A DNA stretch of 64,000 bases, taken from Tribonema minus (Eukaryota; Sar; Xanthophyceae; Tribonematales; Tribonemataceae). This document shows positions 1 to 64,000 of this stretch, in pieces. The translations under genes were made by a program, and so were the position numbers. Each line of letters begins with the position of its first letter. Position 1 is the first letter of the stretch. A model generated the notes under the pieces. It made no database searches and was not told the origin of the DNA. It was given only the letters and a program-made list of their open reading frames with translations. The stretch covers positions 62,001 through 126,000 of the forward strand of contig JAFCMP010000051.1 of the NCBI GenBank assembly GCA_017506865.1, written 5' to 3'.

Positions 1-560
1 GGAACTTCAGTGTTCAGATCAGAGGTCAAGGCGTTGGTTAGAATTGGGAGCATTGGCGGCGGGTTGCCTTGTGCGTTGCGGGTGTTGAGGTTAACGCAGG
101 GTGAATCTGCACGTTTAGGGGGGGGGGGGGGGGGGGGGGGTTAAGGGGCTGATGAGGCTGATTTGAGACTACAGGAAGGAGGGGGGGGGGCATCAATGTT
201 CAGGTCAGAGGTCAAGGTGTTGATGAGAATTGGGAGCATGTTGGGCGTGTTGTCAGGGCATCGTGCAAGTTGAGGTTGATGATGAGGTGCAACTGCGCAT
301 CAGAAGTGAGGGGACGGGGGGGGGAGTGGAGGGGAACAGGTCATGGGAGCTCTGTGTCTCCTTGAACTGCTACACCATCATTTCAGCACTACCACACGTT
401 TCAGTTCGCCTCCAGTTTGACGGCACAACGTTTCACAACAGGGCCTCAGCCTCACTCAGTGGCAGTCACTCGGGCACATGCCACAACGCGCTGCTCTCAC
501 TAGCACGCAGCCATGCTACCATTCAACTCGACGCTTCACCAGGGGCGGAAAATAGGAGGC
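1..560. other. No gene seen; poly-G and a short direct repeat
   Basis: No coding region is supported. A block of about 45 bp starting near position 8 (TGTTCAGATCAGAGGTCAAG) recurs near 196 with few changes, so this is a short direct repeat about 190 bp apart. A run of 23 G lies at 118-140, with shorter G runs near 181 and 317. Confidence 0.6.
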
Positions 561-1157
561 TCAGTATGCCGTGATGCTCACCTTGGATGGGTCAATCTTG
601 CATTTCAGCCGGCTGCCGGGGGGGCTGCCAGCCACCTTCGCGCTCGGGCGGCCACTATCGGCAGACAGCAATGGCATTGCAATCGGACCGCCACGAGGCG
701 ATCCCGGCGGCGCAGCCGCAAGAGCGCGCGGCCGCTGCGGCTCTGCATCGAGCGGCGGTGCGGCGCAGCGTCGCGCGTGCGGCGGCGCGCGGCACAGCAG
801 CGCCGTCACCGCCGCGGCGTCGCCGTCCCTGGCCTTCTCCAGGAGTCCTGAGCTCCACGCGAGCGACCACGCGAGAGAGGGCGCGCTGCCACTGCCGCCG
901 TTGCTGCCGCTGCCGCTGCCGCTGCCGCTGCCGCTGCCGCTGCCGCTGCCGCTGCCGCTGCCGCTGCCGCTGCCGCTGTCGCTGCCGCTGCCGCTGCCGC
1001 TGCCGCTGCTGCCTTTGGCGCACAGCGCTATGATAGGGGTGTCAGCGGGCGGCACGGCGTCCGATGGCACGCACACGCGCGCTGATGATTTCGTGTTGCG
1101 CGCGGGCGGCGGCGGTTCCGATGCGACAGATGCAGTCGCGGTCTGCAGTGCGTGCAT
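561..1157 (-). CDS. Hypothetical protein with Gly-Ser tract and possible start of an ankyrin repeat
   Basis: An open minus-strand frame starts at the ATG at 1157 and stops at 561 (about 198 residues). Residues about 48-80 are a Gly-Ser run encoded by a GGCAGC microsatellite. After it comes LLEKARDGDAAAVTALL, which resembles the first helices of an ankyrin repeat (pattern LLEAARDGDAAAVRALL). The remainder is Ala/Pro-rich and not recognised. If real, this may be the first exon of an ankyrin protein whose later exons lie to the left, outside the window. The case is weak: high GC keeps several frames open here, and no splice site was identified with confidence. Confidence 0.3.
   Translation of the reverse strand: MHALQTATASVASEPPPPARNTKSSARVCVPSDAVPPADTPIIALCAKGSSGSGSGSGSDSGSGSGSGSGSGSGSGSGSGSGSGSNGGSGSAPSLAWSLAWSSGLLEKARDGDAAAVTALLCRAPPHARRCAAPPLDAEPQRPRALAAAPPGSPRGGPIAMPLLSADSGRPSAKVAGSPPGSRLKCKIDPSKVSITAY
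886..1014. repeat. GCCGCT hexanucleotide microsatellite
   Basis: About twenty near-perfect copies of GCCGCT with one or two interruptions (a GTCGCT near 979). The 6-bp unit is a multiple of three, so length change preserves any reading frame; on the minus strand it reads Gly-Ser. Confidence 0.9.
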
Positions 1158-1169
1158 GACGTTGCGCAC

Positions 1170-2912
1170 TGAGTGTGTCAGCGCGCGGGTGAGGCACCTG
1201 TTGCAGCTGCTGAAAAACTGGTTGTGTGTGCCAGTTCCTTACGTGAAGGTGCTAACGGCAATCACACACTTTTGTTAGGACGTGCAAAAACTGCGGCAGT
1301 TCAAACTACGAATGACCTTCCTGCACTGATACAGCATCAACTGCTACGCCACACTGACCGGCCGGCGTTGCGATGGGACGACTTCGACAGGACAGGGCAG
1401 CCCATATGCAACAATGCACTCTCAACAGGGACGCAAAGGGTGAGCACAGGGCGTGTTTTACCTGCTAAACCTCTTGACAAACTCTTGACGACTATTTGTA
1501 CTCGCCATGTTGCTGGCCGAAGCGACGAGCGAGGCACATCGCTATATGAGACCTACAGACAGTTGTGCGGGAATATATTGATGATCCGCAGTCGTTCTTG
1601 CCTCTTCATGCTTCTCCGCTGAAGGTTGGCGGCCTACGCCGCATGCTGCGGCGTGCGAGTCTGGCGGTTCTTGTTCTTGCACAGTTTCCATCTGCACAGT
1701 TTCCACCTGAGACGAAAAACTGTCTGCCCCAGACGCCGACACTGTTTTCTCGGTCATGGCCATCGAGACGCCTGAACCCATTGCCACTGTCGTGATAGTG
1801 CAGCCGGACGAGGCCTATGTAGCCGGAGGCTCCTTTAGAATGCCTTCTTGCTGGCTGGAGGGAACGCATAAATGCAGTGAACAAGCCAGGTTGAATTCAG
1901 CTTGGGGCCGAACTTGACCTGTGCTCGGACGTGGTGCGGCGTCTGGCACATAGTAGGTAGACGCTTGCCTTGTCTGTCCAGCATGCACCCCTTTGCATCG
2001 AAAGCCAAAGCAAGCCCTGCCCAGCTCTTTTGTTTTTTTTATTCCAAAAAATGCATCGCAAGACGGCGGGATATTGTCTTCGCGATGCATTGCACAGCGG
2101 AAAGCGGGTGCAACTGGTGTGTCGTTCTCTTTTAGTCCCCTCATTTCACTGACCAAGACAAGCAACACCGTTGCTGCTTGCTGCTAGATTTGCGCGAGTG
2201 CGGAACTTCGAAAATCCGTTACGCGCACTGAAACTGTTTACGAAGGTAAAAGAAGGAGGTGAGGTGGAGTTTGCTTCATGTTTCGCTTCTTCATTCACTA
2301 TTCTTCTCTACAGATGCCTTTGCTGCGGAATGCACTAGGGGAGGTAGCTACAACAGTGAAATGCTGGACATCCGGATGGGAACGCTCTCGCGCAGGCATA
2401 GGAGGCAATGTATACAGCTTGAAGTTGATGGCCTGGCGACTTCCTGCTTTTGCGACTCTCCGACGGTCAACACTGTGCATGCACAGCGGATGAAACAGCA
2501 ATCAATTGAACTGGTTCGATGGCCTGGTCCTGAAGTCGTGTTCGTGGCACACAATAAGTGGTGATCACACCGTCTACCTACACCAACAGCAGCGCAGCGC
2601 CGATGCACAACGGTGCAAGCGAACTCAAATTCTACATCGCACCTGAGCCATACCTCATTCAATGCATATTTCTATGCCGGCTCTGCTTGCGAATTCGCTG
2701 CAGAGACAGTGTGCGGCTCGTGAACGCAGTTTCACGGGGCCATGTGACACTCTGGACAAGTATCATGCAAGCCTCTCAAGCATGGTCGCGCGACATGCCT
2801 GTGTGCGCCTGCAGTGCAGTACTGTAAAGACACTATGCACATACATCGATATCATTTCACTAAACTTGCACTGTACAGTCTACTGGTATATCAGTACGTG
2901 CGAGGATGACCT
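1170..2912. other. Gene-free stretch, nothing recognised
   Basis: Short open frames occur on both strands but none shows a domain, a compositional bias or plausible exon borders. No tRNA, long repeat or microsatellite was seen. Confidence 0.5.
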
Positions 2913-3122
2913 GTACTTTTATTGATTCTCGCTCACGGCACGAAAAAGCCCAGATGAATCATTCATGATGTATCTAAGCTTGCTGTACGGAATCTACATG
3001 TCGTGTGACAGTCTGAAAGTGTCTCCATGATCATGACAGCCACTCAATTGACCTCGCCGCCAAATGGCATCTCGAGATCCCCCCCTACGTCCTCGTCCAT
3101 GTGCCACAGAGCCCCCCCCCCT
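2913..3122 (-). mobile_element. LINE-A 3' end fragment
   Basis: This stretch matches, in the same orientation, the 3' end of the longer copy at 5918-6700. Shared landmarks in plus-strand order are TTCTCGCTCA, CGAAAAAGCCCAGATGA, GCTTGCTGTACGGA, CATGTCGTGTGACAGTCTGA and CCGCCAAATGGCATCTCG. The element is read on the minus strand, so its 3' terminus lies at 2913. Similarity stops in a C-run near 3120, just inside the end of the coding region, as expected for a strongly 5'-truncated insertion. Confidence 0.75.
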
Positions 3123-3379
3123 GTACTACTTCAGTACACCATGCAGGACCTGGCGCTCAGCAGGTCACCTGCACGCTTTAAAGTTTGATTGTTTTCCGAA
3201 GCTGGAACTTTGAACAATACATTCTTTGGCATGTGCAAAGTAAGAATCTGAGCTGAAAGTGTTCAGGTAAATGTTTCAAGCGAGAACAAGTCATGACCGC
3301 ATATTATGCGGCCTACTCAGTGGCCCGGGGCTAGTGCACTGCAGCACTACTGGACAACGCAAGTGCTTCGATGTCCTCA

Positions 3380-3418
3380 TACTCAGGGTGCGAAGGGGCC
3401 CAGATGATCAACATGATA
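3380..3418 (-). mobile_element. Short LINE-A 3' tip relic
   Basis: CTCAGGGTGCGAAGGGGCCC followed by AGATGATCAAC matches the terminal block of LINE-A (CTCAGGGCGCGAAAAAGCCC then AGATGATTGGC at the copy near 52640). The match is too short to show how it arose; it sits between two larger LINE-A fragments. Confidence 0.4.
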
Positions 3419-3589
3419 ATGTATTATGATTATTATAGCATTAATGTGAATGATGCCATACGAGGTGCTCACCACTGGCATGCCACGAGTCACGCCCTAA
3501 GTGAGAATTGATCTAAGTAGCATCCCTCGCAGCGATCCTGCGTCAGTAGCCTAGGCTGTAATGACCGGGCCCGGGGGCTGGTCGACAAG

Positions 3590-3775
3590 GACTACACGCC
3601 ATTCCTGGCGTCCCCGGGGGGTATTGCAGGATATGTCCATATGGACATATTCAAGTTGCTGCCTGCCGCGGCGCCTCTCCGCCGGCCGCCGTCACTGGCT
3701 ACAACGACTCGGAGTCGGACGTGACGCATCCGATGAGTCACCGCTCATGGTGGCAGTCATTTGCTAGCGCGCTTC
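3590..3775 (+). mobile_element. LINE-A coding fragment, opposite orientation
   Basis: This plus-strand stretch resembles the LINE-A endonuclease coding region (minus strand 6590-6455): CCCCGGGGGGTATTGCAGGA, then ATGGACAT, GCTGCCTGCCG, GTCACTGGCTACAACGACTC and CGCTCATGGTGGCAGTCATT follow the same order as in the better copy. The frame is broken and internal bases are added, including a 20-bp perfect palindrome at 3631-3650. Because the 2913-3122 piece is in the other orientation, these are separate insertions or one rearranged copy. Confidence 0.55.
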
Positions 3776-3977
3776 ATAGTACACTCAGTAGGCTGTTGGC
3801 AAGTGCCGCAGTGCATCGCCCGGGTGCGGAGTTGCTGCGCATGGACCTGCTAATGGTGTAACAGCCTGAGTCAACGGTTGCCGGAGCGCTCTTCCGAAGT
3901 TCCCGCTGCAGCCGCGCTGGCATTGATGCCACGGCAGAGTACTCCGAGTACACGGGCCGCGCAAGCGGACCAATTGT

Positions 3978-4012
3978 GGTGACCCTGGCTTTACCACTGA
4001 GCTAAAAAGCTT
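3978..4012 (-). repeat. tRNA-like repeat head (A-box type)
   Basis: The minus strand reads TTTTTAGCTCAGTGGTAAAG followed by CCAGGGTC. TAGCTCAGTGG matches the polymerase III A box (TRGCNNAGYGG). No anticodon arm or B box follows, so this is not a tRNA gene. A close match occurs on the plus strand at 6788-6826. The two may be heads of a tRNA-derived SINE. Confidence 0.4.
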
Positions 4013-4323
4013 CTGCACACTTGGCAGGGTAGCTGTCCCCTTCTGGGGTCACCATGCCAGGATACCACCCCCCCCCCCCCCCATTAATGCATTATCTTGA
4101 CTTGGTCCCTTAAGCCACCGTAGGCTACGAATTGCGACTCATACGTATTGCAGCCTGCACTGCAGTGGCACCCGCTGGGCCATTGTAGTACTCCCCAAAT
4201 ACCCCAAATAACCGTTACTCAACACACTGTGGCCCTGCCAGTAGCAGAACTTCGGAAGGCACACTGTTGGCAAAAGCTGATCTTCAATTTTCTCAAATGG
4301 TAACAAGGAGGATAAAATTTTGT

Positions 4324-5696
4324 TAAGTTGTCAGGCGACTCGGACACAACTCACGAGAGCACATGTGTTGAGTCAACTGAAAACACGATGAGAAATCTGT
4401 CTCAGGTGGCACGTCAGTGAGCACCCCAAGTTGGGTCCCCAACCTTAACACATGCTGAGCTCTGCTGAGTCGCTTTTCTTCGAGTGAGCAAACTGTGTCA
4501 CAAATAGGGTACCCGTGTGGGTGCCACAGTGCCCTCAAGTACTGCCCGACTACAGTTGACTGGAGAGTGAGCTGGTATACCTCTACCTGCCAGCATCAGA
4601 GTTATATATAGGTGGATAGATACATGGCATGATGCCATGAGTGTATCATAATGCCGCATGTCACCCCATGATGTGCGTCTCAGAGGTGTGTGAGTGCACG
4701 CTTACACCGCAAATCCAGCCAGGTACAAACATTACACAAGGAACACTCATGAATCGACCTCAGGTACCAAAACTTTGCAAGGATCGCATGTCAAAATCGC
4801 GAACTTCTTGAAGCTACGGTAGCTCAGATGGGAGAAGAGAGGAAGCAAAAGCAACCCTGAGCATCATTGAGATGGCGAGCACGTCGCCGCTGCCGTCAGT
4901 ACGTGCCGATGATGATCAGGTACCAGTAGATGCTCACTGCGGTCGTATGTATTCAACACTTGACCGTAGCGTAACAGTGCGAAACCTGCTTGGTACGTAC
5001 GGTGCGGACAGGAGTGCAAACCCCCGATTCTGTCATGGAATTTTTCTATAGGATATTTCCTTGGACTAGGCACTGGGCAATTCACCATGTGTGGGTTCCC
5101 GACGGCGGACGCCGAGACTTGTCCAATGTAAGGGTTGATGCTCCGATTCCCATTATAAGGATACTACCCCCCCACGATACTACCCCCCAAATAAACCCCT
5201 AATGAACCCCCACCTGTGTCCAGAAGGCTGAGATAGCTGACTAGAGCTCTTTTTTGATGATTTGCAAAACAATATAGTTCGGGTCGCAGCAAAAGGCACA
5301 TCAGCCCTTTATAAATACAAGTCCATACGTACTGCAGTGGTGTGCACTTCCAGCAAAGGCATAATCAGTGGTGTGCACTTCCAGAAAGCGGTCAGATACC
5401 AGCAGCATGCAGAAATTGATCAAAGCACAAGCTCGACAGAGAGATTGCCGCAGGGTAGTGAAAACACGCACAAGGCACTTTTGGGTGCAGCATGATGCAT
5501 GGAGTCTGCAGGGACCAATCTGGTTGTTGGAACTGGAAGTACATCAGCCACAAGGAGGAGGCAGTGACACTCCAAATGAAGGTACATACCAGTTAGTAGT
5601 TGCTGTAGCATGCTTCAGACCACCAGCTACGGTAGCTCAGCGGTAGAGCGTGTGCTTGACATGCACAAGGTCGTGGGTTCGAAACCCATCCGAAGT
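4324..5696 (+). repeat. Left arm of a large inverted repeat
   Basis: This arm is repeated in reverse complement at 14507-15798 with only scattered differences, a 25-bp insertion near 5301-5326, and a region of about 50 bp near the outer end that aligns poorly. It contains a non-coding AT-rich block (4600-4640), a tRNA 5'-half fragment, two direct copies of GTGGTGTGCACTTCCAG near 5338 and 5369, and at its inner end a full tRNA-Val gene. A 74-residue minus-strand frame (4864-5088) is kept in both arms but has no recognisable domain. The arm could be the end of a fold-back element or one half of a segmental inverted duplication. Confidence 0.85.
4813..4827 (+). repeat. tRNA-Val 5'-end fragment
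   Basis: GCTACGGTAGCTCAG is identical to the first 15 bases of the tRNA-Val gene at 5626 and then diverges (ATGGGAGAAG). The other arm carries the same fragment at 15351-15365 on the minus strand. Confidence 0.6.
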
Positions 5697-5697
5697 A
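5626..5697 (+). tRNA. tRNA-Val (anticodon GAC), bacterial/organelle type
   Basis: A 72-base cloverleaf folds by eye. Acceptor GCTACGG pairs with CCGAAGT (G-U at position 1 and one A-A mismatch at pair 4), then TA, D arm GCTC-AGCGGTA-GAGC, anticodon arm TGTGC-TTGACAT-GCACA, variable loop AGGTC, T arm GTGGG-TTCGAAA-CCCAT and discriminator A. The loop TTGACAT gives anticodon GAC, the loop found in bacterial tRNA-Val(GAC). Eukaryotic cytosolic tRNA-Val normally carries A, C or U at position 34, so an organelle or bacterial origin is suggested. CCA is not encoded. The acceptor mismatch leaves function uncertain. The gene's 3' end coincides with the inner end of the inverted-repeat arm. Confidence 0.75.
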
Positions 5698-5917
5698 CTC
5701 TTTTCGTCATTCATTTTTGACTTGGGTTCATCGAGCTAAAGTGGGTGGGTGTTCTTGCTTTTTTTTTCCAACAAGGAACCCAAGGCATGTGAGCTGGACT
5801 TGCCTTATAACAACCACATGCCAAGGCCTGTGTGCGTGCGGTGCTTCTCCACTGGTACTTCCTTGGCACGCGATTCATCAGCCAGCCGCTGCCAATGATA
5901 TTGTGATCATACCTACT

Positions 5918-6700
5918 GTACTTTTTATTAATTCTCGCTCAGGGCGCGAAAAATGATGAATGGCATTCAACTCGAAGCTTGCTGTACGGATTGGACATGT
6001 CGTGTGACAGTCTGAAAGTGTCTCAATGACAACCACTCAAACGCCGCTGCCGCCAAATGGCATCTCGGGATCCTCCCCTACGTCCTCCTCCATGTGCCCC
6101 CCCCCCTTGGATTCTGCCATGTGTGTCATGACACTGCCAGAGTACGCCATGTGGAGCGCTGCCGACAGTGCCGAGCGTAAGCGCGCCAGGGGGATGCCCT
6201 TCAGAGCTTTAGGGCGTGCTCCTCCGGGCACTGACATCCTGCTGGCATACTCCGTCGCCACAGCCTCCAGCAGCTTCCGCCCCTGCTCCCCGATGCTGCC
6301 GAATGACCCGATTGCCAAAGTGGCAAGTTTGTAGCAATTCTGATCATAATCACCAGAATAGTGGGTACTTTTGGCGGCCTCTTGGTCGCGGCAGCAACGT
6401 TCGGGGTCTGCTGCAGTCTTCTGCGCCCGCGACGCCACCTGTGCCTCGAAGCAGGTAACGTCCACCATGAGTGGTAGTTGACGGGACGGGTTGTCATAGC
6501 CGGTCACCGGGAAGGCGTCGGCAGGCAGCACAATGTCCATCCTGCGACTCCCCGGCGGCCCGGCGGATCCCTGTACATGTAGTGCAGTCTCACACATGTG
6601 GAGAAACAGCAGTGTCCCCGGGAGGTTTTGGTCATGGCTGCAAGGGATATGTGTGTGTGAGAAGGTCCCGGGGATGCGGCCCTGCCACGTGCACTTAAAT
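5918..6700 (-). mobile_element. LINE-A: 3' part of a non-LTR retrotransposon (endonuclease end)
   Basis: The minus strand encodes residues typical of the C-terminus of non-LTR retrotransposons with a restriction-like endonuclease. The frame at 6597-6037 shows RRMDIVLPADAF, LPLMVDVTCFEAQ, a basic AKSTHYSGDYD segment and LAIGSFGSIGEQG. These correspond to the family's R-x-D-(I/V) and D-V-T endonuclease residues followed by the conserved 'esfG' tail. The C-terminus ends at 6037 and a 3' UTR runs to about 5918. No reverse transcriptase or Cys-His knuckle is found upstream, and similarity fades near 6700, so this copy is 5' truncated. Confidence 0.7.
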
Positions 6701-6787
6701 GTACAAGGTTAACCCCAGCAAAAACGACGATTTGGATTTTGATATATAGCTCCAAGAGTGGTTGTTGCAGCGGCCGTCGACAAGTGC

Positions 6788-6826
6788 ACAAGCCTTCTTA
6801 GCTCAGTGGTAAGCCAGGGCCCACAC
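6788..6826 (+). repeat. tRNA-like repeat head (A-box type)
   Basis: CTTCTTAGCTCAGTGGTAAG followed by CCAGGGCCC matches the minus-strand sequence at 3978-4012. An A box is present; no B box or cloverleaf follows. Confidence 0.4.
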
Positions 6827-8979
6827 AGGGAATTTTCGCAAGTGTGGTCGGGCGCGATAAGTTTTATCTGTTTCAGGACACCCCTTAATTGTCTCGAAAC
6901 AGGTCATTCACTGACCTCGGCTTCTAGCCTGGGCTGTATGACCAAACCTGCCGTTGTAGGCCAAAGGCAGCACAGCCAGAACAAGTCACTTTCAAAGGGC
7001 AAAAATGCAAACAACATCAACAGCTATCGACATTAAGCAGAGACTGTCATCTGCACCTCGCACAGGCGCCGATACATTCATGCGGAACCCGCCAACAAGA
7101 GAGCATCGCTAGCAGCTGCTGCTGCCAGTGACATCTTTGTCGCGACGGCAACCAATTGTGGCGACGATGCATCTGCGCTGGGAGGTCTTCAAAGCTTGCG
7201 CTGTGATGGGGAATAGGCGCTCCATGATGTCGGCGCCGCGCTGCATGAGCCACAGCAGTGCTCCGCCTGGTAATGCAGATAGCGTATGCTCTGACATCTC
7301 CACAATGCCCCAGCATGCAGCAGCGTCAATCGTCCCACCAGGACTGCGGGGACCACACACAGTCCATTTAGAGGTGGAGCAGGCTGCCATGGGGTACGCA
7401 CATAACGCAGCAGCACCTTCAAGTTTTTTGTAGCGAGGCCAAGTTCAGCCTGATGCAACTGCAACGACGGGAACCACAACATCGATGGCCCAGGTGTTGT
7501 GCGTTTTACGGCGATGACGCCGGCTTGTCAATGAACACATGCCGTGCATTTAGGCGCTGGCCGGTGGCCCTATTTCTGCACAAGAATCTGCGCATTCCAC
7601 AGCAGTGGCAGCGGTGCATAAGCAAAAGCGCGTATCATCGTGCGGTCGCTGGCTCGGAGCAGCAGTGCGTGAGCGACACATTGTGACATGACGGCAGCAG
7701 TGCGCGCGCTACACACGAGGGCACAACATGCAGTGGCGATTCGGTGTGGAGGCAGCAATGCCGCAGCGCTTGCATTGCTTAGTGCAGGCACGCTCGACAT
7801 CTGCCGTTTTCTGCACTGGACTTGCAGTGCGCTCTGGTTCTTGTGGCAATGCGAGTGACATGAACGTGCATACGAGAGACCCGGGCCCTGAGCACACTCA
7901 GTCTTCACCAACAGCTGGCCGCACGGCGTGCTCAGGCTGTGTGCCACAGTGTATGCGTATCACACGGTGCCAGTGCTCGGGACGGCGGTGCGTACGCGCA
8001 ACACACATTGCCACCAGTGGCACGCTGTTTGCTTGCGCAACACCGAGTGACACGGCAGCACAAGCCTGAGGTGTGCGCGCGCCGCGGACGATGACGCACA
8101 TCTCACACACGAGCTCGTGCAGGCGCAGCGGGCAGCAGCAACCAGTACACCAAGCACGCAGCGTGCACGCGCACCAGTGCGTACAGTGCTGCCGCAGCGC
8201 ACCCTCATTAAATTACTAGTAGCAGTGCACCGTACCCTTGTGACGGTGGCGCACGTGCACGCGCAAAGCACAAGCGCCAGCGATGAGTGCCTACCCCTTG
8301 GCACCGCCAGGATCACAGTGCCTACACTTGATTCTGGAACATGCTGCAGCTGTGGCAGCGCCCCCCGCATGCAGCATTGGTCAGCACTGTGGCTTCGGCT
8401 TCACTGGCAGCAGCCCCAGGTGTTGCTGATGCATGCAGATGCGTGCATCAACAAATCTGCCGGTCAGGCGCATGCACTCTGCTCACTGCCACATAGGTGC
8501 TGGTTGCTCAACATCAGCAGCATGCGCGCTATAGCGACACGCTCACGACCGCAGCGTCTTCTCGCGACGGCACGTTGAGTCGCCGCACCTTTCTGACAAT
8601 GATTTTCCATCACCTTGACGGTGGCATGCTACTACAAACCACATAGCTACACCTGTTGCTGCGTTGTACAGTACTGCAATCTTATCAGAAGCACCGCCGG
8701 CGATACTGTTTGCAGAATGCAGCTAGAGTTGGCAAGTCTGGTTTGGGCCGCTCATGCTATTGTACCTGATGAAATGTCAGCGTTAATGTGGTTGAACACA
8801 TGGTGTGCGTATGTTCAACGCCCGGGTATAGGCCACTACAAAAGACGCCATTCTACCTTCAGAGTGGTCAGCCACACAGCTCAATGACGTTGTCATTAGC
8901 GCTTGAAAGGAACGACCAAGCAGCGCATATGGCACCATTCATGTGTAGTACTGACAGCTGCACAGAAACCACTTACAGT

Positions 8980-9018
8980 GAGCAATTGTTAACAAATTTG
9001 TTAACAAATTAATTGCTC
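8980..9018. repeat. Hairpin-forming palindrome
   Basis: GTTAACAAATTTGTTAAC is a perfect 18-bp palindrome, flanked by GAGCAATT on the left and AATTGCTC on the right, giving an AT-rich cruciform-capable repeat of about 39 bp. A 23-G run follows 46 bp later. Confidence 0.8.
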
Positions 9019-10251
9019 GTCTTGCAACATTGTTCCACCTACCGTCATTGTCCTGGTCATGCAGGGGGGGGGGGGGGGGGGGGGGGAGTGCACTGCAGCT
9101 GATGCGAAGGCTCTGATATTGTCAGCCCAGGGGCTACTCACCTCCCTCCCCGGCGCCCTCCGCCTGGCCCAATGGCGCAACATCATCACCAACGTCACCC
9201 TCTGCTGTGTTGTGCTTTCTATCATGCTTTGAAGAATAACATACAATGATTTCCTGTTCTTTGTTTCAACACTTGCTGGTGCTTAAGCAATTGCCAGTAG
9301 CAACTGCAAAGGCATTTCGTTGAACATGGCGCCACTTCTGAATCACCTGGACCTCTGCTTCTTGAGTTCTCCCAGTGGTGAGCACCTCGCGCCTGTCTGT
9401 GAGCCTTGCAAATCTTGAAGAAGATGTCATTGTGTGGTGACTGGGTGGTGTCCCTACTCATTGTGTAGTTGAACTTTCCAGGAGCAATGACCTGCTTCAG
9501 CGCTCGAGTCACAGCCTTAAGCCCGCAATTGTTGCTTTAATTAAGAGACTGGCGGTGCTTACGAACACTCTCCAGTTCCCACTGGTAAGCATCAGTGCCG
9601 GTAAATGTGCCATGGCGGTGCCAATGCAGACCACAAGCCTTGCTTGCAGCATGTAGTTTGTTATGCGAGCATAAGGCAAACACACTGTTGGCAAGCACAG
9701 ATGCAGCTGAGCGCTGCTGCCATACAACTTGAGGTGACTTATGACTGCACCTATTGAGAATACGGGCACAACTCTTCAATTGACCCGTGCCACCTGAAGG
9801 TGTGCTACGTGCTGCCAACACACAAGTATCTTCCTACTGCGCGCTGGTAGCATGCCCCTTCACAACATGCCCCCATCAATGACGTCAACGACCGTCCGGA
9901 TCAAACAACAGTGACGCATGCAACAGGAAGCTACTGCAAGCCCGGCCTATCAACCTGAAGATAAGCAATGCAAATGCTCAGCAGGTGTAGGTAGCATGCC
10001 TGACACCACTTTACTGTGCGCCAGGTCAATTCAACTGCAGCACTAAACGCATATTACCAGCACGGACTAAACCCTCCTAGGGTGGCGATGTTAGCAGCAG
10101 CGGTCTGTCTTCAGAATCGTTATCATATATGATACAGATGTTGAGGTACCTCGTGTGACTCGGCATGCAACAGGCATCTGTGCATGCACTATACACACAG
10201 CAGACAATGCGGCACTGATACACCACCACAATACTCTTTGAAGACTGAGGT

Positions 10252-10288
<37 letters not shown>
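10252..10288. repeat. TG dinucleotide microsatellite
   Basis: About eighteen TG repeats with one TA interruption near the start. Confidence 0.85.
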
Positions 10289-10289
<1 letters not shown>

Positions 10290-10717
10290 CATCGCAGCAG
10301 AGTCCCACCATTACAGCTGGCGGAGGGCAGGTCAGATCATTCTGAATCATTCACTATCCACCAGGTGACACGTACATAATGTACACACATGTGCAGTCAC
10401 CCCAGCCGTGGGGCCTTGCTACAACAAAGAAGGCAACACATGACTGCACTGCAAACACCCATATCAAGAATGTAGTGCAAGCCCTGCGCAATTACAAGCA
10501 TGCTAGTAGAAGCAACTCGATATATCATCAGCTTACACAGAAAATACAAGAAAACAAGTGATTGCACTACATACAGCCACACTGCTCTCTGGTGCCTTAT
10601 GTCCGTTTTGCAAGTTGGATCCATGCCGTTCAGGCTTAGACTGAAAGCAAGCTGCGAGTACCCACCCTCAGCTACCCTAAGCCTCTGCCACCGCCAGCTG
10701 TCCGCATATCCTTAAGG

Positions 10718-10987
10718 TGCTGCTGCGATGGCATACAACACCACAGGGCAAAGCAGAGCACTAACACTCACAGCACCACTCAGCGAAAGTGTGTGTGTTA
10801 GAAGGCTTGCTTCCCTGCTATGAAAGCACGGGTCGCAAGACTTGCAGTTGGCAGTTACACCTGAACGGGTGGGGGTATGGGCTGTTGGGGCTTCCATCAG
10901 CCAACCTTAACCCTTAGCTACAAAGGTTGCAGCGTTTGTGTGCAAACGCTGTGTGCAAACACTTGGTGATACTACAGAATCACCACA
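10718..10987 (-). repeat. Left LTR (3' LTR of the minus-strand element)
   Basis: Matches 14113-14385 throughout with roughly a dozen substitutions and a few 1-2 base indels by eye. That divergence implies insertion was not recent. Confidence 0.8.
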
Positions 10988-11343
10988 GTCACCCCCCCTA
11001 GGGCTATGCATAGCCCGATAATGGCAAGGCAGCCATGACTTCCCTGCTGCAAAGCACACTGCAGCAATGGCCGCTTGCACATAACGCTATAGCAAAGCTG
11101 CCTCTCACTGATGATGCAAAGCACCAAACAGCATGCTGATATGCGCTACGCACGACTTTGCACTAACCCTTACTTGAAGGCTACACCTATATGCTGCTGC
11201 CCACATGCATGCAGCTACAACTAGAGCAACTGGCATAAGCCCCACGCCACTACTAGTATGTCCAGCGCCTCTTCGCTGCCAGGACACCGTACTACGACCC
11301 CGCTATGCTCTTACGTAAGCCCAGACCACTAACTCCAGCTGCT

Positions 11344-12233
11344 TCACGCCAATACGCCGCCAGAGTTGCGCTTGATCAGAGCGCGGTCCTTGCGCCGAAA
11401 GTTGTGGATGTGGAAGGTGGTGGGCCCCGCGTTGGAAAGCGGATAGCCAGTAGGTGCCAAAGTAGGTGAAGAAGGGGTTGAAAGATGGGCTGCGTAGGCT
11501 ACCAGAGCCCAGCCGCTGCCGCTGTATGGCAGTCGCATACGTCGGTGCTCGAAGCCGGAAGCGTCAACGCCGCTGGGGGCGCTTTCGCTGTCGATGATGG
11601 GCGCTATTGAAGACGGCGAAGGTGCGCGCATTGCCAAGTCAATGCCGCACGTTGCGAGCGCATGGTGCACGTCGCCGGAGACGCCAGCGCAAACGCTGCT
11701 ACGGCACGGGCCGCTAAGCATGCGTCGCGCGCGTGGGAGTTTGTCAGCGCGGGTGCCGCCAGACCACGGGCTGAGGCGTGCGCGCTGCGCACAGTTGAAG
11801 GTGCCGACATAGGCGCTGCCGCGACGGGTGTCGCGACGCGCGAGCAGTGCGTCGAAGGATGCGCCGCTGCAGCACTGGTCGCGGCACGCGCAGTACGCGC
11901 AGAGAATGATGCGGGCGCCGGCGCCGCCATAGAACAGTATATGACGCACGCGCTGTGCGTAGAAGTCGCCGCTGATGTAGTTGGAGTTGGAGCGCTTGAA
12001 GTACTAGTAGGAGCGCTTGAAATTGTAGGCGCCGCCGCGGCCGTGGCCGGAGGCGCAATAGGTGGGGACGCCGTCGCCGGCGCGTGCGCCGCATCCGCTG
12101 CGGCTGACGCCACCGAAGGCGTTATTGCCGCTGCAGATGCAGGCGAAGTAGTGGGCGCGTCAAGCGCCGAAAAAGGATGCGCATCTTGCGCCATCGCGTC
12201 TGCTGCTAGCAAGGCTGTTGAGCCAGCTCCCAC
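11344..12233 (-). pseudogene. Degenerate second coding region of the LTR element
   Basis: In one minus-strand frame a protein-like sequence runs down to the stop at 11344, with RHILFYGGAGARIILCAYC followed by several cysteines, but the same frame carries a TAG near 12004 and a TGA near 12157. Upstream of the first stop the frame still reads SRSGCGARAGDGVPTYCASGHG, so the breaks look like decay of one ORF. The Cys-rich stretch recalls a nucleocapsid but does not fit a CCHC knuckle. A long Ala-rich frame over 11604-12233 is probably a GC-bias shadow. Confidence 0.4.
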
Positions 12234-12533
12234 CCCCCTTGATTTGGCGTGCCCCCCGTGCCGGGGCTGTGCGCGAACTTGAAGTCAACACGCCGCGCCG
12301 GCATGCCGCGCGCGGGTGCGGCCGGCTCGCGCAGCACTAAAGCCGCTGCAGAGTAGAGGGTTGCCGGCGGGAAGCCCGCCGCGTTGAGGTCTTCATCTCG
12401 CGCGCCGCGACAAAGCCACAGGTGCTGCGCCGGCGCCGGGGACGGCGCCGGTACGAAGGGTGGACAAGCTCGCCGCCTGCATGCAAAGGAAGAGAAAGAG
12501 CGGGCTGCTGCTGCGGTGCAGCTGCAGCGGTGA

Positions 12534-12535
<2 letters not shown>

Positions 12536-12606
<71 letters not shown>
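12536..12606. repeat. CTG trinucleotide microsatellite
   Basis: About 23 CTG units with one GTG interruption, inside the LTR element between its two coding regions. Confidence 0.9.
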
Positions 12607-12705
12607 ATTGACTGTGGTCCGGGGCGGCGCGTCACTACCGCCCCCATTGACATTAGGACCCCCAAGTGCTGCCCCTACGCCGAGGATTGGCGCAGGGCCG
12701 CACCC

Positions 12706-13770
12706 CTATTCTGGAACACACTCCTCGCCGTGCGCTTCACCACCCGCAGCTGCGCCAGATGCTGTTGCGTTTGGTGCCTCGCTGTTGTGGGTGTAATTGC
12801 TGTAGTAGTCGGCGTCGATGTCGCTGTTGAAGTCGTTGCTGCCGTGGTTGCAGCCGCCGTCTGAGCCGTAGACGCTGTCACTGTCGGCGGTGCGTGGCGC
12901 CGACCAATGCGCGTACGCCTTGATGTCTGTGGGGTATATGTCCCTGTCGTCCTCGCGCGCGGCTGCTATGTATATGGCAAGATCGGCTTGCCTGCGCAGG
13001 ACCTTCAAGAGGTCGCGCGTGGTGTGCGAATGTGGGTCGTCGGCGATGTGTGTCCAGGCTGCCGCAGTGGCTGAGTACTGCTGACGGCAGACCTCGAGCA
13101 GCGCGCTCAGCACGAAGTTGTCGTGCCTGGAATCGGCGCTGATGACCTCAACGGCTGCGGTGTTGACCTTGTGCACAAAGTGCTTCAGCGGAAAGCCTGT
13201 CGCCACTACCCAGCGAACAAGATCAGCGGCGAGCTCTGCAGGCCGCTTGAGCTCTAAGAACTGCGAGATTCTCGCAAAGAGCCACTCCAGCCTTGCCGTA
13301 TCGCTCAGCACTAAGCGTTCGCCTTCGCTAACCCACTCCGCCGCTTGCGCCGAAAGTGAGCTCACGAGGTAGGTGTCTCCGCCGCCGTCGTTGACGACAC
13401 GGTCGACCACCGCAAACACTGTAGTGCTGAACCAGAGAGCGCCAAAGTCGTCAGAGCTGATGAGCGCGGGCCACATGGGGCCATCGCGCGGCTTCTGACG
13501 TTTGTGGTTGGCTTTCTCGGTGATGAGGCTGGGTAACATGCGTCGCAGGTTGACGAGCGGGGCTAGGGAGGAGCCGGTGATACACGTGCGAGGCAGGTCG
13601 TCGGCGCGTAGCCTGATGGCCATGCGCGTGATGGCGTGCCCCTGCGCGTCAAACCACGCCTCCGTAAGCAAGCCCGCAGGCTGCCCTGGCCACACCGCTG
13701 CTGGCGCCAGCGCCGCCGCTGGGGCGCCGCGCCTGCCGCCACTGCCACTGCGCTCACTGCTGCTCGGGGT

Positions 13771-13850
<80 letters not shown>

Positions 13851-14106
13851 CATCGCCTCCACCGCCGCCGCCGCCACCGCTGTAGCGCGCCGCGCCGCCG
13901 CTTCCGCCGATGCTGCGCGCTGCGCCACTGCTTCCGCCGCTGCTGTACGCCGCGCAGCTGCCGCCGGCGCTGCGCGCCGCGTCGCCGCTGGCGCTGCCGT
14001 TGCGCGCCGCGTCGCCGCTGGCGCCGCGGCGTACGTCTGCGTTGCAACTCACGAGAGGGCGCGCCTGCTGCTGCGCCGTCGCACTGGTCCCTCGTACCGG
14101 AACCAA
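12706..14106 (-). CDS. Gag-like protein of the LTR element
   Basis: A 466-codon frame opens immediately inside the right LTR and stops at 12706. No ATG lies near its N-terminus; the first possible start is a TTG at 14106. An N-terminal Ala/Gly/Ser region and a long poly-Gly tract (from the CCG run at 13772-13848) precede a complex segment of about 300 residues. That segment includes PAGLLTEAWFDAQGHAITRM, LPSLITEKANHKRQKPRDGP, RISQFLELKRPAELAADLVR and LLEVCRQQYSATAAAWTHIA. The helical, tryptophan-containing layout and position fit a capsid-type Gag; no family was recognised. The C-terminus is acidic and Asn/Ser/Tyr-rich. Confidence 0.55.
13772..13848. repeat. CCG trinucleotide microsatellite
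   Basis: About 25 uninterrupted CCG units, read as poly-Gly by the Gag-like ORF on the minus strand. Confidence 0.95.
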
Positions 14107-14112
14107 TTAAGG

Positions 14113-14385
14113 TGCTGCTGCTATGGCATACAACACCACAGGGCAAAGCAAAGCACTAACACTCACACAGCACCACTCAGCCAAAGTGTGTGTGTTAGGA
14201 GGCTTGCTTCCCTGCTATGAAAGCACGCGTCGCAAGACTTGCAGTTGGCAGTTACACCTGACAGGGTGGGGGTATGAGCTGTTGGGGCTTCTACTCAGCC
14301 GACCTTAACCCTTAGCTACAAAGGTTGCAGCTTTTGTGTGCAAACACTGTGTGCAAACACTTGGTGATACTACAGAACCACCACA
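14113..14385 (-). repeat. Right LTR (5' LTR of the minus-strand element)
   Basis: Direct repeat of 10718-10987. Its right edge is 121 bp from the tRNA-Val copy that ends the right inverted-repeat arm. Confidence 0.8.
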
Positions 14386-14505
14386 TCCTGTATTGTAGTA
14401 TTAGCTGTGGCAAGTGAACATGATGATGTGGGAGTTCCTGCATCTTCCAGGATTCATGAATCCATAGTGTGAGTGACACGCCTCGTCTCGTGCTGGTCAC
14501 TGCTG

Positions 14506-14577
14506 CACTTCGGATGGGTTTCGAACCCACGACCTTGTGCATGTCAAGCACACGCTCTACCGCTGAGCTACCGTAGC
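14506..14577 (-). tRNA. tRNA-Val (GAC), second copy in the right arm
   Basis: Identical to the copy at 5626-5697 across the cloverleaf, including the acceptor A-A mismatch. The arm boundary falls at the last acceptor base, so here the discriminator base is G instead of A. The shared mismatch shows one copy derives from the other or both from the same repeat; retention of cytosolic function is doubtful. Confidence 0.65.
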
Positions 14578-15798
14578 TGGTGGTCTGAATCATGCTACAG
14601 CAACTACTAACTGGTATGTACCTTCATTTGGAGTGTCACTGCCTCCTCCTTGTGGCTGATGTACTTCCAGTTCCAACAACCAGATTGGTCCCTGAAGACT
14701 CCATGCATCATGCTGCACCCAAAAGTGCCTTGTGCGTGTTTTCACTACCCTGCGGCTATCTCTCTGTCGAGCTTGTGCTTTGATCAATTTCTGCATGCTG
14801 CTGGTATCTGACCGCTTTCTGGAAGTGCACACCACTGATTATGCCTTTGCTGGAAGTGCACACCACTGCAGTACTGATGTGCCTTTTGCTGCGACCCGAA
14901 CTATATTGTTTTGCAAATCATCGAAAAAGAGCTCTAGTCAGCTATCTCAGCCTTCTGGACACAGGTGGGGATTCATTAGGGGTTTATTTGGGGGGTAGTA
15001 TCTTGGGGGGGTAGTATCCTTATAATGGGAATCGGAGCATCAACCCTTACATTGGACAAGTCTCGGCGTCCGCCGTCGGGAACCCACACATGGTGAATTG
15101 CCCAGTGCCTAGTCCAAGGAAATATCCTATAGAAAAATTCCATGACAGAATCGGGGGTTTGCACTCCTGTCTGCACCGTACCTACCAGGCAGGTTTCGCA
15201 CTGTTACGCTACGGTCAAGTGTTGAATACTTACGACCGCAGTGAGCATCTACTGGTACCTGATCATCATCGGCACGTACTGACGGCAGCGGCGACGTGCT
15301 CGCCATCTCAATGATGCTCAGGGTTGCTTTTGCTTCCTCTCTTCTCCCATCTGAGCTACCGTAGCTTCAAGAAGTTCGCGTTTTGACATGCGATCCTTGC
15401 AAAGTTTTGCTACCTGAGGTCGATTCATGAGTGTTCCTTGTGTAATGTTTGTACCTGGCTGGATTTGCGGTGTAAGCGTGCACTCACACACCTCTGAGAC
15501 GCACATCATGGGGTGACATGCGGCATTATGATACACTTATGGCATCATGCCATGTATCTATCCACCTATATATATCTCTGATGCTGGCAGGTAGAGGTAT
15601 ACCAGCGCACTCTCCAGTCAACTGTAGTGGGGTAGTACTTGAAGGCACTGTGGCACCCACACACACCATTTGTGACACATTTTGCTCACTTGAAGAAAAG
15701 CAACTCAGCAGAGCTCAGCACACGTTGAGGTCGGGATGCTTGTGTTTCCAGTTCACTTCATCACATGCTCTCGTGAGTTGTGTCGGCTGATAACTTGA
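14507..15798 (-). repeat. Right arm of the large inverted repeat
   Basis: Reverse complement of 4324-5696. Inner boundary: the 3' end of the tRNA. Outer boundary: around 15798, where AAGTTATCAG corresponds to AAGTTGTCAG at 4324. It lacks the 25-bp insertion present in the left arm near 5301. Confidence 0.85.
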
Positions 15799-15946
15799 AA
15801 AACAACCTTGATGCTTTTCAGCTGTGGAGCTGGAATCTAACTGCCAAACTTGTGTGCAGTAAATGGCTAAGGATGGTATGGTACACTCCGCCGTCACGGT
15901 TGCTTTTACCAGTGTGTGGTAGTGCTGGTATGGCTGGTTGACTCAT

Positions 15947-15980
<34 letters not shown>

Positions 15981-17295
15981 CACAGTGTGTGTGCATATGT
16001 GTGTGGTCTTTATTGCAATTACCGCCATGAAAAGGAGTAGTCAGGAACTTGTGTCCATGGACAGAAACTGGGTGACATATTGCATGCACTGATATGTCAT
16101 CCTGTGTGAGTAGTGCCAAGCAGTGGGTTGATTTTTCGTTCGTGTGTGTGGATGTGTGTGCGGGGGAGGGTATAAATATACAAGGGTAATAGTGGTGGGG
16201 GCTGCAGCCCTTGCTCAAAAGCGCTGCCGACAGGGTCAACGAGGGCGAGCCTCCTGTGGCACCCAGCAGCGTGCGAGTGCCTAAAGACGTTGCTTCTTAT
16301 CTGGTAAGCACCATCTTAAACTGCGTCCGCAGATGGACGAACATCCCCGTTTGATCTCACGTCCTCGAAGTCAGAAGTCAAAAACTATGCTTTTAAAGAG
16401 TCTGGTGCCGCTCTGGAAGTGACGTTCTGCCTTGTGTGCCAGCGATGAAGCAGGCTGCTGCATCCATCACGTAAAGTAATACTGATGCAGCACAGGGGGA
16501 CATCAACTGTGTCACAATGACATCAGGCACAATCACTAGCCGATGGTGGAAGCTTGACCCCCCCATGAAAAGAATTTGATGGTACCAAAGCCCCTGTTTG
16601 AGTCAAGTAGCTCAGATTCTTTGGCTTGACAGGTCCTTCGATGGACCTGGCCACTGTTGCGAGGCACCAAACTTCGAGATTTCCAGGCTATGCAGTGGCG
16701 GAAGTGGCAGCTGAATGTGCAGAAAAGTCTTGCCAAAATTATCGGCGATCGCTCCAGGTCCACCAGGTTCAATTTTTTCTGATTTGGGCGGTTTTAGCCT
16801 GTTGTAGTCGGTTTGAGTCGCAATACAGTCGGCTGCAATGTAAGCGACTTATCCGGACTTTTTGTGAGAAAGGCCGGCTAAAGCCAGACACACTAGTAAG
16901 TAGAAGTATTATCCATCTCGACTGTGGAAATTCTGGTACACATGACACACTTCCCATGTCATCAACAGTACTAATATGTCAACCCCCGTCCCCCTAGTCA
17001 CTGCCTCCACTGTAGCACTGTGAAGCGCCCTGTATCCTGATGGCTGCAATTGGTGAGCGCTCTAGCGTGTCATGACTCATGTGCACGTGCAATGGCTGCA
17101 GTTAAACTTCGGAAGAGCGCAAAGGGCGCGCACGCAGTCCGGTGGCACCCTCATCATGTGTACAACAGGTAGACACAAGTGCTAAAGCTTTACAACTGGA
17201 GGGTTTTAGTCAGGTATCTGTGTGTTCAAGAGGAATTCTGCCGTGTTGCCGCTGTCACACGATGAAAACGGTTGGGTCTTAAATACCCCCATAGC
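15799..17295. other. Gene-free stretch
   Basis: Contains a CG/TG alternating tract at 15949-15980 and no recognisable gene. An open plus-strand frame over 16626-16997 was inspected and not recognised. Confidence 0.5.
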
Positions 17296-19479
17296 CTTGT
17301 ACGTATGGACTTGTATTTATAAAGGCCCAAGGGAGGCCGGGTTGCCTATGCAATCGAAAAGCTGGCGTCAACGCAGCAGCCTAGTCTGCGCTCTGCCCTA
17401 GGAGTTTGGATACCGGCGCCGCAACACAGCCCAGCATTCGCGCTCCACGTGTGTATGCCATGACGCGCTCCGCCAACTCCCGCGCCAGCGATATGCTCAG
17501 CTCAATGTGGATCTGACGCTTAGGTAACCCGGCCTTGCGTAACACATCTGCCTTCCCCCCCCCTGAGCACAGTGCTGAGTGCATTGCCAACTCCTTAACA
17601 AAAAGGCTTGTCTGCTTGCCCAGCCGTCCGTACGACTCCTGCACGAATGGCACAAAAGCCCAAGATGACGTCAAGGTGCCGGTGTGGTGCTTGACCTTTG
17701 CGTCCTCCCCCACCCCAGCAGCATAGCCGTCCGTGTTCGAGGCATTTGTTTTGCCTGTCAGGTACGAGCTCGCTGTGGGCGCGCGCACACTTGTGTCTAG
17801 CACTATTCCCTTGTTACGGTATGCACTGCTAAAGTGCAGACACCCTGGGTCAATGACTGTGTCCGCCCGATACCCCGGTACCTTGAAGACGCTAGCGTCC
17901 TCATTGCGGACAATAGAGACATGGTGCTGTCTCAAGATGCGCTGTAGGCACCGCTTTTGGGCAGTGTGTGTCGCGTTGTGCCCCCGTATGTGCTGGCTGG
18001 GGCAGCTGATCGCATGCGTGGAGGTGGGGCTCACGTCACTGCACCGCCATGGGCACACCTCGCCCTGTATGCCCCACCCGTCTATAAAGATCGCAACCAA
18101 AATCATCGTGGCTGCTGCCATACTGGACATGGGCGCCGCACCCGGGCGGTCATTGGCAGCGGGTGGCACGCTCATCCACGCCATTGCCCCGGACGCACGC
18201 TGGCTGCGCAGCTGCGCCAGGACCCGCGCGCTAGCCTGTTGGCGGCGGCGGCTGGTGTCACGCGAGTCACCAATAAGTGTAGCCTGCGTCGGCTTGCCCA
18301 CGGCACCAGCCGAGGCAGCCTCTAGGTCCTCCAGCAGGCAGTCCTCGTATTGACGTCGAAGAACATTTGAAAGGCCGGCTTGTAGTCCGTGCGTGAATTG
18401 ACCGCGCCGGCGGCGGGGCACTACCTTCCTGCAGATCTCGTCAGCATAGGCCTCCCAGTCGTCGTCGTCGTCCTCCTGCCCGCCGCTGCAGCTGCTTTCT
18501 TCCGCGCTAGTTTGTGTTTTAGCGGGCGTGGAAGAGGCAGCCGCGGCAGCGGCTTGAGGGCCAGGTACGGTCGCCGCCGTAGCGGCCGCCTCGGCGCCAG
18601 GCACAATGCCGTGGGTGTGTGGAGCTGGCTCAGTGGTCCCCGTCTCCGTGACGGCGGTTGCGGCGTAGATCGCTTGCACCGCAGTGGGGAGCGTCGACGC
18701 TGCGGCCGTCGTATCTGCTGCCCACCGTAGCAACGATGCTGGGAGCTGCTCGGCCACAGCTGTGCGTGATTTTTCGCCGCCATCAGCTGCCAGCGCTCGC
18801 GTAGAGCGTCGCACGGCCTCGATGATTGGCGGCAGTCCCTGGTCCTCGCGCATTGCGCATGAGTGCTGCGCGAACCAGGTGACTGCGCCGTGTTCGTCAG
18901 TGCCGAGCCTCAGGGCCCCTGCTGCCACAGTGGCATGAATTATTGCAGGCCGCAGTGTTGTGCATGCCTGGGCCGTGTATGCGGCTGGTGCCAGTAGCCC
19001 CAAAGCGGCAAGCCCAGACCGCCTCGTCGCTTCGGCAACCGTGACGCCCGCAGTGGCACTGCGATGTCCGTGAGTTCTGGCGGGCCCAAGCGCGGCAATA
19101 CCAGCACGCTGCCACTGCTGGCTTCCTCATTGTCACCAGCAGTGCAGGCGGCCAGCAGGTGTGACTTCATGACTGCCGCGGTAGCGCAGCCGTGCAGGCG
19201 CAGCATGCGTTCAAGCGTCCATGCACAGAACCCGTCAATTGCGTGCAGCCATGTCTCACTCAAAGCCGTGTCAACGACCCGAGCTAAGAAGCCCATGCGC
19301 TTCGTCAGTGACCTGCGCAGAATGAACTGTGCTGCCTGTAGGTGATGCCGCGCCATTCCAGCTAGCTGCCACGACAATCGCCATGTCCCTGCGTCAACAA
19401 GATGCTTGCTCATAGCCTTGTACTGGTTTATGAGTGTGCACCTAGCTGCAAACGGTTTATGCGGCTGAAACGTCTTCAA
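17296..19479 (-). mobile_element. LINE-B: 5'-truncated, frameshifted non-LTR retrotransposon
   Basis: Two minus-strand frames make up the 3' half of a non-LTR element. The first (19479 to about 19010) has the typical end of the reverse transcriptase region, RRSLTKRMGFLARVV then LPKRRGGLGL. At about 19010 a one-base shift moves the reading to the second frame (continuing ALGLLAPAAYTAQA down to 17381). There a Cys-His knuckle (VCPWRC ... THAISC ... GHNATH), GYRADTVIDPG and GIVLDTSVRAPTASSYL mark a restriction-like endonuclease, followed by a tail with ESYGRLGKQTSLFVKELA. A 100-residue Ala/Thr/Asp-rich insert interrupts the usual spacing. The 3' UTR runs to about 17296; the reverse transcriptase core is absent. 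Confidence 0.75.
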
Positions 19480-22400
19480 CTCTCAATGCGCAAACGTGCA
19501 TTGCCGAGGCATGCTGCAGTTTCTCAGGTGACCGCAGAGCTACTGCACCTTCCTTACATGGCCATATGGTCATGCACACACGCAGGAGCATCTATCTCAC
19601 ATGCAGATCTGCCAAAGGAGCCAAAGGAGCTTTCATTCCGTGCAGTTTCAATCAGCCGCACAAGGGTAGACCAAGTACATGGCGGTCTGACCCCCGCCTC
19701 CCACCACCACCACCATCACCAACTCTGTTACCTCCAATGTGAAAATGATGAACATTCCTCACCACGGTTGAGTGTGGCTGCACGCACTGCGACCGCCTTA
19801 TTCGGAGCTACTTACTGCATGCATTCATTAATGTCGCCACACCTCATCACGTAGGGTTTTACATAGTCCCCTTCCTAGGCATACTATAGTTTGGCATGCT
19901 GCGGATGCCCGAACGGCCGCCTGCGGCTCATCAAAGTGACTGCACACATGTATACTACATATCAAACTGTCTATTGTAAGCGCAATCATCACCTTGAAGC
20001 ACAATTCTTTGGCACTTTGACAACCACAGCACACTGCTGCCTAGCTTGCCTAGTGATACCTCAGATCAGAAATGGCTATCAATAAGCTGTGAACCCCCAA
20101 CGTCGCCCAGTGCAGCCCGCTGCCGTGGAAGCCCACCTGCGCCATGGTGACCTTGGCCCCGTTGGCATCAAAGCTCGGCACCCCGAAGCAGAGGGCGACC
20201 AGGGAGTGAGCAAGCAGAAGGCAGAAGCCATGTAGGCACGAGAGGCATGGAGGCACCAGAGGCACAGGCCACAGGAGGAGTGACACTGAAGGGGGGGGGG
20301 GGGGCGGTGCGCGTGTAGAGCGCTGCTGTACAGCAAACGGCACGGCGTAGTGTACAGCGATGCCGTACGTGCATACTTAAATATATAGAAGCACCATATT
20401 GGAGGATGTCGTGGGAGCACAGGACAGGGAATCGAAGTCAGACTCGCCACGAGTCTGACTCAAATGCACAGGGCGCGCTCGCCACGCGCAAGTCATGTTT
20501 GTCATGGTCAGATGCTCACAGCGCCTCCGAGACGCAGTTGCTGTGCCGGCTTTGGCTGCGGCGGCACAGCTTGCCACTGGGTCAATGCCGCACGTGCATA
20601 TCATGCGGGAGAATGTGCCGGCGGCACTGTATACAGTTGCACATGGGAGTGTTTGACATTTGCGTGCGCTGCAGGGCGCCTCCAGCATTCACAAGCTCTA
20701 CTCAAGTCAATTGGGCGGTTTGGCGGTGGCGGGACAGGCTGGGAGGCAACTTGACGCTTGTAGGGGTCACCAATGCAGTGCATACTTTTGTTAGTTATCA
20801 GGGTGAAGATTGATAAGTCAGCCACGCCGCCGGACTTCAAGCTGTCCATACCTGTACGTGCGTGGTTCAAAGTGGAGGAAGGGGGGGGGAAGCACCGTGC
20901 GCACACATTTGTGGTGCTTGTGAGGCTTGGAGGGGTGGGTGCGACCAGGGCAATTGAAGCAAATGCATTTCTGCGTTGCCAAGTACCGGTCATGCATGCC
21001 ATGTGCCACGATGCTGGTGCACTTGTCATCATCGCCATGCAAAGAGCATCGCAATCTGCGACTGTCATGTGTGCTGCAAACCGGCATATTGAATTGCTAC
21101 CACTTCCTGGGTGGGGGGGGGGGGGGGGGCTGCCTTGAGGTGTAAGTTATCTTGCAAAAGATCTTCAAGGAGGCCAGCTCGAAGACTTGCTGAATGCACA
21201 ACACCGGGAGCTGGGGGGAGGGCACGATTTCTTCAGCTTTAAAAGTTATGACTGCAGCTTTCAGGCAGGCCCGTACCGACTCATGCGAAGCAGTGCCACG
21301 GTCCGACGGCGAGCGTGATACATGTCCTTGACACACGTTGGTGCATTGATTCATGCCATGCAGAGAAGCTCAGGCGCAACGTGTCTGCAGAAAATGCATT
21401 TGAAGGCAAAACGGCCATGTGTTTGGAGAAAAAAAATAGTACGTGTCAGACTGAAGTCCCAAAAATAGAGAACTAAATTTCTCCTACTTCATTCAATTGC
21501 TAACCTACCTTACCTTCATAGTCAAAGCAAAATCAGTCACTTACACAACGTGCTTGCGCAGGTCAGCACACCGTCCCCAGTATTTCTTGCTGCGCCTTCA
21601 ACAAAAACAACATACTATGTCAACCACACATGTCCCTCTCATTGCTACCAATGAACAATTGAATATGCATATATTTGTTGTGGCTGATACGCAGAGTTGT
21701 CAATGGCAGAAGCGGCATGCATGCTACCAAACCGCGTGGCGAGCGGCCATTCATTCAATCACTGCACAATCCCCAGGGGACCATCACATCGCATTGCTCA
21801 ACACGCAGTACACACCTTCTCGAGCCAAAAAAATGAAGATGTTGCAGTTGGGTTTGTTATTCACGACGATCAAGCACAGGGACCACATGCTCAATGATCA
21901 GCCGAGCACCGCAGCGCACACTGCAGCCAGCCAGGTGAGCGTATTTGTAATATTACATGCACGCAAGCTTGGCGTGTGTATTACGACAGGTCTCCCCCAC
22001 ACCATAACTGCGTAGCTGCACACTGCTGCTAGAAAAATTGTGTGCAGCGCAAGTGTGCGGCGCACGTGTGCGGCGCATGTGTGTGCACAAACCAGTGCTC
22101 AGCATGTGGTCAAAGGGCAGGCGTGCTGCCAAGCCACAACGCACGCACCACTGCCTTTAAGCGGTAACTTACGGTGCGGGTCCACGTTCTGTGCAGCAGC
22201 ATCAGCACGCGCCACCAGCACACTACAACTACAAAGATGTAAGCAGGTCCTTGCCGGGAAGCCCAGCTCAGCAAGTAAAATGTCAAGCTTCTCCCCAACT
22301 TGTCGCATGTGGCTGCAGAAGACGGCGTTTGTACATCTCTCGAGCAAACCATGTCTGCGCCAGGAGCATCTTGCACTAGTATACCAAGTCGTGTGCACGG

Positions 22401-22675
22401 CGCTCAACGACAGCATGACGGCGCGGCCGCCAATGCGTAGCGTAGTTTCAAATCAGTCTGCGAAGTCGTTACGCCCTAAGTGTAGGCATGCCTAGGCAGT
22501 TGCGTACGTTACCCACACCGCTTCCTTTAAAGTTTGTAGTTAGCGCACCACCAGCGGTCGCCGCAGCGATGATGAGACTTGCCGCATAGCGCACACCCCG
22601 CCCCCCCCCCCCCCCCCCCCACCCCCCCATTTCCCAGTCTCAACCCAGCGGACTCCTGCAGCCCCTGGTCAGAAG
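19480..22675. other. Gene-free stretch with homopolymer runs
   Basis: No gene recognised. A minus-strand frame at 20343-20050 reads in part SLVALCFGVPSFDANGAKVT and ends ISDLRYH; it may be a lone exon but has no known family. G runs occur at 20290-20304 and 21113-21129 and a 20-C run at 22601-22620. Confidence 0.45.
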
Positions 22676-22677
22676 AC

Positions 22678-22703
22678 TAACCCTACCCCTAACCCTAACC
22701 CTA
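22678..22703. repeat. Interstitial telomere-type repeat (CCCTAA)
   Basis: CTAACCCTACCCCTAACCCT with a further copy, next to C-rich sequence. Confidence 0.75.
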
Positions 22704-22739
22704 GTGCTCAGGCGGCAGTCGTTGAGCACTGCAGCAATG

Positions 22740-23118
22740 CCAGAGACGGCCACTGAGCGCTGCAACCGCTGCGCCGCCGCAGCCAGACTGAGCCCTGCCG
22801 CATGAGCCTTCACTCCGCAGCAGCCTTCTGCCTAGGCGACGACACCATGAGCAGCACGGCCGATGAAAATGCACCGTTGCTGGGTGTTGAGCGCTGCTGC
22901 AGCACTGGCAGCGTGGCCGGTGGAGCACTGTTGCGGATGCTGAGCGCTGGCACAGAACATGCGCCCCACTCCCGGCGGCCTTGTAGGAAATCGTCTTCCT
23001 GGGCCAGAAGAGGATGTTCAGAGCCCACACTTGACGAGACCGTACTCCTCAGCATGCGTGTGCAAGGGCTGCATCAACATCATCAGCTGCTGAGAGCTAC
23101 GCGCGGCAGAGCACGCGC
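22740..23118 (-). repeat. Echoes of the UPF0060 gene's 3' end
   Basis: On the minus strand near 23020-22985 the sequence reads ALNILFWPRKTIS, a decayed copy of the terminal ALIMFFWPRKKATGE of the UPF0060 protein, without its stop. Further left, words related to GAGCGCTG and GTGGCCGG recur several times. It lies just downstream of the stop at 23119. Confidence 0.55.
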
Positions 23119-25800
23119 TCACTCTCCCGTGGCCTTCTTTCTGGGCCAGAAGAACATGATGAGGGCACCGGCGATGGCAATGGCGGCGCCGAGGGTGTCG
23201 CCTATGTCGGGCCTGCGCTTGTCGACCGCCCAGCCCCATAGCAGCGCGAGCGCAATGAAGTAGCCGCCATAGATGGCGTAGACCTGCGCGCAGAGCGCGG
23301 TATGTATGCGTCAGCGTTGTAGACTATACTCCAATGTACAACATATGGTGGCACTGTTTCATTTGTGGCCGATTACCGCAGCAGCGGCGACCACGGATAT
23401 TGGCGGAAGGCATTCAGTTTGATGGCTAACCACTCCTGGTCACTTAGAGCTCTACAATCTTTTGATTCGTTTCCATATACTTCATCAACTTTGAAGTATA
23501 CTATGTTGAAGTATACTATTTCCGTTGAGCAGGGCGTATGGCCGGTCAGTCTCTAGAACTTCGGGCCTCAGGTAAAAGGGCTTAATGTTAGTCGCATGCT
23601 GGCGTGTGCGGCGTATGTGACGCCCCATCATGCGGCATGAAAATGACAACCCTGGACCACCTGCCTGCTCAACAATAACCCAAGGGCCTCCAAACTTAGG
23701 GCCCAACTTCCAAGTTCTTAGACCGTCCCTTGGCAGGCGCCAGGCGTATCATGACCAGATCGCAGACCTCGTCGGCTTTGTCAATTCTGCGCACTTTGAT
23801 ACCATAGGCGTCATCCATCACTCTCTGGGCCAGCTTGAGGTTGTCAATCTTGCGCTCAACCTCTGCGTGCAGGTCACCACCATGGGTTTCATCAACAAAG
23901 GTCTCAAGAAGTATGTGAAGTAATGTTAAAGTACGCCCTGTTGTATTCTTTTATGAATGAAGTATGTGAAGTAACGTTGAAGTATGAAGTATGTGAAGTA
24001 ACGTTGAAGTATGACCTGTTGTATTCTTTTATGTGAGTACTGTGTGAAGTATACTACTGTACTACGTAACGTATGCAGTACATATTTTGATGAGAAGACC
24101 TACTCATGTGAGCGCTTTGCATCAAGTTGGGGGAGCGACACCCATCTTCGTGCGCAAGCCCACAGGCATTGCGAAAGCACTACGAACTGCAGCCCGAGCG
24201 TGATGACATAGATAGACCTTGGGGCAGCACGGTTGCATGTGTCAGCGTTGTGACAGCAGCACACCATTGGCGCAGCGCACAGAGTGAGGCGAACAACGCC
24301 TACAGTCTTCAAGAACCAAGGCGCAAGGAAGCGCAAATGAGATCAAGTGGCAGGAAAAATACATTTGAGTATGACTTGTGCGTGAAGACAAAAAGTGGCC
24401 TAATCAGTGGTGGTGGTGCACGTGCACCAGCGCCACGACACGACAGCGCCATGACAGTTGAGAGCAACAAAGTGCCCGCCACCGCACATGGTGCACACTC
24501 GGGCATGGCGAGGCGTGCATCAGCGCTGCACAATGATTGCAGCATCAACTCCATGAGACGGGTGCACATGCGAAAGGCATCGTTGGAAGGCAAACCTGTT
24601 CTTTCTGCATAGTCCTGAACTTAACCCTAAATCTGCACGAGAGCCGCATCAGCGCCCGCTTGCTGAAGTGGCCAGCGTAGAGAACACCCTCTCGATTTCA
24701 TGCGCATAATGCAACAGAAGTATCATGTCAACGATCGCACTATGCGCCAGCCTCACACGCCTTCTACCAGGAATGCACTTGCTGCTACTGTGCTGGTGGT
24801 GGGCGTTTTCAGCAACTTGGATGGACTCTAGTACACATAATAAAGTACATATAAGTATTCAGTAAAGTGCCCCGTGCAGAGCGCACTCCTGAGCATGGCG
24901 CCATATGCCGCGAGTATGGGGCCAAAGTCACATCACCAGCCCAATGTCCCTGCTTATGTTATGTAGTGGCCTGACCGCTGTCGCTGCTGCCGCAAGTCAT
25001 GCTGTCAGCTCATGCCTCGAGTGGACTTCGCAAGCTGCTTCCGAAGGTGGCAGAATGCTGACGCTCATGAGCCGCCACGATACTTCAAAATGTGCGCGCT
25101 GTTTGCCGCAACAGCTGTCCCCAGTCTGTTCAGATCACCATCTGAGTGTCGCACTGCGGCAACATGCCCGCCCCTACTCTGTTCTGAAACCTACATGCGT
25201 CAGGCGTGGGCCACTTTTGTTTTCTGCAAAAGGAGCGCGTCAGCCCCATTCCTCCCACAGACTCACTGTGCGACAGGCAATGGGGGCGGGACTCACCCTG
25301 GCAAAGTGTGACGTGCCGCTGTCGTTGCCGTCCTCTGGCTGGTAGCAGGGCACCACGCCGTATGCCACCAGCAGCAACGCTCCGATGAGGCCCCACCACC
25401 AGGGCCTGAGGCAATGATACATGGCGGGGCTGAGTTTTAAACACATGGAGATAGGAATTCATTTTCACAAAGCACGCAAAGTGACTGTTCTATTCCCCAG
25501 TACAAATCTGGGTGGTAACTGTACAAAAATAACAAGCAGGGCAACACGCCGTATGCCACCAGCAGCAGCGCTCCAATGGGGCCCCACCACCAGGGCCTGC
25601 GCGTGATTCGTGTGGGAGAAGGGGCTGAGAAACCGCCAACAAGTAGCTATAGGTTTCAATCACCAAGCACTGGCAGACTCTATTGTTGATGTCATTCTAG
25701 CCAAAGAAGGTAGGAAATGGTTTCACAAAGAACCCAAAGTGGCTGTTCTGGTTTCACATCTGGGTGTCACCTTCATAAAAATAACCAAGCCTCCGTTACT

Positions 25801-25839
<39 letters not shown>

Positions 25840-27109
25840 GATTGTTCCTTCACCGGCTTGATGGCTAAGAAAACCGCGCACGAGTACTGTAGATTTCAAT
25901 CACCAAGCAAACTTGATTGTTGTGACGTTATCATAGGCAAGCTGAGCACTGCGACAGCACTGTTCAGGGTAACATGTAGTAGCGGAGCACAGAGACAGCT
26001 CGCTGGGATGACAAAGCGTACCTACTTCAATACAGGCTGTGCCCTAGCTGCTGTTGCGACATCAATGAGATTGTTCGCCATCCTTAAATATGCCAGGGCG
26101 CCAGCGGGGCCTTGACGCAATTTGTGCATGTCTGCTTCCAGACAATGGCACCATTATGTGGAGCATCAGGAAGATCAGGAAAGCCCCGAACTGACAACAG
26201 GAACATTCAGCAATTTGTTTGGCGCGAAGATCGTGTTTGCTATCATATATATGTCCATGTGATATATACATACATATGCCACCCCACCACTGCCACCATC
26301 ATCAGCCTTCACTGTTGCATGAAACCCATGCCTGTGGGGTGTACTTCCGGTTTCACAGTGCCTCCCACCTTCAACAACTGTTGAATTGAACTAATGCCGG
26401 CATTCAACACTGCAACAGCAGTAGCAGCCGTAGGCGCGGCGACAACAACTAAGCAGCAGCAGTACAGCAGCGCAAACAGCATACGTTCGTACTCTTTGCG
26501 CGAACGCCACCACATGGCATGATTTCCTCTGCTGCAGTACTCAACCAGCAGCCACGTTCTCAGCAAAGCCGAAGCCTCAACTGCATGATGCAGACCAGCC
26601 TCTCACTATTGATCAATATCATGGCATTCTGTCATTCTGTCAAGACACAGACCTGGCGAGCCCTTCACACGCTACATACCAGCATGTTTGCTGCAGCAAG
26701 CTTCACCTTCATTAAGCGGTTGCGTGCATGGTCCAGAAGTCATAGATTACTGTAAACCATGCATTGCATGCACATTGTACGCATCATGCATGCATGATGT
26801 GTGTGTGGTCTTGGTCGTCATACGTTGTGTCCTTGTCCTACGCGGCTTCCTTCGTCAATTTTTCTTTGAAAATCTGAAGAGTAAGAAGTGCACGTGCATT
26901 GATATCAGCTTCAGGTTGCTGCTAAAGTTTCTCTCAGCTGCACACGCTGATTATTGCGACTTCGGTTTGCGTTTGCTAGCGCGACAAACATGACATACAC
27001 ACCTGTCCTCTCGCACAGCCTGCCACACCAGCCATCCGCCCCCCACCTCCAGAAAGCCAGCGCCGATGAACAGGAACACACTCAGCACCACCTCTCCAGG
27101 CGACAACAT
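23119..27109 (-). CDS. UPF0060 (YnfA family) small membrane protein, three exons
   Basis: Exons 27109-27003, 25405-25297 and 23283-23119 join in phase (2, then 0) to 126 residues. Exon 1 starts MLSPGEVVLSVFLF and carries GFLEVGGGWLVWQAVREDR. Exon 2 has PWWWGLIGALLLVAYGVVP followed by QPEDGN. Exon 3 has VYAIYGGYFIALALLWGW, DKRRPDIGDT and the terminal FFWPRKKATGE. These are the E-x-G-G, P-W-W-W-G-L, RVYAxYGG and D-x-R-P hallmarks of UPF0060, with four predicted membrane helices in the usual order. Splice sites are GT-AG (donors CAG/GTGTGT and AGG/GTGAGT, acceptors CTCAG and CGCAG). The biochemical role is not settled; some bacterial members are described as small drug-transport-like proteins. 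Start chosen at the ATG matching the family N-terminus. The introns, 1.6 and 2.0 kb, contain echoes of exon 2. Head-to-head with the SET gene. Confidence 0.85.
23360..23475 (+). repeat. Dispersed repeat R1, copy 1
   Basis: GCAGCAGCGGCGACCA, GGCTAACCACTCCTGG and TTAGAGCTCTACAATCTTTT recur in the same order at 40483-40592 with modest divergence. No coding capacity was seen. Lies inside intron 2 of the UPF0060 gene. Confidence 0.65.
25430..25800 (-). repeat. Tandem duplication in UPF0060 intron 1, including exon 2's 5' border
   Basis: A unit of about 250 bp is repeated. Exon 2's beginning (PWWWG coding part with its CAG acceptor) recurs at 25605-25540 preceded by CGCGCAG, and the adjoining intron words (TTTCACAAAG, CAAAGTG, CTGTTCT, AAAAATAAC) recur near 25460-25535 and 25715-25790. 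The copy is upstream of the true exon in transcript order. Confidence 0.75.
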
Positions 27110-27312
27110 TGAGGGGCCGCCGACGCGCCGACGACGGCGCCTAAACTCATTTAGAGTTCTCACACTTCAACTTTGGAAGATCGTAAAAGAAGTCACTTTT
27201 TTTTCCTCGATTGCCTCCATCTCAATACTTAGTTGCCGGGAACACAGCTGGCGCCTCGTTCGCTCTCACTCTTGTCTCAATACAGCAGCCGCCTTTTGCT
27301 ACACTTGACTCA
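27110..27312. promoter_or_regulatory. Likely bidirectional promoter
   Basis: The 203 bp between the divergent ATGs of the UPF0060 gene (minus) and the SET gene (plus) must hold both 5' UTRs and start sites. It contains a T-rich stretch (27196-27207) and no canonical TATA box that I could assign. Confidence 0.5.
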
Positions 27313-28425
27313 ATGGTGCTGTACGCCATCGAGAAGGATGCGACGGGAGACTACCTGGTGGCAGCTGAGGACATGCCAGCTGGAACTCTTGTGCTGACGG
27401 AAGGAGGAGACATCTACGAGACTCCCACTATGCACACTGTACAGGTGAGCACAGCAGCGGCGGCTTCGCTCTCGTGTGGCGTCGACAATCACTGAACACA
27501 AAAATGTAGTCACTGGAAGGCTCCAAGTAACTTCTGCGGTCAAGTGCATTGTCACGTGCCTCTCACAGAGAACTCTCTTATCAGGTGCAGTAGGTTTTCA
27601 GCGACCTTTGCGGATGTCAGCTTCTGGGCAGCCAGGTCCTGTCACCATCAATGCCTGTGTCTGCAGTGGATCCATGTCACGTCAACCACCTGCGAAACAC
27701 AGACAACACTCGCAGTTTCCACTCTCGGGCTGTTGCCGCAGAGCTAACTTAAAGGAGTCGGAACAGGTGTGTGGACCTTGCCAACTACCGCCGCAGGCTG
27801 TCAGTGTCCAGTCGATCATTGTGCACCTGTGCACATTCCTTGAACACGTCGCCATAACAGCACCAAACAAGCACACCACATGGTGCAGCTGTCGAAGATA
27901 CAGTATGTAGGCGGCAAAGCCACCATCAGCGTCAGCAGTGCGCGCAGACGATGCTTACATGCCCTAGTTCTCCGTTCCCCCCCCCCCCCTTCTCCCCCTA
28001 CCGCCTTGCAGGTCGACGAAACCAATCACCTGGACTGCAAGGGCCCCATCCGCCTCACCAACCACTCCTGCGACCCCTCCTGCCGCATGGCGCTTGCCGT
28101 CACGCCGCCAAGCACTGCCGCCGCCGACGCCGCCACAACCGCCACCTGCAGCCTCGTTACGCGCCGCGCCGTTGCACGTGGCGAGCGCCTTACATTCGAT
28201 TACGCTCTCACGGAGTGGGACATGGCAGCGCCCTTCGACTGCGTATGCGGCGAGGCAGCGTGCAGGGGCAGCGTGCGCGGCTTCCGGCACCTGAGCGCCG
28301 ACACGCAGCGACGGCTCGCCGGCGCGGGCACGGAAGGCGGGCTCGCGCCGCACGTGGAGCGCTGCTGGCGCGCGGAGACAGGCGGCGCGGCGGCGGGGAC
28401 AGGGACGGAGGCGGCGTCGGTGTAG
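27313..28425 (+). CDS. Small SET-domain protein, two exons
   Basis: Exons 27313-27444 and 28012-28425 join in phase 0 to 181 residues; donor CAG/GTGAGC, acceptor CTTGCAG after a C/T-rich tract. The N-terminus (MVLYAIEKDATGDYLVAAED, then MPAGTLVLTEGG) precedes the second half of a SET domain: LDCKGPIRLTNHSCDP has the invariant NHSCxP core, ARGERLTFDYALTEWDM the GExLTFDY motif, and FDCVCGEAACRG a post-SET type CxC...C cluster, followed by VRGFRHLSAD. NHSC and the Tyr of FDY are the methyl-donor and catalytic elements of the fold. Compact SET proteins with this C-terminus occur in algae and other protists; substrates are not known to me. The last 30 residues are Ala/Gly-rich, and the DNA encoding them is repeated downstream. 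Confidence 0.8.
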
Positions 28426-29060
28426 ACGCGTCTCCGAGTCGTTGAGCATTTGTGGGGCAAAGCAGGACACGCGCGGGGGCGCGGGGCGGGCTCGCGCCGC
28501 AAGTCGAGCGCTGCTGGCGCGCGGAGAACGGCGGTGCGGCGGCGGGGACGGGGACGGAGGCGGCGACGGTGTAGACGTTCTCCGAGTCATGTTGCAGTTC
28601 TGCGGGCACTCGCGGTTCTCGGATCCTGGTGACATCAACGTCTCCGCCAGGAACATAGGCTGCTGGCGCAGGGAGAACGGCGGCGCGGCGGGAGGGGGGG
28701 GGGGGGAGGGGAGACGGCGTCGGTGTAGATCGGCGGGGACGGGGACGGAGGCGGCGGCGGTGTAGACGCGCCTCCGTGTTGTTGCGCATTTCTGGGGCGA
28801 TGCAGGACAAGTGCGCGCGCAGAGGACGGCCTCGCGCCGCACGTGCGGAGCGCTGCTGGCGCGCGGGGAAAGGCGGCGCGGCGGCAGGGACGGGGACCGG
28901 GACGGGGACGGAGGCGGCGTCGGTGTAGACGCGTCATCGTATTGCTTTCTGGGGGCAGTGGTGCAGGGTGAACAGCGGCGGCGGCGCGGCGGCGGCGGGG
29001 ACGGAGGCGGCGACGGTGTAGACGTGTCTCCAAGTCGTCGTGCATTTCTGAGGGCACTCG
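28340..29060 (+). repeat. Minisatellite built from the SET gene's 3' end
   Basis: About five diverged units of 110-170 bp repeat the gene's last segment. Each unit has GCGCTGCTGGCGCGCGG, a GGCGGCGCGGCGGCGGGGAC-type run, GGAGGCG(G/A)CG(T/G)GTGTAGACG (which holds the gene's TAG stop) and a CTCCGAGTCGTTGAGCAT-like tail. The first unit is the gene's own C-terminus. Tails after the stop sit near 28426, 28573, 28768, 28931 and 29020. Confidence 0.85.
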
Positions 29061-31147
29061 CGGCCTGCGTCTGCGGTGACGTCAGCGGCTCCACTGGGAG
29101 CGTTTGCGCCACAACTGCACTGTACACGCGGCGCAGCTGCGCTGTCTGTGTGCTTCTGAAGGAGGAGGGGGGCACAGCCTCGATGCGTGCGTAGCCGGGG
29201 GGGGGGCGGGGATAGCGCTGGCCAGGAGAGGAGCATATCACTACTGTGCGCATGCCTGTAACATTTGTTTACGGGGGCGATGATGCTGGCCGGAGTAGGG
29301 CAGGGAAGGGGGGGGGGGGGGGGGGTCGAGTGGCGTGTGTTCCGATCAAGGTGGCGGCACAATTTTGCGTGGTATGTCAGGACGGGCGCTTGCGTGCCGC
29401 CGCTTGCGAGCAGCAGCGGTGGCGTTTTGTGGTAGTACTACGTTGTGTGGTTCGAAGTTTGTTGGCGTCATCAAAAGGGGGTTTCAATCACGTTGAATTC
29501 GGGGGCTGTGATGCTATCACCGGCATCGCCGGCCGTCTCGATGCACAGAAAGCGGACAGTGATGGTGCTGTAGCTTTACACTGCCGAACATGGGTCTCAC
29601 ATTCAAGTGGACGGCCCACGGGGGCAGGGCACAGTGGCACTGCCCTTGTCCACAGCACTATCAGAACAATGTTTGCTTTCATCGGATCGCTGTTGCGTTC
29701 AAGATCCACATGCGTTGATGTGAATTCAATGTTTTAATTCAATTGCAGCAGCCTGAGAGGGTGCCCGTCATCTGTGTGCGTTGTTTCACGTATACCTTTG
29801 TACTATCAGTGTAAACAGGCTCATATGGGCTGACATTGGGTTTTGTCATGCATACATGACGCTGATGTGAGTCACGTGGGAGCAGCCTCATCAAGCTGTA
29901 ATCAGCATCAGAGCCTACGCCCTATGCGGCTGCGCATGCATTTCTGTTTCAGTAGCTCAGCAGCTCGCTTGCAGAAAGTGTTGGGCATCTGCATACGGCA
30001 CTACATGGCACCGTGACAAACTCCATTCATGTTCTTTACTACTTGATCCGCCGCCGTGGCGCTGTCACACGGTACTACAACGCGCCGCGGTAGCCGCTAC
30101 TATGGTCAGCGTGAGGGTTGGCTCAAAGGTATTGTGGTACTCAGTACTGTCACGTACGTGTATGTGATTTACGTCACCATGGCGCGTGATGGTGGTCATA
30201 GTATCAAGCGCACTGAGACCCTAGTAACTCAGATCGCAACTTGTAGCAAGGTTGGTGTTTCACCCCTCTGCTACTGCTGCTGCTGCTGCTGCTGCTGGGG
30301 CTCGAGCGCAAGCGCCGTGGGTCGTGTCACCGTAAGAAAGGTGCACTGCTCAGAGCAAGCGCGGATCACTGTGCAGATATGTATGGTCAGACATTGAATA
30401 CTGAACTTTAGAAATCAAGTGAAATTTGGGCATTGTTCGTTCTCCTATACTACTGTAATAGTAGTACCATCAGCGCCACCAGAGCTGTATGCTAGCACTC
30501 ACCATGAGCACCTCAGCACAGACGCGAAAACGTCTGCGGAAAAATCACTGGGTGAGGCCTGTGAAGTCATGGTGATCCATGACATGTGAAATCGACATGA
30601 GCTGCCAGACTCTCGGAGGTGCCATCGACCGAGAACTCAGCTAGAACACGTCACGCGCGCCGCGCGCTGAGAGTCAGATGCTGGTCAAAGGAGCGTGGAG
30701 GCTCTGCGTACTCGCATTAGAACACAACTTGCTTTGAGCAACTCAACCCTACTGGTACCGTGCTCGTCTCACAGCTGATTTTTATGTTTTCAACACTCTG
30801 CAACTGCGCTCACAACACTAGTATTGTGCTGTCCAGGAATCCCACTGCGATACATCGACGCAAACTTGGAACTGATGTGATTTGATCCTGCTGTGGCAGA
30901 CGCTGGGCTGGAAGATGACTGACGCTGCTGAATACCTAGCAGGTGGTCAGACCGGCGAGGCCTGCTTGCTTCCGGTGCATTGTCGCGCCTGCGTAGGCAG
31001 GCTGCACGTTCCTCATCATCAGACAACATGCTGTGTCGCACCAATATGGATGAGTTGAAGAAATGACAGTTTCATTTTGCAAAACCGCGGTGTGGTGATT
31101 ATGAGAGAGATATTGTTGTGTTGTTGGGCTGCACATTGACGGAAGCC
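29061..31147. other. Gene-free stretch upstream of the BBOF1-like gene
   Basis: Contains G runs (29192-29199, 29309-29325) and a short CTG repeat (30270-30297). No gene or repeat family recognised. The promoter of the next gene should lie near its right end but no motif could be assigned. Confidence 0.5.
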
Positions 31148-34100
31148 ATGGCGCTGGCAAGCGGCATTCCGTCCTATCCTGGCATGTTGGACCTGGCTCG
31201 ACAGCTTGACCAGGAGCAGATAGAGCTGCTCACACAGCGGACCGAGGGTCTGAGGGCAGAAAACGAGAATCTCAGGCAACAAATTAGCAAGTGCCAGCAC
31301 GACAGTAATGAGTTGGTGGCCTACTTCCAGCGCGAGGTAATATCAGATAGTTACGTGTTGGCTGCCCTTGTTGTTTGCCATGTTGTGTATGGGTCCAGCG
31401 TGCTCGTCCGGTCAACCTGTCATGAAGAATTTGTGTCGTGCTTGTTGCGAACGCAGTTCTGACGCTTGCGTACACAAATTATGCTGCGATAGGCGGGTAT
31501 AGCTCTGAATGCCACACTGCTGCTTTGTTTCCCTTTCTGGCCGTTTTGCCATCGTAGATGGAGATTAAAGACAACATCATCAACCAGCTTCGCGACGACC
31601 TATCGCACAAGGAGGCTGAATTCAGGCTGACGCTGAAGGAAGTGCAGGAAAAAGCTGCGCGTGAGCTGGAGGTGCTGGATGAGGAGAGCAAGGCCACTGA
31701 GAAGAAGCTCAAGGGGCAGGTCTCGCTGGTGAGACACATATTTGAACTGTTCTCCATTGCTGGAATGTGCCCCTATAGCTTTTCTGTTTTGTTGCTAATA
31801 GTGGTGGCACAACTGCTTTGTAGCGGCAGCTACAGGGCTTGTTCAAAACGACTTCAAAAATAGTAGTAAATACTCAAATCTGGTGTGCTCTGTCATCAAG
31901 CGCAATGAGCAGGCCGGCGAAAAGCTTATGGATCTGGTCTTGGGCACGTTGTTTGCATCAGCTGCAAATGGTGCCCGTTCTTTACCTGGTGAGGAACCCA
32001 ATTGAAGCAGACCAGCAGCATGCATGTCATGTGAGCCTTACTTCTTGCGTGTGCGATCTATTGCTGAATCAGTACTATGCTTACGCGCCATTGGCGTCTT
32101 GTGCGCGCAAGCCCTGACCCTAACCTACCCTACCCCTAAGCTCGTCTGTGCACTGTTCGTTCTGGCCTGTCATCACGCTTCCACTCTCTCCTGCTCTATA
32201 AACTCATGACACTAATAAGCTTCACATGGCCAGCGACAGTCTGACATGAGGTTGCCCAGGTGTTGCTGTACCTGCACCCGCTGTGCCACCTTACATGTAC
32301 TGTTGTGCACTGCAGAGTGCGTTGCAACTGCAGGTTTGGGGATTCGGCCGCCACGATGCGAGTCCCCTAGCAGGGTGCGCAGGGACATACTGCTGGTTTA
32401 GATTGAGCTGCTGCACACAACCTCAGCCGTTGCTTGCCGCGCCACTCAGCTGCACAGATTTGGCTGCTGTTCACCTGCACCTCTCGTGCCGCTTCAACTT
32501 AAAGCTGCACACAACTTCAACTGCTGCTTGCCGTGCCACTTCAGCTGGAAGGCGATCTGGCCAGCCTGGAGCAGTTCCGCGAGCGGCGCAACGCGCACCA
32601 GCATACATGTATATATATATACATAATATCGTGCTGGACTTCAACTGGAAGCTGTACACAACTTCAACCGCTGCTTGTCACTGGAGGGCGATCTGGCCAG
32701 CCTGGAGCAATTTCGCGAGAGGCGCACCGCATACAAGTATATATGTGTCGTGCTGTTTGTATGATTTAACCTGCTGCACACAACGTCAACTGCTGCTTGC
32801 CGTGCCATTCAGCTGGAAGGAGATCTAACCAGCCTGGAGCAGTTCCGCGAGCGGCGCAACGCGCACCAGCAGGCGGTGGAAGCGCTCAGCACACAGCTCA
32901 AGGAGGCGCAGGAGGCGCGCGCCGAAGCGATGCTGGAAATGGAGAGAAAGTTCCTCATGGACAAGAGCGCGGCGCAGAGGGTGAGCGCTGGGGCAGCTGT
33001 TGAAGTTGCATATGTCACACAAGCTGTTGCGATTACTATAAGTGTGATAGATAATACGCAGGAGGTGCGCGCCGAAGCAATACTGGAAACGGAGAGAAAA
33101 TTCATCATGGACAAGAGCGCGGCGCAGAGGATGAGCGCTGGGGCCGCTGTTGAAGTTGCATACACATAACCTTCATGAGATCTGAACAAGTGATAGGTAC
33201 GACGCTGGCCCTGGAAGCGGTTTGTCGTTTGTCATGCGCGGCCTGTGCACTGAGGTTCCAGTTCTAGCCGACGGATTGCGAATTTTCAATTCAGGCCAAT
33301 GCGAATGCTCATAAATGGGTGAGCAGTGTGGCACTCCACACCGCGTTGACAGCTGCTGCTGAAAGACATGCGGGGTAGGGTTGTACTGCTTGTAAGTCCT
33401 TGTGAGCAACGGGCGCTGTGCTCTAGCGAGGGGCAGCTGATGAAGTTGCATACACATGAACTGGCTGCGATCCAGTACAAGTGATAGATATGGCCCTAAA
33501 TGTAGTCTGCCATTTGTATTTGTCATGCCGCTTAAGATTGAAGTTCTAGCCGACAGATGCGCATTGTGAACTTTCATTTCTCAGCAACGCAAACGCAAAC
33601 GCTCATACGATGGACAAGAGAGCATGGGCACTGTGGCACTACGCACCGCGTTGACACCTTCTGCTGAAAGACGTGTGCTGTAGGGGTTGTACTGCTGCGA
33701 AGTCCTTGTGGGCATCGAGCGCTGCGCCGCTTTGCACTGCGCCATGAGCTGCAACTAGAGGATCTGCGTGTAAGAACCGCACCATTACATGTGAAGTCAG
33801 TGCTCAGCAGTGCCAGCGCTCAGCGTGTAGCCTAAACGATCACTGGGAGTGCTGCCTTTGCAGTGCTGGAGAGCAAGCACCCCCACCCACAGCTGTTTAG
33901 GAGCACAAAGTGGTGAATCAACACTACGTTGCATGCAAACCCTCCAACTTGCACATAATGCTAGAAGAGGCAAAACTGTTGTGTATACGCCATTCCTTTA
34001 AAGTGTGGTTATCACACGTAAGGGGATGTTTGTGTCCCCCCAATCCTCGATTGGTGATGCAGCAAGTGGATGAGTGATGGCAGGCGACTGTTGCGCAGGC

Positions 34101-37100
34101 GCATCCCGAAGTTCTTATCAGCTATCACGCTCACGGCAATTTACAGGCAGCAGTAACATCGTGCATAATGTATGCACACAATGCACGGGTGGAGGAATGG
34201 TGGCACCTCTGACTCCCCCACCAAATGTACCCCTATCCTTGATTTTGCAATGCAGGAGGTAGATAACTAGTGGCAGGCGACAGTGGCGCAGGCGCGTCGC
34301 GAAGCTCACAACACCCTAACCCCAACTAAAAAATAACTATAAATATAACTAAAAAGTAAGTATATTCGCAACTCTTGTGAAGCATAGATATTCGGCATAA
34401 GGTTATCTTTCTACCCCCTGATTGATTTGCTACGCTCCCTGATTTGCGATGCAGCAAGTGGATGAGAGATGGCAGGCGACAGTTGCGCAGGCGCGTCGCG
34501 AGGCTCACAACAGCCTCGGCGAAGAGGCTCAGCGCATGGCTCTGCAGCACCGCCGCATGTGCGTGGAGCTGCGCCTGCAGCAGCAGCTCACCACAGAGCT
34601 ACAAACGCACAACGAGAGGCTGTCGGCGCAGGTACGGTACAGACTGAGCGTTGATGATGGCACTTGTATTGAAGATGTATGTATGGAATGGTACAGCTTT
34701 TATTGCATTGAGGGTATGTATGGATGCTCTCAGAGAGGCATACCAGCAGCAGCTCACCACGGAGCTGCAGACGCACAACGAGAGGCTTTCGGCGCAGGTA
34801 CTGACGATGATGGTGATGATGGGGCTCATAGAAACATTGTACTTTGAAGTATGTATAGATGCTCTCGAAGACTCTCGAAGGTATACCAGCTGAAGTAGGT
34901 CATCATGGTGCTGCAGACGCTTAACGAGAGGCTCTCTGCGCAGGTAGGCACCTTTCAGTAATTCTCAAATTTGGGCACAAAAAAGGCCAGCGAGTGCCCA
35001 GCTTGCCATAAAATTTTTGAATGATCAAGTATGCCTGCATTTAGGGTTAGGAGCTGCGCCTGCAGCAGCAGCTCACCACGGAGCTGCAGACGCACAACAA
35101 GAGGCTGTCGGCGCAGGTACTGACTGAGCTTTGATGGTTGGGCGTGTATTTCATAGTATTGGATCAGAAGATGATGCTCTCAACGACTCGGACTCTCGGA
35201 GTCTTACCAGTAGCGGCTCACCACGGAGCTGCAGATGCACAACGAGAGGCGTTCGGCGCAGGTACTGACTGAGCTTTGATCGTTGGGCGTGTACTTCATA
35301 GTATTGGATCAGAAGATGATGCTCTCAACGACTCGGACTCTCGGAGTCTTACCAGTAGCGGCTCACCACGGAGCTGCAGATGCACAACGAGAGGCGTTCG
35401 GCGCAGGTACTGACTGAGCTTTGATGGTTGGGCGTGTACTTCATAGTATTGGATCAGAAGATGATGCTCTCAACGACTCGGACTCTCGGAGTCTTACCAG
35501 TAGCGGCTCACCACGGAGCTGCAGATGCACAACGAGAGGCGTTCGGCGCAGGTACTGACTGAGCTTTCAGGATAAACTTGTCTTGTTCTTTGTGTAAAAT
35601 CTCGCTTAGGGCGAGAAAAAAAAAAAAAGATGGTGTATGTCCAGCTTGCTACCAGATCTACATGATATCTTATGAACACCTTAAGAGTGTCTCAATGCGC
35701 ACTGAGCTTGAATTGTGTTCATAGATGCTCTCAGAGAGGTATATCAGCAGCGGCTCACCACGGAGTTGCAGACGCACAACGAGAGGCTGCTGTCGGCACA
35801 GGTACTGACTGAGCATAGGTGGTGGCGCTTGTATTGTATGTATACATGGTCTCAAAGGCTCTTGGAGGTAACCTAACCCTAACCCTAACCCTAACCCTAA
35901 ACATTAACAGCAGCTCAACATGGGGCTGAAAATGCACAACGAGAGGTATGTACTAAGACTAGGATTAGCTACGTATGGCATTGGTGAGAGGCTTTGGGCG
36001 CAGTTAAGTTGATCTAGTAGTTCTTGCTGAGACGCAAAGAACACCAAATGCGCAGGTAGGCATTTTCTAGTTATTCTTGATTTCGGGCGCGACGAGGGCC
36101 AGGGCCAGATGGTGGACGCCCAGCTTGCCATGTACTTCTGACTAATTCTTGGTTCACAGCGCGACAGGTAGCTATGCATGCAGGTAGGTTTAGGGTTTGG
36201 GTCAGCATACGCATACGTACCAGTTCTGGTGGGCTTGTACACCTGCAGCAATTGACGAGGGAGCTGCAGGTGCACTACCAGCAGGTACACGTGTGCATAC
36301 AGGTACTGGTGCACTTGCATCGTACCGAGTGAGTGTTGTCTTCCATGGCATGTCTCAACATGGGCTCTTGAATGTATTTTCGCAGTCAGTTGCCTGTATT
36401 TTCATGCTTTTCGTGCTTTTGCACATTCAGCTGATGGTTTTTCAAGAGACGGCACAGACCCTTGCCCTGCTGCGCACTGCACAGCAATCTGCGCTATCGC
36501 ATCGCAGTGTCACTGATAAAACAGTAGGCCACTGGACACCATCACACCTAATTACCAGAGGTTTGAAATACTAAGCAACATACTTCAGCACACAACTTCA
36601 CATGTGACACTTGTCACCATCACGCCTGGCGCAACGCAATGCAACCCGAAGAACTCACATTTTAGATGTTCAGCAGCGTGGAGGCTCTGGGTCTACAATT
36701 AGGGTCAGAACTAGGGTTATGGTCGCTGTGCGCAGTGACAGGTGGCTCATTACCATCAATTGTAATAACCTTGTTGCTATCATCAATTGTCACCAAAGGA
36801 AGTCGACAATTGCCGCGTGACTCCATGCCATTGTGATGTATTCACTGCAGAACAAACAAACTACAGCAACAACGAGCAGCGCAGCTACTTCTGTCTGTGT
36901 TGGGTGACATTGTAGGCGGCAACATTGACTTGCGGCGTGGACGATGTATAACTTGATCTTAAATGCATTGCTGCATGTAATGATTGTAATCAGAAACAAT
37001 GAAAGAAACTTGTGGGACAGAGCAAACACATATCATTGCATGTCTATACTTCTGTTCAGCTCGTCAGCAGCGTGCCATATGCACCAAGGCTCAATCCTGG

Positions 37101-40100
37101 GAATACGGTACAACACAATGCACATGTTCAAAGTCTTTTTGTTTTGTGGCCGGGCTCCGTGACCGTTGGGAGTTTTGCACTTGAATTATTATTCACATAA
37201 ATAGCATCACTTCATCACATCATCGCTATGACACCATATGCACCGTGGCGGAATCCAGACGAATGACTATAATTGATCGACATTGCACTGTGCTGCCATG
37301 TACAGGTGGCAACTTTTTTTTTGTGTGTGTCCAAGTGCCGTGAAACTTGAAGTATTGTACTTGAAGTCTAGTACTCATAACCTGCATTAATTTGTTGGGC
37401 ACTGTCGTCACCGTCACATCATATGCACCGCAGCATAATCCAGAGACGGCAAAATCCAGACAGATTACAGTCAATGAACTTTTATTTTTTTTCCTTTGCC
37501 TGGTGCTCTTACAGGTGGCGACATTGACTCGCGACGCAGAACTGCTGCAGGCGCAGGATGCCAAGAGGGCTGAGCAAGCACACGGCCGCACCAAAGAGGT
37601 GGTTTAGCGCAGAAGAACAAGAAGAGATCCGCCTTACGAGTAGCATTAGGACTAGATTTAGAGTTGCTGCACGCTCACGAGACATAGGAGTAGGTTTAGG
37701 ATTGGTGTTACAACTGCTGGCTCATGAGACAAAGTTCAAGTCGCATCCCCAAACCCTACCCCCAACACCGCTAAAGCTGTGTCAAGAGAGCTGAGCAAGC
37801 ACACACAGCCGCACCAAAGAGGTGGGTCAGCACAGCTCCGCCTCAGGGTTAGGGTTAGGGTTAGGGTTATAACAGAGCGCTGGGTACCACCATACCCTAC
37901 ATACCATACATACATGCGTACCTTCAGCGTGTGTCAGGCTCATGCCAGCGGTACAATGACGCTCACTCTTCACCATTACTCATCTCGTTGGGCTAGGATT
38001 AGGGTTAGGGTTGAGGGTTAGGGTTCGGTATCAAATGGCGGTGAGCTGCGCTCTCACTTCGGAGCTGCGGCATGCTGACGAGATAATGTGAAGTTCACCT
38101 CGCTTCCCCAAACCCTAACCAAACCCTAACCTCAACACTGTTGACGCTCAAGCAGGCACATGGCCACACCAAAGGGGTAAGTGGTCACAAGTTTGCCAAG
38201 TGGTCGCAAGTTTGCCTTGTGGAGCTGATGCTACAACCCAGACATGATTGATTTTTGTGACAGGAGACCGAGTCTTGGGACCAAGGTTTTACCGAGCCAC
38301 ACCAAAGGGGTGGGTTTGCCCTGTGGCACTGATGCACGGTGATGACACAACCCAGACATGATTTCTTGTTGTTTTGGGAGACTGAGTCACGGAACCAAAT
38401 CTACCGAGTTTCACTCAGTACTTGGGGTCCCAGACACCCCAATATCAATTGGTGACATTTCACTCAGTCTGCTAGTCTTGTGGGCAGCCAAACAATCATT
38501 TGGTCTGATGCTGGAGCACCGATTACATGTTAAGTGTTGTGCATGCGTGCCTAGGAGTGACCGCAGTCGGAACTGAACGACTAGAACGGCTAGTACCACA
38601 ACTCAACGCAACATAACCTGACCCTGATTCTATACTTGCACCACTCCGTATCCTCAATGTGCGATGCAGGTGCGCCGGCTCATGGAGCAAGTTGAAGCCC
38701 TGCAGAAGTCGCTCGACACAGCGGTCGCAGGCGTGCGGCGCGAGCGCACCTCACTATAAACTTAACCCTAGTTGAACTGTTAACCCTAACCCTACCCCTA
38801 ACGCCAAGCCGCCGCGCTGTAGCCGCAGTTTAAAATTAAAAACCTCAACGCGCCGCAGCCACCAGCTTCATCAATACTTGGAACCCTTGCAATTCTTCAT
38901 GTGCAATGCAGGTGCGCCGGCTCATGGAGCAAGTTGAAGGCCTGCAGAAGTCGCTCGACACAGCGGTCGCAGGCGCGCGGCGCGAGCGCACCTAACCCTA
39001 ACCCTAACCCTGATTATAACCCTAACCCTACCCCTAACCCCGCGCCTGTAGCGCCGCAGCCACCAGCTTCATCGCAGTAGTTTGACCCTTATTTGTATCT
39101 TCAACGTGCGATTCAGGTGCGTCGGCTTATGGAGCAAGTTGAAGCGCTGCAGAAGTCGCTCGACACAGCGCTCGCAGGCGCTAGACGCGAGCGAACAGAG
39201 AGCCGCCGCGCCGTGGCCAAAGAACTGGAGGAGCAGACGCTCGATGCGTCAGGGCTCAGGAGGCTGGTGGAGTTGAAGAACAGGGAGCTGCGCCACGTGC
39301 GCGGGCTCGCGCAGTACATACTGCAGCAGCGCAATGAGGTGGAGAGGTGAGTCGCCTGTAGTTCATTGTTTGAAGTTCACTCTATGAGGCCTGTTGCAGT
39401 GGCTATGGTGCAGTACATACTGCAGCAGCGCAATGAGGTGGAGAGGTGAGTCACCGGTTGAAATTCACTGTTTGAGGTTTGTAACTCGAGGCAGACTCAC
39501 ATCGCACAGGGCCGTGCAATGAGGCACACGTCTCAACGCACTACAGCAAAGCACATGCTTCAACACAATTACACAACCCAACATTTTGCCCAATGTGCGC
39601 GCACTTACAATAATGTACAGACTTCAAAATGCGCACTTGAGCAAAGCACACGCTTCAATAACCAAATCACACTTCAACATGCACACTTCAAGACCCCCCC
39701 CCCTGCCGTGTGTCTCGCAGCTTCTTCCTGCAGGCCCTACAGGAGGTGAAGGAGCGTGTCCAAGAAGAGAAGCGCATGCGCAGCGCTGCAAACGTGGCGC
39801 CAGCTTCTGGTAGCCCGACGGTGAGCATGCTGGCATGTACTTGATTCATTATAGATTTGTGACAATTTGCGCATGCTCGCGGTATTCCAGCGGGGAATGC
39901 GTGCACAAGGTCAGCAGGAGCACACGTGATGTATAGCACGTGGCGCACACCAAAGGCTTCCGCCCTCAAGCAGAAGTTGATGAAAGTACATACAGCTAGC
40001 CCATCACATAGAGAAAGCATCAGCCCTTTCATGAAACAAATGCAGCGCCAGCTTCTGGTGCGCTTGCAGGCATGCACGTGCGCCAGTGTCTGGTAGCCCG

Positions 40101-41784
40101 ACGGTGAGCATGCAGGGACAAACATACGGTCAGCTAGTACATGATCAACAGGAAAAGCATTAGCACTTTAGAGAAAGAAAGTGCATGGGCAGCGCCGCAA
40201 ATGCCGCGCCAGCTTCCCGTAGCCTGATGGTGAGCATGCTGGCATGTAGGTACATACATGCAGACTGGGCTGCTGCACAACAGCAAACTTCACGATTGCA
40301 TAGGACACCCGGCTCCGTTTGGGCCTTTATGAATGCAAGTCCAGAAGTACATAGGGTTAAGTACATACGGTTAAGTAGTACATCTACAACAGAGAAAACG
40401 TCAGCACTTTGTCGAAAGAAGGTGCATGCGCAGCTTTGGTAGCCCGACGGTGAGCATGCTGGCATAAACACCGTTTGACTCGTGGCCAATTGCTGCAGCA
40501 GCGGCGACCATGAATGTTGGTGGAAGACACTGTCGGCTAACCACCCCTCGTCGCCTAGAGCTCTTCAATGTTTTGGTTCGTTTCCGTAGATTCAGACTAG
40601 GCTGCCGCATGGGAGAAACTTCACAATTGCACAGGACACCCGGCCTCCCTTGGGGCCTTCAAAGATAGAAGTACAAGTCCAGGAGTACATACGGTTTCAC
40701 TACATAGTGCATCAACGATAGCGAAAGCGTCAGCACTGTAAAGACAGCAAGCGCATGCGCGGCGCTGCAAACGCCGCGCTAGCGTCTAGTAGCCCAACGG
40801 TCAGCATGAAGGCATGCACACACATTGCTTTGTGAGTGTCTGCCCACGCTTGGGATAATGCACCGTGGAAAGCGTGCACCAGCTCAGTAGGAGCATACGT
40901 GATGTGTAATATGACGTGGCGCACAATAGCCCTAGGTTTTCTGCCCCTCCAGCGGAAAGAAATGAAGTACATACGGTTTGCTATTACATTAACGAAAACG
41001 AATCAAGAGATTGTAGAGCTCTAGGTGACAAGAAATGTTTACAATTGAGAAAGCATCAGACCTTCTAAACAGAAAGCACACGCGCGGCGCTGCAAACGCC
41101 GCACCAGTTACTGGAAGCCCAGTGGCGAGCATACGCACACATTAGCTTTAGGAGTAGGGATAGGTTGGCAATTAAGGCGAAGGTCAGTATGAGTATAAAA
41201 AATGCGCAAAGAAAGAAAAAGTCACTGTCATCATGAATGATAGCCCACGCATGTAGCTACACTGCCACTGTGTGTGGCGGTTATGTTCCATTCCGACCCG
41301 CTAGCGAAGCAACGTATAGGTAATTGCGCTGCTAACGCATCACGATGGCCTGAGAGCATAGTGTACAATTCTCAACATGGTCATGTCCACGTTCATGCAT
41401 GTTGACTGCCGTGCTGAATGGTGGTGATTGGTTCAGTCCCCACTTACAGCAGGGGACACCCTTCTCCACTTTGCCTGCGACTCGCCGCCGCAGACACACG
41501 CAAAGCGCTCAAACGCGTTCAAGTCCCCCCCGAGGCTTCCGCACATCCACGCGACTTCAACTGTGCCTGGCCAACTTCAACATCAACTTCAACAACGGCC
41601 CACGAGCGCACTGCCCCTGGACCCCGACGCGCACATTGAACTTCAAGAACTCGGCTGGGAGGACAGGGAGCGCGTGCTGCGCCTCTTGTTTGCAAAGATC
41701 AACAATGTGCAGAGCCGCGTAGACGCAATGCCGCCGCACCCCCTGGAGGAGGTCGAGGGGGCGGATAGGTCTCTGTGCGTGTAG
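31148..41784 (+). CDS. BBOF1: BBOF1-like coiled-coil protein (basal body / ciliary), nine exons
   Basis: Exons 31148-31336, 31558-31728, 32813-32980, 34455-34631, 36431-36523 (less certain), 37515-37598, 39117-39346, 39721-39820 and 41494-41784 keep frame throughout and give about 500 residues. The protein is almost wholly coiled coil: EIKDNIINQLRDDLSHKEAE in exon 2, LEGDLTSLEQFRERRNAHQQ in exon 3, QVDERWQATVAQARREAHNS in exon 4. Exon 7 carries LKNRELRHVRGLAQYILQQR, exon 8 FFLQALQEVKERV and exon 9 LGWEDRERVLRLLFAKIN. These match the tail of BBOF1/DUF4515 proteins, which act at basal bodies and axonemes (from memory, not a search). All internal exon ends are phase 0 except 7/8. The last acceptor (CGCCGCAG) was chosen for phase and could be wrong. 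Introns hold echoes, telomere-type arrays and LINE tails. Confidence 0.7.
32400..32812 (+). repeat. Echoes of exon 3's 5' border
   Basis: Upstream of the true exon at 32813, the sequence 'CACAACNTCAACYGCTGCTTG ... acceptor ... CTGGA(A/G)GGCGATCTGGCC' appears near 32515-32610 and 32645-32740, with an older remnant near 32400-32460. The nearer copies include about 60 bp of the exon, then turn into ATATAT-rich intron sequence. The 32540 copy has a CAG acceptor; the 32680 copy has lost it. Confidence 0.85.
32981..33780 (+). repeat. Echoes of exon 3's 3' border
   Basis: The end of exon 3 (GAGGCGCGCGCCGAAGC to GGCGCAGAGG/GTGAGCGCTGG) is repeated at 33064-33165 with the donor changed from GTGAGC to ATGAGC. 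More decayed copies, recognisable by GGGGCAGCTGATGAAGTTGCATACACA-type and GGACAAGAGAGCATGGGCAC words, follow near 33420-33460 and 33605-33780. Confidence 0.8.
34060..34326 (+). repeat. Echoes of exon 4's 5' border
   Basis: GCAAGTGGATGAGTGATGGC (near 34062) and AGGAGGTAGATAACTAGTGG (near 34254), each followed by CAGGCGACAGT(G/T)GCGCAGGCGC, copy the start of exon 4 (34455). Both contain early stops in the exon's frame. The second copy runs GAAGCTCACAACA and then switches into CCCTAACCCC, a telomere-type word. Confidence 0.85.
35110..35551 (+). repeat. Near-perfect 145-bp tandem repeat, three units
   Basis: The landmark GGCGCAGGTAC falls at 35110, 35255, 35400 and 35545, exactly 145 bp apart, and the sequence between is nearly identical. 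This is the youngest part of the exon 4 echo array. Confidence 0.95.
35575..35700 (-). mobile_element. LINE-A 3' tail relic in an intron
   Basis: TGTAAAATCTCGCTTAGGGC, GCGAGAAAAA, CAGCTTGCTACCAGATCTAC and AAGAGTGTCTCAATG follow the order of LINE-A's 3' end (compare 5918-6030). Weaker remnants may exist at 34955-35030 and 36075-36170. Confidence 0.55.
35872..35900. repeat. Telomere-type repeat (CCCTAA) in an intron
   Basis: Four to five CCTAAC units directly before an exon 4 echo (acceptor ATTAACAG at 35908). Confidence 0.9.
36900..37320 (+). repeat. Echoes of exon 6's 5' border
   Basis: GTAGGCGGCAACATTGACTT with GCGGCGTGGACG (36912) and TGTACAGGTGGCAACTTTTT (37300) copy the acceptor and first bases of the exon at 37515 (TTACAG/GTGGCGACATTGACTCGC). 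Confidence 0.65.
37776..38320 (+). repeat. Echoes of exon 6's 3' border with telomere-type repeats
   Basis: AGAGAGCTGAGCAAGCACAC then GCCGCACCAAAGAG/GTGGGT (37783-37826), GGCCACACCAAAGGGGTAAG (near 38162) and GAGCCACACCAAAGGGGTGG (near 38294) copy the end of exon 6. TTAGGG-type arrays at 37844-37868 and 37994-38026 and CCCTAA words near 38105-38140 lie between them. Confidence 0.8.
38670..39116 (+). repeat. Two truncated copies of exon 7, each joined to telomere-type repeats
   Basis: Copies at 38670-38752 and 38912-38993 start with an intact acceptor (ATGCAG/GTGCGCCGGCTC) and follow exon 7 for about 82 bp to GCGCGAGCGCACC. At that same base both leave the exon: the first enters ACTATAAACTTAACCCTAG with more CCCTAA copies to 38803, the second goes straight into TAACCCTAACCCTAACCCT (to 39040). 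The true exon at 39117 continues AACAGAGAGCCGC. Confidence 0.9.
39347..39445 (+). repeat. Echo of exon 7's 3' border
   Basis: GCAGTACATACTGCAGCAGC through GGTGGAGAG/GTGAGTC at 39409-39452 repeats the end of exon 7 including its donor. Confidence 0.9.
40262..40362 (+). mobile_element. LINE-B 3' tail, copy 1
   Basis: ACTGGGCTGCTGCAC, TTCACGATTGCATAGGACAC and GGGCCTTTATGAATGCAAGT match the 3' UTR of LINE-B (minus strand 17385-17296). Only the tail is present. Confidence 0.65.
40483..40592 (+). repeat. Dispersed repeat R1, copy 2
   Basis: Same element as 23360-23475; here it directly abuts a LINE-B tail on its right. Confidence 0.65.
40597..40705 (+). mobile_element. LINE-B 3' tail, copy 2
   Basis: GACTAGGCTGCCGCA, CACAATTGCACAGGACACCC, GGCCTCCCTTGGGGCCTTCA and TACAAGTCCAGGAGTACATA follow the 3' end of LINE-B. 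Confidence 0.7.
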
Positions 41785-41849
41785 CAAGCACACGCACTGT
41801 GGACAGTGCGCACCAGGCATGAAACCAAACGCAAATATGGACCATAATA

Positions 41850-42400
41850 TATTTGCACACCTTACTACACGATTGGGCTGTTCTTTCACCACCGTGTTCA
41901 ACTTTGCTTCCAGCCACACTTGATACCGAACTGACAGATCTCTGTGCGTCTCAGCAGTTGATGTGCACTGTCTCACGCGGTTTGACCCTGGAGTTGACAT
42001 GAAAATAATCCTCCATGTATGTTACAACTCTGGGCCATTTGTGCAATAGATGAACAGTGTGCAGAGCCGTGTAGGCGCAATGCCACCACACCCGATGGAG
42101 GTTGTTGAGGGGGCAGGCAGATCTCTGTGCATCTGGTTGGCAGCTTATGCCGTGTAGATTACGCACGCTGCATGTGAGCCTGAGGGCACCGTAATATAGT
42201 GGCACGCTCTACTATACAACTGGGGCATTTGCATCACCGTGCTCAGCTTTGCTGGCCACTTGACACAGTGCACACAAGTCTCTATGCATCTTGTTGGCAT
42301 TTTGAATCACCGTGCTCAAGTTTGCTTCTCAGACTGCCGCTGGACATTGTGCATGCAGGTCATACAGGTCTCTATGTATGCGTCTTATTGGCGGCATGCG
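41850..42400 (+). repeat. Echoes of the BBOF1-like gene's last exon
   Basis: 42046-42140 repeats AACAGTGTGCAGAGCCGTGT, GCGCAATGCCACCACAC, TGGAGG and GGTTGTTGAGGGGGCAGG, then AGATCTCTGTGCATC, that is the end of the exon through its stop and beyond. Shorter remnants of TCTCTGTGCGTC occur near 41938 and 42275. Confidence 0.75.
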
Positions 42401-43559
42401 CTGAGCGCGCGGCGGACGCTGTGACTATCCTTATAGCGGCATTGTCTACTTCTACTATACAACTTGGCAATCTCGTGCCTCAATCACCTCTTTATCCGAC
42501 CTCTTTACACTGTGCTGTAACTTTCTTTCTCAAGTGTACTACAGAGTAATATATACAATATATTAGGTATGGCAAGTCCTCAACAATGATATGCAATACA
42601 TGGTGTACTACTGCTGCGGCCGCATAAGTCAGTGCAACTCGAACTTGAACTTAAAGAAAAGGAGGTTGCAATGCTTGACAGGCGTCTGCGTGTCTGTGAG
42701 CGGCACCCGCACACCTGCAAGTTGAAGACTATCATGGGGGCAACCTATCAATTGCAGTGCATGTCTGCAGATCCCAGTGGATGCCTATGACTTGAACTAC
42801 AGTGAAAGATACTTGAGAGTGGTAGGGGTAGAAGAAGGAATTGTGTCACCACCAACGGAAGTGTTTGCGCACACTGACTGACTTGGACTCATGAAAGCCC
42901 TAGAATAGGCTGGCTGGTTGCCGCAGCATGCAGCCGATTATAGGCAACGCCTTCAACAAGACTATTGGCGTTCACATTGCTGATATTCAAGTGACCTGAA
43001 GACGCATGACTGCACGTGCAATCGTGTTGACTGTTTTGCACTACTTTAGTGGGCGTGAGCTCAACTTGAGTGCAAGGCAGCTCGTACAAGCCACCTGTCG
43101 TTGAGTTGCAGGATGTCTTGAAGTTGGAGCCTGTCCTGATCACTTGTACGCAGCAGGTGCGTGTCTTGATGGTGTTGCCGAGAAGCGCGCAGAAGCTGAC
43201 CTTCCAGCATGGTCAAACACAGGTCGCGTTAATCTCCTCTCTCACACTAGCATTTGTGTGCAATGAACAATCAATAGCGAAGCAACGGTCCCTGCAGGGC
43301 TGAATCAAGCACAGACCAAGTGACCCACAAAGTGCAGCAGGCGTTGCCAGTTGAACTTCCCAGGCGAAACCTTTGGCTTCCCGAGGCCCCCCCTCATGCC
43401 ACTGACAGGCGACGTGGAACACAGCTACTTCGACACACAAAAGTGGCAACACGCATCGCAAAAACAAAAAGAAATGCTTAATTTCACCTTGCAGCGGCGA
43501 CAAAATTGTTATTTACAACCTTCGTGCGTGTGCGCTTGTGTTGTGTGTTTGTGTTTCGT
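42401..43559. other. Intergenic stretch with possible orphan exons
   Basis: A plus-strand frame at 42632-42790 reads VQLELELKEKEVAMLDRRLR, which looks like coiled coil and has an AG acceptor (AAGTCAG) in front. A second frame from 42771 (after TCTGCAG) reads IPVDAYDLNYSERYLRVVGV and stops at 42881. Neither joins the BBOF1-like model in phase, so they may belong to an unseen isoform or a separate small gene. Nothing else was recognised. Confidence 0.3.
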
Positions 43560-43564
43560 CTTCA

Positions 43565-43680
43565 AGCGCTGACGCTGCGCTACGCGTTGACAGCTGTGGT
43601 TCGCGACTTCTTGCCCTCGCCGAGCATGTGCGCCGCGTACTCCGAGAACGTTCCCAGGAAAGAAGTTTCAACTTCAAGCG
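43565..43680 (-). repeat. Echo of the ABC-F last exon's 3' end
   Basis: Plus-strand GACGCTGCGCTACGCGTTGA and CGCGACTTCTTGCCCTCGCC through GAGAACGTTCCCAGGAAAGA copy 43681-43777, including the stop codon region. Confidence 0.85.
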
Positions 43681-43691
43681 GTGACGCTGCG

Positions 43692-46600
43692 CTACGCATT
43701 CACCGCCGTGATGCGCGACTTCTTGCCCTCGCCGAGCATGTACGCGGCGTATTCCGAGAACGTTCCTGGAAAGAAGTTTATGGTGCCGTCGTCTTCGAAC
43801 GCAAGCGTGTGCGTGCATATGCGGTCCAGGAAAAATCTGCGTGGGGGGGAGGGGAAGGGGGCGCACATCACAAAGAAGTTGACAGCCATGGGTTTTGAGT
43901 TGTATACGTATTTGTTGGGTAATGGTGGGGGGCATCGTGGGATATTTTGGCACTTGTCATCTAGTTTTGCATATCAACCAACAAAGCTACATCACGTGCA
44001 TATGCAAACCAGGAAAAATCTGCGTGTGTGTTTGTGAAGGGGGGGGGGGACAGCGTGCACATAGCAAAGGCATGGGTTGTACGCTTTATTGAAATGAATC
44101 AAAAGATTGTAGAGCTCCAGGTGACAAGGAGTGGTTTGCCGCAGCTGCAGTCATTCAATATTTTCTATATGCGTTGGATAATGGTGGGGCATTGCGGGAT
44201 GATGCTCTCTAGGGTCACTCGCCCCAATCCCCCTCAAGAGGGGGGTGAGTCACGCACTCAGACTAGGCCCACCCTAACTCTAATCCTGAACGCAACTCTC
44301 ACCCACTTACCTTGTCGTGCGAGATGACCATGGCGCAGCCATAGTCATCTCGCAAACTCCTTCAGCGCGCACTGGAGACTGCTGAGCATTGCCACATCCA
44401 TTTCATTGCATACATACATACATGTACATGTATACAGTGTACTTTCTCCTTCGATTACTAGGTACTTTTAGGACGTAAACAGCGCAGCAGCGCTAACTCA
44501 CCGGTTGTGCGAAATCAACCATGGCGCGCTCACAAACTCCTCCAGCGCGCCCTCGAGGCTGCTGAGTGTTGCTGCATCCATGCCATTTGCATACCATACA
44601 TGGTACGTGTATGCAGAGTACTTCTACATGACTATTAGTAATATGGGAATTATCACTCACCGGTCGTGCGAGATGACCATGGCGCAGCCCACAAACTCCT
44701 CTAGCGCGCCCTCCAGGCTGCTGAGCGTTGCCACATCGAGATCGTTGCTCGGCTCGTCGAACAGCAGCACATTGTGCCCGCCCTTGAGCACCTTGGCGAG
44801 GTGCACGCGGTTGCGCTCGCCGCCGCTCAAACTTCCCACCAACTTCTCCTGTGACGCTCCTTTGAGGTTGAACGCCGCGACGTACGCACGCACCGCCATC
44901 CCGTCCACCGTATCCTCCCCCTGCGCAATCTCCGCATACGCCGTCTTATTGGGGTCCAGCCCCTGCCGCGTCTGCGAAACGAGTCCCACGCTGACAGTTT
45001 CGCCCCACGTAACTGTCCCCGCGTCGGGGGTCTCCGTCCCCGCAATGATGTTGAAGAGCGTGGTCTTGCCTGTGCCGTTTGCGCCCACGATGCCTACGGT
45101 AGCGCCCGGCTCGAGCGAGAAGCTGAGGCCGCTGAACAGCACGCGGCCGTCGTACTCCTTCTTCAAGTCCCGAACTTCTAGAACCGAGTTGCCCAGCCGC
45201 GGCCCCGCGGGGATCACAATCTGCCCCCCCTCGAGCTTCGAGAGGCGGTTCCGCGCGGATGAAACTCTGTCTGCGCGCGCAGTGTAGCTGGCCATGCGCG
45301 CCTTGCTCGTGTTGCCCGCCTGCCCGCGCGTCTGTATCCAGTTCAGCTCGCGCGCCAGCCGTTTCGCCTCCGCAGCTTCACCGCGCCGCTCCACATTCAG
45401 ACGCCGCTGCTTCGCTGCGAGCCAGGCAGAGTAGTTGCCTTCGTAGGGGATGGTCGCTCCGCGGTCGATTTCGAGGATCCAGGAGGCGACGTTGTCGAGG
45501 AAGTAGCGGTCGTGCGTGACGCTGATGACCATGCCCCTGAAGGCCTGCAGGTACGTCTCGAGCCACCGCGTGCATTCCGCGTCCAGGTGGTTGGTCTGCG
45601 ACAGTTACGGCGGTTACAGCAGTTAAAAAAGGCCCGTTGGCGCATACATGCAGGTATGTCTCCAACTGCCGCGTGCACTCCGTTTCCAGGTGGTTGGTCT
45701 GTGCGATGGGGCAGTTGCGGCAGTTATGGTGGTCACAGCCGTTACACTGTCGAGGAAGTAGCGGTCGTGCGTGATGCTGATGACCACACCTCGAGCAATC
45801 GCGTGCACTCCGCATCCAGGTGGTTGGCCTGTGGCAGTTGCGGCAGTTACGGCAGTTACAGCGGTTGACGCAGGGGGCTGGCAGCGGTTACGTGCCGAGT
45901 GCAAATGCATTCTGCACTCGGCATTCTGCATCTTGGTGCTTCACTTGTGGCACTTGCAGCAGGCGCGACGCGCCGTTGTTCGGAAGCAGGTTTGGCATTA
46001 TAGTACCACAGTTTGGTTGAAGACAAGGGTTTGGGCTAGGGCACAGCCCTCACCCGCTAATCCAGAATCAGCATGTGGGCTTTCTCAAACAGCATGCGGC
46101 ACAGCGCGCCGCGCCAGTACTCACGGCCACTCAAACTTGCCTCCGCAGTATCACAATAAGGAGTGAGGATGGAACTAGGGTCAAGCTTATACGCGGAATT
46201 CTGTGCTCACCGGTTCGTCCAGTATCAGCATGTCGGGCCTCTCAAGCAGCATGTGGCACAGCGCGACGAGCTGCCGCTGAGACTTGCCACCGTAGGATAT
46301 GGTCAATAATGTTGAAGTTAGGGCGCACAACTCGCCGGCTTGTCTAATATCAAGACGTCGGGCTTTTCGAGCAGCATGCGGCACAGCGCGACGCGGCGCC
46401 GCTCGCCACTGCTGACCCTCGCCACTGTAGTATCACAATGAATACTGAGGATGGAACCAGGAATTAGGGTACACAAGGAATTCCGTGCTCACCGGCTCGT
46501 CGAGTATCAATACGTTGCTCGCCACTGCTGACCCTCGCCACTGTAGTATCACAATGAATACTGAGGATGGAACTAGGAATTAGGGCACACAAGGAATTCA

Positions 46601-47291
46601 GTGCTCACCGGCTCGTCCAGTATCAATACGTTGCTCGCTACTGCTGACCCTCGCCACTGTAGTATCACAATGAATACTGAGGATGGAACCAGGAATTAGG
46701 GTACACAAGGTATTCCGTCCGTGCTCACCGGCTCGTCGAGTATCAATACGTCGGGCTTCTCCAGCAGCATGCGGCACAGCGCGACGCGGCGCCGCTCGCC
46801 GCCGCTGAGGCTCGCCACCGGCGCGCGCGGCGGCGGCACATGCAGGCGCGCCATCGCAATCTCCACCTCGTGCTGCAGCGCCCACGCGCCTAGGTCGTCT
46901 ATGCGCGTTTGCAGCGCGGCCTGCTCCGTCAGCAGCGCGTCGAAATCGGCGTCGGGATCGCCCATTGCCGCGCTGATGGCGTCGAAACGCGCCAGCAGCG
47001 CCTCCTGCTCCGCTATCCCCAGCCGCACGTTGCCCATGACATCGAGATCCGGATCCAGTTGCGGCTCCTGGGGTAGGTATAGGATTTTGAGGCCGGGGCG
47101 GCGCCAAAGCGCTCCGTCGAATTCCGCGTCGAGTCCCGCTAGAATCTTCATGAGGGACGACTTGCCGCAGCCGTTGGCGCCGAGGACGCCGATCTTGGCG
47201 CCGTGGTTGAAGTTGAGGCTGACGCCGTCGAAGAGGGTGCGGCCGCCGGGCAGGCGCTTGCGCACGTCCACCAGTGAGAGCACCACCTCCG
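43692..47291 (-). CDS. ettA: ABC-F translation factor ATPase, EttA type (N-terminus not found)
   Basis: Exons 47291-46729, 45595-44661 and 43836-43692 join in phase to about 545 residues, close to E. coli EttA (555), lacking only the first few residues plus any targeting peptide. ABC1: Walker A GANGCGKSS, signature LSGGERRRVALCRMLLEKP, Walker B LILDEP/TNHLD (split by the intron), H-switch VTHDRYFLDNV. The linker EGNYSAWLAAKQRR and the ARELNWIQTRG arm follow. ABC2: Walker A GANGTGKTT, LSGGERNRVHLAKVL, LLFDEPSNDLD, VISHDR. The last exon adds FFLDRICTHTLAFEDDG and ends GEGKKSRITAVNA. All catalytic motifs are intact. EttA-type proteins gate ribosome entry into elongation; in an alga a plastid or mitochondrial site is plausible but unproven because exon 1, ending in phase 1 upstream of 47292, could not be identified. 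Echoes surround every exon found. Confidence 0.85.
43990..44036 (-). repeat. Echo of the ABC-F last exon's 5' border
   Basis: CGTGCATATGCAAACCAGGA with AAAAATCTGCGTG copies the acceptor and first bases of the exon at 43836. Confidence 0.75.
44300..44640 (-). repeat. Two echoes of the second ABC-F exon's 3' border
   Basis: Copies at 44305-44400 and 44495-44583 repeat the exon end (CTCGAGGG to HDR/GTGAGT on the minus strand) with donors GTAAGT and GTGAGT. The copy at 44319-44353 also contains a 35-bp imperfect palindrome absent from the true exon. Confidence 0.85.
45599..45870 (-). repeat. Echoes of the second ABC-F exon's 5' border
   Basis: CAACTGCCGCGTGCACTCCG with TTTCCAGGTGGTTGGTCTGT (45661-45702) and AATCGCGTGCACTCCGCATC with CAGGTGGTTGGCCTGTGGCA (45794-45837) copy the beginning of the exon at 45595 and its acceptor. 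They are separated by GGCAGTTACGG-type repeats. Confidence 0.85.
46040..46728 (-). repeat. Five echoes of the first ABC-F exon's 3' border
   Basis: The segment encoding LCRMLLEKPDVLILDEP and its GTGAGC donor is repeated near 46052, 46208, 46332, 46494 and 46612. The last two share an internal deletion joining ATACGTTGCTCG to the GCCACTGCTGACCC part, and are near-identical 118-bp units. Confidence 0.9.
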
Positions 47292-48250
47292 CTGCCGAGG
47301 GGGGGCAGAGGGAGGAGGACAGATGCAGTTTGCGTGTGAGTGCGCTAATTGAGTGCGTACGCACTATACTGCGTGTTGAAGTTGAGGCTCACGCCGTCAA
47401 AGAGGGTGCGGCCGCCGGGCAGGCGCTTGCGCGCGTCCCCCAGCGAGAGCACCACCTCCACTGCGAGCGATGACAATGATGTTGTCGTTAATGACGCAAG
47501 GTCAAGGTATGAGTTGCATAGCAGAGTGCACTGGAGCGGTTGTGCAGTTGAACTTGAAGTTAGCAAGCGCCCGTCTCGTGCACGTCCACCAGCAAGAGCA
47601 CCACCTCCGCTGTGAGCTATAACAAAAAATTCGGTTAGGCAACGATATTGTTATTGTTGAGGCAAGGTCAAGGAACGGCGGGTTGTGAATTGAGCGCACA
47701 CACACTGTAATGTGCTACCGCGAGCTGTCGTTGAAATTGACGTTCGGCCGCCGGGCAGGCGCTTGCGCACATCAACTGGCGACAGCACCACCTCTGCTGC
47801 ATATAAAGCAGAGGAAGGAGGACAGAAGCAGTCGCCACGTGGGTGCGCGGTGAAAATGTTGAAGTTGAAGTTGAGACAATGTTTGCGCGCAATACCACCT
47901 CCGCTGTCAGCGATGACAACACAATTGTTATTGTGAGGGCAAGGCCAAGGTACGATGGCTCGCGATGGGAACGTATAGTGCACTTCAGGTGCGGAGCTGT
48001 GTCCTGGCGGTGCAGCTGAACTTGAAGTCAGCAAGCGCCTTCTTTCTGGCGCTCGTCTACTGGCGATAGCACCAGTTCCGCTGCCAATGGAGCGGACAGC
48101 AGAACAGAGGCGCAACATTGTGTCGGTTACAGATACGTTTTGCAATTCAGCGCAGTATCTCATGCTGGAGCATGGCTGGCTTGCAATCCAAGTTGAAGTC
48201 TCGTTTGGCGTTTGCTTAGTGACAGCATAAAGTCAGCTGCCGCCGTACCC
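47292..48250 (-). repeat. Echoes of the first ABC-F exon's 5' border
   Basis: The exon start (acceptor CAG, then GGAGGTGGTGCTCTC, GTGCGCAAGCGCCTGCC, GGCGGCCGCACCCTC) recurs near 47375-47462, 47565-47612, 47745-47798, about 47890, 48035-48083 and, very decayed, near 48190-48240. All are upstream in transcript order; five of the six still have AG at the acceptor. Each turns into AACTTCAA-type sequence after 40-90 bp of exon. Confidence 0.9.
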
Positions 48251-49497
48251 TACAGGGACACGCAGCACATAGGAAGCATGTTGTACGCACCAAGTATCGC
48301 AGTCTCACATGCTGCGGATGCCAGTGTTGTCGCATAGCAAGAACACGGGCAGGTTATAACTCTGGCTCTGCATGTACGCACTGTTGAGTGTGAATGCCTT
48401 GTGTTGTGAGCCTAGCACGACAATTAAAGTTCTCACTCAAAGATTCATTGGAACATTTGCCGGCCCGTACTGCACTACCTCAATTTTCACGTAAGCAGCC
48501 CCTGATGATTCGATGCTTGAGTGTTAACACGCTGCAAATTACTAGGGTTGGCCAGCGCCAGCACCGCATCAGTTGCCAAATTAGAAGACACGAATCTGAC
48601 CCAACCATAGCTTGGTGGCGTGCATATATGAACAACTTGAACATCGATGGTAGCATCATGGGATTAGCACAACTGCGGCAGGGTCTAGGTGGCTTCCAGC
48701 TTTCAGATGTGTTGGCGTGTGGTCCATGTGCGAAGCACTTCAGTGACTTGGTGCTGCGCAACGAGTGCTCTCACAAGGAGTGTGCTATGCGTTTTTGAAA
48801 AGGTACTTGGTTTTGAGCCGATGCCCTGCAGGCCGCAAGCGCACGAGCGCCTGCGCAACCATATCACGTGGGCTGCCACCGACACGGAGCCAGTAAACAA
48901 AGCTGAAAGCGCAAGGCTACTTCAGGTGAATGATGAGGCCTTCCCTGGGTCGCAAGCATCGGCCAGCGACAGCAAGTAGGGAGGCCGATGTAGATATCAT
49001 CAGCGGGAGCAGCAGTACTCTGCGCGCAGATCCACTGACACAGACGCTGCGTGAGCAAACGAGACCAGCAGGGACTGATGCGCCCCAAGAGAATTGTTGA
49101 GTCACAGTGTCTGTTTTTTTTTCACCCGAGAGCCAACTCAATGATGATCCCGCCATGGCTGCGGAGCACACTCCAAAGCGCCTTTCCTACATTATGAGTA
49201 CTATGATATGACCATCGATAGCACAGCTTGTCTCACCTGACTGATTGGAGTTGCTGCTACTGCTGTTCTTCGCCTTGGCTTTGGTGCTCAGAACCGCCCA
49301 CTGCTCCAGTGCCCACGGCGGCCTCCTGAGGTGCCTGTGCGCTGTTCGCATCACCACTGCTCTTCTCAACGATGCACCCAGCATCATGCAAACGTTAATT
49401 AACCGCGCCGCGGGTCTCACACGATCCGCGAGTCAACTTCAAGTACTTGCAAAAGGTTTGTGCCTGTGGTTGGTGCGAGTCCAAGCCGCCTGTCGTC
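48251..49497. other. Region between the ABC-F gene and RPL27A
   Basis: The ABC-F gene's first exon and promoter (minus strand) and the RPL27A promoter (plus strand) should lie here. Open frames at 48394-48798 (plus) and 49171-48917 (minus, hydrophobic and Ser/Ala-rich, signal-like) were inspected; neither could be tied to a gene with a donor in the right phase. Confidence 0.4.
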
Positions 49498-50608
49498 ATG
49501 GTGAGTGGTTTTGCGGGAGCGCGTGGGTGATGATATGGAGTCATGGGCACGCTTGTGAAGTGGCCTGTGCTTACTGCTTACCACCAGGCTAGCACACAGT
49601 CAAGGCGCCTTGCAAGCGGAGGCCGCAAAAAGCAGATCGATGAAGCAGCTGCGCGCAATGCTGCTGATGCGCTCAGGATTTAGCAGCTGGTGTAGTCATT
49701 ACGGCGTTACTGCTCGGGCTGCAGTGAGAGTATTACTGCCTAGTCTGTGCCTCAGCCCAGGCCTACCTGTGTGAGCCGGCTGCTGCACGTCTACCCCAAC
49801 TACAGCGGCATGGTGTAGAGCTAGCATGCTGTCGAGGACAGTCAATACTGCAACCACAACACGCCCTTAGAATCAGCTAGCGAGCCTGCAGCAGCAATAA
49901 TGTGCTGCACACAGCCGCTGATGGCACACATCCTCGCGGCAGCCCAATATCCTCCCCATCCGTTGCCCGCCCGCAGTCTCGCCTTTTCGTATGCATGTTC
50001 TTTCACCCCGAAAGCTTGCGGCCATCGATGCTTATACACTTGCCTCTTGGCACAAGGCCTCACCACCTGCTCTACCCCTGAAGCTTGCACTCACTATATA
50101 CCTTCAACACACACTCGCCTCTTTGTTACAGAGCCTCACCCCCTACTCCCCCCCTCTTTCGCAGCCTTCCCGCCTATCCAAGAACCGCAAGAAGCGCGGC
50201 CACGTGTCCGCAGGGCACGGCCGCATTGGCAAGCACCGCAAGCATCCAGGTGGCCGCGGAAACGCCGGTGGCCAGCACCACCACCGCATTCTCATGGACA
50301 AGTTCCACCCGGGGTACTTCGGAAAGGTCGGCATGCGCCACTTCCACCTCCTGGGCAACCGCTACCACTGCCCCGTCGTCAACATCGACAAGCTCTGGTC
50401 GCTGCTGCCCGAGGGCGCGTACGAGGCCGCCAAGGGCGGCGACGCTAGCAAGGCGCCCGTTATCGACGTCGTCGACCACGGCTTCTTCAAGGTGCTCGGC
50501 AAGGGCCAGCTCCCCGCGATCCCCGTCATCGTGCGCGCCAAGTTCTTCTCCAAGGACGCGGAGAAGAAGATCCGCGCAGCCGGCGGCGCGTGCGTGCTGC
50601 GCGCGTAG
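49498..50608 (+). CDS. RPL27A: 60S ribosomal protein uL15 (RPL27A), two exons
   Basis: The main exon (50165-50608) encodes [12 protein letters not shown] to the terminal GGACVLRA, with [34 protein letters not shown] and [18 protein letters not shown], diagnostic of eukaryotic uL15. The protein conventionally starts MPSRL, and the exon begins exactly at the Pro codon after CTCTTTCGCAG, so the Met must come from an upstream exon. At 49498-49500 an ATG is followed directly by a strong donor (GTGAGTGG); joining it in phase 0 gives 148 residues, the length of human RPL27A. A first coding exon that is only the ATG is known for ribosomal protein genes. The ATG assignment is inference; the rest is certain. 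The protein sits in the large subunit core, assembled in the nucleolus. Confidence 0.93.
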
Positions 50609-50974
50609 AGCGCTGCTGCTGTGCTGCCGAGTGCTGTCGCCCTCAACTATACCTACCTACCCACACATTGGGGGGCATTTATTCAGCGCGGAGCGCTGCA
50701 ATGCTGCCCCCCCCCCCCCCCTCTCCTGTTCCGTTTCCAAACCCATTTCTGTGGGGCCGGAATTCATTTCAAGCGGGCAGGACCACTGCGAGCGCTGCCG
50801 TTTCCTGAGCGGTGCTGCCATTTGCTGAGCAGCATGGCGGCGAGGGGGGGCACAGGGGGCGCGGGCGGCGCGAACCGCGGGGGCGGTGGTGGCGTTGGCG
50901 GCGGCGACAGCGGGCGGTAAATGACAGTTCTGCGGTTGGACAATTGTTTTGAGTGTGTGTGCGTTTGTGTGTAT

Positions 50975-51400
50975 TGTCAGGCTGCCTGTTGTGCGCTGTG
51001 CATGTCGCTTCGATGCCTGGTGCGACGCTGTGGTGTGGTGTCGTCGGCATGTGCAGTAGCCGCCACTGTATGGCAACTGTTCTGTGAGTGTGTATATGTG
51101 TAGTGTTTGTGTAGCCTCGAGCTGTCCGTTGTGCGCTGTGCATGTCGTGTTGATTTGCCTGGTGCGTCGCTGTGGTGTGGTATCGTCGGCATGTACAGTA
51201 GCCCCCCACTGTATGGCAACTGTTCTGTGTGTGTGTGTGTGTGTGTGTAGTGTGTGTGTATCGTCAGGCTGCCTGTTGTGCGTTGCGCATGCCGTGTCAA
51301 TGACTGGTGCGCAGCTGTGTGCCCGTTGTGCGGAATTCTTTTTTTTGTCTGTGGTGTGGTATCGTCAGCATGTACAGACAGTACCCCGCACTGTAGGATG
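50975..51400. repeat. Three-unit tandem repeat downstream of RPL27A
   Basis: Units of about 140 bp (starting near 50976, 51116 and 51264) share GGCTGCCTGTTGTGCGCTG, GGTGCG(A/T)CGCTGTGGTGTGG, TATCGTCGGCATGTACAGTA and CACTGTATGGCAACTGTTCT, separated by GT-rich tracts. No coding role is seen. Confidence 0.85.
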
Positions 51401-52352
51401 ATGCATCGTGATGACAGTGTGGTTTCAACAGCTCCAGGTGCGTACTTGTGCACAAACGTTTCCAGTACTGCAACGGTAGAGTGCCTGATGTAGACTGAGT
51501 GGCTGGTGTTTTAGATCGCACTACGGTGCGCAGCGGTCAAACATTCCTGCTTTAGTTGCGCTGACGTTGGTATGTGCTCGTGCACTGGGTATAAGGTGTT
51601 GTGGGCAACACAAGAGGTGTGCTTGCACATGTAGCCATGTCGTTGACTTGTGCACTTCAACAGATTGAGTGCCTGCTATACATCTGAAGCGTGATATCTG
51701 CACTTTTGTGTTGAACTCTGGTTGGCAGACTGTGGTCGCGCATGTCTTTAGCGCCAGAAAAAACACTTTTGAAGTGCTGCATGACGTTTAGGTCAGGTGC
51801 AGATGCGGGTTCAAGCCTTGCCTAGCGTTCACCTGCATGCACAAGCAGTAATGCACACATCATACGCTCGAATGTGCCTGACTTACGGACAGGACCCGTA
51901 GTACCCTACGCCACAGCTTGACAAGTTGGAAATTTTAGTTGAAGGTTCTTTGAATTGTCCGTTGCATAAGGACGTACCATCATTGTCTCATGCAGGCCCT
52001 ATGAAGCTCCTTTGGCAATTTCTGTAGGGCAGGTCAGCGTGCCTGTGTGTATACACTGCCCCAAAGTATGGCTAGGGGAGGAAGCGCGGCTGATGTGAGG
52101 CACCTTGTATGAATCGGCATTGCCATGTAGCATGAGACACACAACGTGTACGTCACACTGTATGTTGAGCGATGATGATGACATTTGGCATCCAGCTAGA
52201 TAGATAGGGGGCACGACATAATCAACTTGCAGGTGGCCGCTTTTAGACTCTGCCCATCAACAAAGCTTGAAAACTGCACTTTGAGTATGACGGCTACTAA
52301 CCAGCAAACCTGCGGCGTGCAGTTCACAAGAGGCGTTAATTGTACATAAGCA
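51401..52352. other. Gene-free stretch
   Basis: No gene, RNA or repeat family recognised. Confidence 0.5.
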
Positions 52353-52679
52353 GTATGCACCAGCAGGATGTCAGTGCCCGGAGGAGCGCGCCCTAAAGCT
52401 CTCAAGGGCATCGCCCTGGCGCGCTTACGCTCGGCACTGTCGGCAGCGCTCCACATGGCGTACTCTGGCCGTGTCATGACACACATGGCAGAATCCAGGG
52501 GGGGGGGCACATGGAGGAGGACGTAGGGGAGGACCCCGAGATGCCATTTGGCGGCGGCGGCGTTTGAGTGGTTGTCGTTGCGACACTTTCAGACTGTCAT
52601 ACGACATGTAGATTCCTTACAGCTAGATGCCAATCATCTGGGCTTTTTCGCGCCCTGAGCGAGAATTAACAAAAAGTAC
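52353..52679 (+). mobile_element. LINE-A, 5'-truncated copy
   Basis: Plus-strand CCAGCAGGATGTCAGTGCCC through GATGCCATTTGGCGGCGG and the 3' UTR (ending CGCCCTGAGCGAGAATTAAC, AAAAAGTAC) matches LINE-A from within the endonuclease tail (SVPGGARPKALKGI) to its end. A G-run near 52500 shifts the frame relative to the 5918-6700 copy. This copy defines the element's 3' terminus best. Confidence 0.8.
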
Positions 52680-53501
52680 ATAAGCAGAGCTCGGGGTGCC
52701 AAGTGCGTGCTTCCTGGTTTCAAAAAGGGAAAATTCTTTCCTGCAGAGCAAGCCTCACATGCAAACAGCAAAGAAAACAAGCCCTTTGCTGGGGTGCCAG
52801 CAACGCAGAGTTCGATGCACGTACGGCAAAACTGACGTTGTTGGAGTTTGGCTTCCAACAGCTCAGGGCCACGACATACAGTCAAACACGCTGGCTGTCT
52901 TTCTTTTGTCAAGGGGGTGTGAGGAGCAAATGTTGCGCCACACCAGCGGACGAGCACTACTGGAATGAGACTCAAATTGAGCCTGCCCTAAACAAACGCT
53001 GCCACATTGCGCAACGTCAAGTCTCGCATATTCACCCTGACCCGCCCACGAGCGCAGTGAAGCAGCTGTGGTACCTGCAGGCTGCAAGCATTGCATGCAG
53101 CCAGCCACCTCTGCATGCAGCGCGGCTAGGACTTTCCAGTGAACGATGCACTGGAGCCTCATGCTGTGGTTTACACACCTGCTCCTGGAAAGCATGATAC
53201 CTATTAGGGTCAGCACATACTACAAATACAGCCTTTCTTCCAAAGTAGAGCGGACGTGTGCGCTTTTGCCAGCAAGCGCTCAACAATTGCAGAGCATGCA
53301 ACAGTCCCAAGAGCCCGCATCGTGACCAGCCCCACCCGGAAAACATCAACACGAATATACACAGACACACACTCAGAAACCAGGGGGAGGGGGGGGGACA
53401 AAGTCCAATCCACATGTAGGCAAATAAGGGATGCACGCGCGACGCAACAATTACTCAACACGCAACGGGCGACCGCAGCAGCAGCGCTACTGCTACCGCC
53501 G
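52680..53501. other. Gene-free stretch
   Basis: Open frames on both strands (plus 52703-53197, minus 53436-53032) carry no recognised domain. The 3' UTR of the PDZ/PH gene should lie at the right end. Confidence 0.45.
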
Positions 53502-56500
53502 CTACGTCGCTGGACGGCACACCCTCAAAATCTGTTCGCGCAGCCGCTCCAGCTCCGGCAGCGACTCGCTGGCAAAGTTCATCTGCTTGAAGTGCCAGCC
53601 GCTCTTCTTGACGAAGAACGTGTGCAGCGGCGGCGCGCCGTCGTACTGCTTGGCGCGAATGGGCGACGTCCACCACGCGCTGCCGAGCTTCACCGCCTTG
53701 ACGCGCTGCGTCACGGGCGCGCGCTGAAACACCGCGATGACCACGTGGTCAAACGCCTGCTTGCTGTTGTACAGCTGCAGCACGTTGGGCCGCGCCACCG
53801 CGCCGCCTATGACGAAGTAGCGCCGTTTCCACACCTTGTACGAGCGCGGCGCGCCTGCACACGTCTTGTACAGGCAGCGACCCACGTTGGCCTCCTCGCC
53901 GCCGCCGCCGCGCGCAAACGTAACGCGCATCGGCCGCGGCGCCGCCTTGATGGCCTGAGGTCAGAGTAGTCACAGTAGTCAGAGAGTCAGAGTCAGGGTC
54001 AGAGTAAAGGACATGTTTGAACGTCACGCGCATCGGCCGCGGCGCCGCCTTGATGGCCTGCCGCATATAGAGTCAGAGTCAGGGTCAGGGTCAGGGTCAG
54101 AGTACATTGGACGCCGGGCAGAGTGCATAGAACGTCTCGCGTATCAGCCGCGGCGCCGCTTTTGATGGCCTGACGCGTGGAGAGGCAGAGTCAGGGTAAG
54201 AGTAATGGCCTGACGCGTGGAGATACAGAGTCAGGGTCAGAGTCAAGGTATATCAGACACCGGGTAGAGTGCACTGAACGTCATTCACACCGGCGTGGCG
54301 CCGCCTTGATGGCCTGATGCATGGAGTGTCAGAGTGGGTCAGCGTACTTTAGATGGTGGGTAGAGTGCTACAGGTGTCATGCGCATCGGCTACAGCGCCG
54401 CCTCGAGAGCCTGCCGCATGTAGAGTCAGAGCCAGACTCGGACTCTGCCAGTGCTAAGGGTGATCTGAGATCTCGTTCATGACCCTTGACTACTGGAATG
54501 TATTGCCGTTGGCAGGTCCACTACGGGTGGTACCACACTGGCCCGTGCGACATCGTGCGACATCGCCTTAATGCACTGCCGCCAGCGATGCATCGGGAGT
54601 TGGAGTCGAAGTCAGGGGCACACGTTTGTAGATCTTCTTCACACGGCACAGCTGAGACGCACGATGTTGACGTAAGAATAGGCTGCAACGATCAAAGCGT
54701 TTCATGTGTGCACTGCTGAGGATAGCCCAAAGGACACCATGTCAAGAGCCGCCGCATCCATTTGACAGGAAATGAGACTGAAGGAACTCAAGAAAGGTAC
54801 AAGAACAAAAACAGGCCTCGCAGAGCGACCACAGCGCCTTGATGGCCTGCAAAAACTGGTACAAGATACTTCCACTTGCAACCACGCTCAGCGACTATTC
54901 CTATGTACATACCCTTCTCTCTCAGCTTCGTTCAAGTGTGCCCGAACACTCATGCCTATGTACAGTAATTCAACAGCCAAGGCCAGGTGTGCGGGTCGCA
55001 CAGTAACTGCCAGCCGAAATCACCGTGCAAGTCTCTGAACACTAAGAGCAACGGGGGGCTACAAAACGAACATGTTCCAACATCTGCACGGCAGTTCAGT
55101 GCCCGTGAAAGGCCACCGGTGTACTTTTATTATATTCCACTTGTGGCTGTGGAAATGCCACCGGTGTACACCCTGTGTACTACTTCAAAGTACAACAGTT
55201 CTAGTTGCACAGTAGATCATCGCGCCGCCATGCCAAGAAATGTGTCCTGTACATCAAGATCAAGTGCAGTGTGCACTAGGCATACAGCAGTTACACCACA
55301 TGTAGGTATGTATGCATGCACCTGCAGCACGCGTCTGCAGGCATCAATGCCCTATGAGACTCTCCCTGTTCACCAAAAGCACCATGCTGCCAAACCTTGC
55401 GCCTGTTTGGCAGTTTCCACATGCATATGCTTTGTACATAAATGCTTCAATGTACGCGTACACACATGTGTGTGCATAGCCTGTGCTTAGTATGACTTAC
55501 ATTGAAGAAGTAGTGCCGTCATGGATCACTGCAGCGGCGCTCGCCCTGTATACCTCAAGCATCTGGCTGCCGACAGTTACGCCATTGCAGTTACGCCATG
55601 GCAGTTGTTGAATGCCCTTGCACGGCCACGTTGTCCACCCCCTCTGTTCGCTGCTACTTGCCATCAGCACTACAAGCCCCTCTATTAAGTCCACAAACAC
55701 TGCTGCTGCATGTATGTGCCAATGTCATGCATGCCCTCCATGCTCTCCCATTAACCGCCAGTATCTTGCCAATGGCAATTACAGACAGTTAACGGTCCAG
55801 TTTCGGTGACAGTTGTGCAGTGCTGCTGCATGGATGTCATATCCCCACCTCGCCTCCTTCAATGGTTCCATCAAACTTATTTAACAGTATCATGGTCTGG
55901 TGAATCGAGTATCACAGTAAGTTGGGCCAGCAGAAACTCCACGTGTGAGAAGCGGGGCAGTTGCGATGATCAAATACTGACTTCACTGCAATGATTTCGC
56001 CACTGGCAGTTACACTGCGCTTCAGACGCAACGGTTTCGCTGACAGTTACGCTGTGCTGCTGCATGAGCTGAACCTCCGCACCTCGACCTCAGCACTGCT
56101 TCCTTCATGATTGTTACACAGCATCATTATCTGATGACATTAATTATCTGATGACATGAATTTCGAAAAACGTCACGTTAGCAGAACTTTCAGGTGACAC
56201 TGACATACGGGACATACGTGATGATCAAATGCTTACTCGCTTGCGCTTGCAGCGTTTGCTGGCAGCTCTCTGCCAGCAGGAGCATCAGTGTGATTACTGG
56301 CGTCCATGTCGCACATTCACATCACGTCACCCGCTTTCACTTAAAAATTTGTAAGAGTAAAATCAATTGTTTAACTTCAATATCTGGTATATATGGGATG
56401 ATACCCCTAGCATTTCTCTTAGGATTAGTGCCAGACGTCCAAGCCCTGCTGCTGCGCAACTCACTGCGATGCGTCAGCGCACACGGCCGTGCGTTGGCTG

Positions 56501-58455
56501 AGTGTACGCAGTTCGCCAAAGTGGGCATGGGCGGACCTGCGCCTGCAGCACTTCTCATGCGTGTTGCCGCTGCATGCGCACTCGTCTCTCAACTGCTTAC
56601 TCCATAGCATTGTCAAGAGTAGGAATAACCCAAGTCAAGAGGATGTGGTTCACCCTTATGCAAACGCATCCTCTGCAAGGGTCGTGCCCTCCATGCTGTC
56701 TCCTTTCACCGCGGCAGTTATGCTTACAAATAGACTTACAGTTACACTGCCGTTCCAAAATCGTCCCTCGCTGCCTCCACTGCGTATTCATTCGCTCGTC
56801 ACTATACAATACACACACAACATTACAAGAGACGCCGCTTGAGGTTAGATGCACGTGCAATCCACTGTCGTGCGCACGCGCCTGCAGCACCTCTGCATGT
56901 GATGCTCTCTAGACTGTCCCCTTGCGCCGCGGCAGTTACACTGACAATTACGCTGTGCCGCTGCATGGGCCCCAACACTATCTCTCACTTGCTCCACTGC
57001 CGAATTCACATCTACTACATGTGGTTTATGTGTTAGAGAGACGTTGTTTTAAGTTTCCATGTATGCATGATGATGTACATAATCATCACACGCGACATCA
57101 TTGCTTTTCCATAAAACAATGTATGCCCACAGTCAAGCACGCACCTGCAGCACCTCCGCATACGTCATGCCCTCCACGCTGTCCCCGTTCACCGCGAGCA
57201 CCTTGCTCCCGACAGTCACGCCATGCCCCTGTGCGGGCCCCATATCCACCACCAGGCTCACCACCGCCCTCTCCCGCCGCTGCTCAGACCCCGGCACCCA
57301 CTCATCCTTCCTCTCCAGCAGCATGCCCAGCTTCTTCTCCGCCTTGGCAAAGTCGGCGTGGTACACGTCGTTGCCGCGCGCGCCGCCGCCGTCGCCGCTG
57401 CCGCGCACGCTCGCGCGCCGCTGCAGCTCAAACACGCCGCCGCCGTCGCCGCCGCCGCCGTTGTCGTCAAAATCATCGTCGGACAGGTCGCTGCCGGCGC
57501 CGTCAAACTCGTCGCCGCCGCTGCCGCCGCTGAGGCGCGCACCGCCGCTGCCGCCGCCGCCGAGCGCGCCGTTCCACGCAGCAGCGCTCATCGACTTGGA
57601 CCCCGCGAGGCCACGGCGCGAGGGCGGCGCCGCGGGCGCGGCGCTCGCGCGGCGCTCCGTCATCGACGCCGTCGTCAGCGACGCCATGGACATGCCGGAC
57701 GTGCCGCCGGGCAGCGATGGCCGCGCGGATCGGCTCGGCGGCGGCGGCGCCGGCAGCGTCCAGGGGTCGTACGCGGCGGCTGTCGTGGCGGTGGATATGG
57801 AGCTGCTGCGGGAGGCGGCGGTGCCCTTCCAAGTGTGCTGCTGCTGCTGCTGCTGCTGGGGGAAGGGCTGCTGCTGCGCGCTGTACGTGAACCCCGGTTG
57901 CTGCTGCTGCTGCTGCTGCTGTCGGAAGGGCGCTGTAGATGACGCGCTCCACTCCGATAGTGACTGCCGCTGCTGCTGCGGCGGCTGCAGCTGCATCGGT
58001 TCCGCGGCAGAGGCCCCAGATGCGGCGAACATGTCGTCGAAGGGGTTGAAGTCGCCGCTCGGAGGCAACTGCTGCTGCTGCGCAGGTGGGTGAGCGGTGT
58101 AATGCTGGTGCGGCGGAGGGGACAGCCCACCAGCAGGCCATGGCGCAGGTGGAGAAAAGGCCAACTGCTGTCGATGGAGCTGCTGCTGTGGTTGATACGC
58201 AGGCGGTTGTTGCGCTGTGGCGAAGTGCTGGTAAGCCTGCTGATGCTGGGCTGGCTGCTGCTGCTGCTGCTGCGATGGTTGATAGTGCTGTTGCTGAAAG
58301 GCAGATGAATGCTGTTGTTGAAAAGGAGAGGGATCTTGCTGCTGCCACGCAAACGGGTTCGGCTGCATCGCATGCTGCTGCATCGGCACACCGAGGGCAT
58401 CAAAAGGGTTGACCTCCCCGTTGCCGCTGTCTGCCGCTTCGAACGGGTTCATCAT
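53502..58455 (-). CDS. NPF/poly-Q protein with PDZ-like and PH-like domains, two exons
   Basis: Exons 58455-57145 and 53954-53502 join in phase 0 to 587 residues; donor CTGCAG/GTGCGT, acceptor CCTCAG. The N-terminus has NPF tripeptides at residues 3-5, 16-18 and 33-35 and another near 150; NPF is the ligand of EH domains in endocytic proteins. A Gln-rich region (to about 240), a Ser/Ala-rich and then an Asp/Gly-rich segment follow. The end of exon 1 (VVSLVVDMGPAQ, VTVGSKVLAVNGDSVEGMTY, AEVLQ) is the GLGF-to-helix part of a PDZ-like fold, completed across the intron by AIKAAPRPMRVTF. Exon 2 goes on to a PH-like domain (YKVWKRRYFVIGG, VLQLYNSKQAFDHV, FFVKKSGWHF) with a C-terminal helix LPELERLREQIL. 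A membrane-trafficking adaptor is inferred. The single 3.2-kb intron is full of border echoes. Confidence 0.75.
53955..54860 (-). repeat. Echoes of the PDZ/PH gene's exon 2 5' border
   Basis: CGCATCGGCCGCGGCGCCGC then CTTGATGGCCTG (exon start plus CAG acceptor on the minus strand) recurs near 54032, 54145, 54285, 54382 and, decayed, 54826. The spacers are AGTCAGAGTCAGGGTC-type short repeats. The copies lie upstream in transcript order. Confidence 0.9.
55500..57144 (-). repeat. Echoes of the PDZ/PH gene's exon 1 3' border
   Basis: Decayed copies of the exon 1 end (plus strand: CGCACCTGCAGCACCTCCGC, ATGCCCTCCACGCTGTCCCC, ACCGCGAGC, CCGACAGTCACGCCATGCCC) lie near 56875-56975 (GCCTGCAGCACCTCTGCATG), 56685-56755 (GTGCCCTCCATGCTGTCTCC), 56440-56600, 56010-56100, 55725-55860 and 55560-55640. 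The copy at 56875 keeps the exon end but the following bases no longer give the original GTGCGT context. Confidence 0.75.
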
Positions 58456-60908
58456 GCTCGGCTCGCGTTTAAATCCGACGCCACGTCCGTCGCCTTGCTA
58501 CCCCGATGCTGGCTGGCAATGTGGCGCCTGGTGATGCTCCAGGGGTTGGTGAATTGGCGCCGCAGATCAGATCATCAGATACCTACCTACCCAGAGGAAC
58601 TTGAACTTAACGTTGAACTTTCTGTCTCGCACGCGCACGTCGCTGGGCACTTAGTCTCGAGGCGCAGCAGCACTTTGATCGCGTCAGCGACTGTCAACGG
58701 CGGCGGCGGTCGGCGGCGGCGGCGGCGGCGGGCGGCGGCGGCGGCGGCGGGCGGCGCCGGCGGCGGCGGGCGGCGGCGGCGGCGGCAGCATACCATAGCA
58801 GCGCTGCAGCCTGCGCTGCGCGCGCAGCCCGAGCAGCAACGCACACTTGCTGCCTGTGGCAGCATGCAGCCAGGCATTTACGACCGTTGTGTGACAGAAG
58901 CAGCAGCAGCAGCAGCACTTGAGCTGCGCAGTCCGCGCTGATGGCAGCAGCGGCGTCACCGGCCTGAGAGCGCGCGTGCATCTGGCGCAGCCGCGGCGGC
59001 GCGCGCGGCACCTGCACTGTGCGCTGAGCACTGGCGGCGCCAAAGATTGAGAAAAAAAAAACGCAGGTGGTTTCAACACTGAAGTACTAGTAGTGGTGAG
59101 GGTGGCACACTTACATGTGGCTCGCATTGATCTCGTGAGGTGCATGCATTACCTCCTGAGAGCGTGCACCACCGGTGTCAACTGAGCATTTGAGTTGCTG
59201 ATGGGAGCCTTCCTCCAAGCCGGTTGAAGGGGTGAGAATTCAATGACTAGGGTTCAGGGACATTCATACACAAGTAAATTACAAGTATAGCATGCCTCTC
59301 AGGCTTCAGGCTTCACCTCAGTGAAAGCTGACACAGTCATGAACATGCAATGCTCAGAGTTGGTTGGAAGGCCATGCATTTAGGTCTGCACAATGCCCAT
59401 TTTGGAAAATTGTGAGGTCGGTCAATGCCGCGCACTCGCATGAATGACTATGACAAGGGACGTGTTCTACAGTAGCAATGCGGAAAGTCGTCCCATCCAA
59501 TGGATGCATGGCAACGCTCAGCAGCGTATCCTGGAAAAGTGTGTGCACGATTTGGGTCACATACGTTACCAGCGGCATAAAGAAAAGCACAGAAGCGGGG
59601 GGGGAGGCGAGAACGCATATGAGTTAACTGTGGTACAGCAGCGCTCAATTGGTCCGCTTACCTACATACCTGTCCGCGCACACATTCAAAACACCACCAC
59701 ACGCAGTGTAGGGGCCTATTGAACAACACCACCACAACTGACACGCCTGGCGTTACAGCTTCGGATTGACTAGCAACTTTTTAAGACTGCACGGTCGGCT
59801 TCATGAATGTGGTCGACTGCACGACCGCACACGCCATCTACGCACTACCAGCGCTATCGCGCTACTCTGTGCCACAGCAGTGCTCATGTAACGGACACGC
59901 ACAGAGCAGCCAACGCAGACGCCCGCCGGTGTGGCAACTCCACGTCGAACCTCGCTCTAATGGGGGAGTCGCGGGCTGCAAGGTGGTATCTGCACACACG
60001 CTTCATGCGCGCAATACCTTACCATGCATGCTCTGCTGCATACTTCAAGTGTTCTATGAACGCAACTGCACCAGCTGGTGGAGCTGGTGACACTCCACTC
60101 AGGCCTTCTCACGCCTTGCATCGATTGACCACAGAATTGGGCGCAGCGTGACTCTGGCCATACGAGCACAGCGGCAGCCATGGCCCAGCTCTAAGGGCGT
60201 GCAAAAACACATACAAAACACGCAGCTTGCAGAGCTCTTTGAACGCCCACTCTACCCCCACTTCCCATGACCTTTGCCTCCCCCCCTCAACACCCTCAGA
60301 TAGCCTCTCGCAGCGCAGCAACGCCGGGCAGAGGCGCGCACTAACCCTGGCAGCGCTTGACACAAGCTAAGGTCAGCTGGGACACCAGTCATGGCCCCTA
60401 GTGCTCAATTGTGACGACGCTCAGCACTCGTTGGGCCTGCCCTGCAAGGTATGGACGGCCACTACTCGCAGTACGAATGAATCTATCCTCGGGTAGCTGC
60501 TGTAGCAACGCTCAGCGCTGCAGCCAGCGAGCAACCAGCAGGCGCTGCTGAGGCGTTGCGGCTGGTCGGCTCCTTTTTCTACCTGCAGCAACGTACCCCT
60601 GTGCGCGCTGAACTAGGGATGGGGCACCACTCTGCCAGCTGCCACAGTGGGCTGTGAGGCTGATGCCGCCGAGGCGCAGTCAGCAAGCGGCTGCTGATTG
60701 AGCGCTTCAAAGCACCTGCCTGCATCAGCGCCGCTGCTGCAAACTGGCAACGGCGCCTGGTTGCCGCCCCAGCCGCACTCGCCAACGACGCAGTAGCACC
60801 AGCTGAGCGCGGCTGCCATGCTTACTGCATTGATCAGCCCCCGCAGCTCGCAGGCGCCACCGCTGCTGCCGCCGCTCCTTGCCGCAACGCCAGCGCCGCA
60901 GCATCACG
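58456..60908. other. Gene-free stretch upstream of the PDZ/PH gene
   Basis: The promoter of the minus-strand PDZ/PH gene should lie just right of 58455. A GGC-rich microsatellite occupies 58694-58790. The rest (58800-60900) carries short overlapping frames with no recognised product. Confidence 0.45.
58694..58790. repeat. GGC-rich microsatellite
   Basis: Runs of GGC/CGG broken by GGGCGG and GGCGCC units. Confidence 0.9.
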
Positions 60909-61044
60909 TCATAGGGGCTGCCCCCCCCCCCCCCGCACCCCCTCTTTTGCCCAGTGGTCATGCACGAAGTGGGGGTGCCTCCTACCCCCTGTCCCCCCCC
61001 GCTTTACCCCTCCTCCTGCGCCTCCCTCGCGCCCATCAACACAG

Positions 61045-61539
61045 TCACGAACTCGGGGCGGCCAAGACCCCCCGCGGCCCCCCACCCTGCGCCCAGTGGT
61101 GGTACTGGCGCCGCGGGCTGGGGCTGCCGCCGTGATCGCTAGGCGTCGCCGTCGCAGGCCTCCCGAACGCCTCCCACTTCCCCGTGCGGCTCCTGCTGGA
61201 GGCGAGCCCCCGCCCCCCGCTCTTGTCGCTGGGGGGGGCGCTGAGGGGGCGCCCCGCATACTCCCCCCTGCCCCCCCCCCCGCCCCCTGCCCCCCTGTCC
61301 CCCTGCAACGGCCACGCCAGCTCCACTTCCCCCACGTCGATTTCCGTTACTGCGGAGCGCAGCAGCGGCGCCCACGCGAGCCGCGCGTACGGCGGCGCCT
61401 GAGCGATGTGACCGCAGCACAGCGCGGCAGTGCTCATTGGGCACAGGACCTCCGTGCCGCAGGGGCGGCGCGCGCGCAGCGCCACGGCCCTGAGATCCGC
61501 GCCGTTGGCGACCGCGTGCGCAAAGTCGTGGTGGATCAT
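61045..61539 (-). CDS. Unrecognised ORF, possible exon
   Basis: A minus-strand frame starting at the ATG at 61539 reads MIHHDFAHAVANGADLRAVA, then CGTEVLCPMSTAALCCGHIA, LAWAPLLRSAVTEIDVGEVE and LAWPLQ before dissolving into Gly-rich sequence at a G-run. The first 95 residues have a balanced composition and read like a real protein; no family was recognised. A decayed copy of its beginning (QALANGIDLVDVLIRAV) lies upstream at about 61910-61858, the same echo pattern seen beside true exons elsewhere, which supports coding status. Confidence 0.35.
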   Translation of the reverse strand: MIHHDFAHAVANGADLRAVALRARRPCGTEVLCPMSTAALCCGHIAQAPPYARLAWAPLLRSAVTEIDVGEVELAWPLQGDRGAGGGGGGRGEYAGRPLSAPPSDKSGGRGLASSRSRTGKWEAFGRPATATPSDHGGSPSPRRQYHHWAQGGGPRGVLAAPSS

Positions 61540-61735
61540 AGCGGCAGCGGCGGTAGCGGCAGCGGCGGTAGCGGCAGCGGCAGCGGCGGCAGCAGCGGCG
61601 GCAGCAGCGGCGGCAGCAGCAGCGGCAGCGGCGGCACCAGCGGCGGCGGCGGCAGCGGCGGTAGCGGCAGCGGCAACAGCGGCGGCAGCAGCGGCGGCAA
61701 CGGTGGCGGCAGCGGCGGCGCGCGTGTCGCTTGAC
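61540..61735. repeat. GGCAGC/GGTAGC microsatellite
   Basis: About 190 bp of GGCAGC, AGCGGC and GGTAGC units of trinucleotide register, immediately upstream of the minus-strand ORF at 61539. Confidence 0.95.
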
Positions 61736-61857
61736 GCGTGTGCGTGTGTGTGTATGTGTTTTCACCGCCTGCCGCGCAGTGCAAGGAGCACACGCGAGGG
61801 GCGTTCGTGTTGAGTGTCACTTCAACGTCAGAATGACATGATTGATGGTGTAGAGGG

Positions 61858-61912
61858 ACTGCACGTATCAGCACATCGACAAGGTCAATGCCATTGGCAA
61901 GTGCTTGCATTA
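61858..61912 (-). repeat. Echo of the unrecognised ORF's beginning
   Basis: Minus strand GCACTTGCCAATGGCATTGA with CCTTGTCGATGTGCTGATAC aligns to GCGGTCGCCAACGGCGCGGA with TCTCAGGGCCGTGGCGCTGC of the ORF at 61539, mostly with substitutions. Confidence 0.4.
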
Positions 61913-64000
61913 GGCATTACTCTTCTACAGCGGCGGCGCAGTGTGGTGTGACTACCGCAGGCTGCGGAGGGCAAGCGCTGATTTAAGGTGCGCGTGCATA
62001 CTGGCACTGCCTGATGACTGCAAGGTGTGCACAGTTCGCAGGACGTTTACACTTGCTGAGCATTGTCACCATCTGAGCGCAGAGCACTGTCAACTTCACC
62101 TCTGAACTTCACTATGAGGGCCAGTGTAAGCTTTAGCCGAGGAGATGGCCCATGGCGCATGTGCATTGAAGTTAGGGTCATACATGTCAATGTATAATGG
62201 ACTATTTGCAGTGAATGCCATACTGACCCCAGGTGCAACTGCTGGTACTGCAGATTAAGATGTTGCGTCAACGGACAAAGCTGGATATAATGCAGGGCAG
62301 TGGGCGGCTTGGGCTGGGCCCTCGCGGTTGTAATTGGGCGCGTTCCTCAACAGCACACAGTGATTCTCTATGATAGAGCATGGTGTCGATGGTAGCCCTA
62401 TAAGGGGCTGCTACCGCGAATAACTGCATGAACCTACTCAAAAGTAGGTGTATCAAATACCAGTACTGCTGCATGGCGTGCATAGGCGATTAGCTGTCAC
62501 TGCTGCGAATAGATTGCATACACTGATTTGTAGCAACGACCAACATGATAGCTGCCTGGTGTCACAGGCCGTCAGATGGAGGGGGCGCTCGGCTCACCGT
62601 CGCAACTATTGAAGTTTGTAATGGTATCAGCCCACTGGCACAAACAACCCTTGCTGAGCAGGGGGCGTCGAAGCGAATCAGGAAGATATGCAAGAGGCCT
62701 ATCGTGCAAAAGGGGCATCGTTGTATCTCGCCAGGGAGTGGATCGCTGATATACAAGTTGATTTGCAGAGGCAGGTACTTAAGCCGACCCTTTTCCATGC
62801 CTATAACCCTGGTGTGCTCTCGACTGGTGCAGAACTCCAAAGAACCGGTTCTGGCTAAATCTGCGTGAACTGACATAGCGGCTCCTACACAGGGACAGAA
62901 GGTTGAAGCTGCGCTTATGGCCGATTCTGGCTCTCTGCAAACGATGCTTCACCAACCAAACCAGGCCGTGTCCACCCACCTTCACAAAGACCTTTGTCGG
63001 CACAGCAACACCAGCTCTCCCACTAACAAAGATTGTATGCTTCGCCCGCTCCGGCGTATTGCAGAGGTGTGCGATGGAGGAACTCTGCTGCTGAATCACC
63101 GGTGGTCGTTCTCTAGAGGCTCTTGACACCAGTAGCCCGTGCAGCTTTTGGTCAACTGACAGGCAAGAAACCGTTGCACAAAACCGCCAAATCCGACATG
63201 GTACCGCGATTTGCAGTGTGCCGGTGTTGGGCCGCTGATCAGCTGAAATGGAACCTTTGTGCTTGGTGGGCGCGAAGTACTGCTGCAGCACAACGTACTT
63301 CTGTCAAGTATGGCATCCCTGGCACCCCCTCTACACACGCCCCCATGCGGGCGAAGTGGGGGGGGCGTGGGGACAAATGTCAACATTCATAGTATCATTT
63401 TGACAACCTGATGATTTATAAATGCAATGCAAATGCACCTTGTTACCCCCACGGCTTCCAGTGGTTCATCTGCTATGCACTTCAACTTGGCTGTCGCCAG
63501 CTTGGAGTGGAAGTTGTCATGCCACACATGGGCAATCAACGGCAGCACTTGTGACGAACAATGATGCGCTGCAGAAATGTCGCACAGGGCGGTTTCGCTT
63601 TACCCAGCAAGGCCCTGAACCCAATCCGCCACATACAAGCCTGGGCAAGAGAACGGCAGACAACCTGAAACCACTTCATACCGCGCACAACCCACGGAAT
63701 TGTGAGCCGTTGTCCAGCGCACAGTGCTAAAGAGCAGAAGTGTTCAGCAAAGCAAGTAGAGGCAAGGTGCACCAAGCAGACACCACACGGGCATGAATGT
63801 GCGCGCAAAACGTTTGTAAATTGTCGGGTAAAGTGAAGCAAAAACTGTGTGACGTCGTGCTGAGGCTCGTGACAATGCTGACGCACCGCACGCACAAATG
63901 TACGCACGTCACGCGATATCATGACTTGATGCCAACGTCTTTCAGCACCTCTTCAACCGGTGGCCTTGTGCTGAGCGATGCCACAACGCTCATGTACGAG
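61913..64000. other. Gene-free right end
   Basis: Open frames at 62545-62868 (plus), 63291-62779 (minus), 63123-63392 (plus) and 63922-63536 (minus) were examined and show no recognised domain. No repeat family shared with the rest of the window was seen. Confidence 0.45.

Follow-up and report, generated by a model that had tools for sequence, protein, structure and literature searches.

In the yellow-green alga Tribonema minus, many introns contain tandem, decaying copies of sequence from the ends of their neighbouring exons. We refer to these copies as echoes. The window, meaning the whole stretch of 64,000 nucleotides that was analysed, holds three genes that were scored (BBOF1-like, ABC-F/EttA-like and PDZ), with 24 exon sides of which 21 face an intron. 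An echo was counted when an exon end matched its own flank with a score of at least 35, the exon edges having been corrected against the public T. minus protein P0241. Two matches upstream of exon P1 were left out as low-complexity coding sequence. The exons and their echoes are the following.

31148-41784, + strand: BBOF1-like gene
31148..31336, +: exon B1, with start codon; a 221-bp intron without echo follows
31558..31728, +: exon B2, no echo
32484..32737, +: two overlapping upstream echoes of the first 57-59 nt of B3, 84 and 96% identical
32813..32980, +: exon B3, echoes on both flanks
33057..33208, +: downstream echo of the last 74 nt of B3
34045-34122 and 34236-34317, +: two upstream echoes of the first 60-62 nt of B4
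34455..34631, +: exon B4
34744..35849, +: seven scored downstream echoes of the last 54-80 nt of B4, each of which has GT at the position of the donor
35051..35116, +: B4 echo that P0241 carries as a 22-residue insert
35063-35567, +: 145-bp array among the B4 downstream echoes
about 35.60-35.71 kb: dispersed repeat inside the B4-B5 intron
37515..37598, +: exon B5; weaker downstream echo (30.5) at 37780-37835
39117..39346, +: exon B6; echoes upstream at 38648-38749 and 38850-38991, downstream at 39410-39479
39721..39820, +: exon B7; downstream echoes at 40175-40248, 40741-40997 and 41064-41173
41494..41784, +: exon B8, last, with stop; its end is copied at about 42030-42291, past the gene end
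47291-43692, - strand: ABC-F/EttA-like gene
46729..47291, -: exon A1; upstream echoes at 47372-47673, 47575-47612 and 47742-47848
46049-46751, -: A1 downstream copies, including a 116-bp array
45698..45769, -: end of an A2 echo together with the intron sequence after it; when translated, this stretch matches the N-terminus of protein P0121
44661..45595, -: exon A2; echoes upstream at 45649-45726 and 45748-45858, downstream within 44304-44578
43692..43836, -: exon A3, last, with stop; its end is copied at about 43553-43668
57600-53502, - strand: PDZ gene
57145..57600, -: exon P1, start approximate; downstream echoes at 56874-56974 and 56666-56724
53502..53954, -: exon P2, with stop, formerly labelled "PH"; upstream echoes repeating about every 100 bp within 54020-54213, with related repeats extending to 54435

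Of the 24 exon sides 15 carry an echo, and 13 of these are among the 21 intron-facing sides; the two remaining echoed sides are those of B8 and A3, with copies past a stop codon. In all three genes the 5′ part of an exon is copied upstream and its 3′ part downstream, in direct orientation and with 71-96% identity to the exon. The copied part measures 35-240 nt, one to seven scored copies occur per border, and the match extends to within 1 nt of the exon end at 14 of the 15 echoed sides (B8 stops 6 nt short). None of the inverted flanks of the same 24 sides reached 35 (maximum 17.5), and among 1170 pairings with flanks of foreign genes none reached 35 and two reached 28. The original prediction, that exons are flanked by copies of their own ends, is borne out for these genes, but a fourth gene that it listed, UPF0060, was not found, none of ten open reading frames searched between 47.6 and 55.5 kb having a UPF0060 match in Pfam. 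Its PDZ/PH gene is a PDZ gene by Pfam, with no PH hit at 0.01. The claim that nearly every internal border is echoed went too far, as eight intron-facing sides have no echo of at least 35 (B1 downstream, B2 and B5 on both sides, the latter with 30.5 downstream, and B7, B8 and A3 upstream, the last with 19).

Exon-anchored copies far outnumber intron-only repeats in these genes, with 35 copies in the window against five intron-only repeat families. In ten introns totalling 14,374 bp, 45% of the sequence lies under echoes or other local direct repeats, echoes accounting for 24% and intron-only repeats for 4%. Pairs at least 85% identical comprise 17 that involve exons, 11 between echoes and one that is intron-only. 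When the 26 young pairs analysed in this way were placed at random, 8.1 were expected to involve exons (sd 2.3, maximum 19 in 2000 shuffles) versus the 17 seen; because the pairs are not independent, this test is superseded by the simulations described below.

The layout of the copies bears on how they arose. At 11 of 27 borders the alignment of the nearest copy is at least as long as its own offset, as it should be for a tandem unit; at the other 16 it is shorter, and tandem adjacency is established at the 11 only. Nearly all units in the window run from exon into intron, the extra copies sitting in existing introns, and no copy held a whole exon or whole domain (0/52). Exonic breakpoints differ by a median of 4 nt within a border (44 pairs) versus 25 between borders, and such sharing suggests that most copies descend from a single founding duplication that was amplified, not from many separate ones. 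A gradation from clear to faint copies, as had been claimed, is not supported: among pairs at the same border the nearer copy was more similar in 19 and less similar in 25. On the intron side, ungapped identity drops to about 0.4 over the first 4-6 nt beyond the splice site. Drift and indels on both sides would be expected to have this effect, but some copies may truly end there.

Outside the window, echoes occur in 8 of 18 sampled exons and on 11 of 36 sides, and ten of the exons show none. They were seen in 3 of 11 DEAD/kinase exons and 5 of 7 AAA exons. No inverted flank of the sampled exons scored (0/36), and foreign flanks did so in 4 of 2072 pairings, all between the AAA loci L052-L054. 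Eight WD40 exons (L001-L008) were set apart because WD repeats resemble one another; one of them reached 35, on one side. Stretches of 100 kb each from C90 and C179 were considered as haplotigs, and this was rejected since both seem to be copies of one endogenous region that resembles a giant virus. They are 4.65% diverged, with no tandem copy-number difference of at least 100 bp in 65.7 kb of aligned blocks (arrays between blocks left out), and with this apparent viral origin they are uninformative on host introns.

In view of the above, we propose that echoes are exon-anchored tandem duplications, in which a founding duplication over an exon border was followed by amplification, neutral drift and lengthening of the intron; we give this reading a probability of roughly two in three. 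In the first step a segment of roughly 100-400 bp straddling the border would be duplicated in tandem, turning the extra exon end into intron; since one exon copy stays complete, mRNA can still be made. In the second step, to which the shared exonic breakpoints point, the small array would gain copies, unequal exchange or replication slippage being the probable means. The copies would then drift neutrally while the exon remains under constraint. In agreement with this third step, mismatches by codon position number 173/1299, 154/1313 and 296/1306 (13.3, 11.7 and 22.7%), which is the pattern expected when the exon alone is constrained, and the copies behave as neutral sequence. The fourth and weakest step would be that short ancestral introns were lengthened with echoes of their own borders, as duplications touching a short intron would usually have taken an exon end along. 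Introns with more echoes are longer (Spearman 0.84, ten introns), in part a built-in relation because every copy adds length. The original prediction had likewise proposed duplications that break once in the exon and once in the intron and that, occurring many times, make the intron grow. The direct, local and partly tandem copies agree with it, as do the lack of whole-exon copies and the length correlation, but the repetition seems mostly to be that of one amplified founding event. Some echoes retain their splice sites, and now and then one ends up in a transcript or a gene model.

The strongest alternative is ordinary, uniform tandem duplication, with exon ends merely recognisable for longer since one copy is conserved. 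Local direct repeats do exist away from exons (9.8% of 858 probes in a virus-like region), whereas in the TE-like/intergenic part at 0-24 kb no probe had a local direct copy of at least 28. Simulations, which are our own and omit unequal exchange, bear on the question. Uniform duplication starting from 100-bp introns (rate 0.02) came close to the data (39.2 copies, 12.1 of 26 borders, 6.3 families, 15.0 kb of intron). With introns of about present length it fails, the ratio of borders to families being 0.28 and 0.60 versus 3.0 observed, and whenever no bias is applied it yields too many young intron-only pairs (10.3, 47.1 and 11.6 versus the one seen), with about 10 for growth from 100-bp introns. 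Growth from 100-bp introns with a 5-fold border preference fits best (47 copies, 15.2 borders, 2.7 families, young pairs 12.8 vs 1.3). Long introns also approach the data if borders are preferred 20-fold (21.3 copies, 12.3 borders, 3.6 families), so that short ancestral introns are not required. Taken together, we consider uniform duplication unlikely.

A second alternative holds that echoes serve as alternative exon ends or as decoy splice sites and are kept by selection. The splice dinucleotides are often present at the expected place (AG in 11 of 12 copies, GT in 14 of 19), and one echo is part of P0241; however, the dinucleotides are retained no better than neighbouring exon bases, the insert is absent from the homologue P0242, the codon-position mismatches fit neutral copies, in 15 of 27 cases the nearest offset is not divisible by three, and no whole exon is copied. 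This makes selection on the echoes improbable. Assembly artefact is more improbable still: tandem arrays are prone to misassembly, but identities of 71-96% are too low for duplicated reads, and P0121, a transcript-derived protein of a related alga, has the echo-plus-intron stretch immediately before exon A2, which suggests one echo copy fewer in the relative than in T. minus. Copies of introner-like or transposable elements with captured exon ends, for which the dispersed repeat in the B4-B5 intron might speak, are very improbable, since the echoes are private to their genes (none in the 1170 foreign pairings), although a genome search with 31.1-36.1 kb scored only 40 of 235 candidates.

Long introns are usually attributed to transposons and random insertions. 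The present data suggest that introns can also grow by copying their own edges, and from the shares of border copies and local direct repeats in the ten introns a good part of the growth would be such self-copying. That exon-anchored tandem duplication is a main route of intron growth in this algal lineage, several-fold and in many genes, with a real preference for border-spanning over purely intronic duplications, is a more tentative proposal that we hold at somewhat below even odds. For annotation the P0241 insert is a warning, as a public protein model includes an echo.

Among known systems, introner elements place the same sequence in many unrelated genes, which was not seen among the Tribonema genes and loci sampled. 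Intron gain of the type described by Rogers likewise rests on local tandem duplication that takes in exon sequence and splice sites, but its unit is contained in a single exon and gives rise to a new intron, whereas the Tribonema copies cross the borders of an existing one. In the RdRp gene of potato a border-spanning tandem duplication turned a copy into a new intron and an inserted exon (Ma, Lan and Niu 2016, PMC4974935); unlike in Tribonema, this is one event in one gene, with no serial echoes. The pattern had been thought undescribed, yet besides the potato case it has a name, exon stuttering or sequence stuttering, given by Hron et al. 2026 (PMC12954441) for chicken dot chromosomes, where imperfect tandem copies of an exon's lateral part and splice site lie in the adjacent intron. 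There the source is within 1 base of the border in more than 90% of cases, exon parts measure 20-187 bp, copies number 1-44, and 190 of 5,572 introns of the GC-rich dot chromosomes (3.4%) are affected, with length polymorphism demonstrated (PMC12954441). The Tribonema copies likewise are direct, have their source at the exon border and are confined to the neighbouring intron apart from the four foreign matches between the AAA loci, strict tandem adjacency holding at 11 of 27 borders, and the introns are highly repetitive, as in sequence stuttering. Differences are that nearly half of the sampled exons are echoed and that intron-only repeats are scarce, whereas Hron et al. expect purely intronic expansion to be commoner (PMC12954441). 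They also associate, without defining it so, sequence stuttering with GC-rich regions or quadruplex motifs (PMC12954441). In this stramenopile the three genes have a GC content of 0.516, 0.570 and 0.554 and eight quadruplex motifs in 19.8 kb versus 47 in the first 26 kb, so neither is supported as a cause here. Tribonema is a case of exon stuttering far outside vertebrates, and with its ordinary base composition it weakens the case for GC content or quadruplexes as a general cause. If border-anchored duplication is indeed a main growth route in this lineage, stuttering would be a way in which eukaryotic introns grow in general rather than a bird oddity of GC-rich microchromosomes.

Three window genes comprising 13 exons were analysed: a BBOF1-like gene on the forward strand (B1-B8) and an ABC-F gene (A1-A3) and a PDZ gene (P1-P2) on the reverse strand. 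All BBOF1-like splice sites are canonical GT-AG, and the spliced translation of the eight exons matches the public Tribonema minus protein P0241 at 469/491 residues with one gap, the only difference being a 22-residue insert in P0241; this identifies the source as T. minus or a strain very close to it. The A2-A3 junction is backed by P0121, a transcript-derived protein from a related alga. The BBOF1-like introns also contain short telomere-like CCCTAA/AGGGTT runs (35872-35900, 37845-37869 and 38991-39040) and, between B4 and B5, a dispersed repeat (35600-35706) with at least 37 other genome matches of 75-90% identity among the 40 of 235 candidates that were scored. Although the BBOF1-like protein is identical to its record, an eL27a-like protein (50171-50605) is 137/145 (94%) identical to the T. 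minus record; strain variation, an additional copy of the gene or an annotation issue may account for this.

Comparing the window with itself yielded 83 direct repeat pairs and 4 inverted ones at most 3 kb apart. Exon ends were aligned to their own flank with exons masked, to the inverted flank and to flanks of foreign genes. A score of at least 35, counted as an echo, was reached on 15/24 own sides, as against 0/24 inverted flanks (highest score 17.5) and 0/1170 foreign flanks (two at the weaker level of 28). This bears out the original prediction that exon ends are copied beside their own exons, and the pattern is genuine and recurs in this genome. On 14 of the 15 echoed sides the aligned stretch reaches to within 1 nt of the exon's edge; at B8 it falls 6 nt short. 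Echoes occur at two of the three sides that close a gene with a stop codon (B8, A3, P2) and at 13 of 21 intron-facing sides, counting the region upstream of A1 as a putative intron. Separately, several diverged direct copies of about 150 bp lie beyond the 3' end of a SET-domain gene (27844-29092) and may be echoes of a gene end.

Across the window (35 copies) and a genome sample (17), 52 copies at 27 borders are 71-96% identical to their source (median 84%), with exonic parts of 35-240 nt (median 62); none of the 52 contains a whole exon or domain hit. The median difference between exonic endpoints is 4 nt within a border (44 pairs) and 25 nt between borders. Because copies of one border mostly share their endpoint, the alignments point to amplification of a founding duplication, as exemplified by two echo arrays:

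35063-35567, array of 145-bp units
46401-46751, array of 116-bp units

The alignment of the nearest copy was at least as long as its own offset, as expected of a tandem unit, at 11/27 borders and shorter at 16/27; this offset was a multiple of three at 12/27. The predicted order from clear to faint was not borne out, since similarity does not drop with distance (the nearer copy is more similar in 19 pairs, less similar in 25). Mismatches between copy and exon at codon positions 1, 2 and 3 (13.3, 11.7 and 22.7%) would be as expected if the copies were neutral and only the exon constrained.

Echo copies make up 24% of the 14,374 bp in 10 introns and intron-only repeats 4%; echoes and local direct repeats of any kind together cover 45%. 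Intron length correlates with echo number (Spearman 0.84, n=10), partly by construction. The window's 35 copies on 15/24 sides stand beside 5 intron-only families, a border:family ratio of 3.0; among pairs at least 85% identical, 17 involve exons, 11 are echo-echo and 1 is intron-only. These values were compared with simulated duplication in which exons were constrained, harmful events rejected and introns neutral; unequal exchange was left out and the distributions were assumed.

Simulation tallies: copies; echoed borders of 26; intron-only families; young pairs (involving exons vs intron-only)
100-bp start, rate 0.02 (intron total 15.0 kb): 39.2; 12.1; 6.3; 7.9 vs 10.3
100-bp start, rate 0.03: 64.5; 15.7; 11.5; 20.1 vs 47.1
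400-bp start: 22.0; 8.8; 11.9; 5.6 vs 11.6
900-bp start, 10-fold border preference: 12.3; 6.8; 4.3; 4.3 vs 2.1
900-bp start, 20-fold border preference: 21.3; 12.3; 3.6; 6.8 vs 1.1
100-bp start, 5-fold border preference: 47.4; 15.2; 2.7; 12.8 vs 1.3

Uniform tandem duplication, in which exon ends only appear special, is an unlikely account: in long introns it gave border:family ratios of 0.28 and 0.60 against the observed 3.0. Starts from very short introns gave 3.81 and 1.47, and short ancestral introns are plausible but not required. The best fit came from a 100-bp start with 5-fold preference, with 900 bp and 20-fold near it. Since both settings include border preference, the simulations favour such a preference, or amplification of arrays already holding an exon end. 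In our best reading, with a probability of about 0.68, founding duplications across exon borders and their amplification lengthened the introns, that is, introns grew by border self-copying. That border-preferring tandem duplication was a main route of intron growth in this yellow-green algal lineage is a more tentative proposal, with the odds somewhat against it.

Splice signals were read in ungapped register. It is very improbable that echoes are functional alternative exon ends or decoy splice sites under selection: AG is kept in 11/12 acceptor-side copies and GT in 14/19 donor-side copies (GC in 3), but adjacent exon bases are retained about as well, so these counts do not indicate that the copies are under selection. 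Ungapped identity falls to about 0.4 by 4-6 nt into the intron, just past the splice signal (acceptors of B3, B4, B6, A1, A2 and P2; donors of B3-B7, A1, A2 and P1). We read this drop as double drift plus indels because gapped alignments extend into the intron at many borders; some copies may have ended at the splice site.

Elsewhere in the genome (554 contigs, 158 Mb), exons were picked blind to their sequences, from tables of Pfam hits: 11 partial-domain DEAD/kinase exons at 9 loci, from a hand list of 20 (36 DEAD and 131 kinase matches), and the 7 AAA exons that filled rows 2-8 of a table with 19 rows. Echoes were found in 3/11 and 5/7, respectively, on 11/36 sides combined; 10/18 exons had none at 35. 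Inverted flanks gave 0/36 and foreign flanks 4/2072, every one between the AAA loci L052-L054. Echoes are common among sampled exons. For 10 of the 11 echoed sides the copied part lay where the domain hit faces the flank; it stops 18 and 26 nt within the hit at L048 and L049, hit edges not being exon edges, and spans 240/267 nt of the hit at L051. Eight WD40 exons were kept apart because they are repeats themselves; one reached 35, on one side only.

Within the window, no 150-nt probe from the TE-like and intergenic 0-24 kb had a local direct copy scoring at least 28, and 42-78% of probes per 4-kb bin did so at 32-48 kb. In a virus-like region 9.8% of 858 probes had one, mostly in a few arrays, so such repeats are not unique to introns. 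That region is present as two copies, C90:764001-864000 and C179:152201-252200, whose aligned blocks differ by 4.65%; it is intron-poor and encodes a family-B DNA polymerase, a UvrD-type helicase, a C5 DNA methylase, a kinase and very long ORFs; by gene content it is probably an endogenous giant-virus element with at least two copies in the genome.

Echoes also surface in protein records. P0121 (97% identity over 66% of the query) begins with MHDRYSLDNITAVTAITAVSATIAQ and runs straight into exon A2. Window positions 45769-45698 encode HDRYFLDSVTAVTTITAATAPSHR, the end of one echo and the intron after it, and a second, shorter echo lies between that stretch and the real exon. P0121 has the first and goes directly to the exon, so the window and the source of P0121 seem to have the founding A2 echo in common and to differ in copy number, with this single protein as the basis. 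The 22-residue insert of P0241 corresponds to the B4 echo at 35051-35116, and the aligned homologue from Chrysoparadoxa (P0242) does not have it; misannotation or exonisation of an intronic echo is possible.

Related reports cover a single border-spanning duplication in potato (Ma et al. 2016, PMC4974935), intron gain via exon-internal duplication (Lehmann et al. 2010, PMC2891723) and, in Lipomyces, duplicates of donor elements 4-7 nt long (PMC7138796); Zhuo et al. 2007 is cited in PMC3488318. The available Tribonema literature gave no sign of an echo report. In the original prediction no named description was known, but the same pattern is named exon stuttering in chicken by Hron et al. 2026 (PMC12954441); a search on its terms returned no other publication. 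The available text describes 236 introns in 115 genes, stuttering in 190/5,572 dot-chromosome introns, a copied source at the border in more than 90%, and intron lengths varying among birds; for other vertebrates none is reported, save gerbil genes mentioned without data. By anatomy, the window pattern is assigned to exon stuttering, a class that has within-species length variation as one of its three named features. Unlike the bird setting as described there, the three echo genes have a GC content of 0.52-0.57 and no enrichment of quadruplex motifs, and the copies are common in sampled exons and more exon-centred. The phenomenon, already named in birds, occurs here in a distant lineage.
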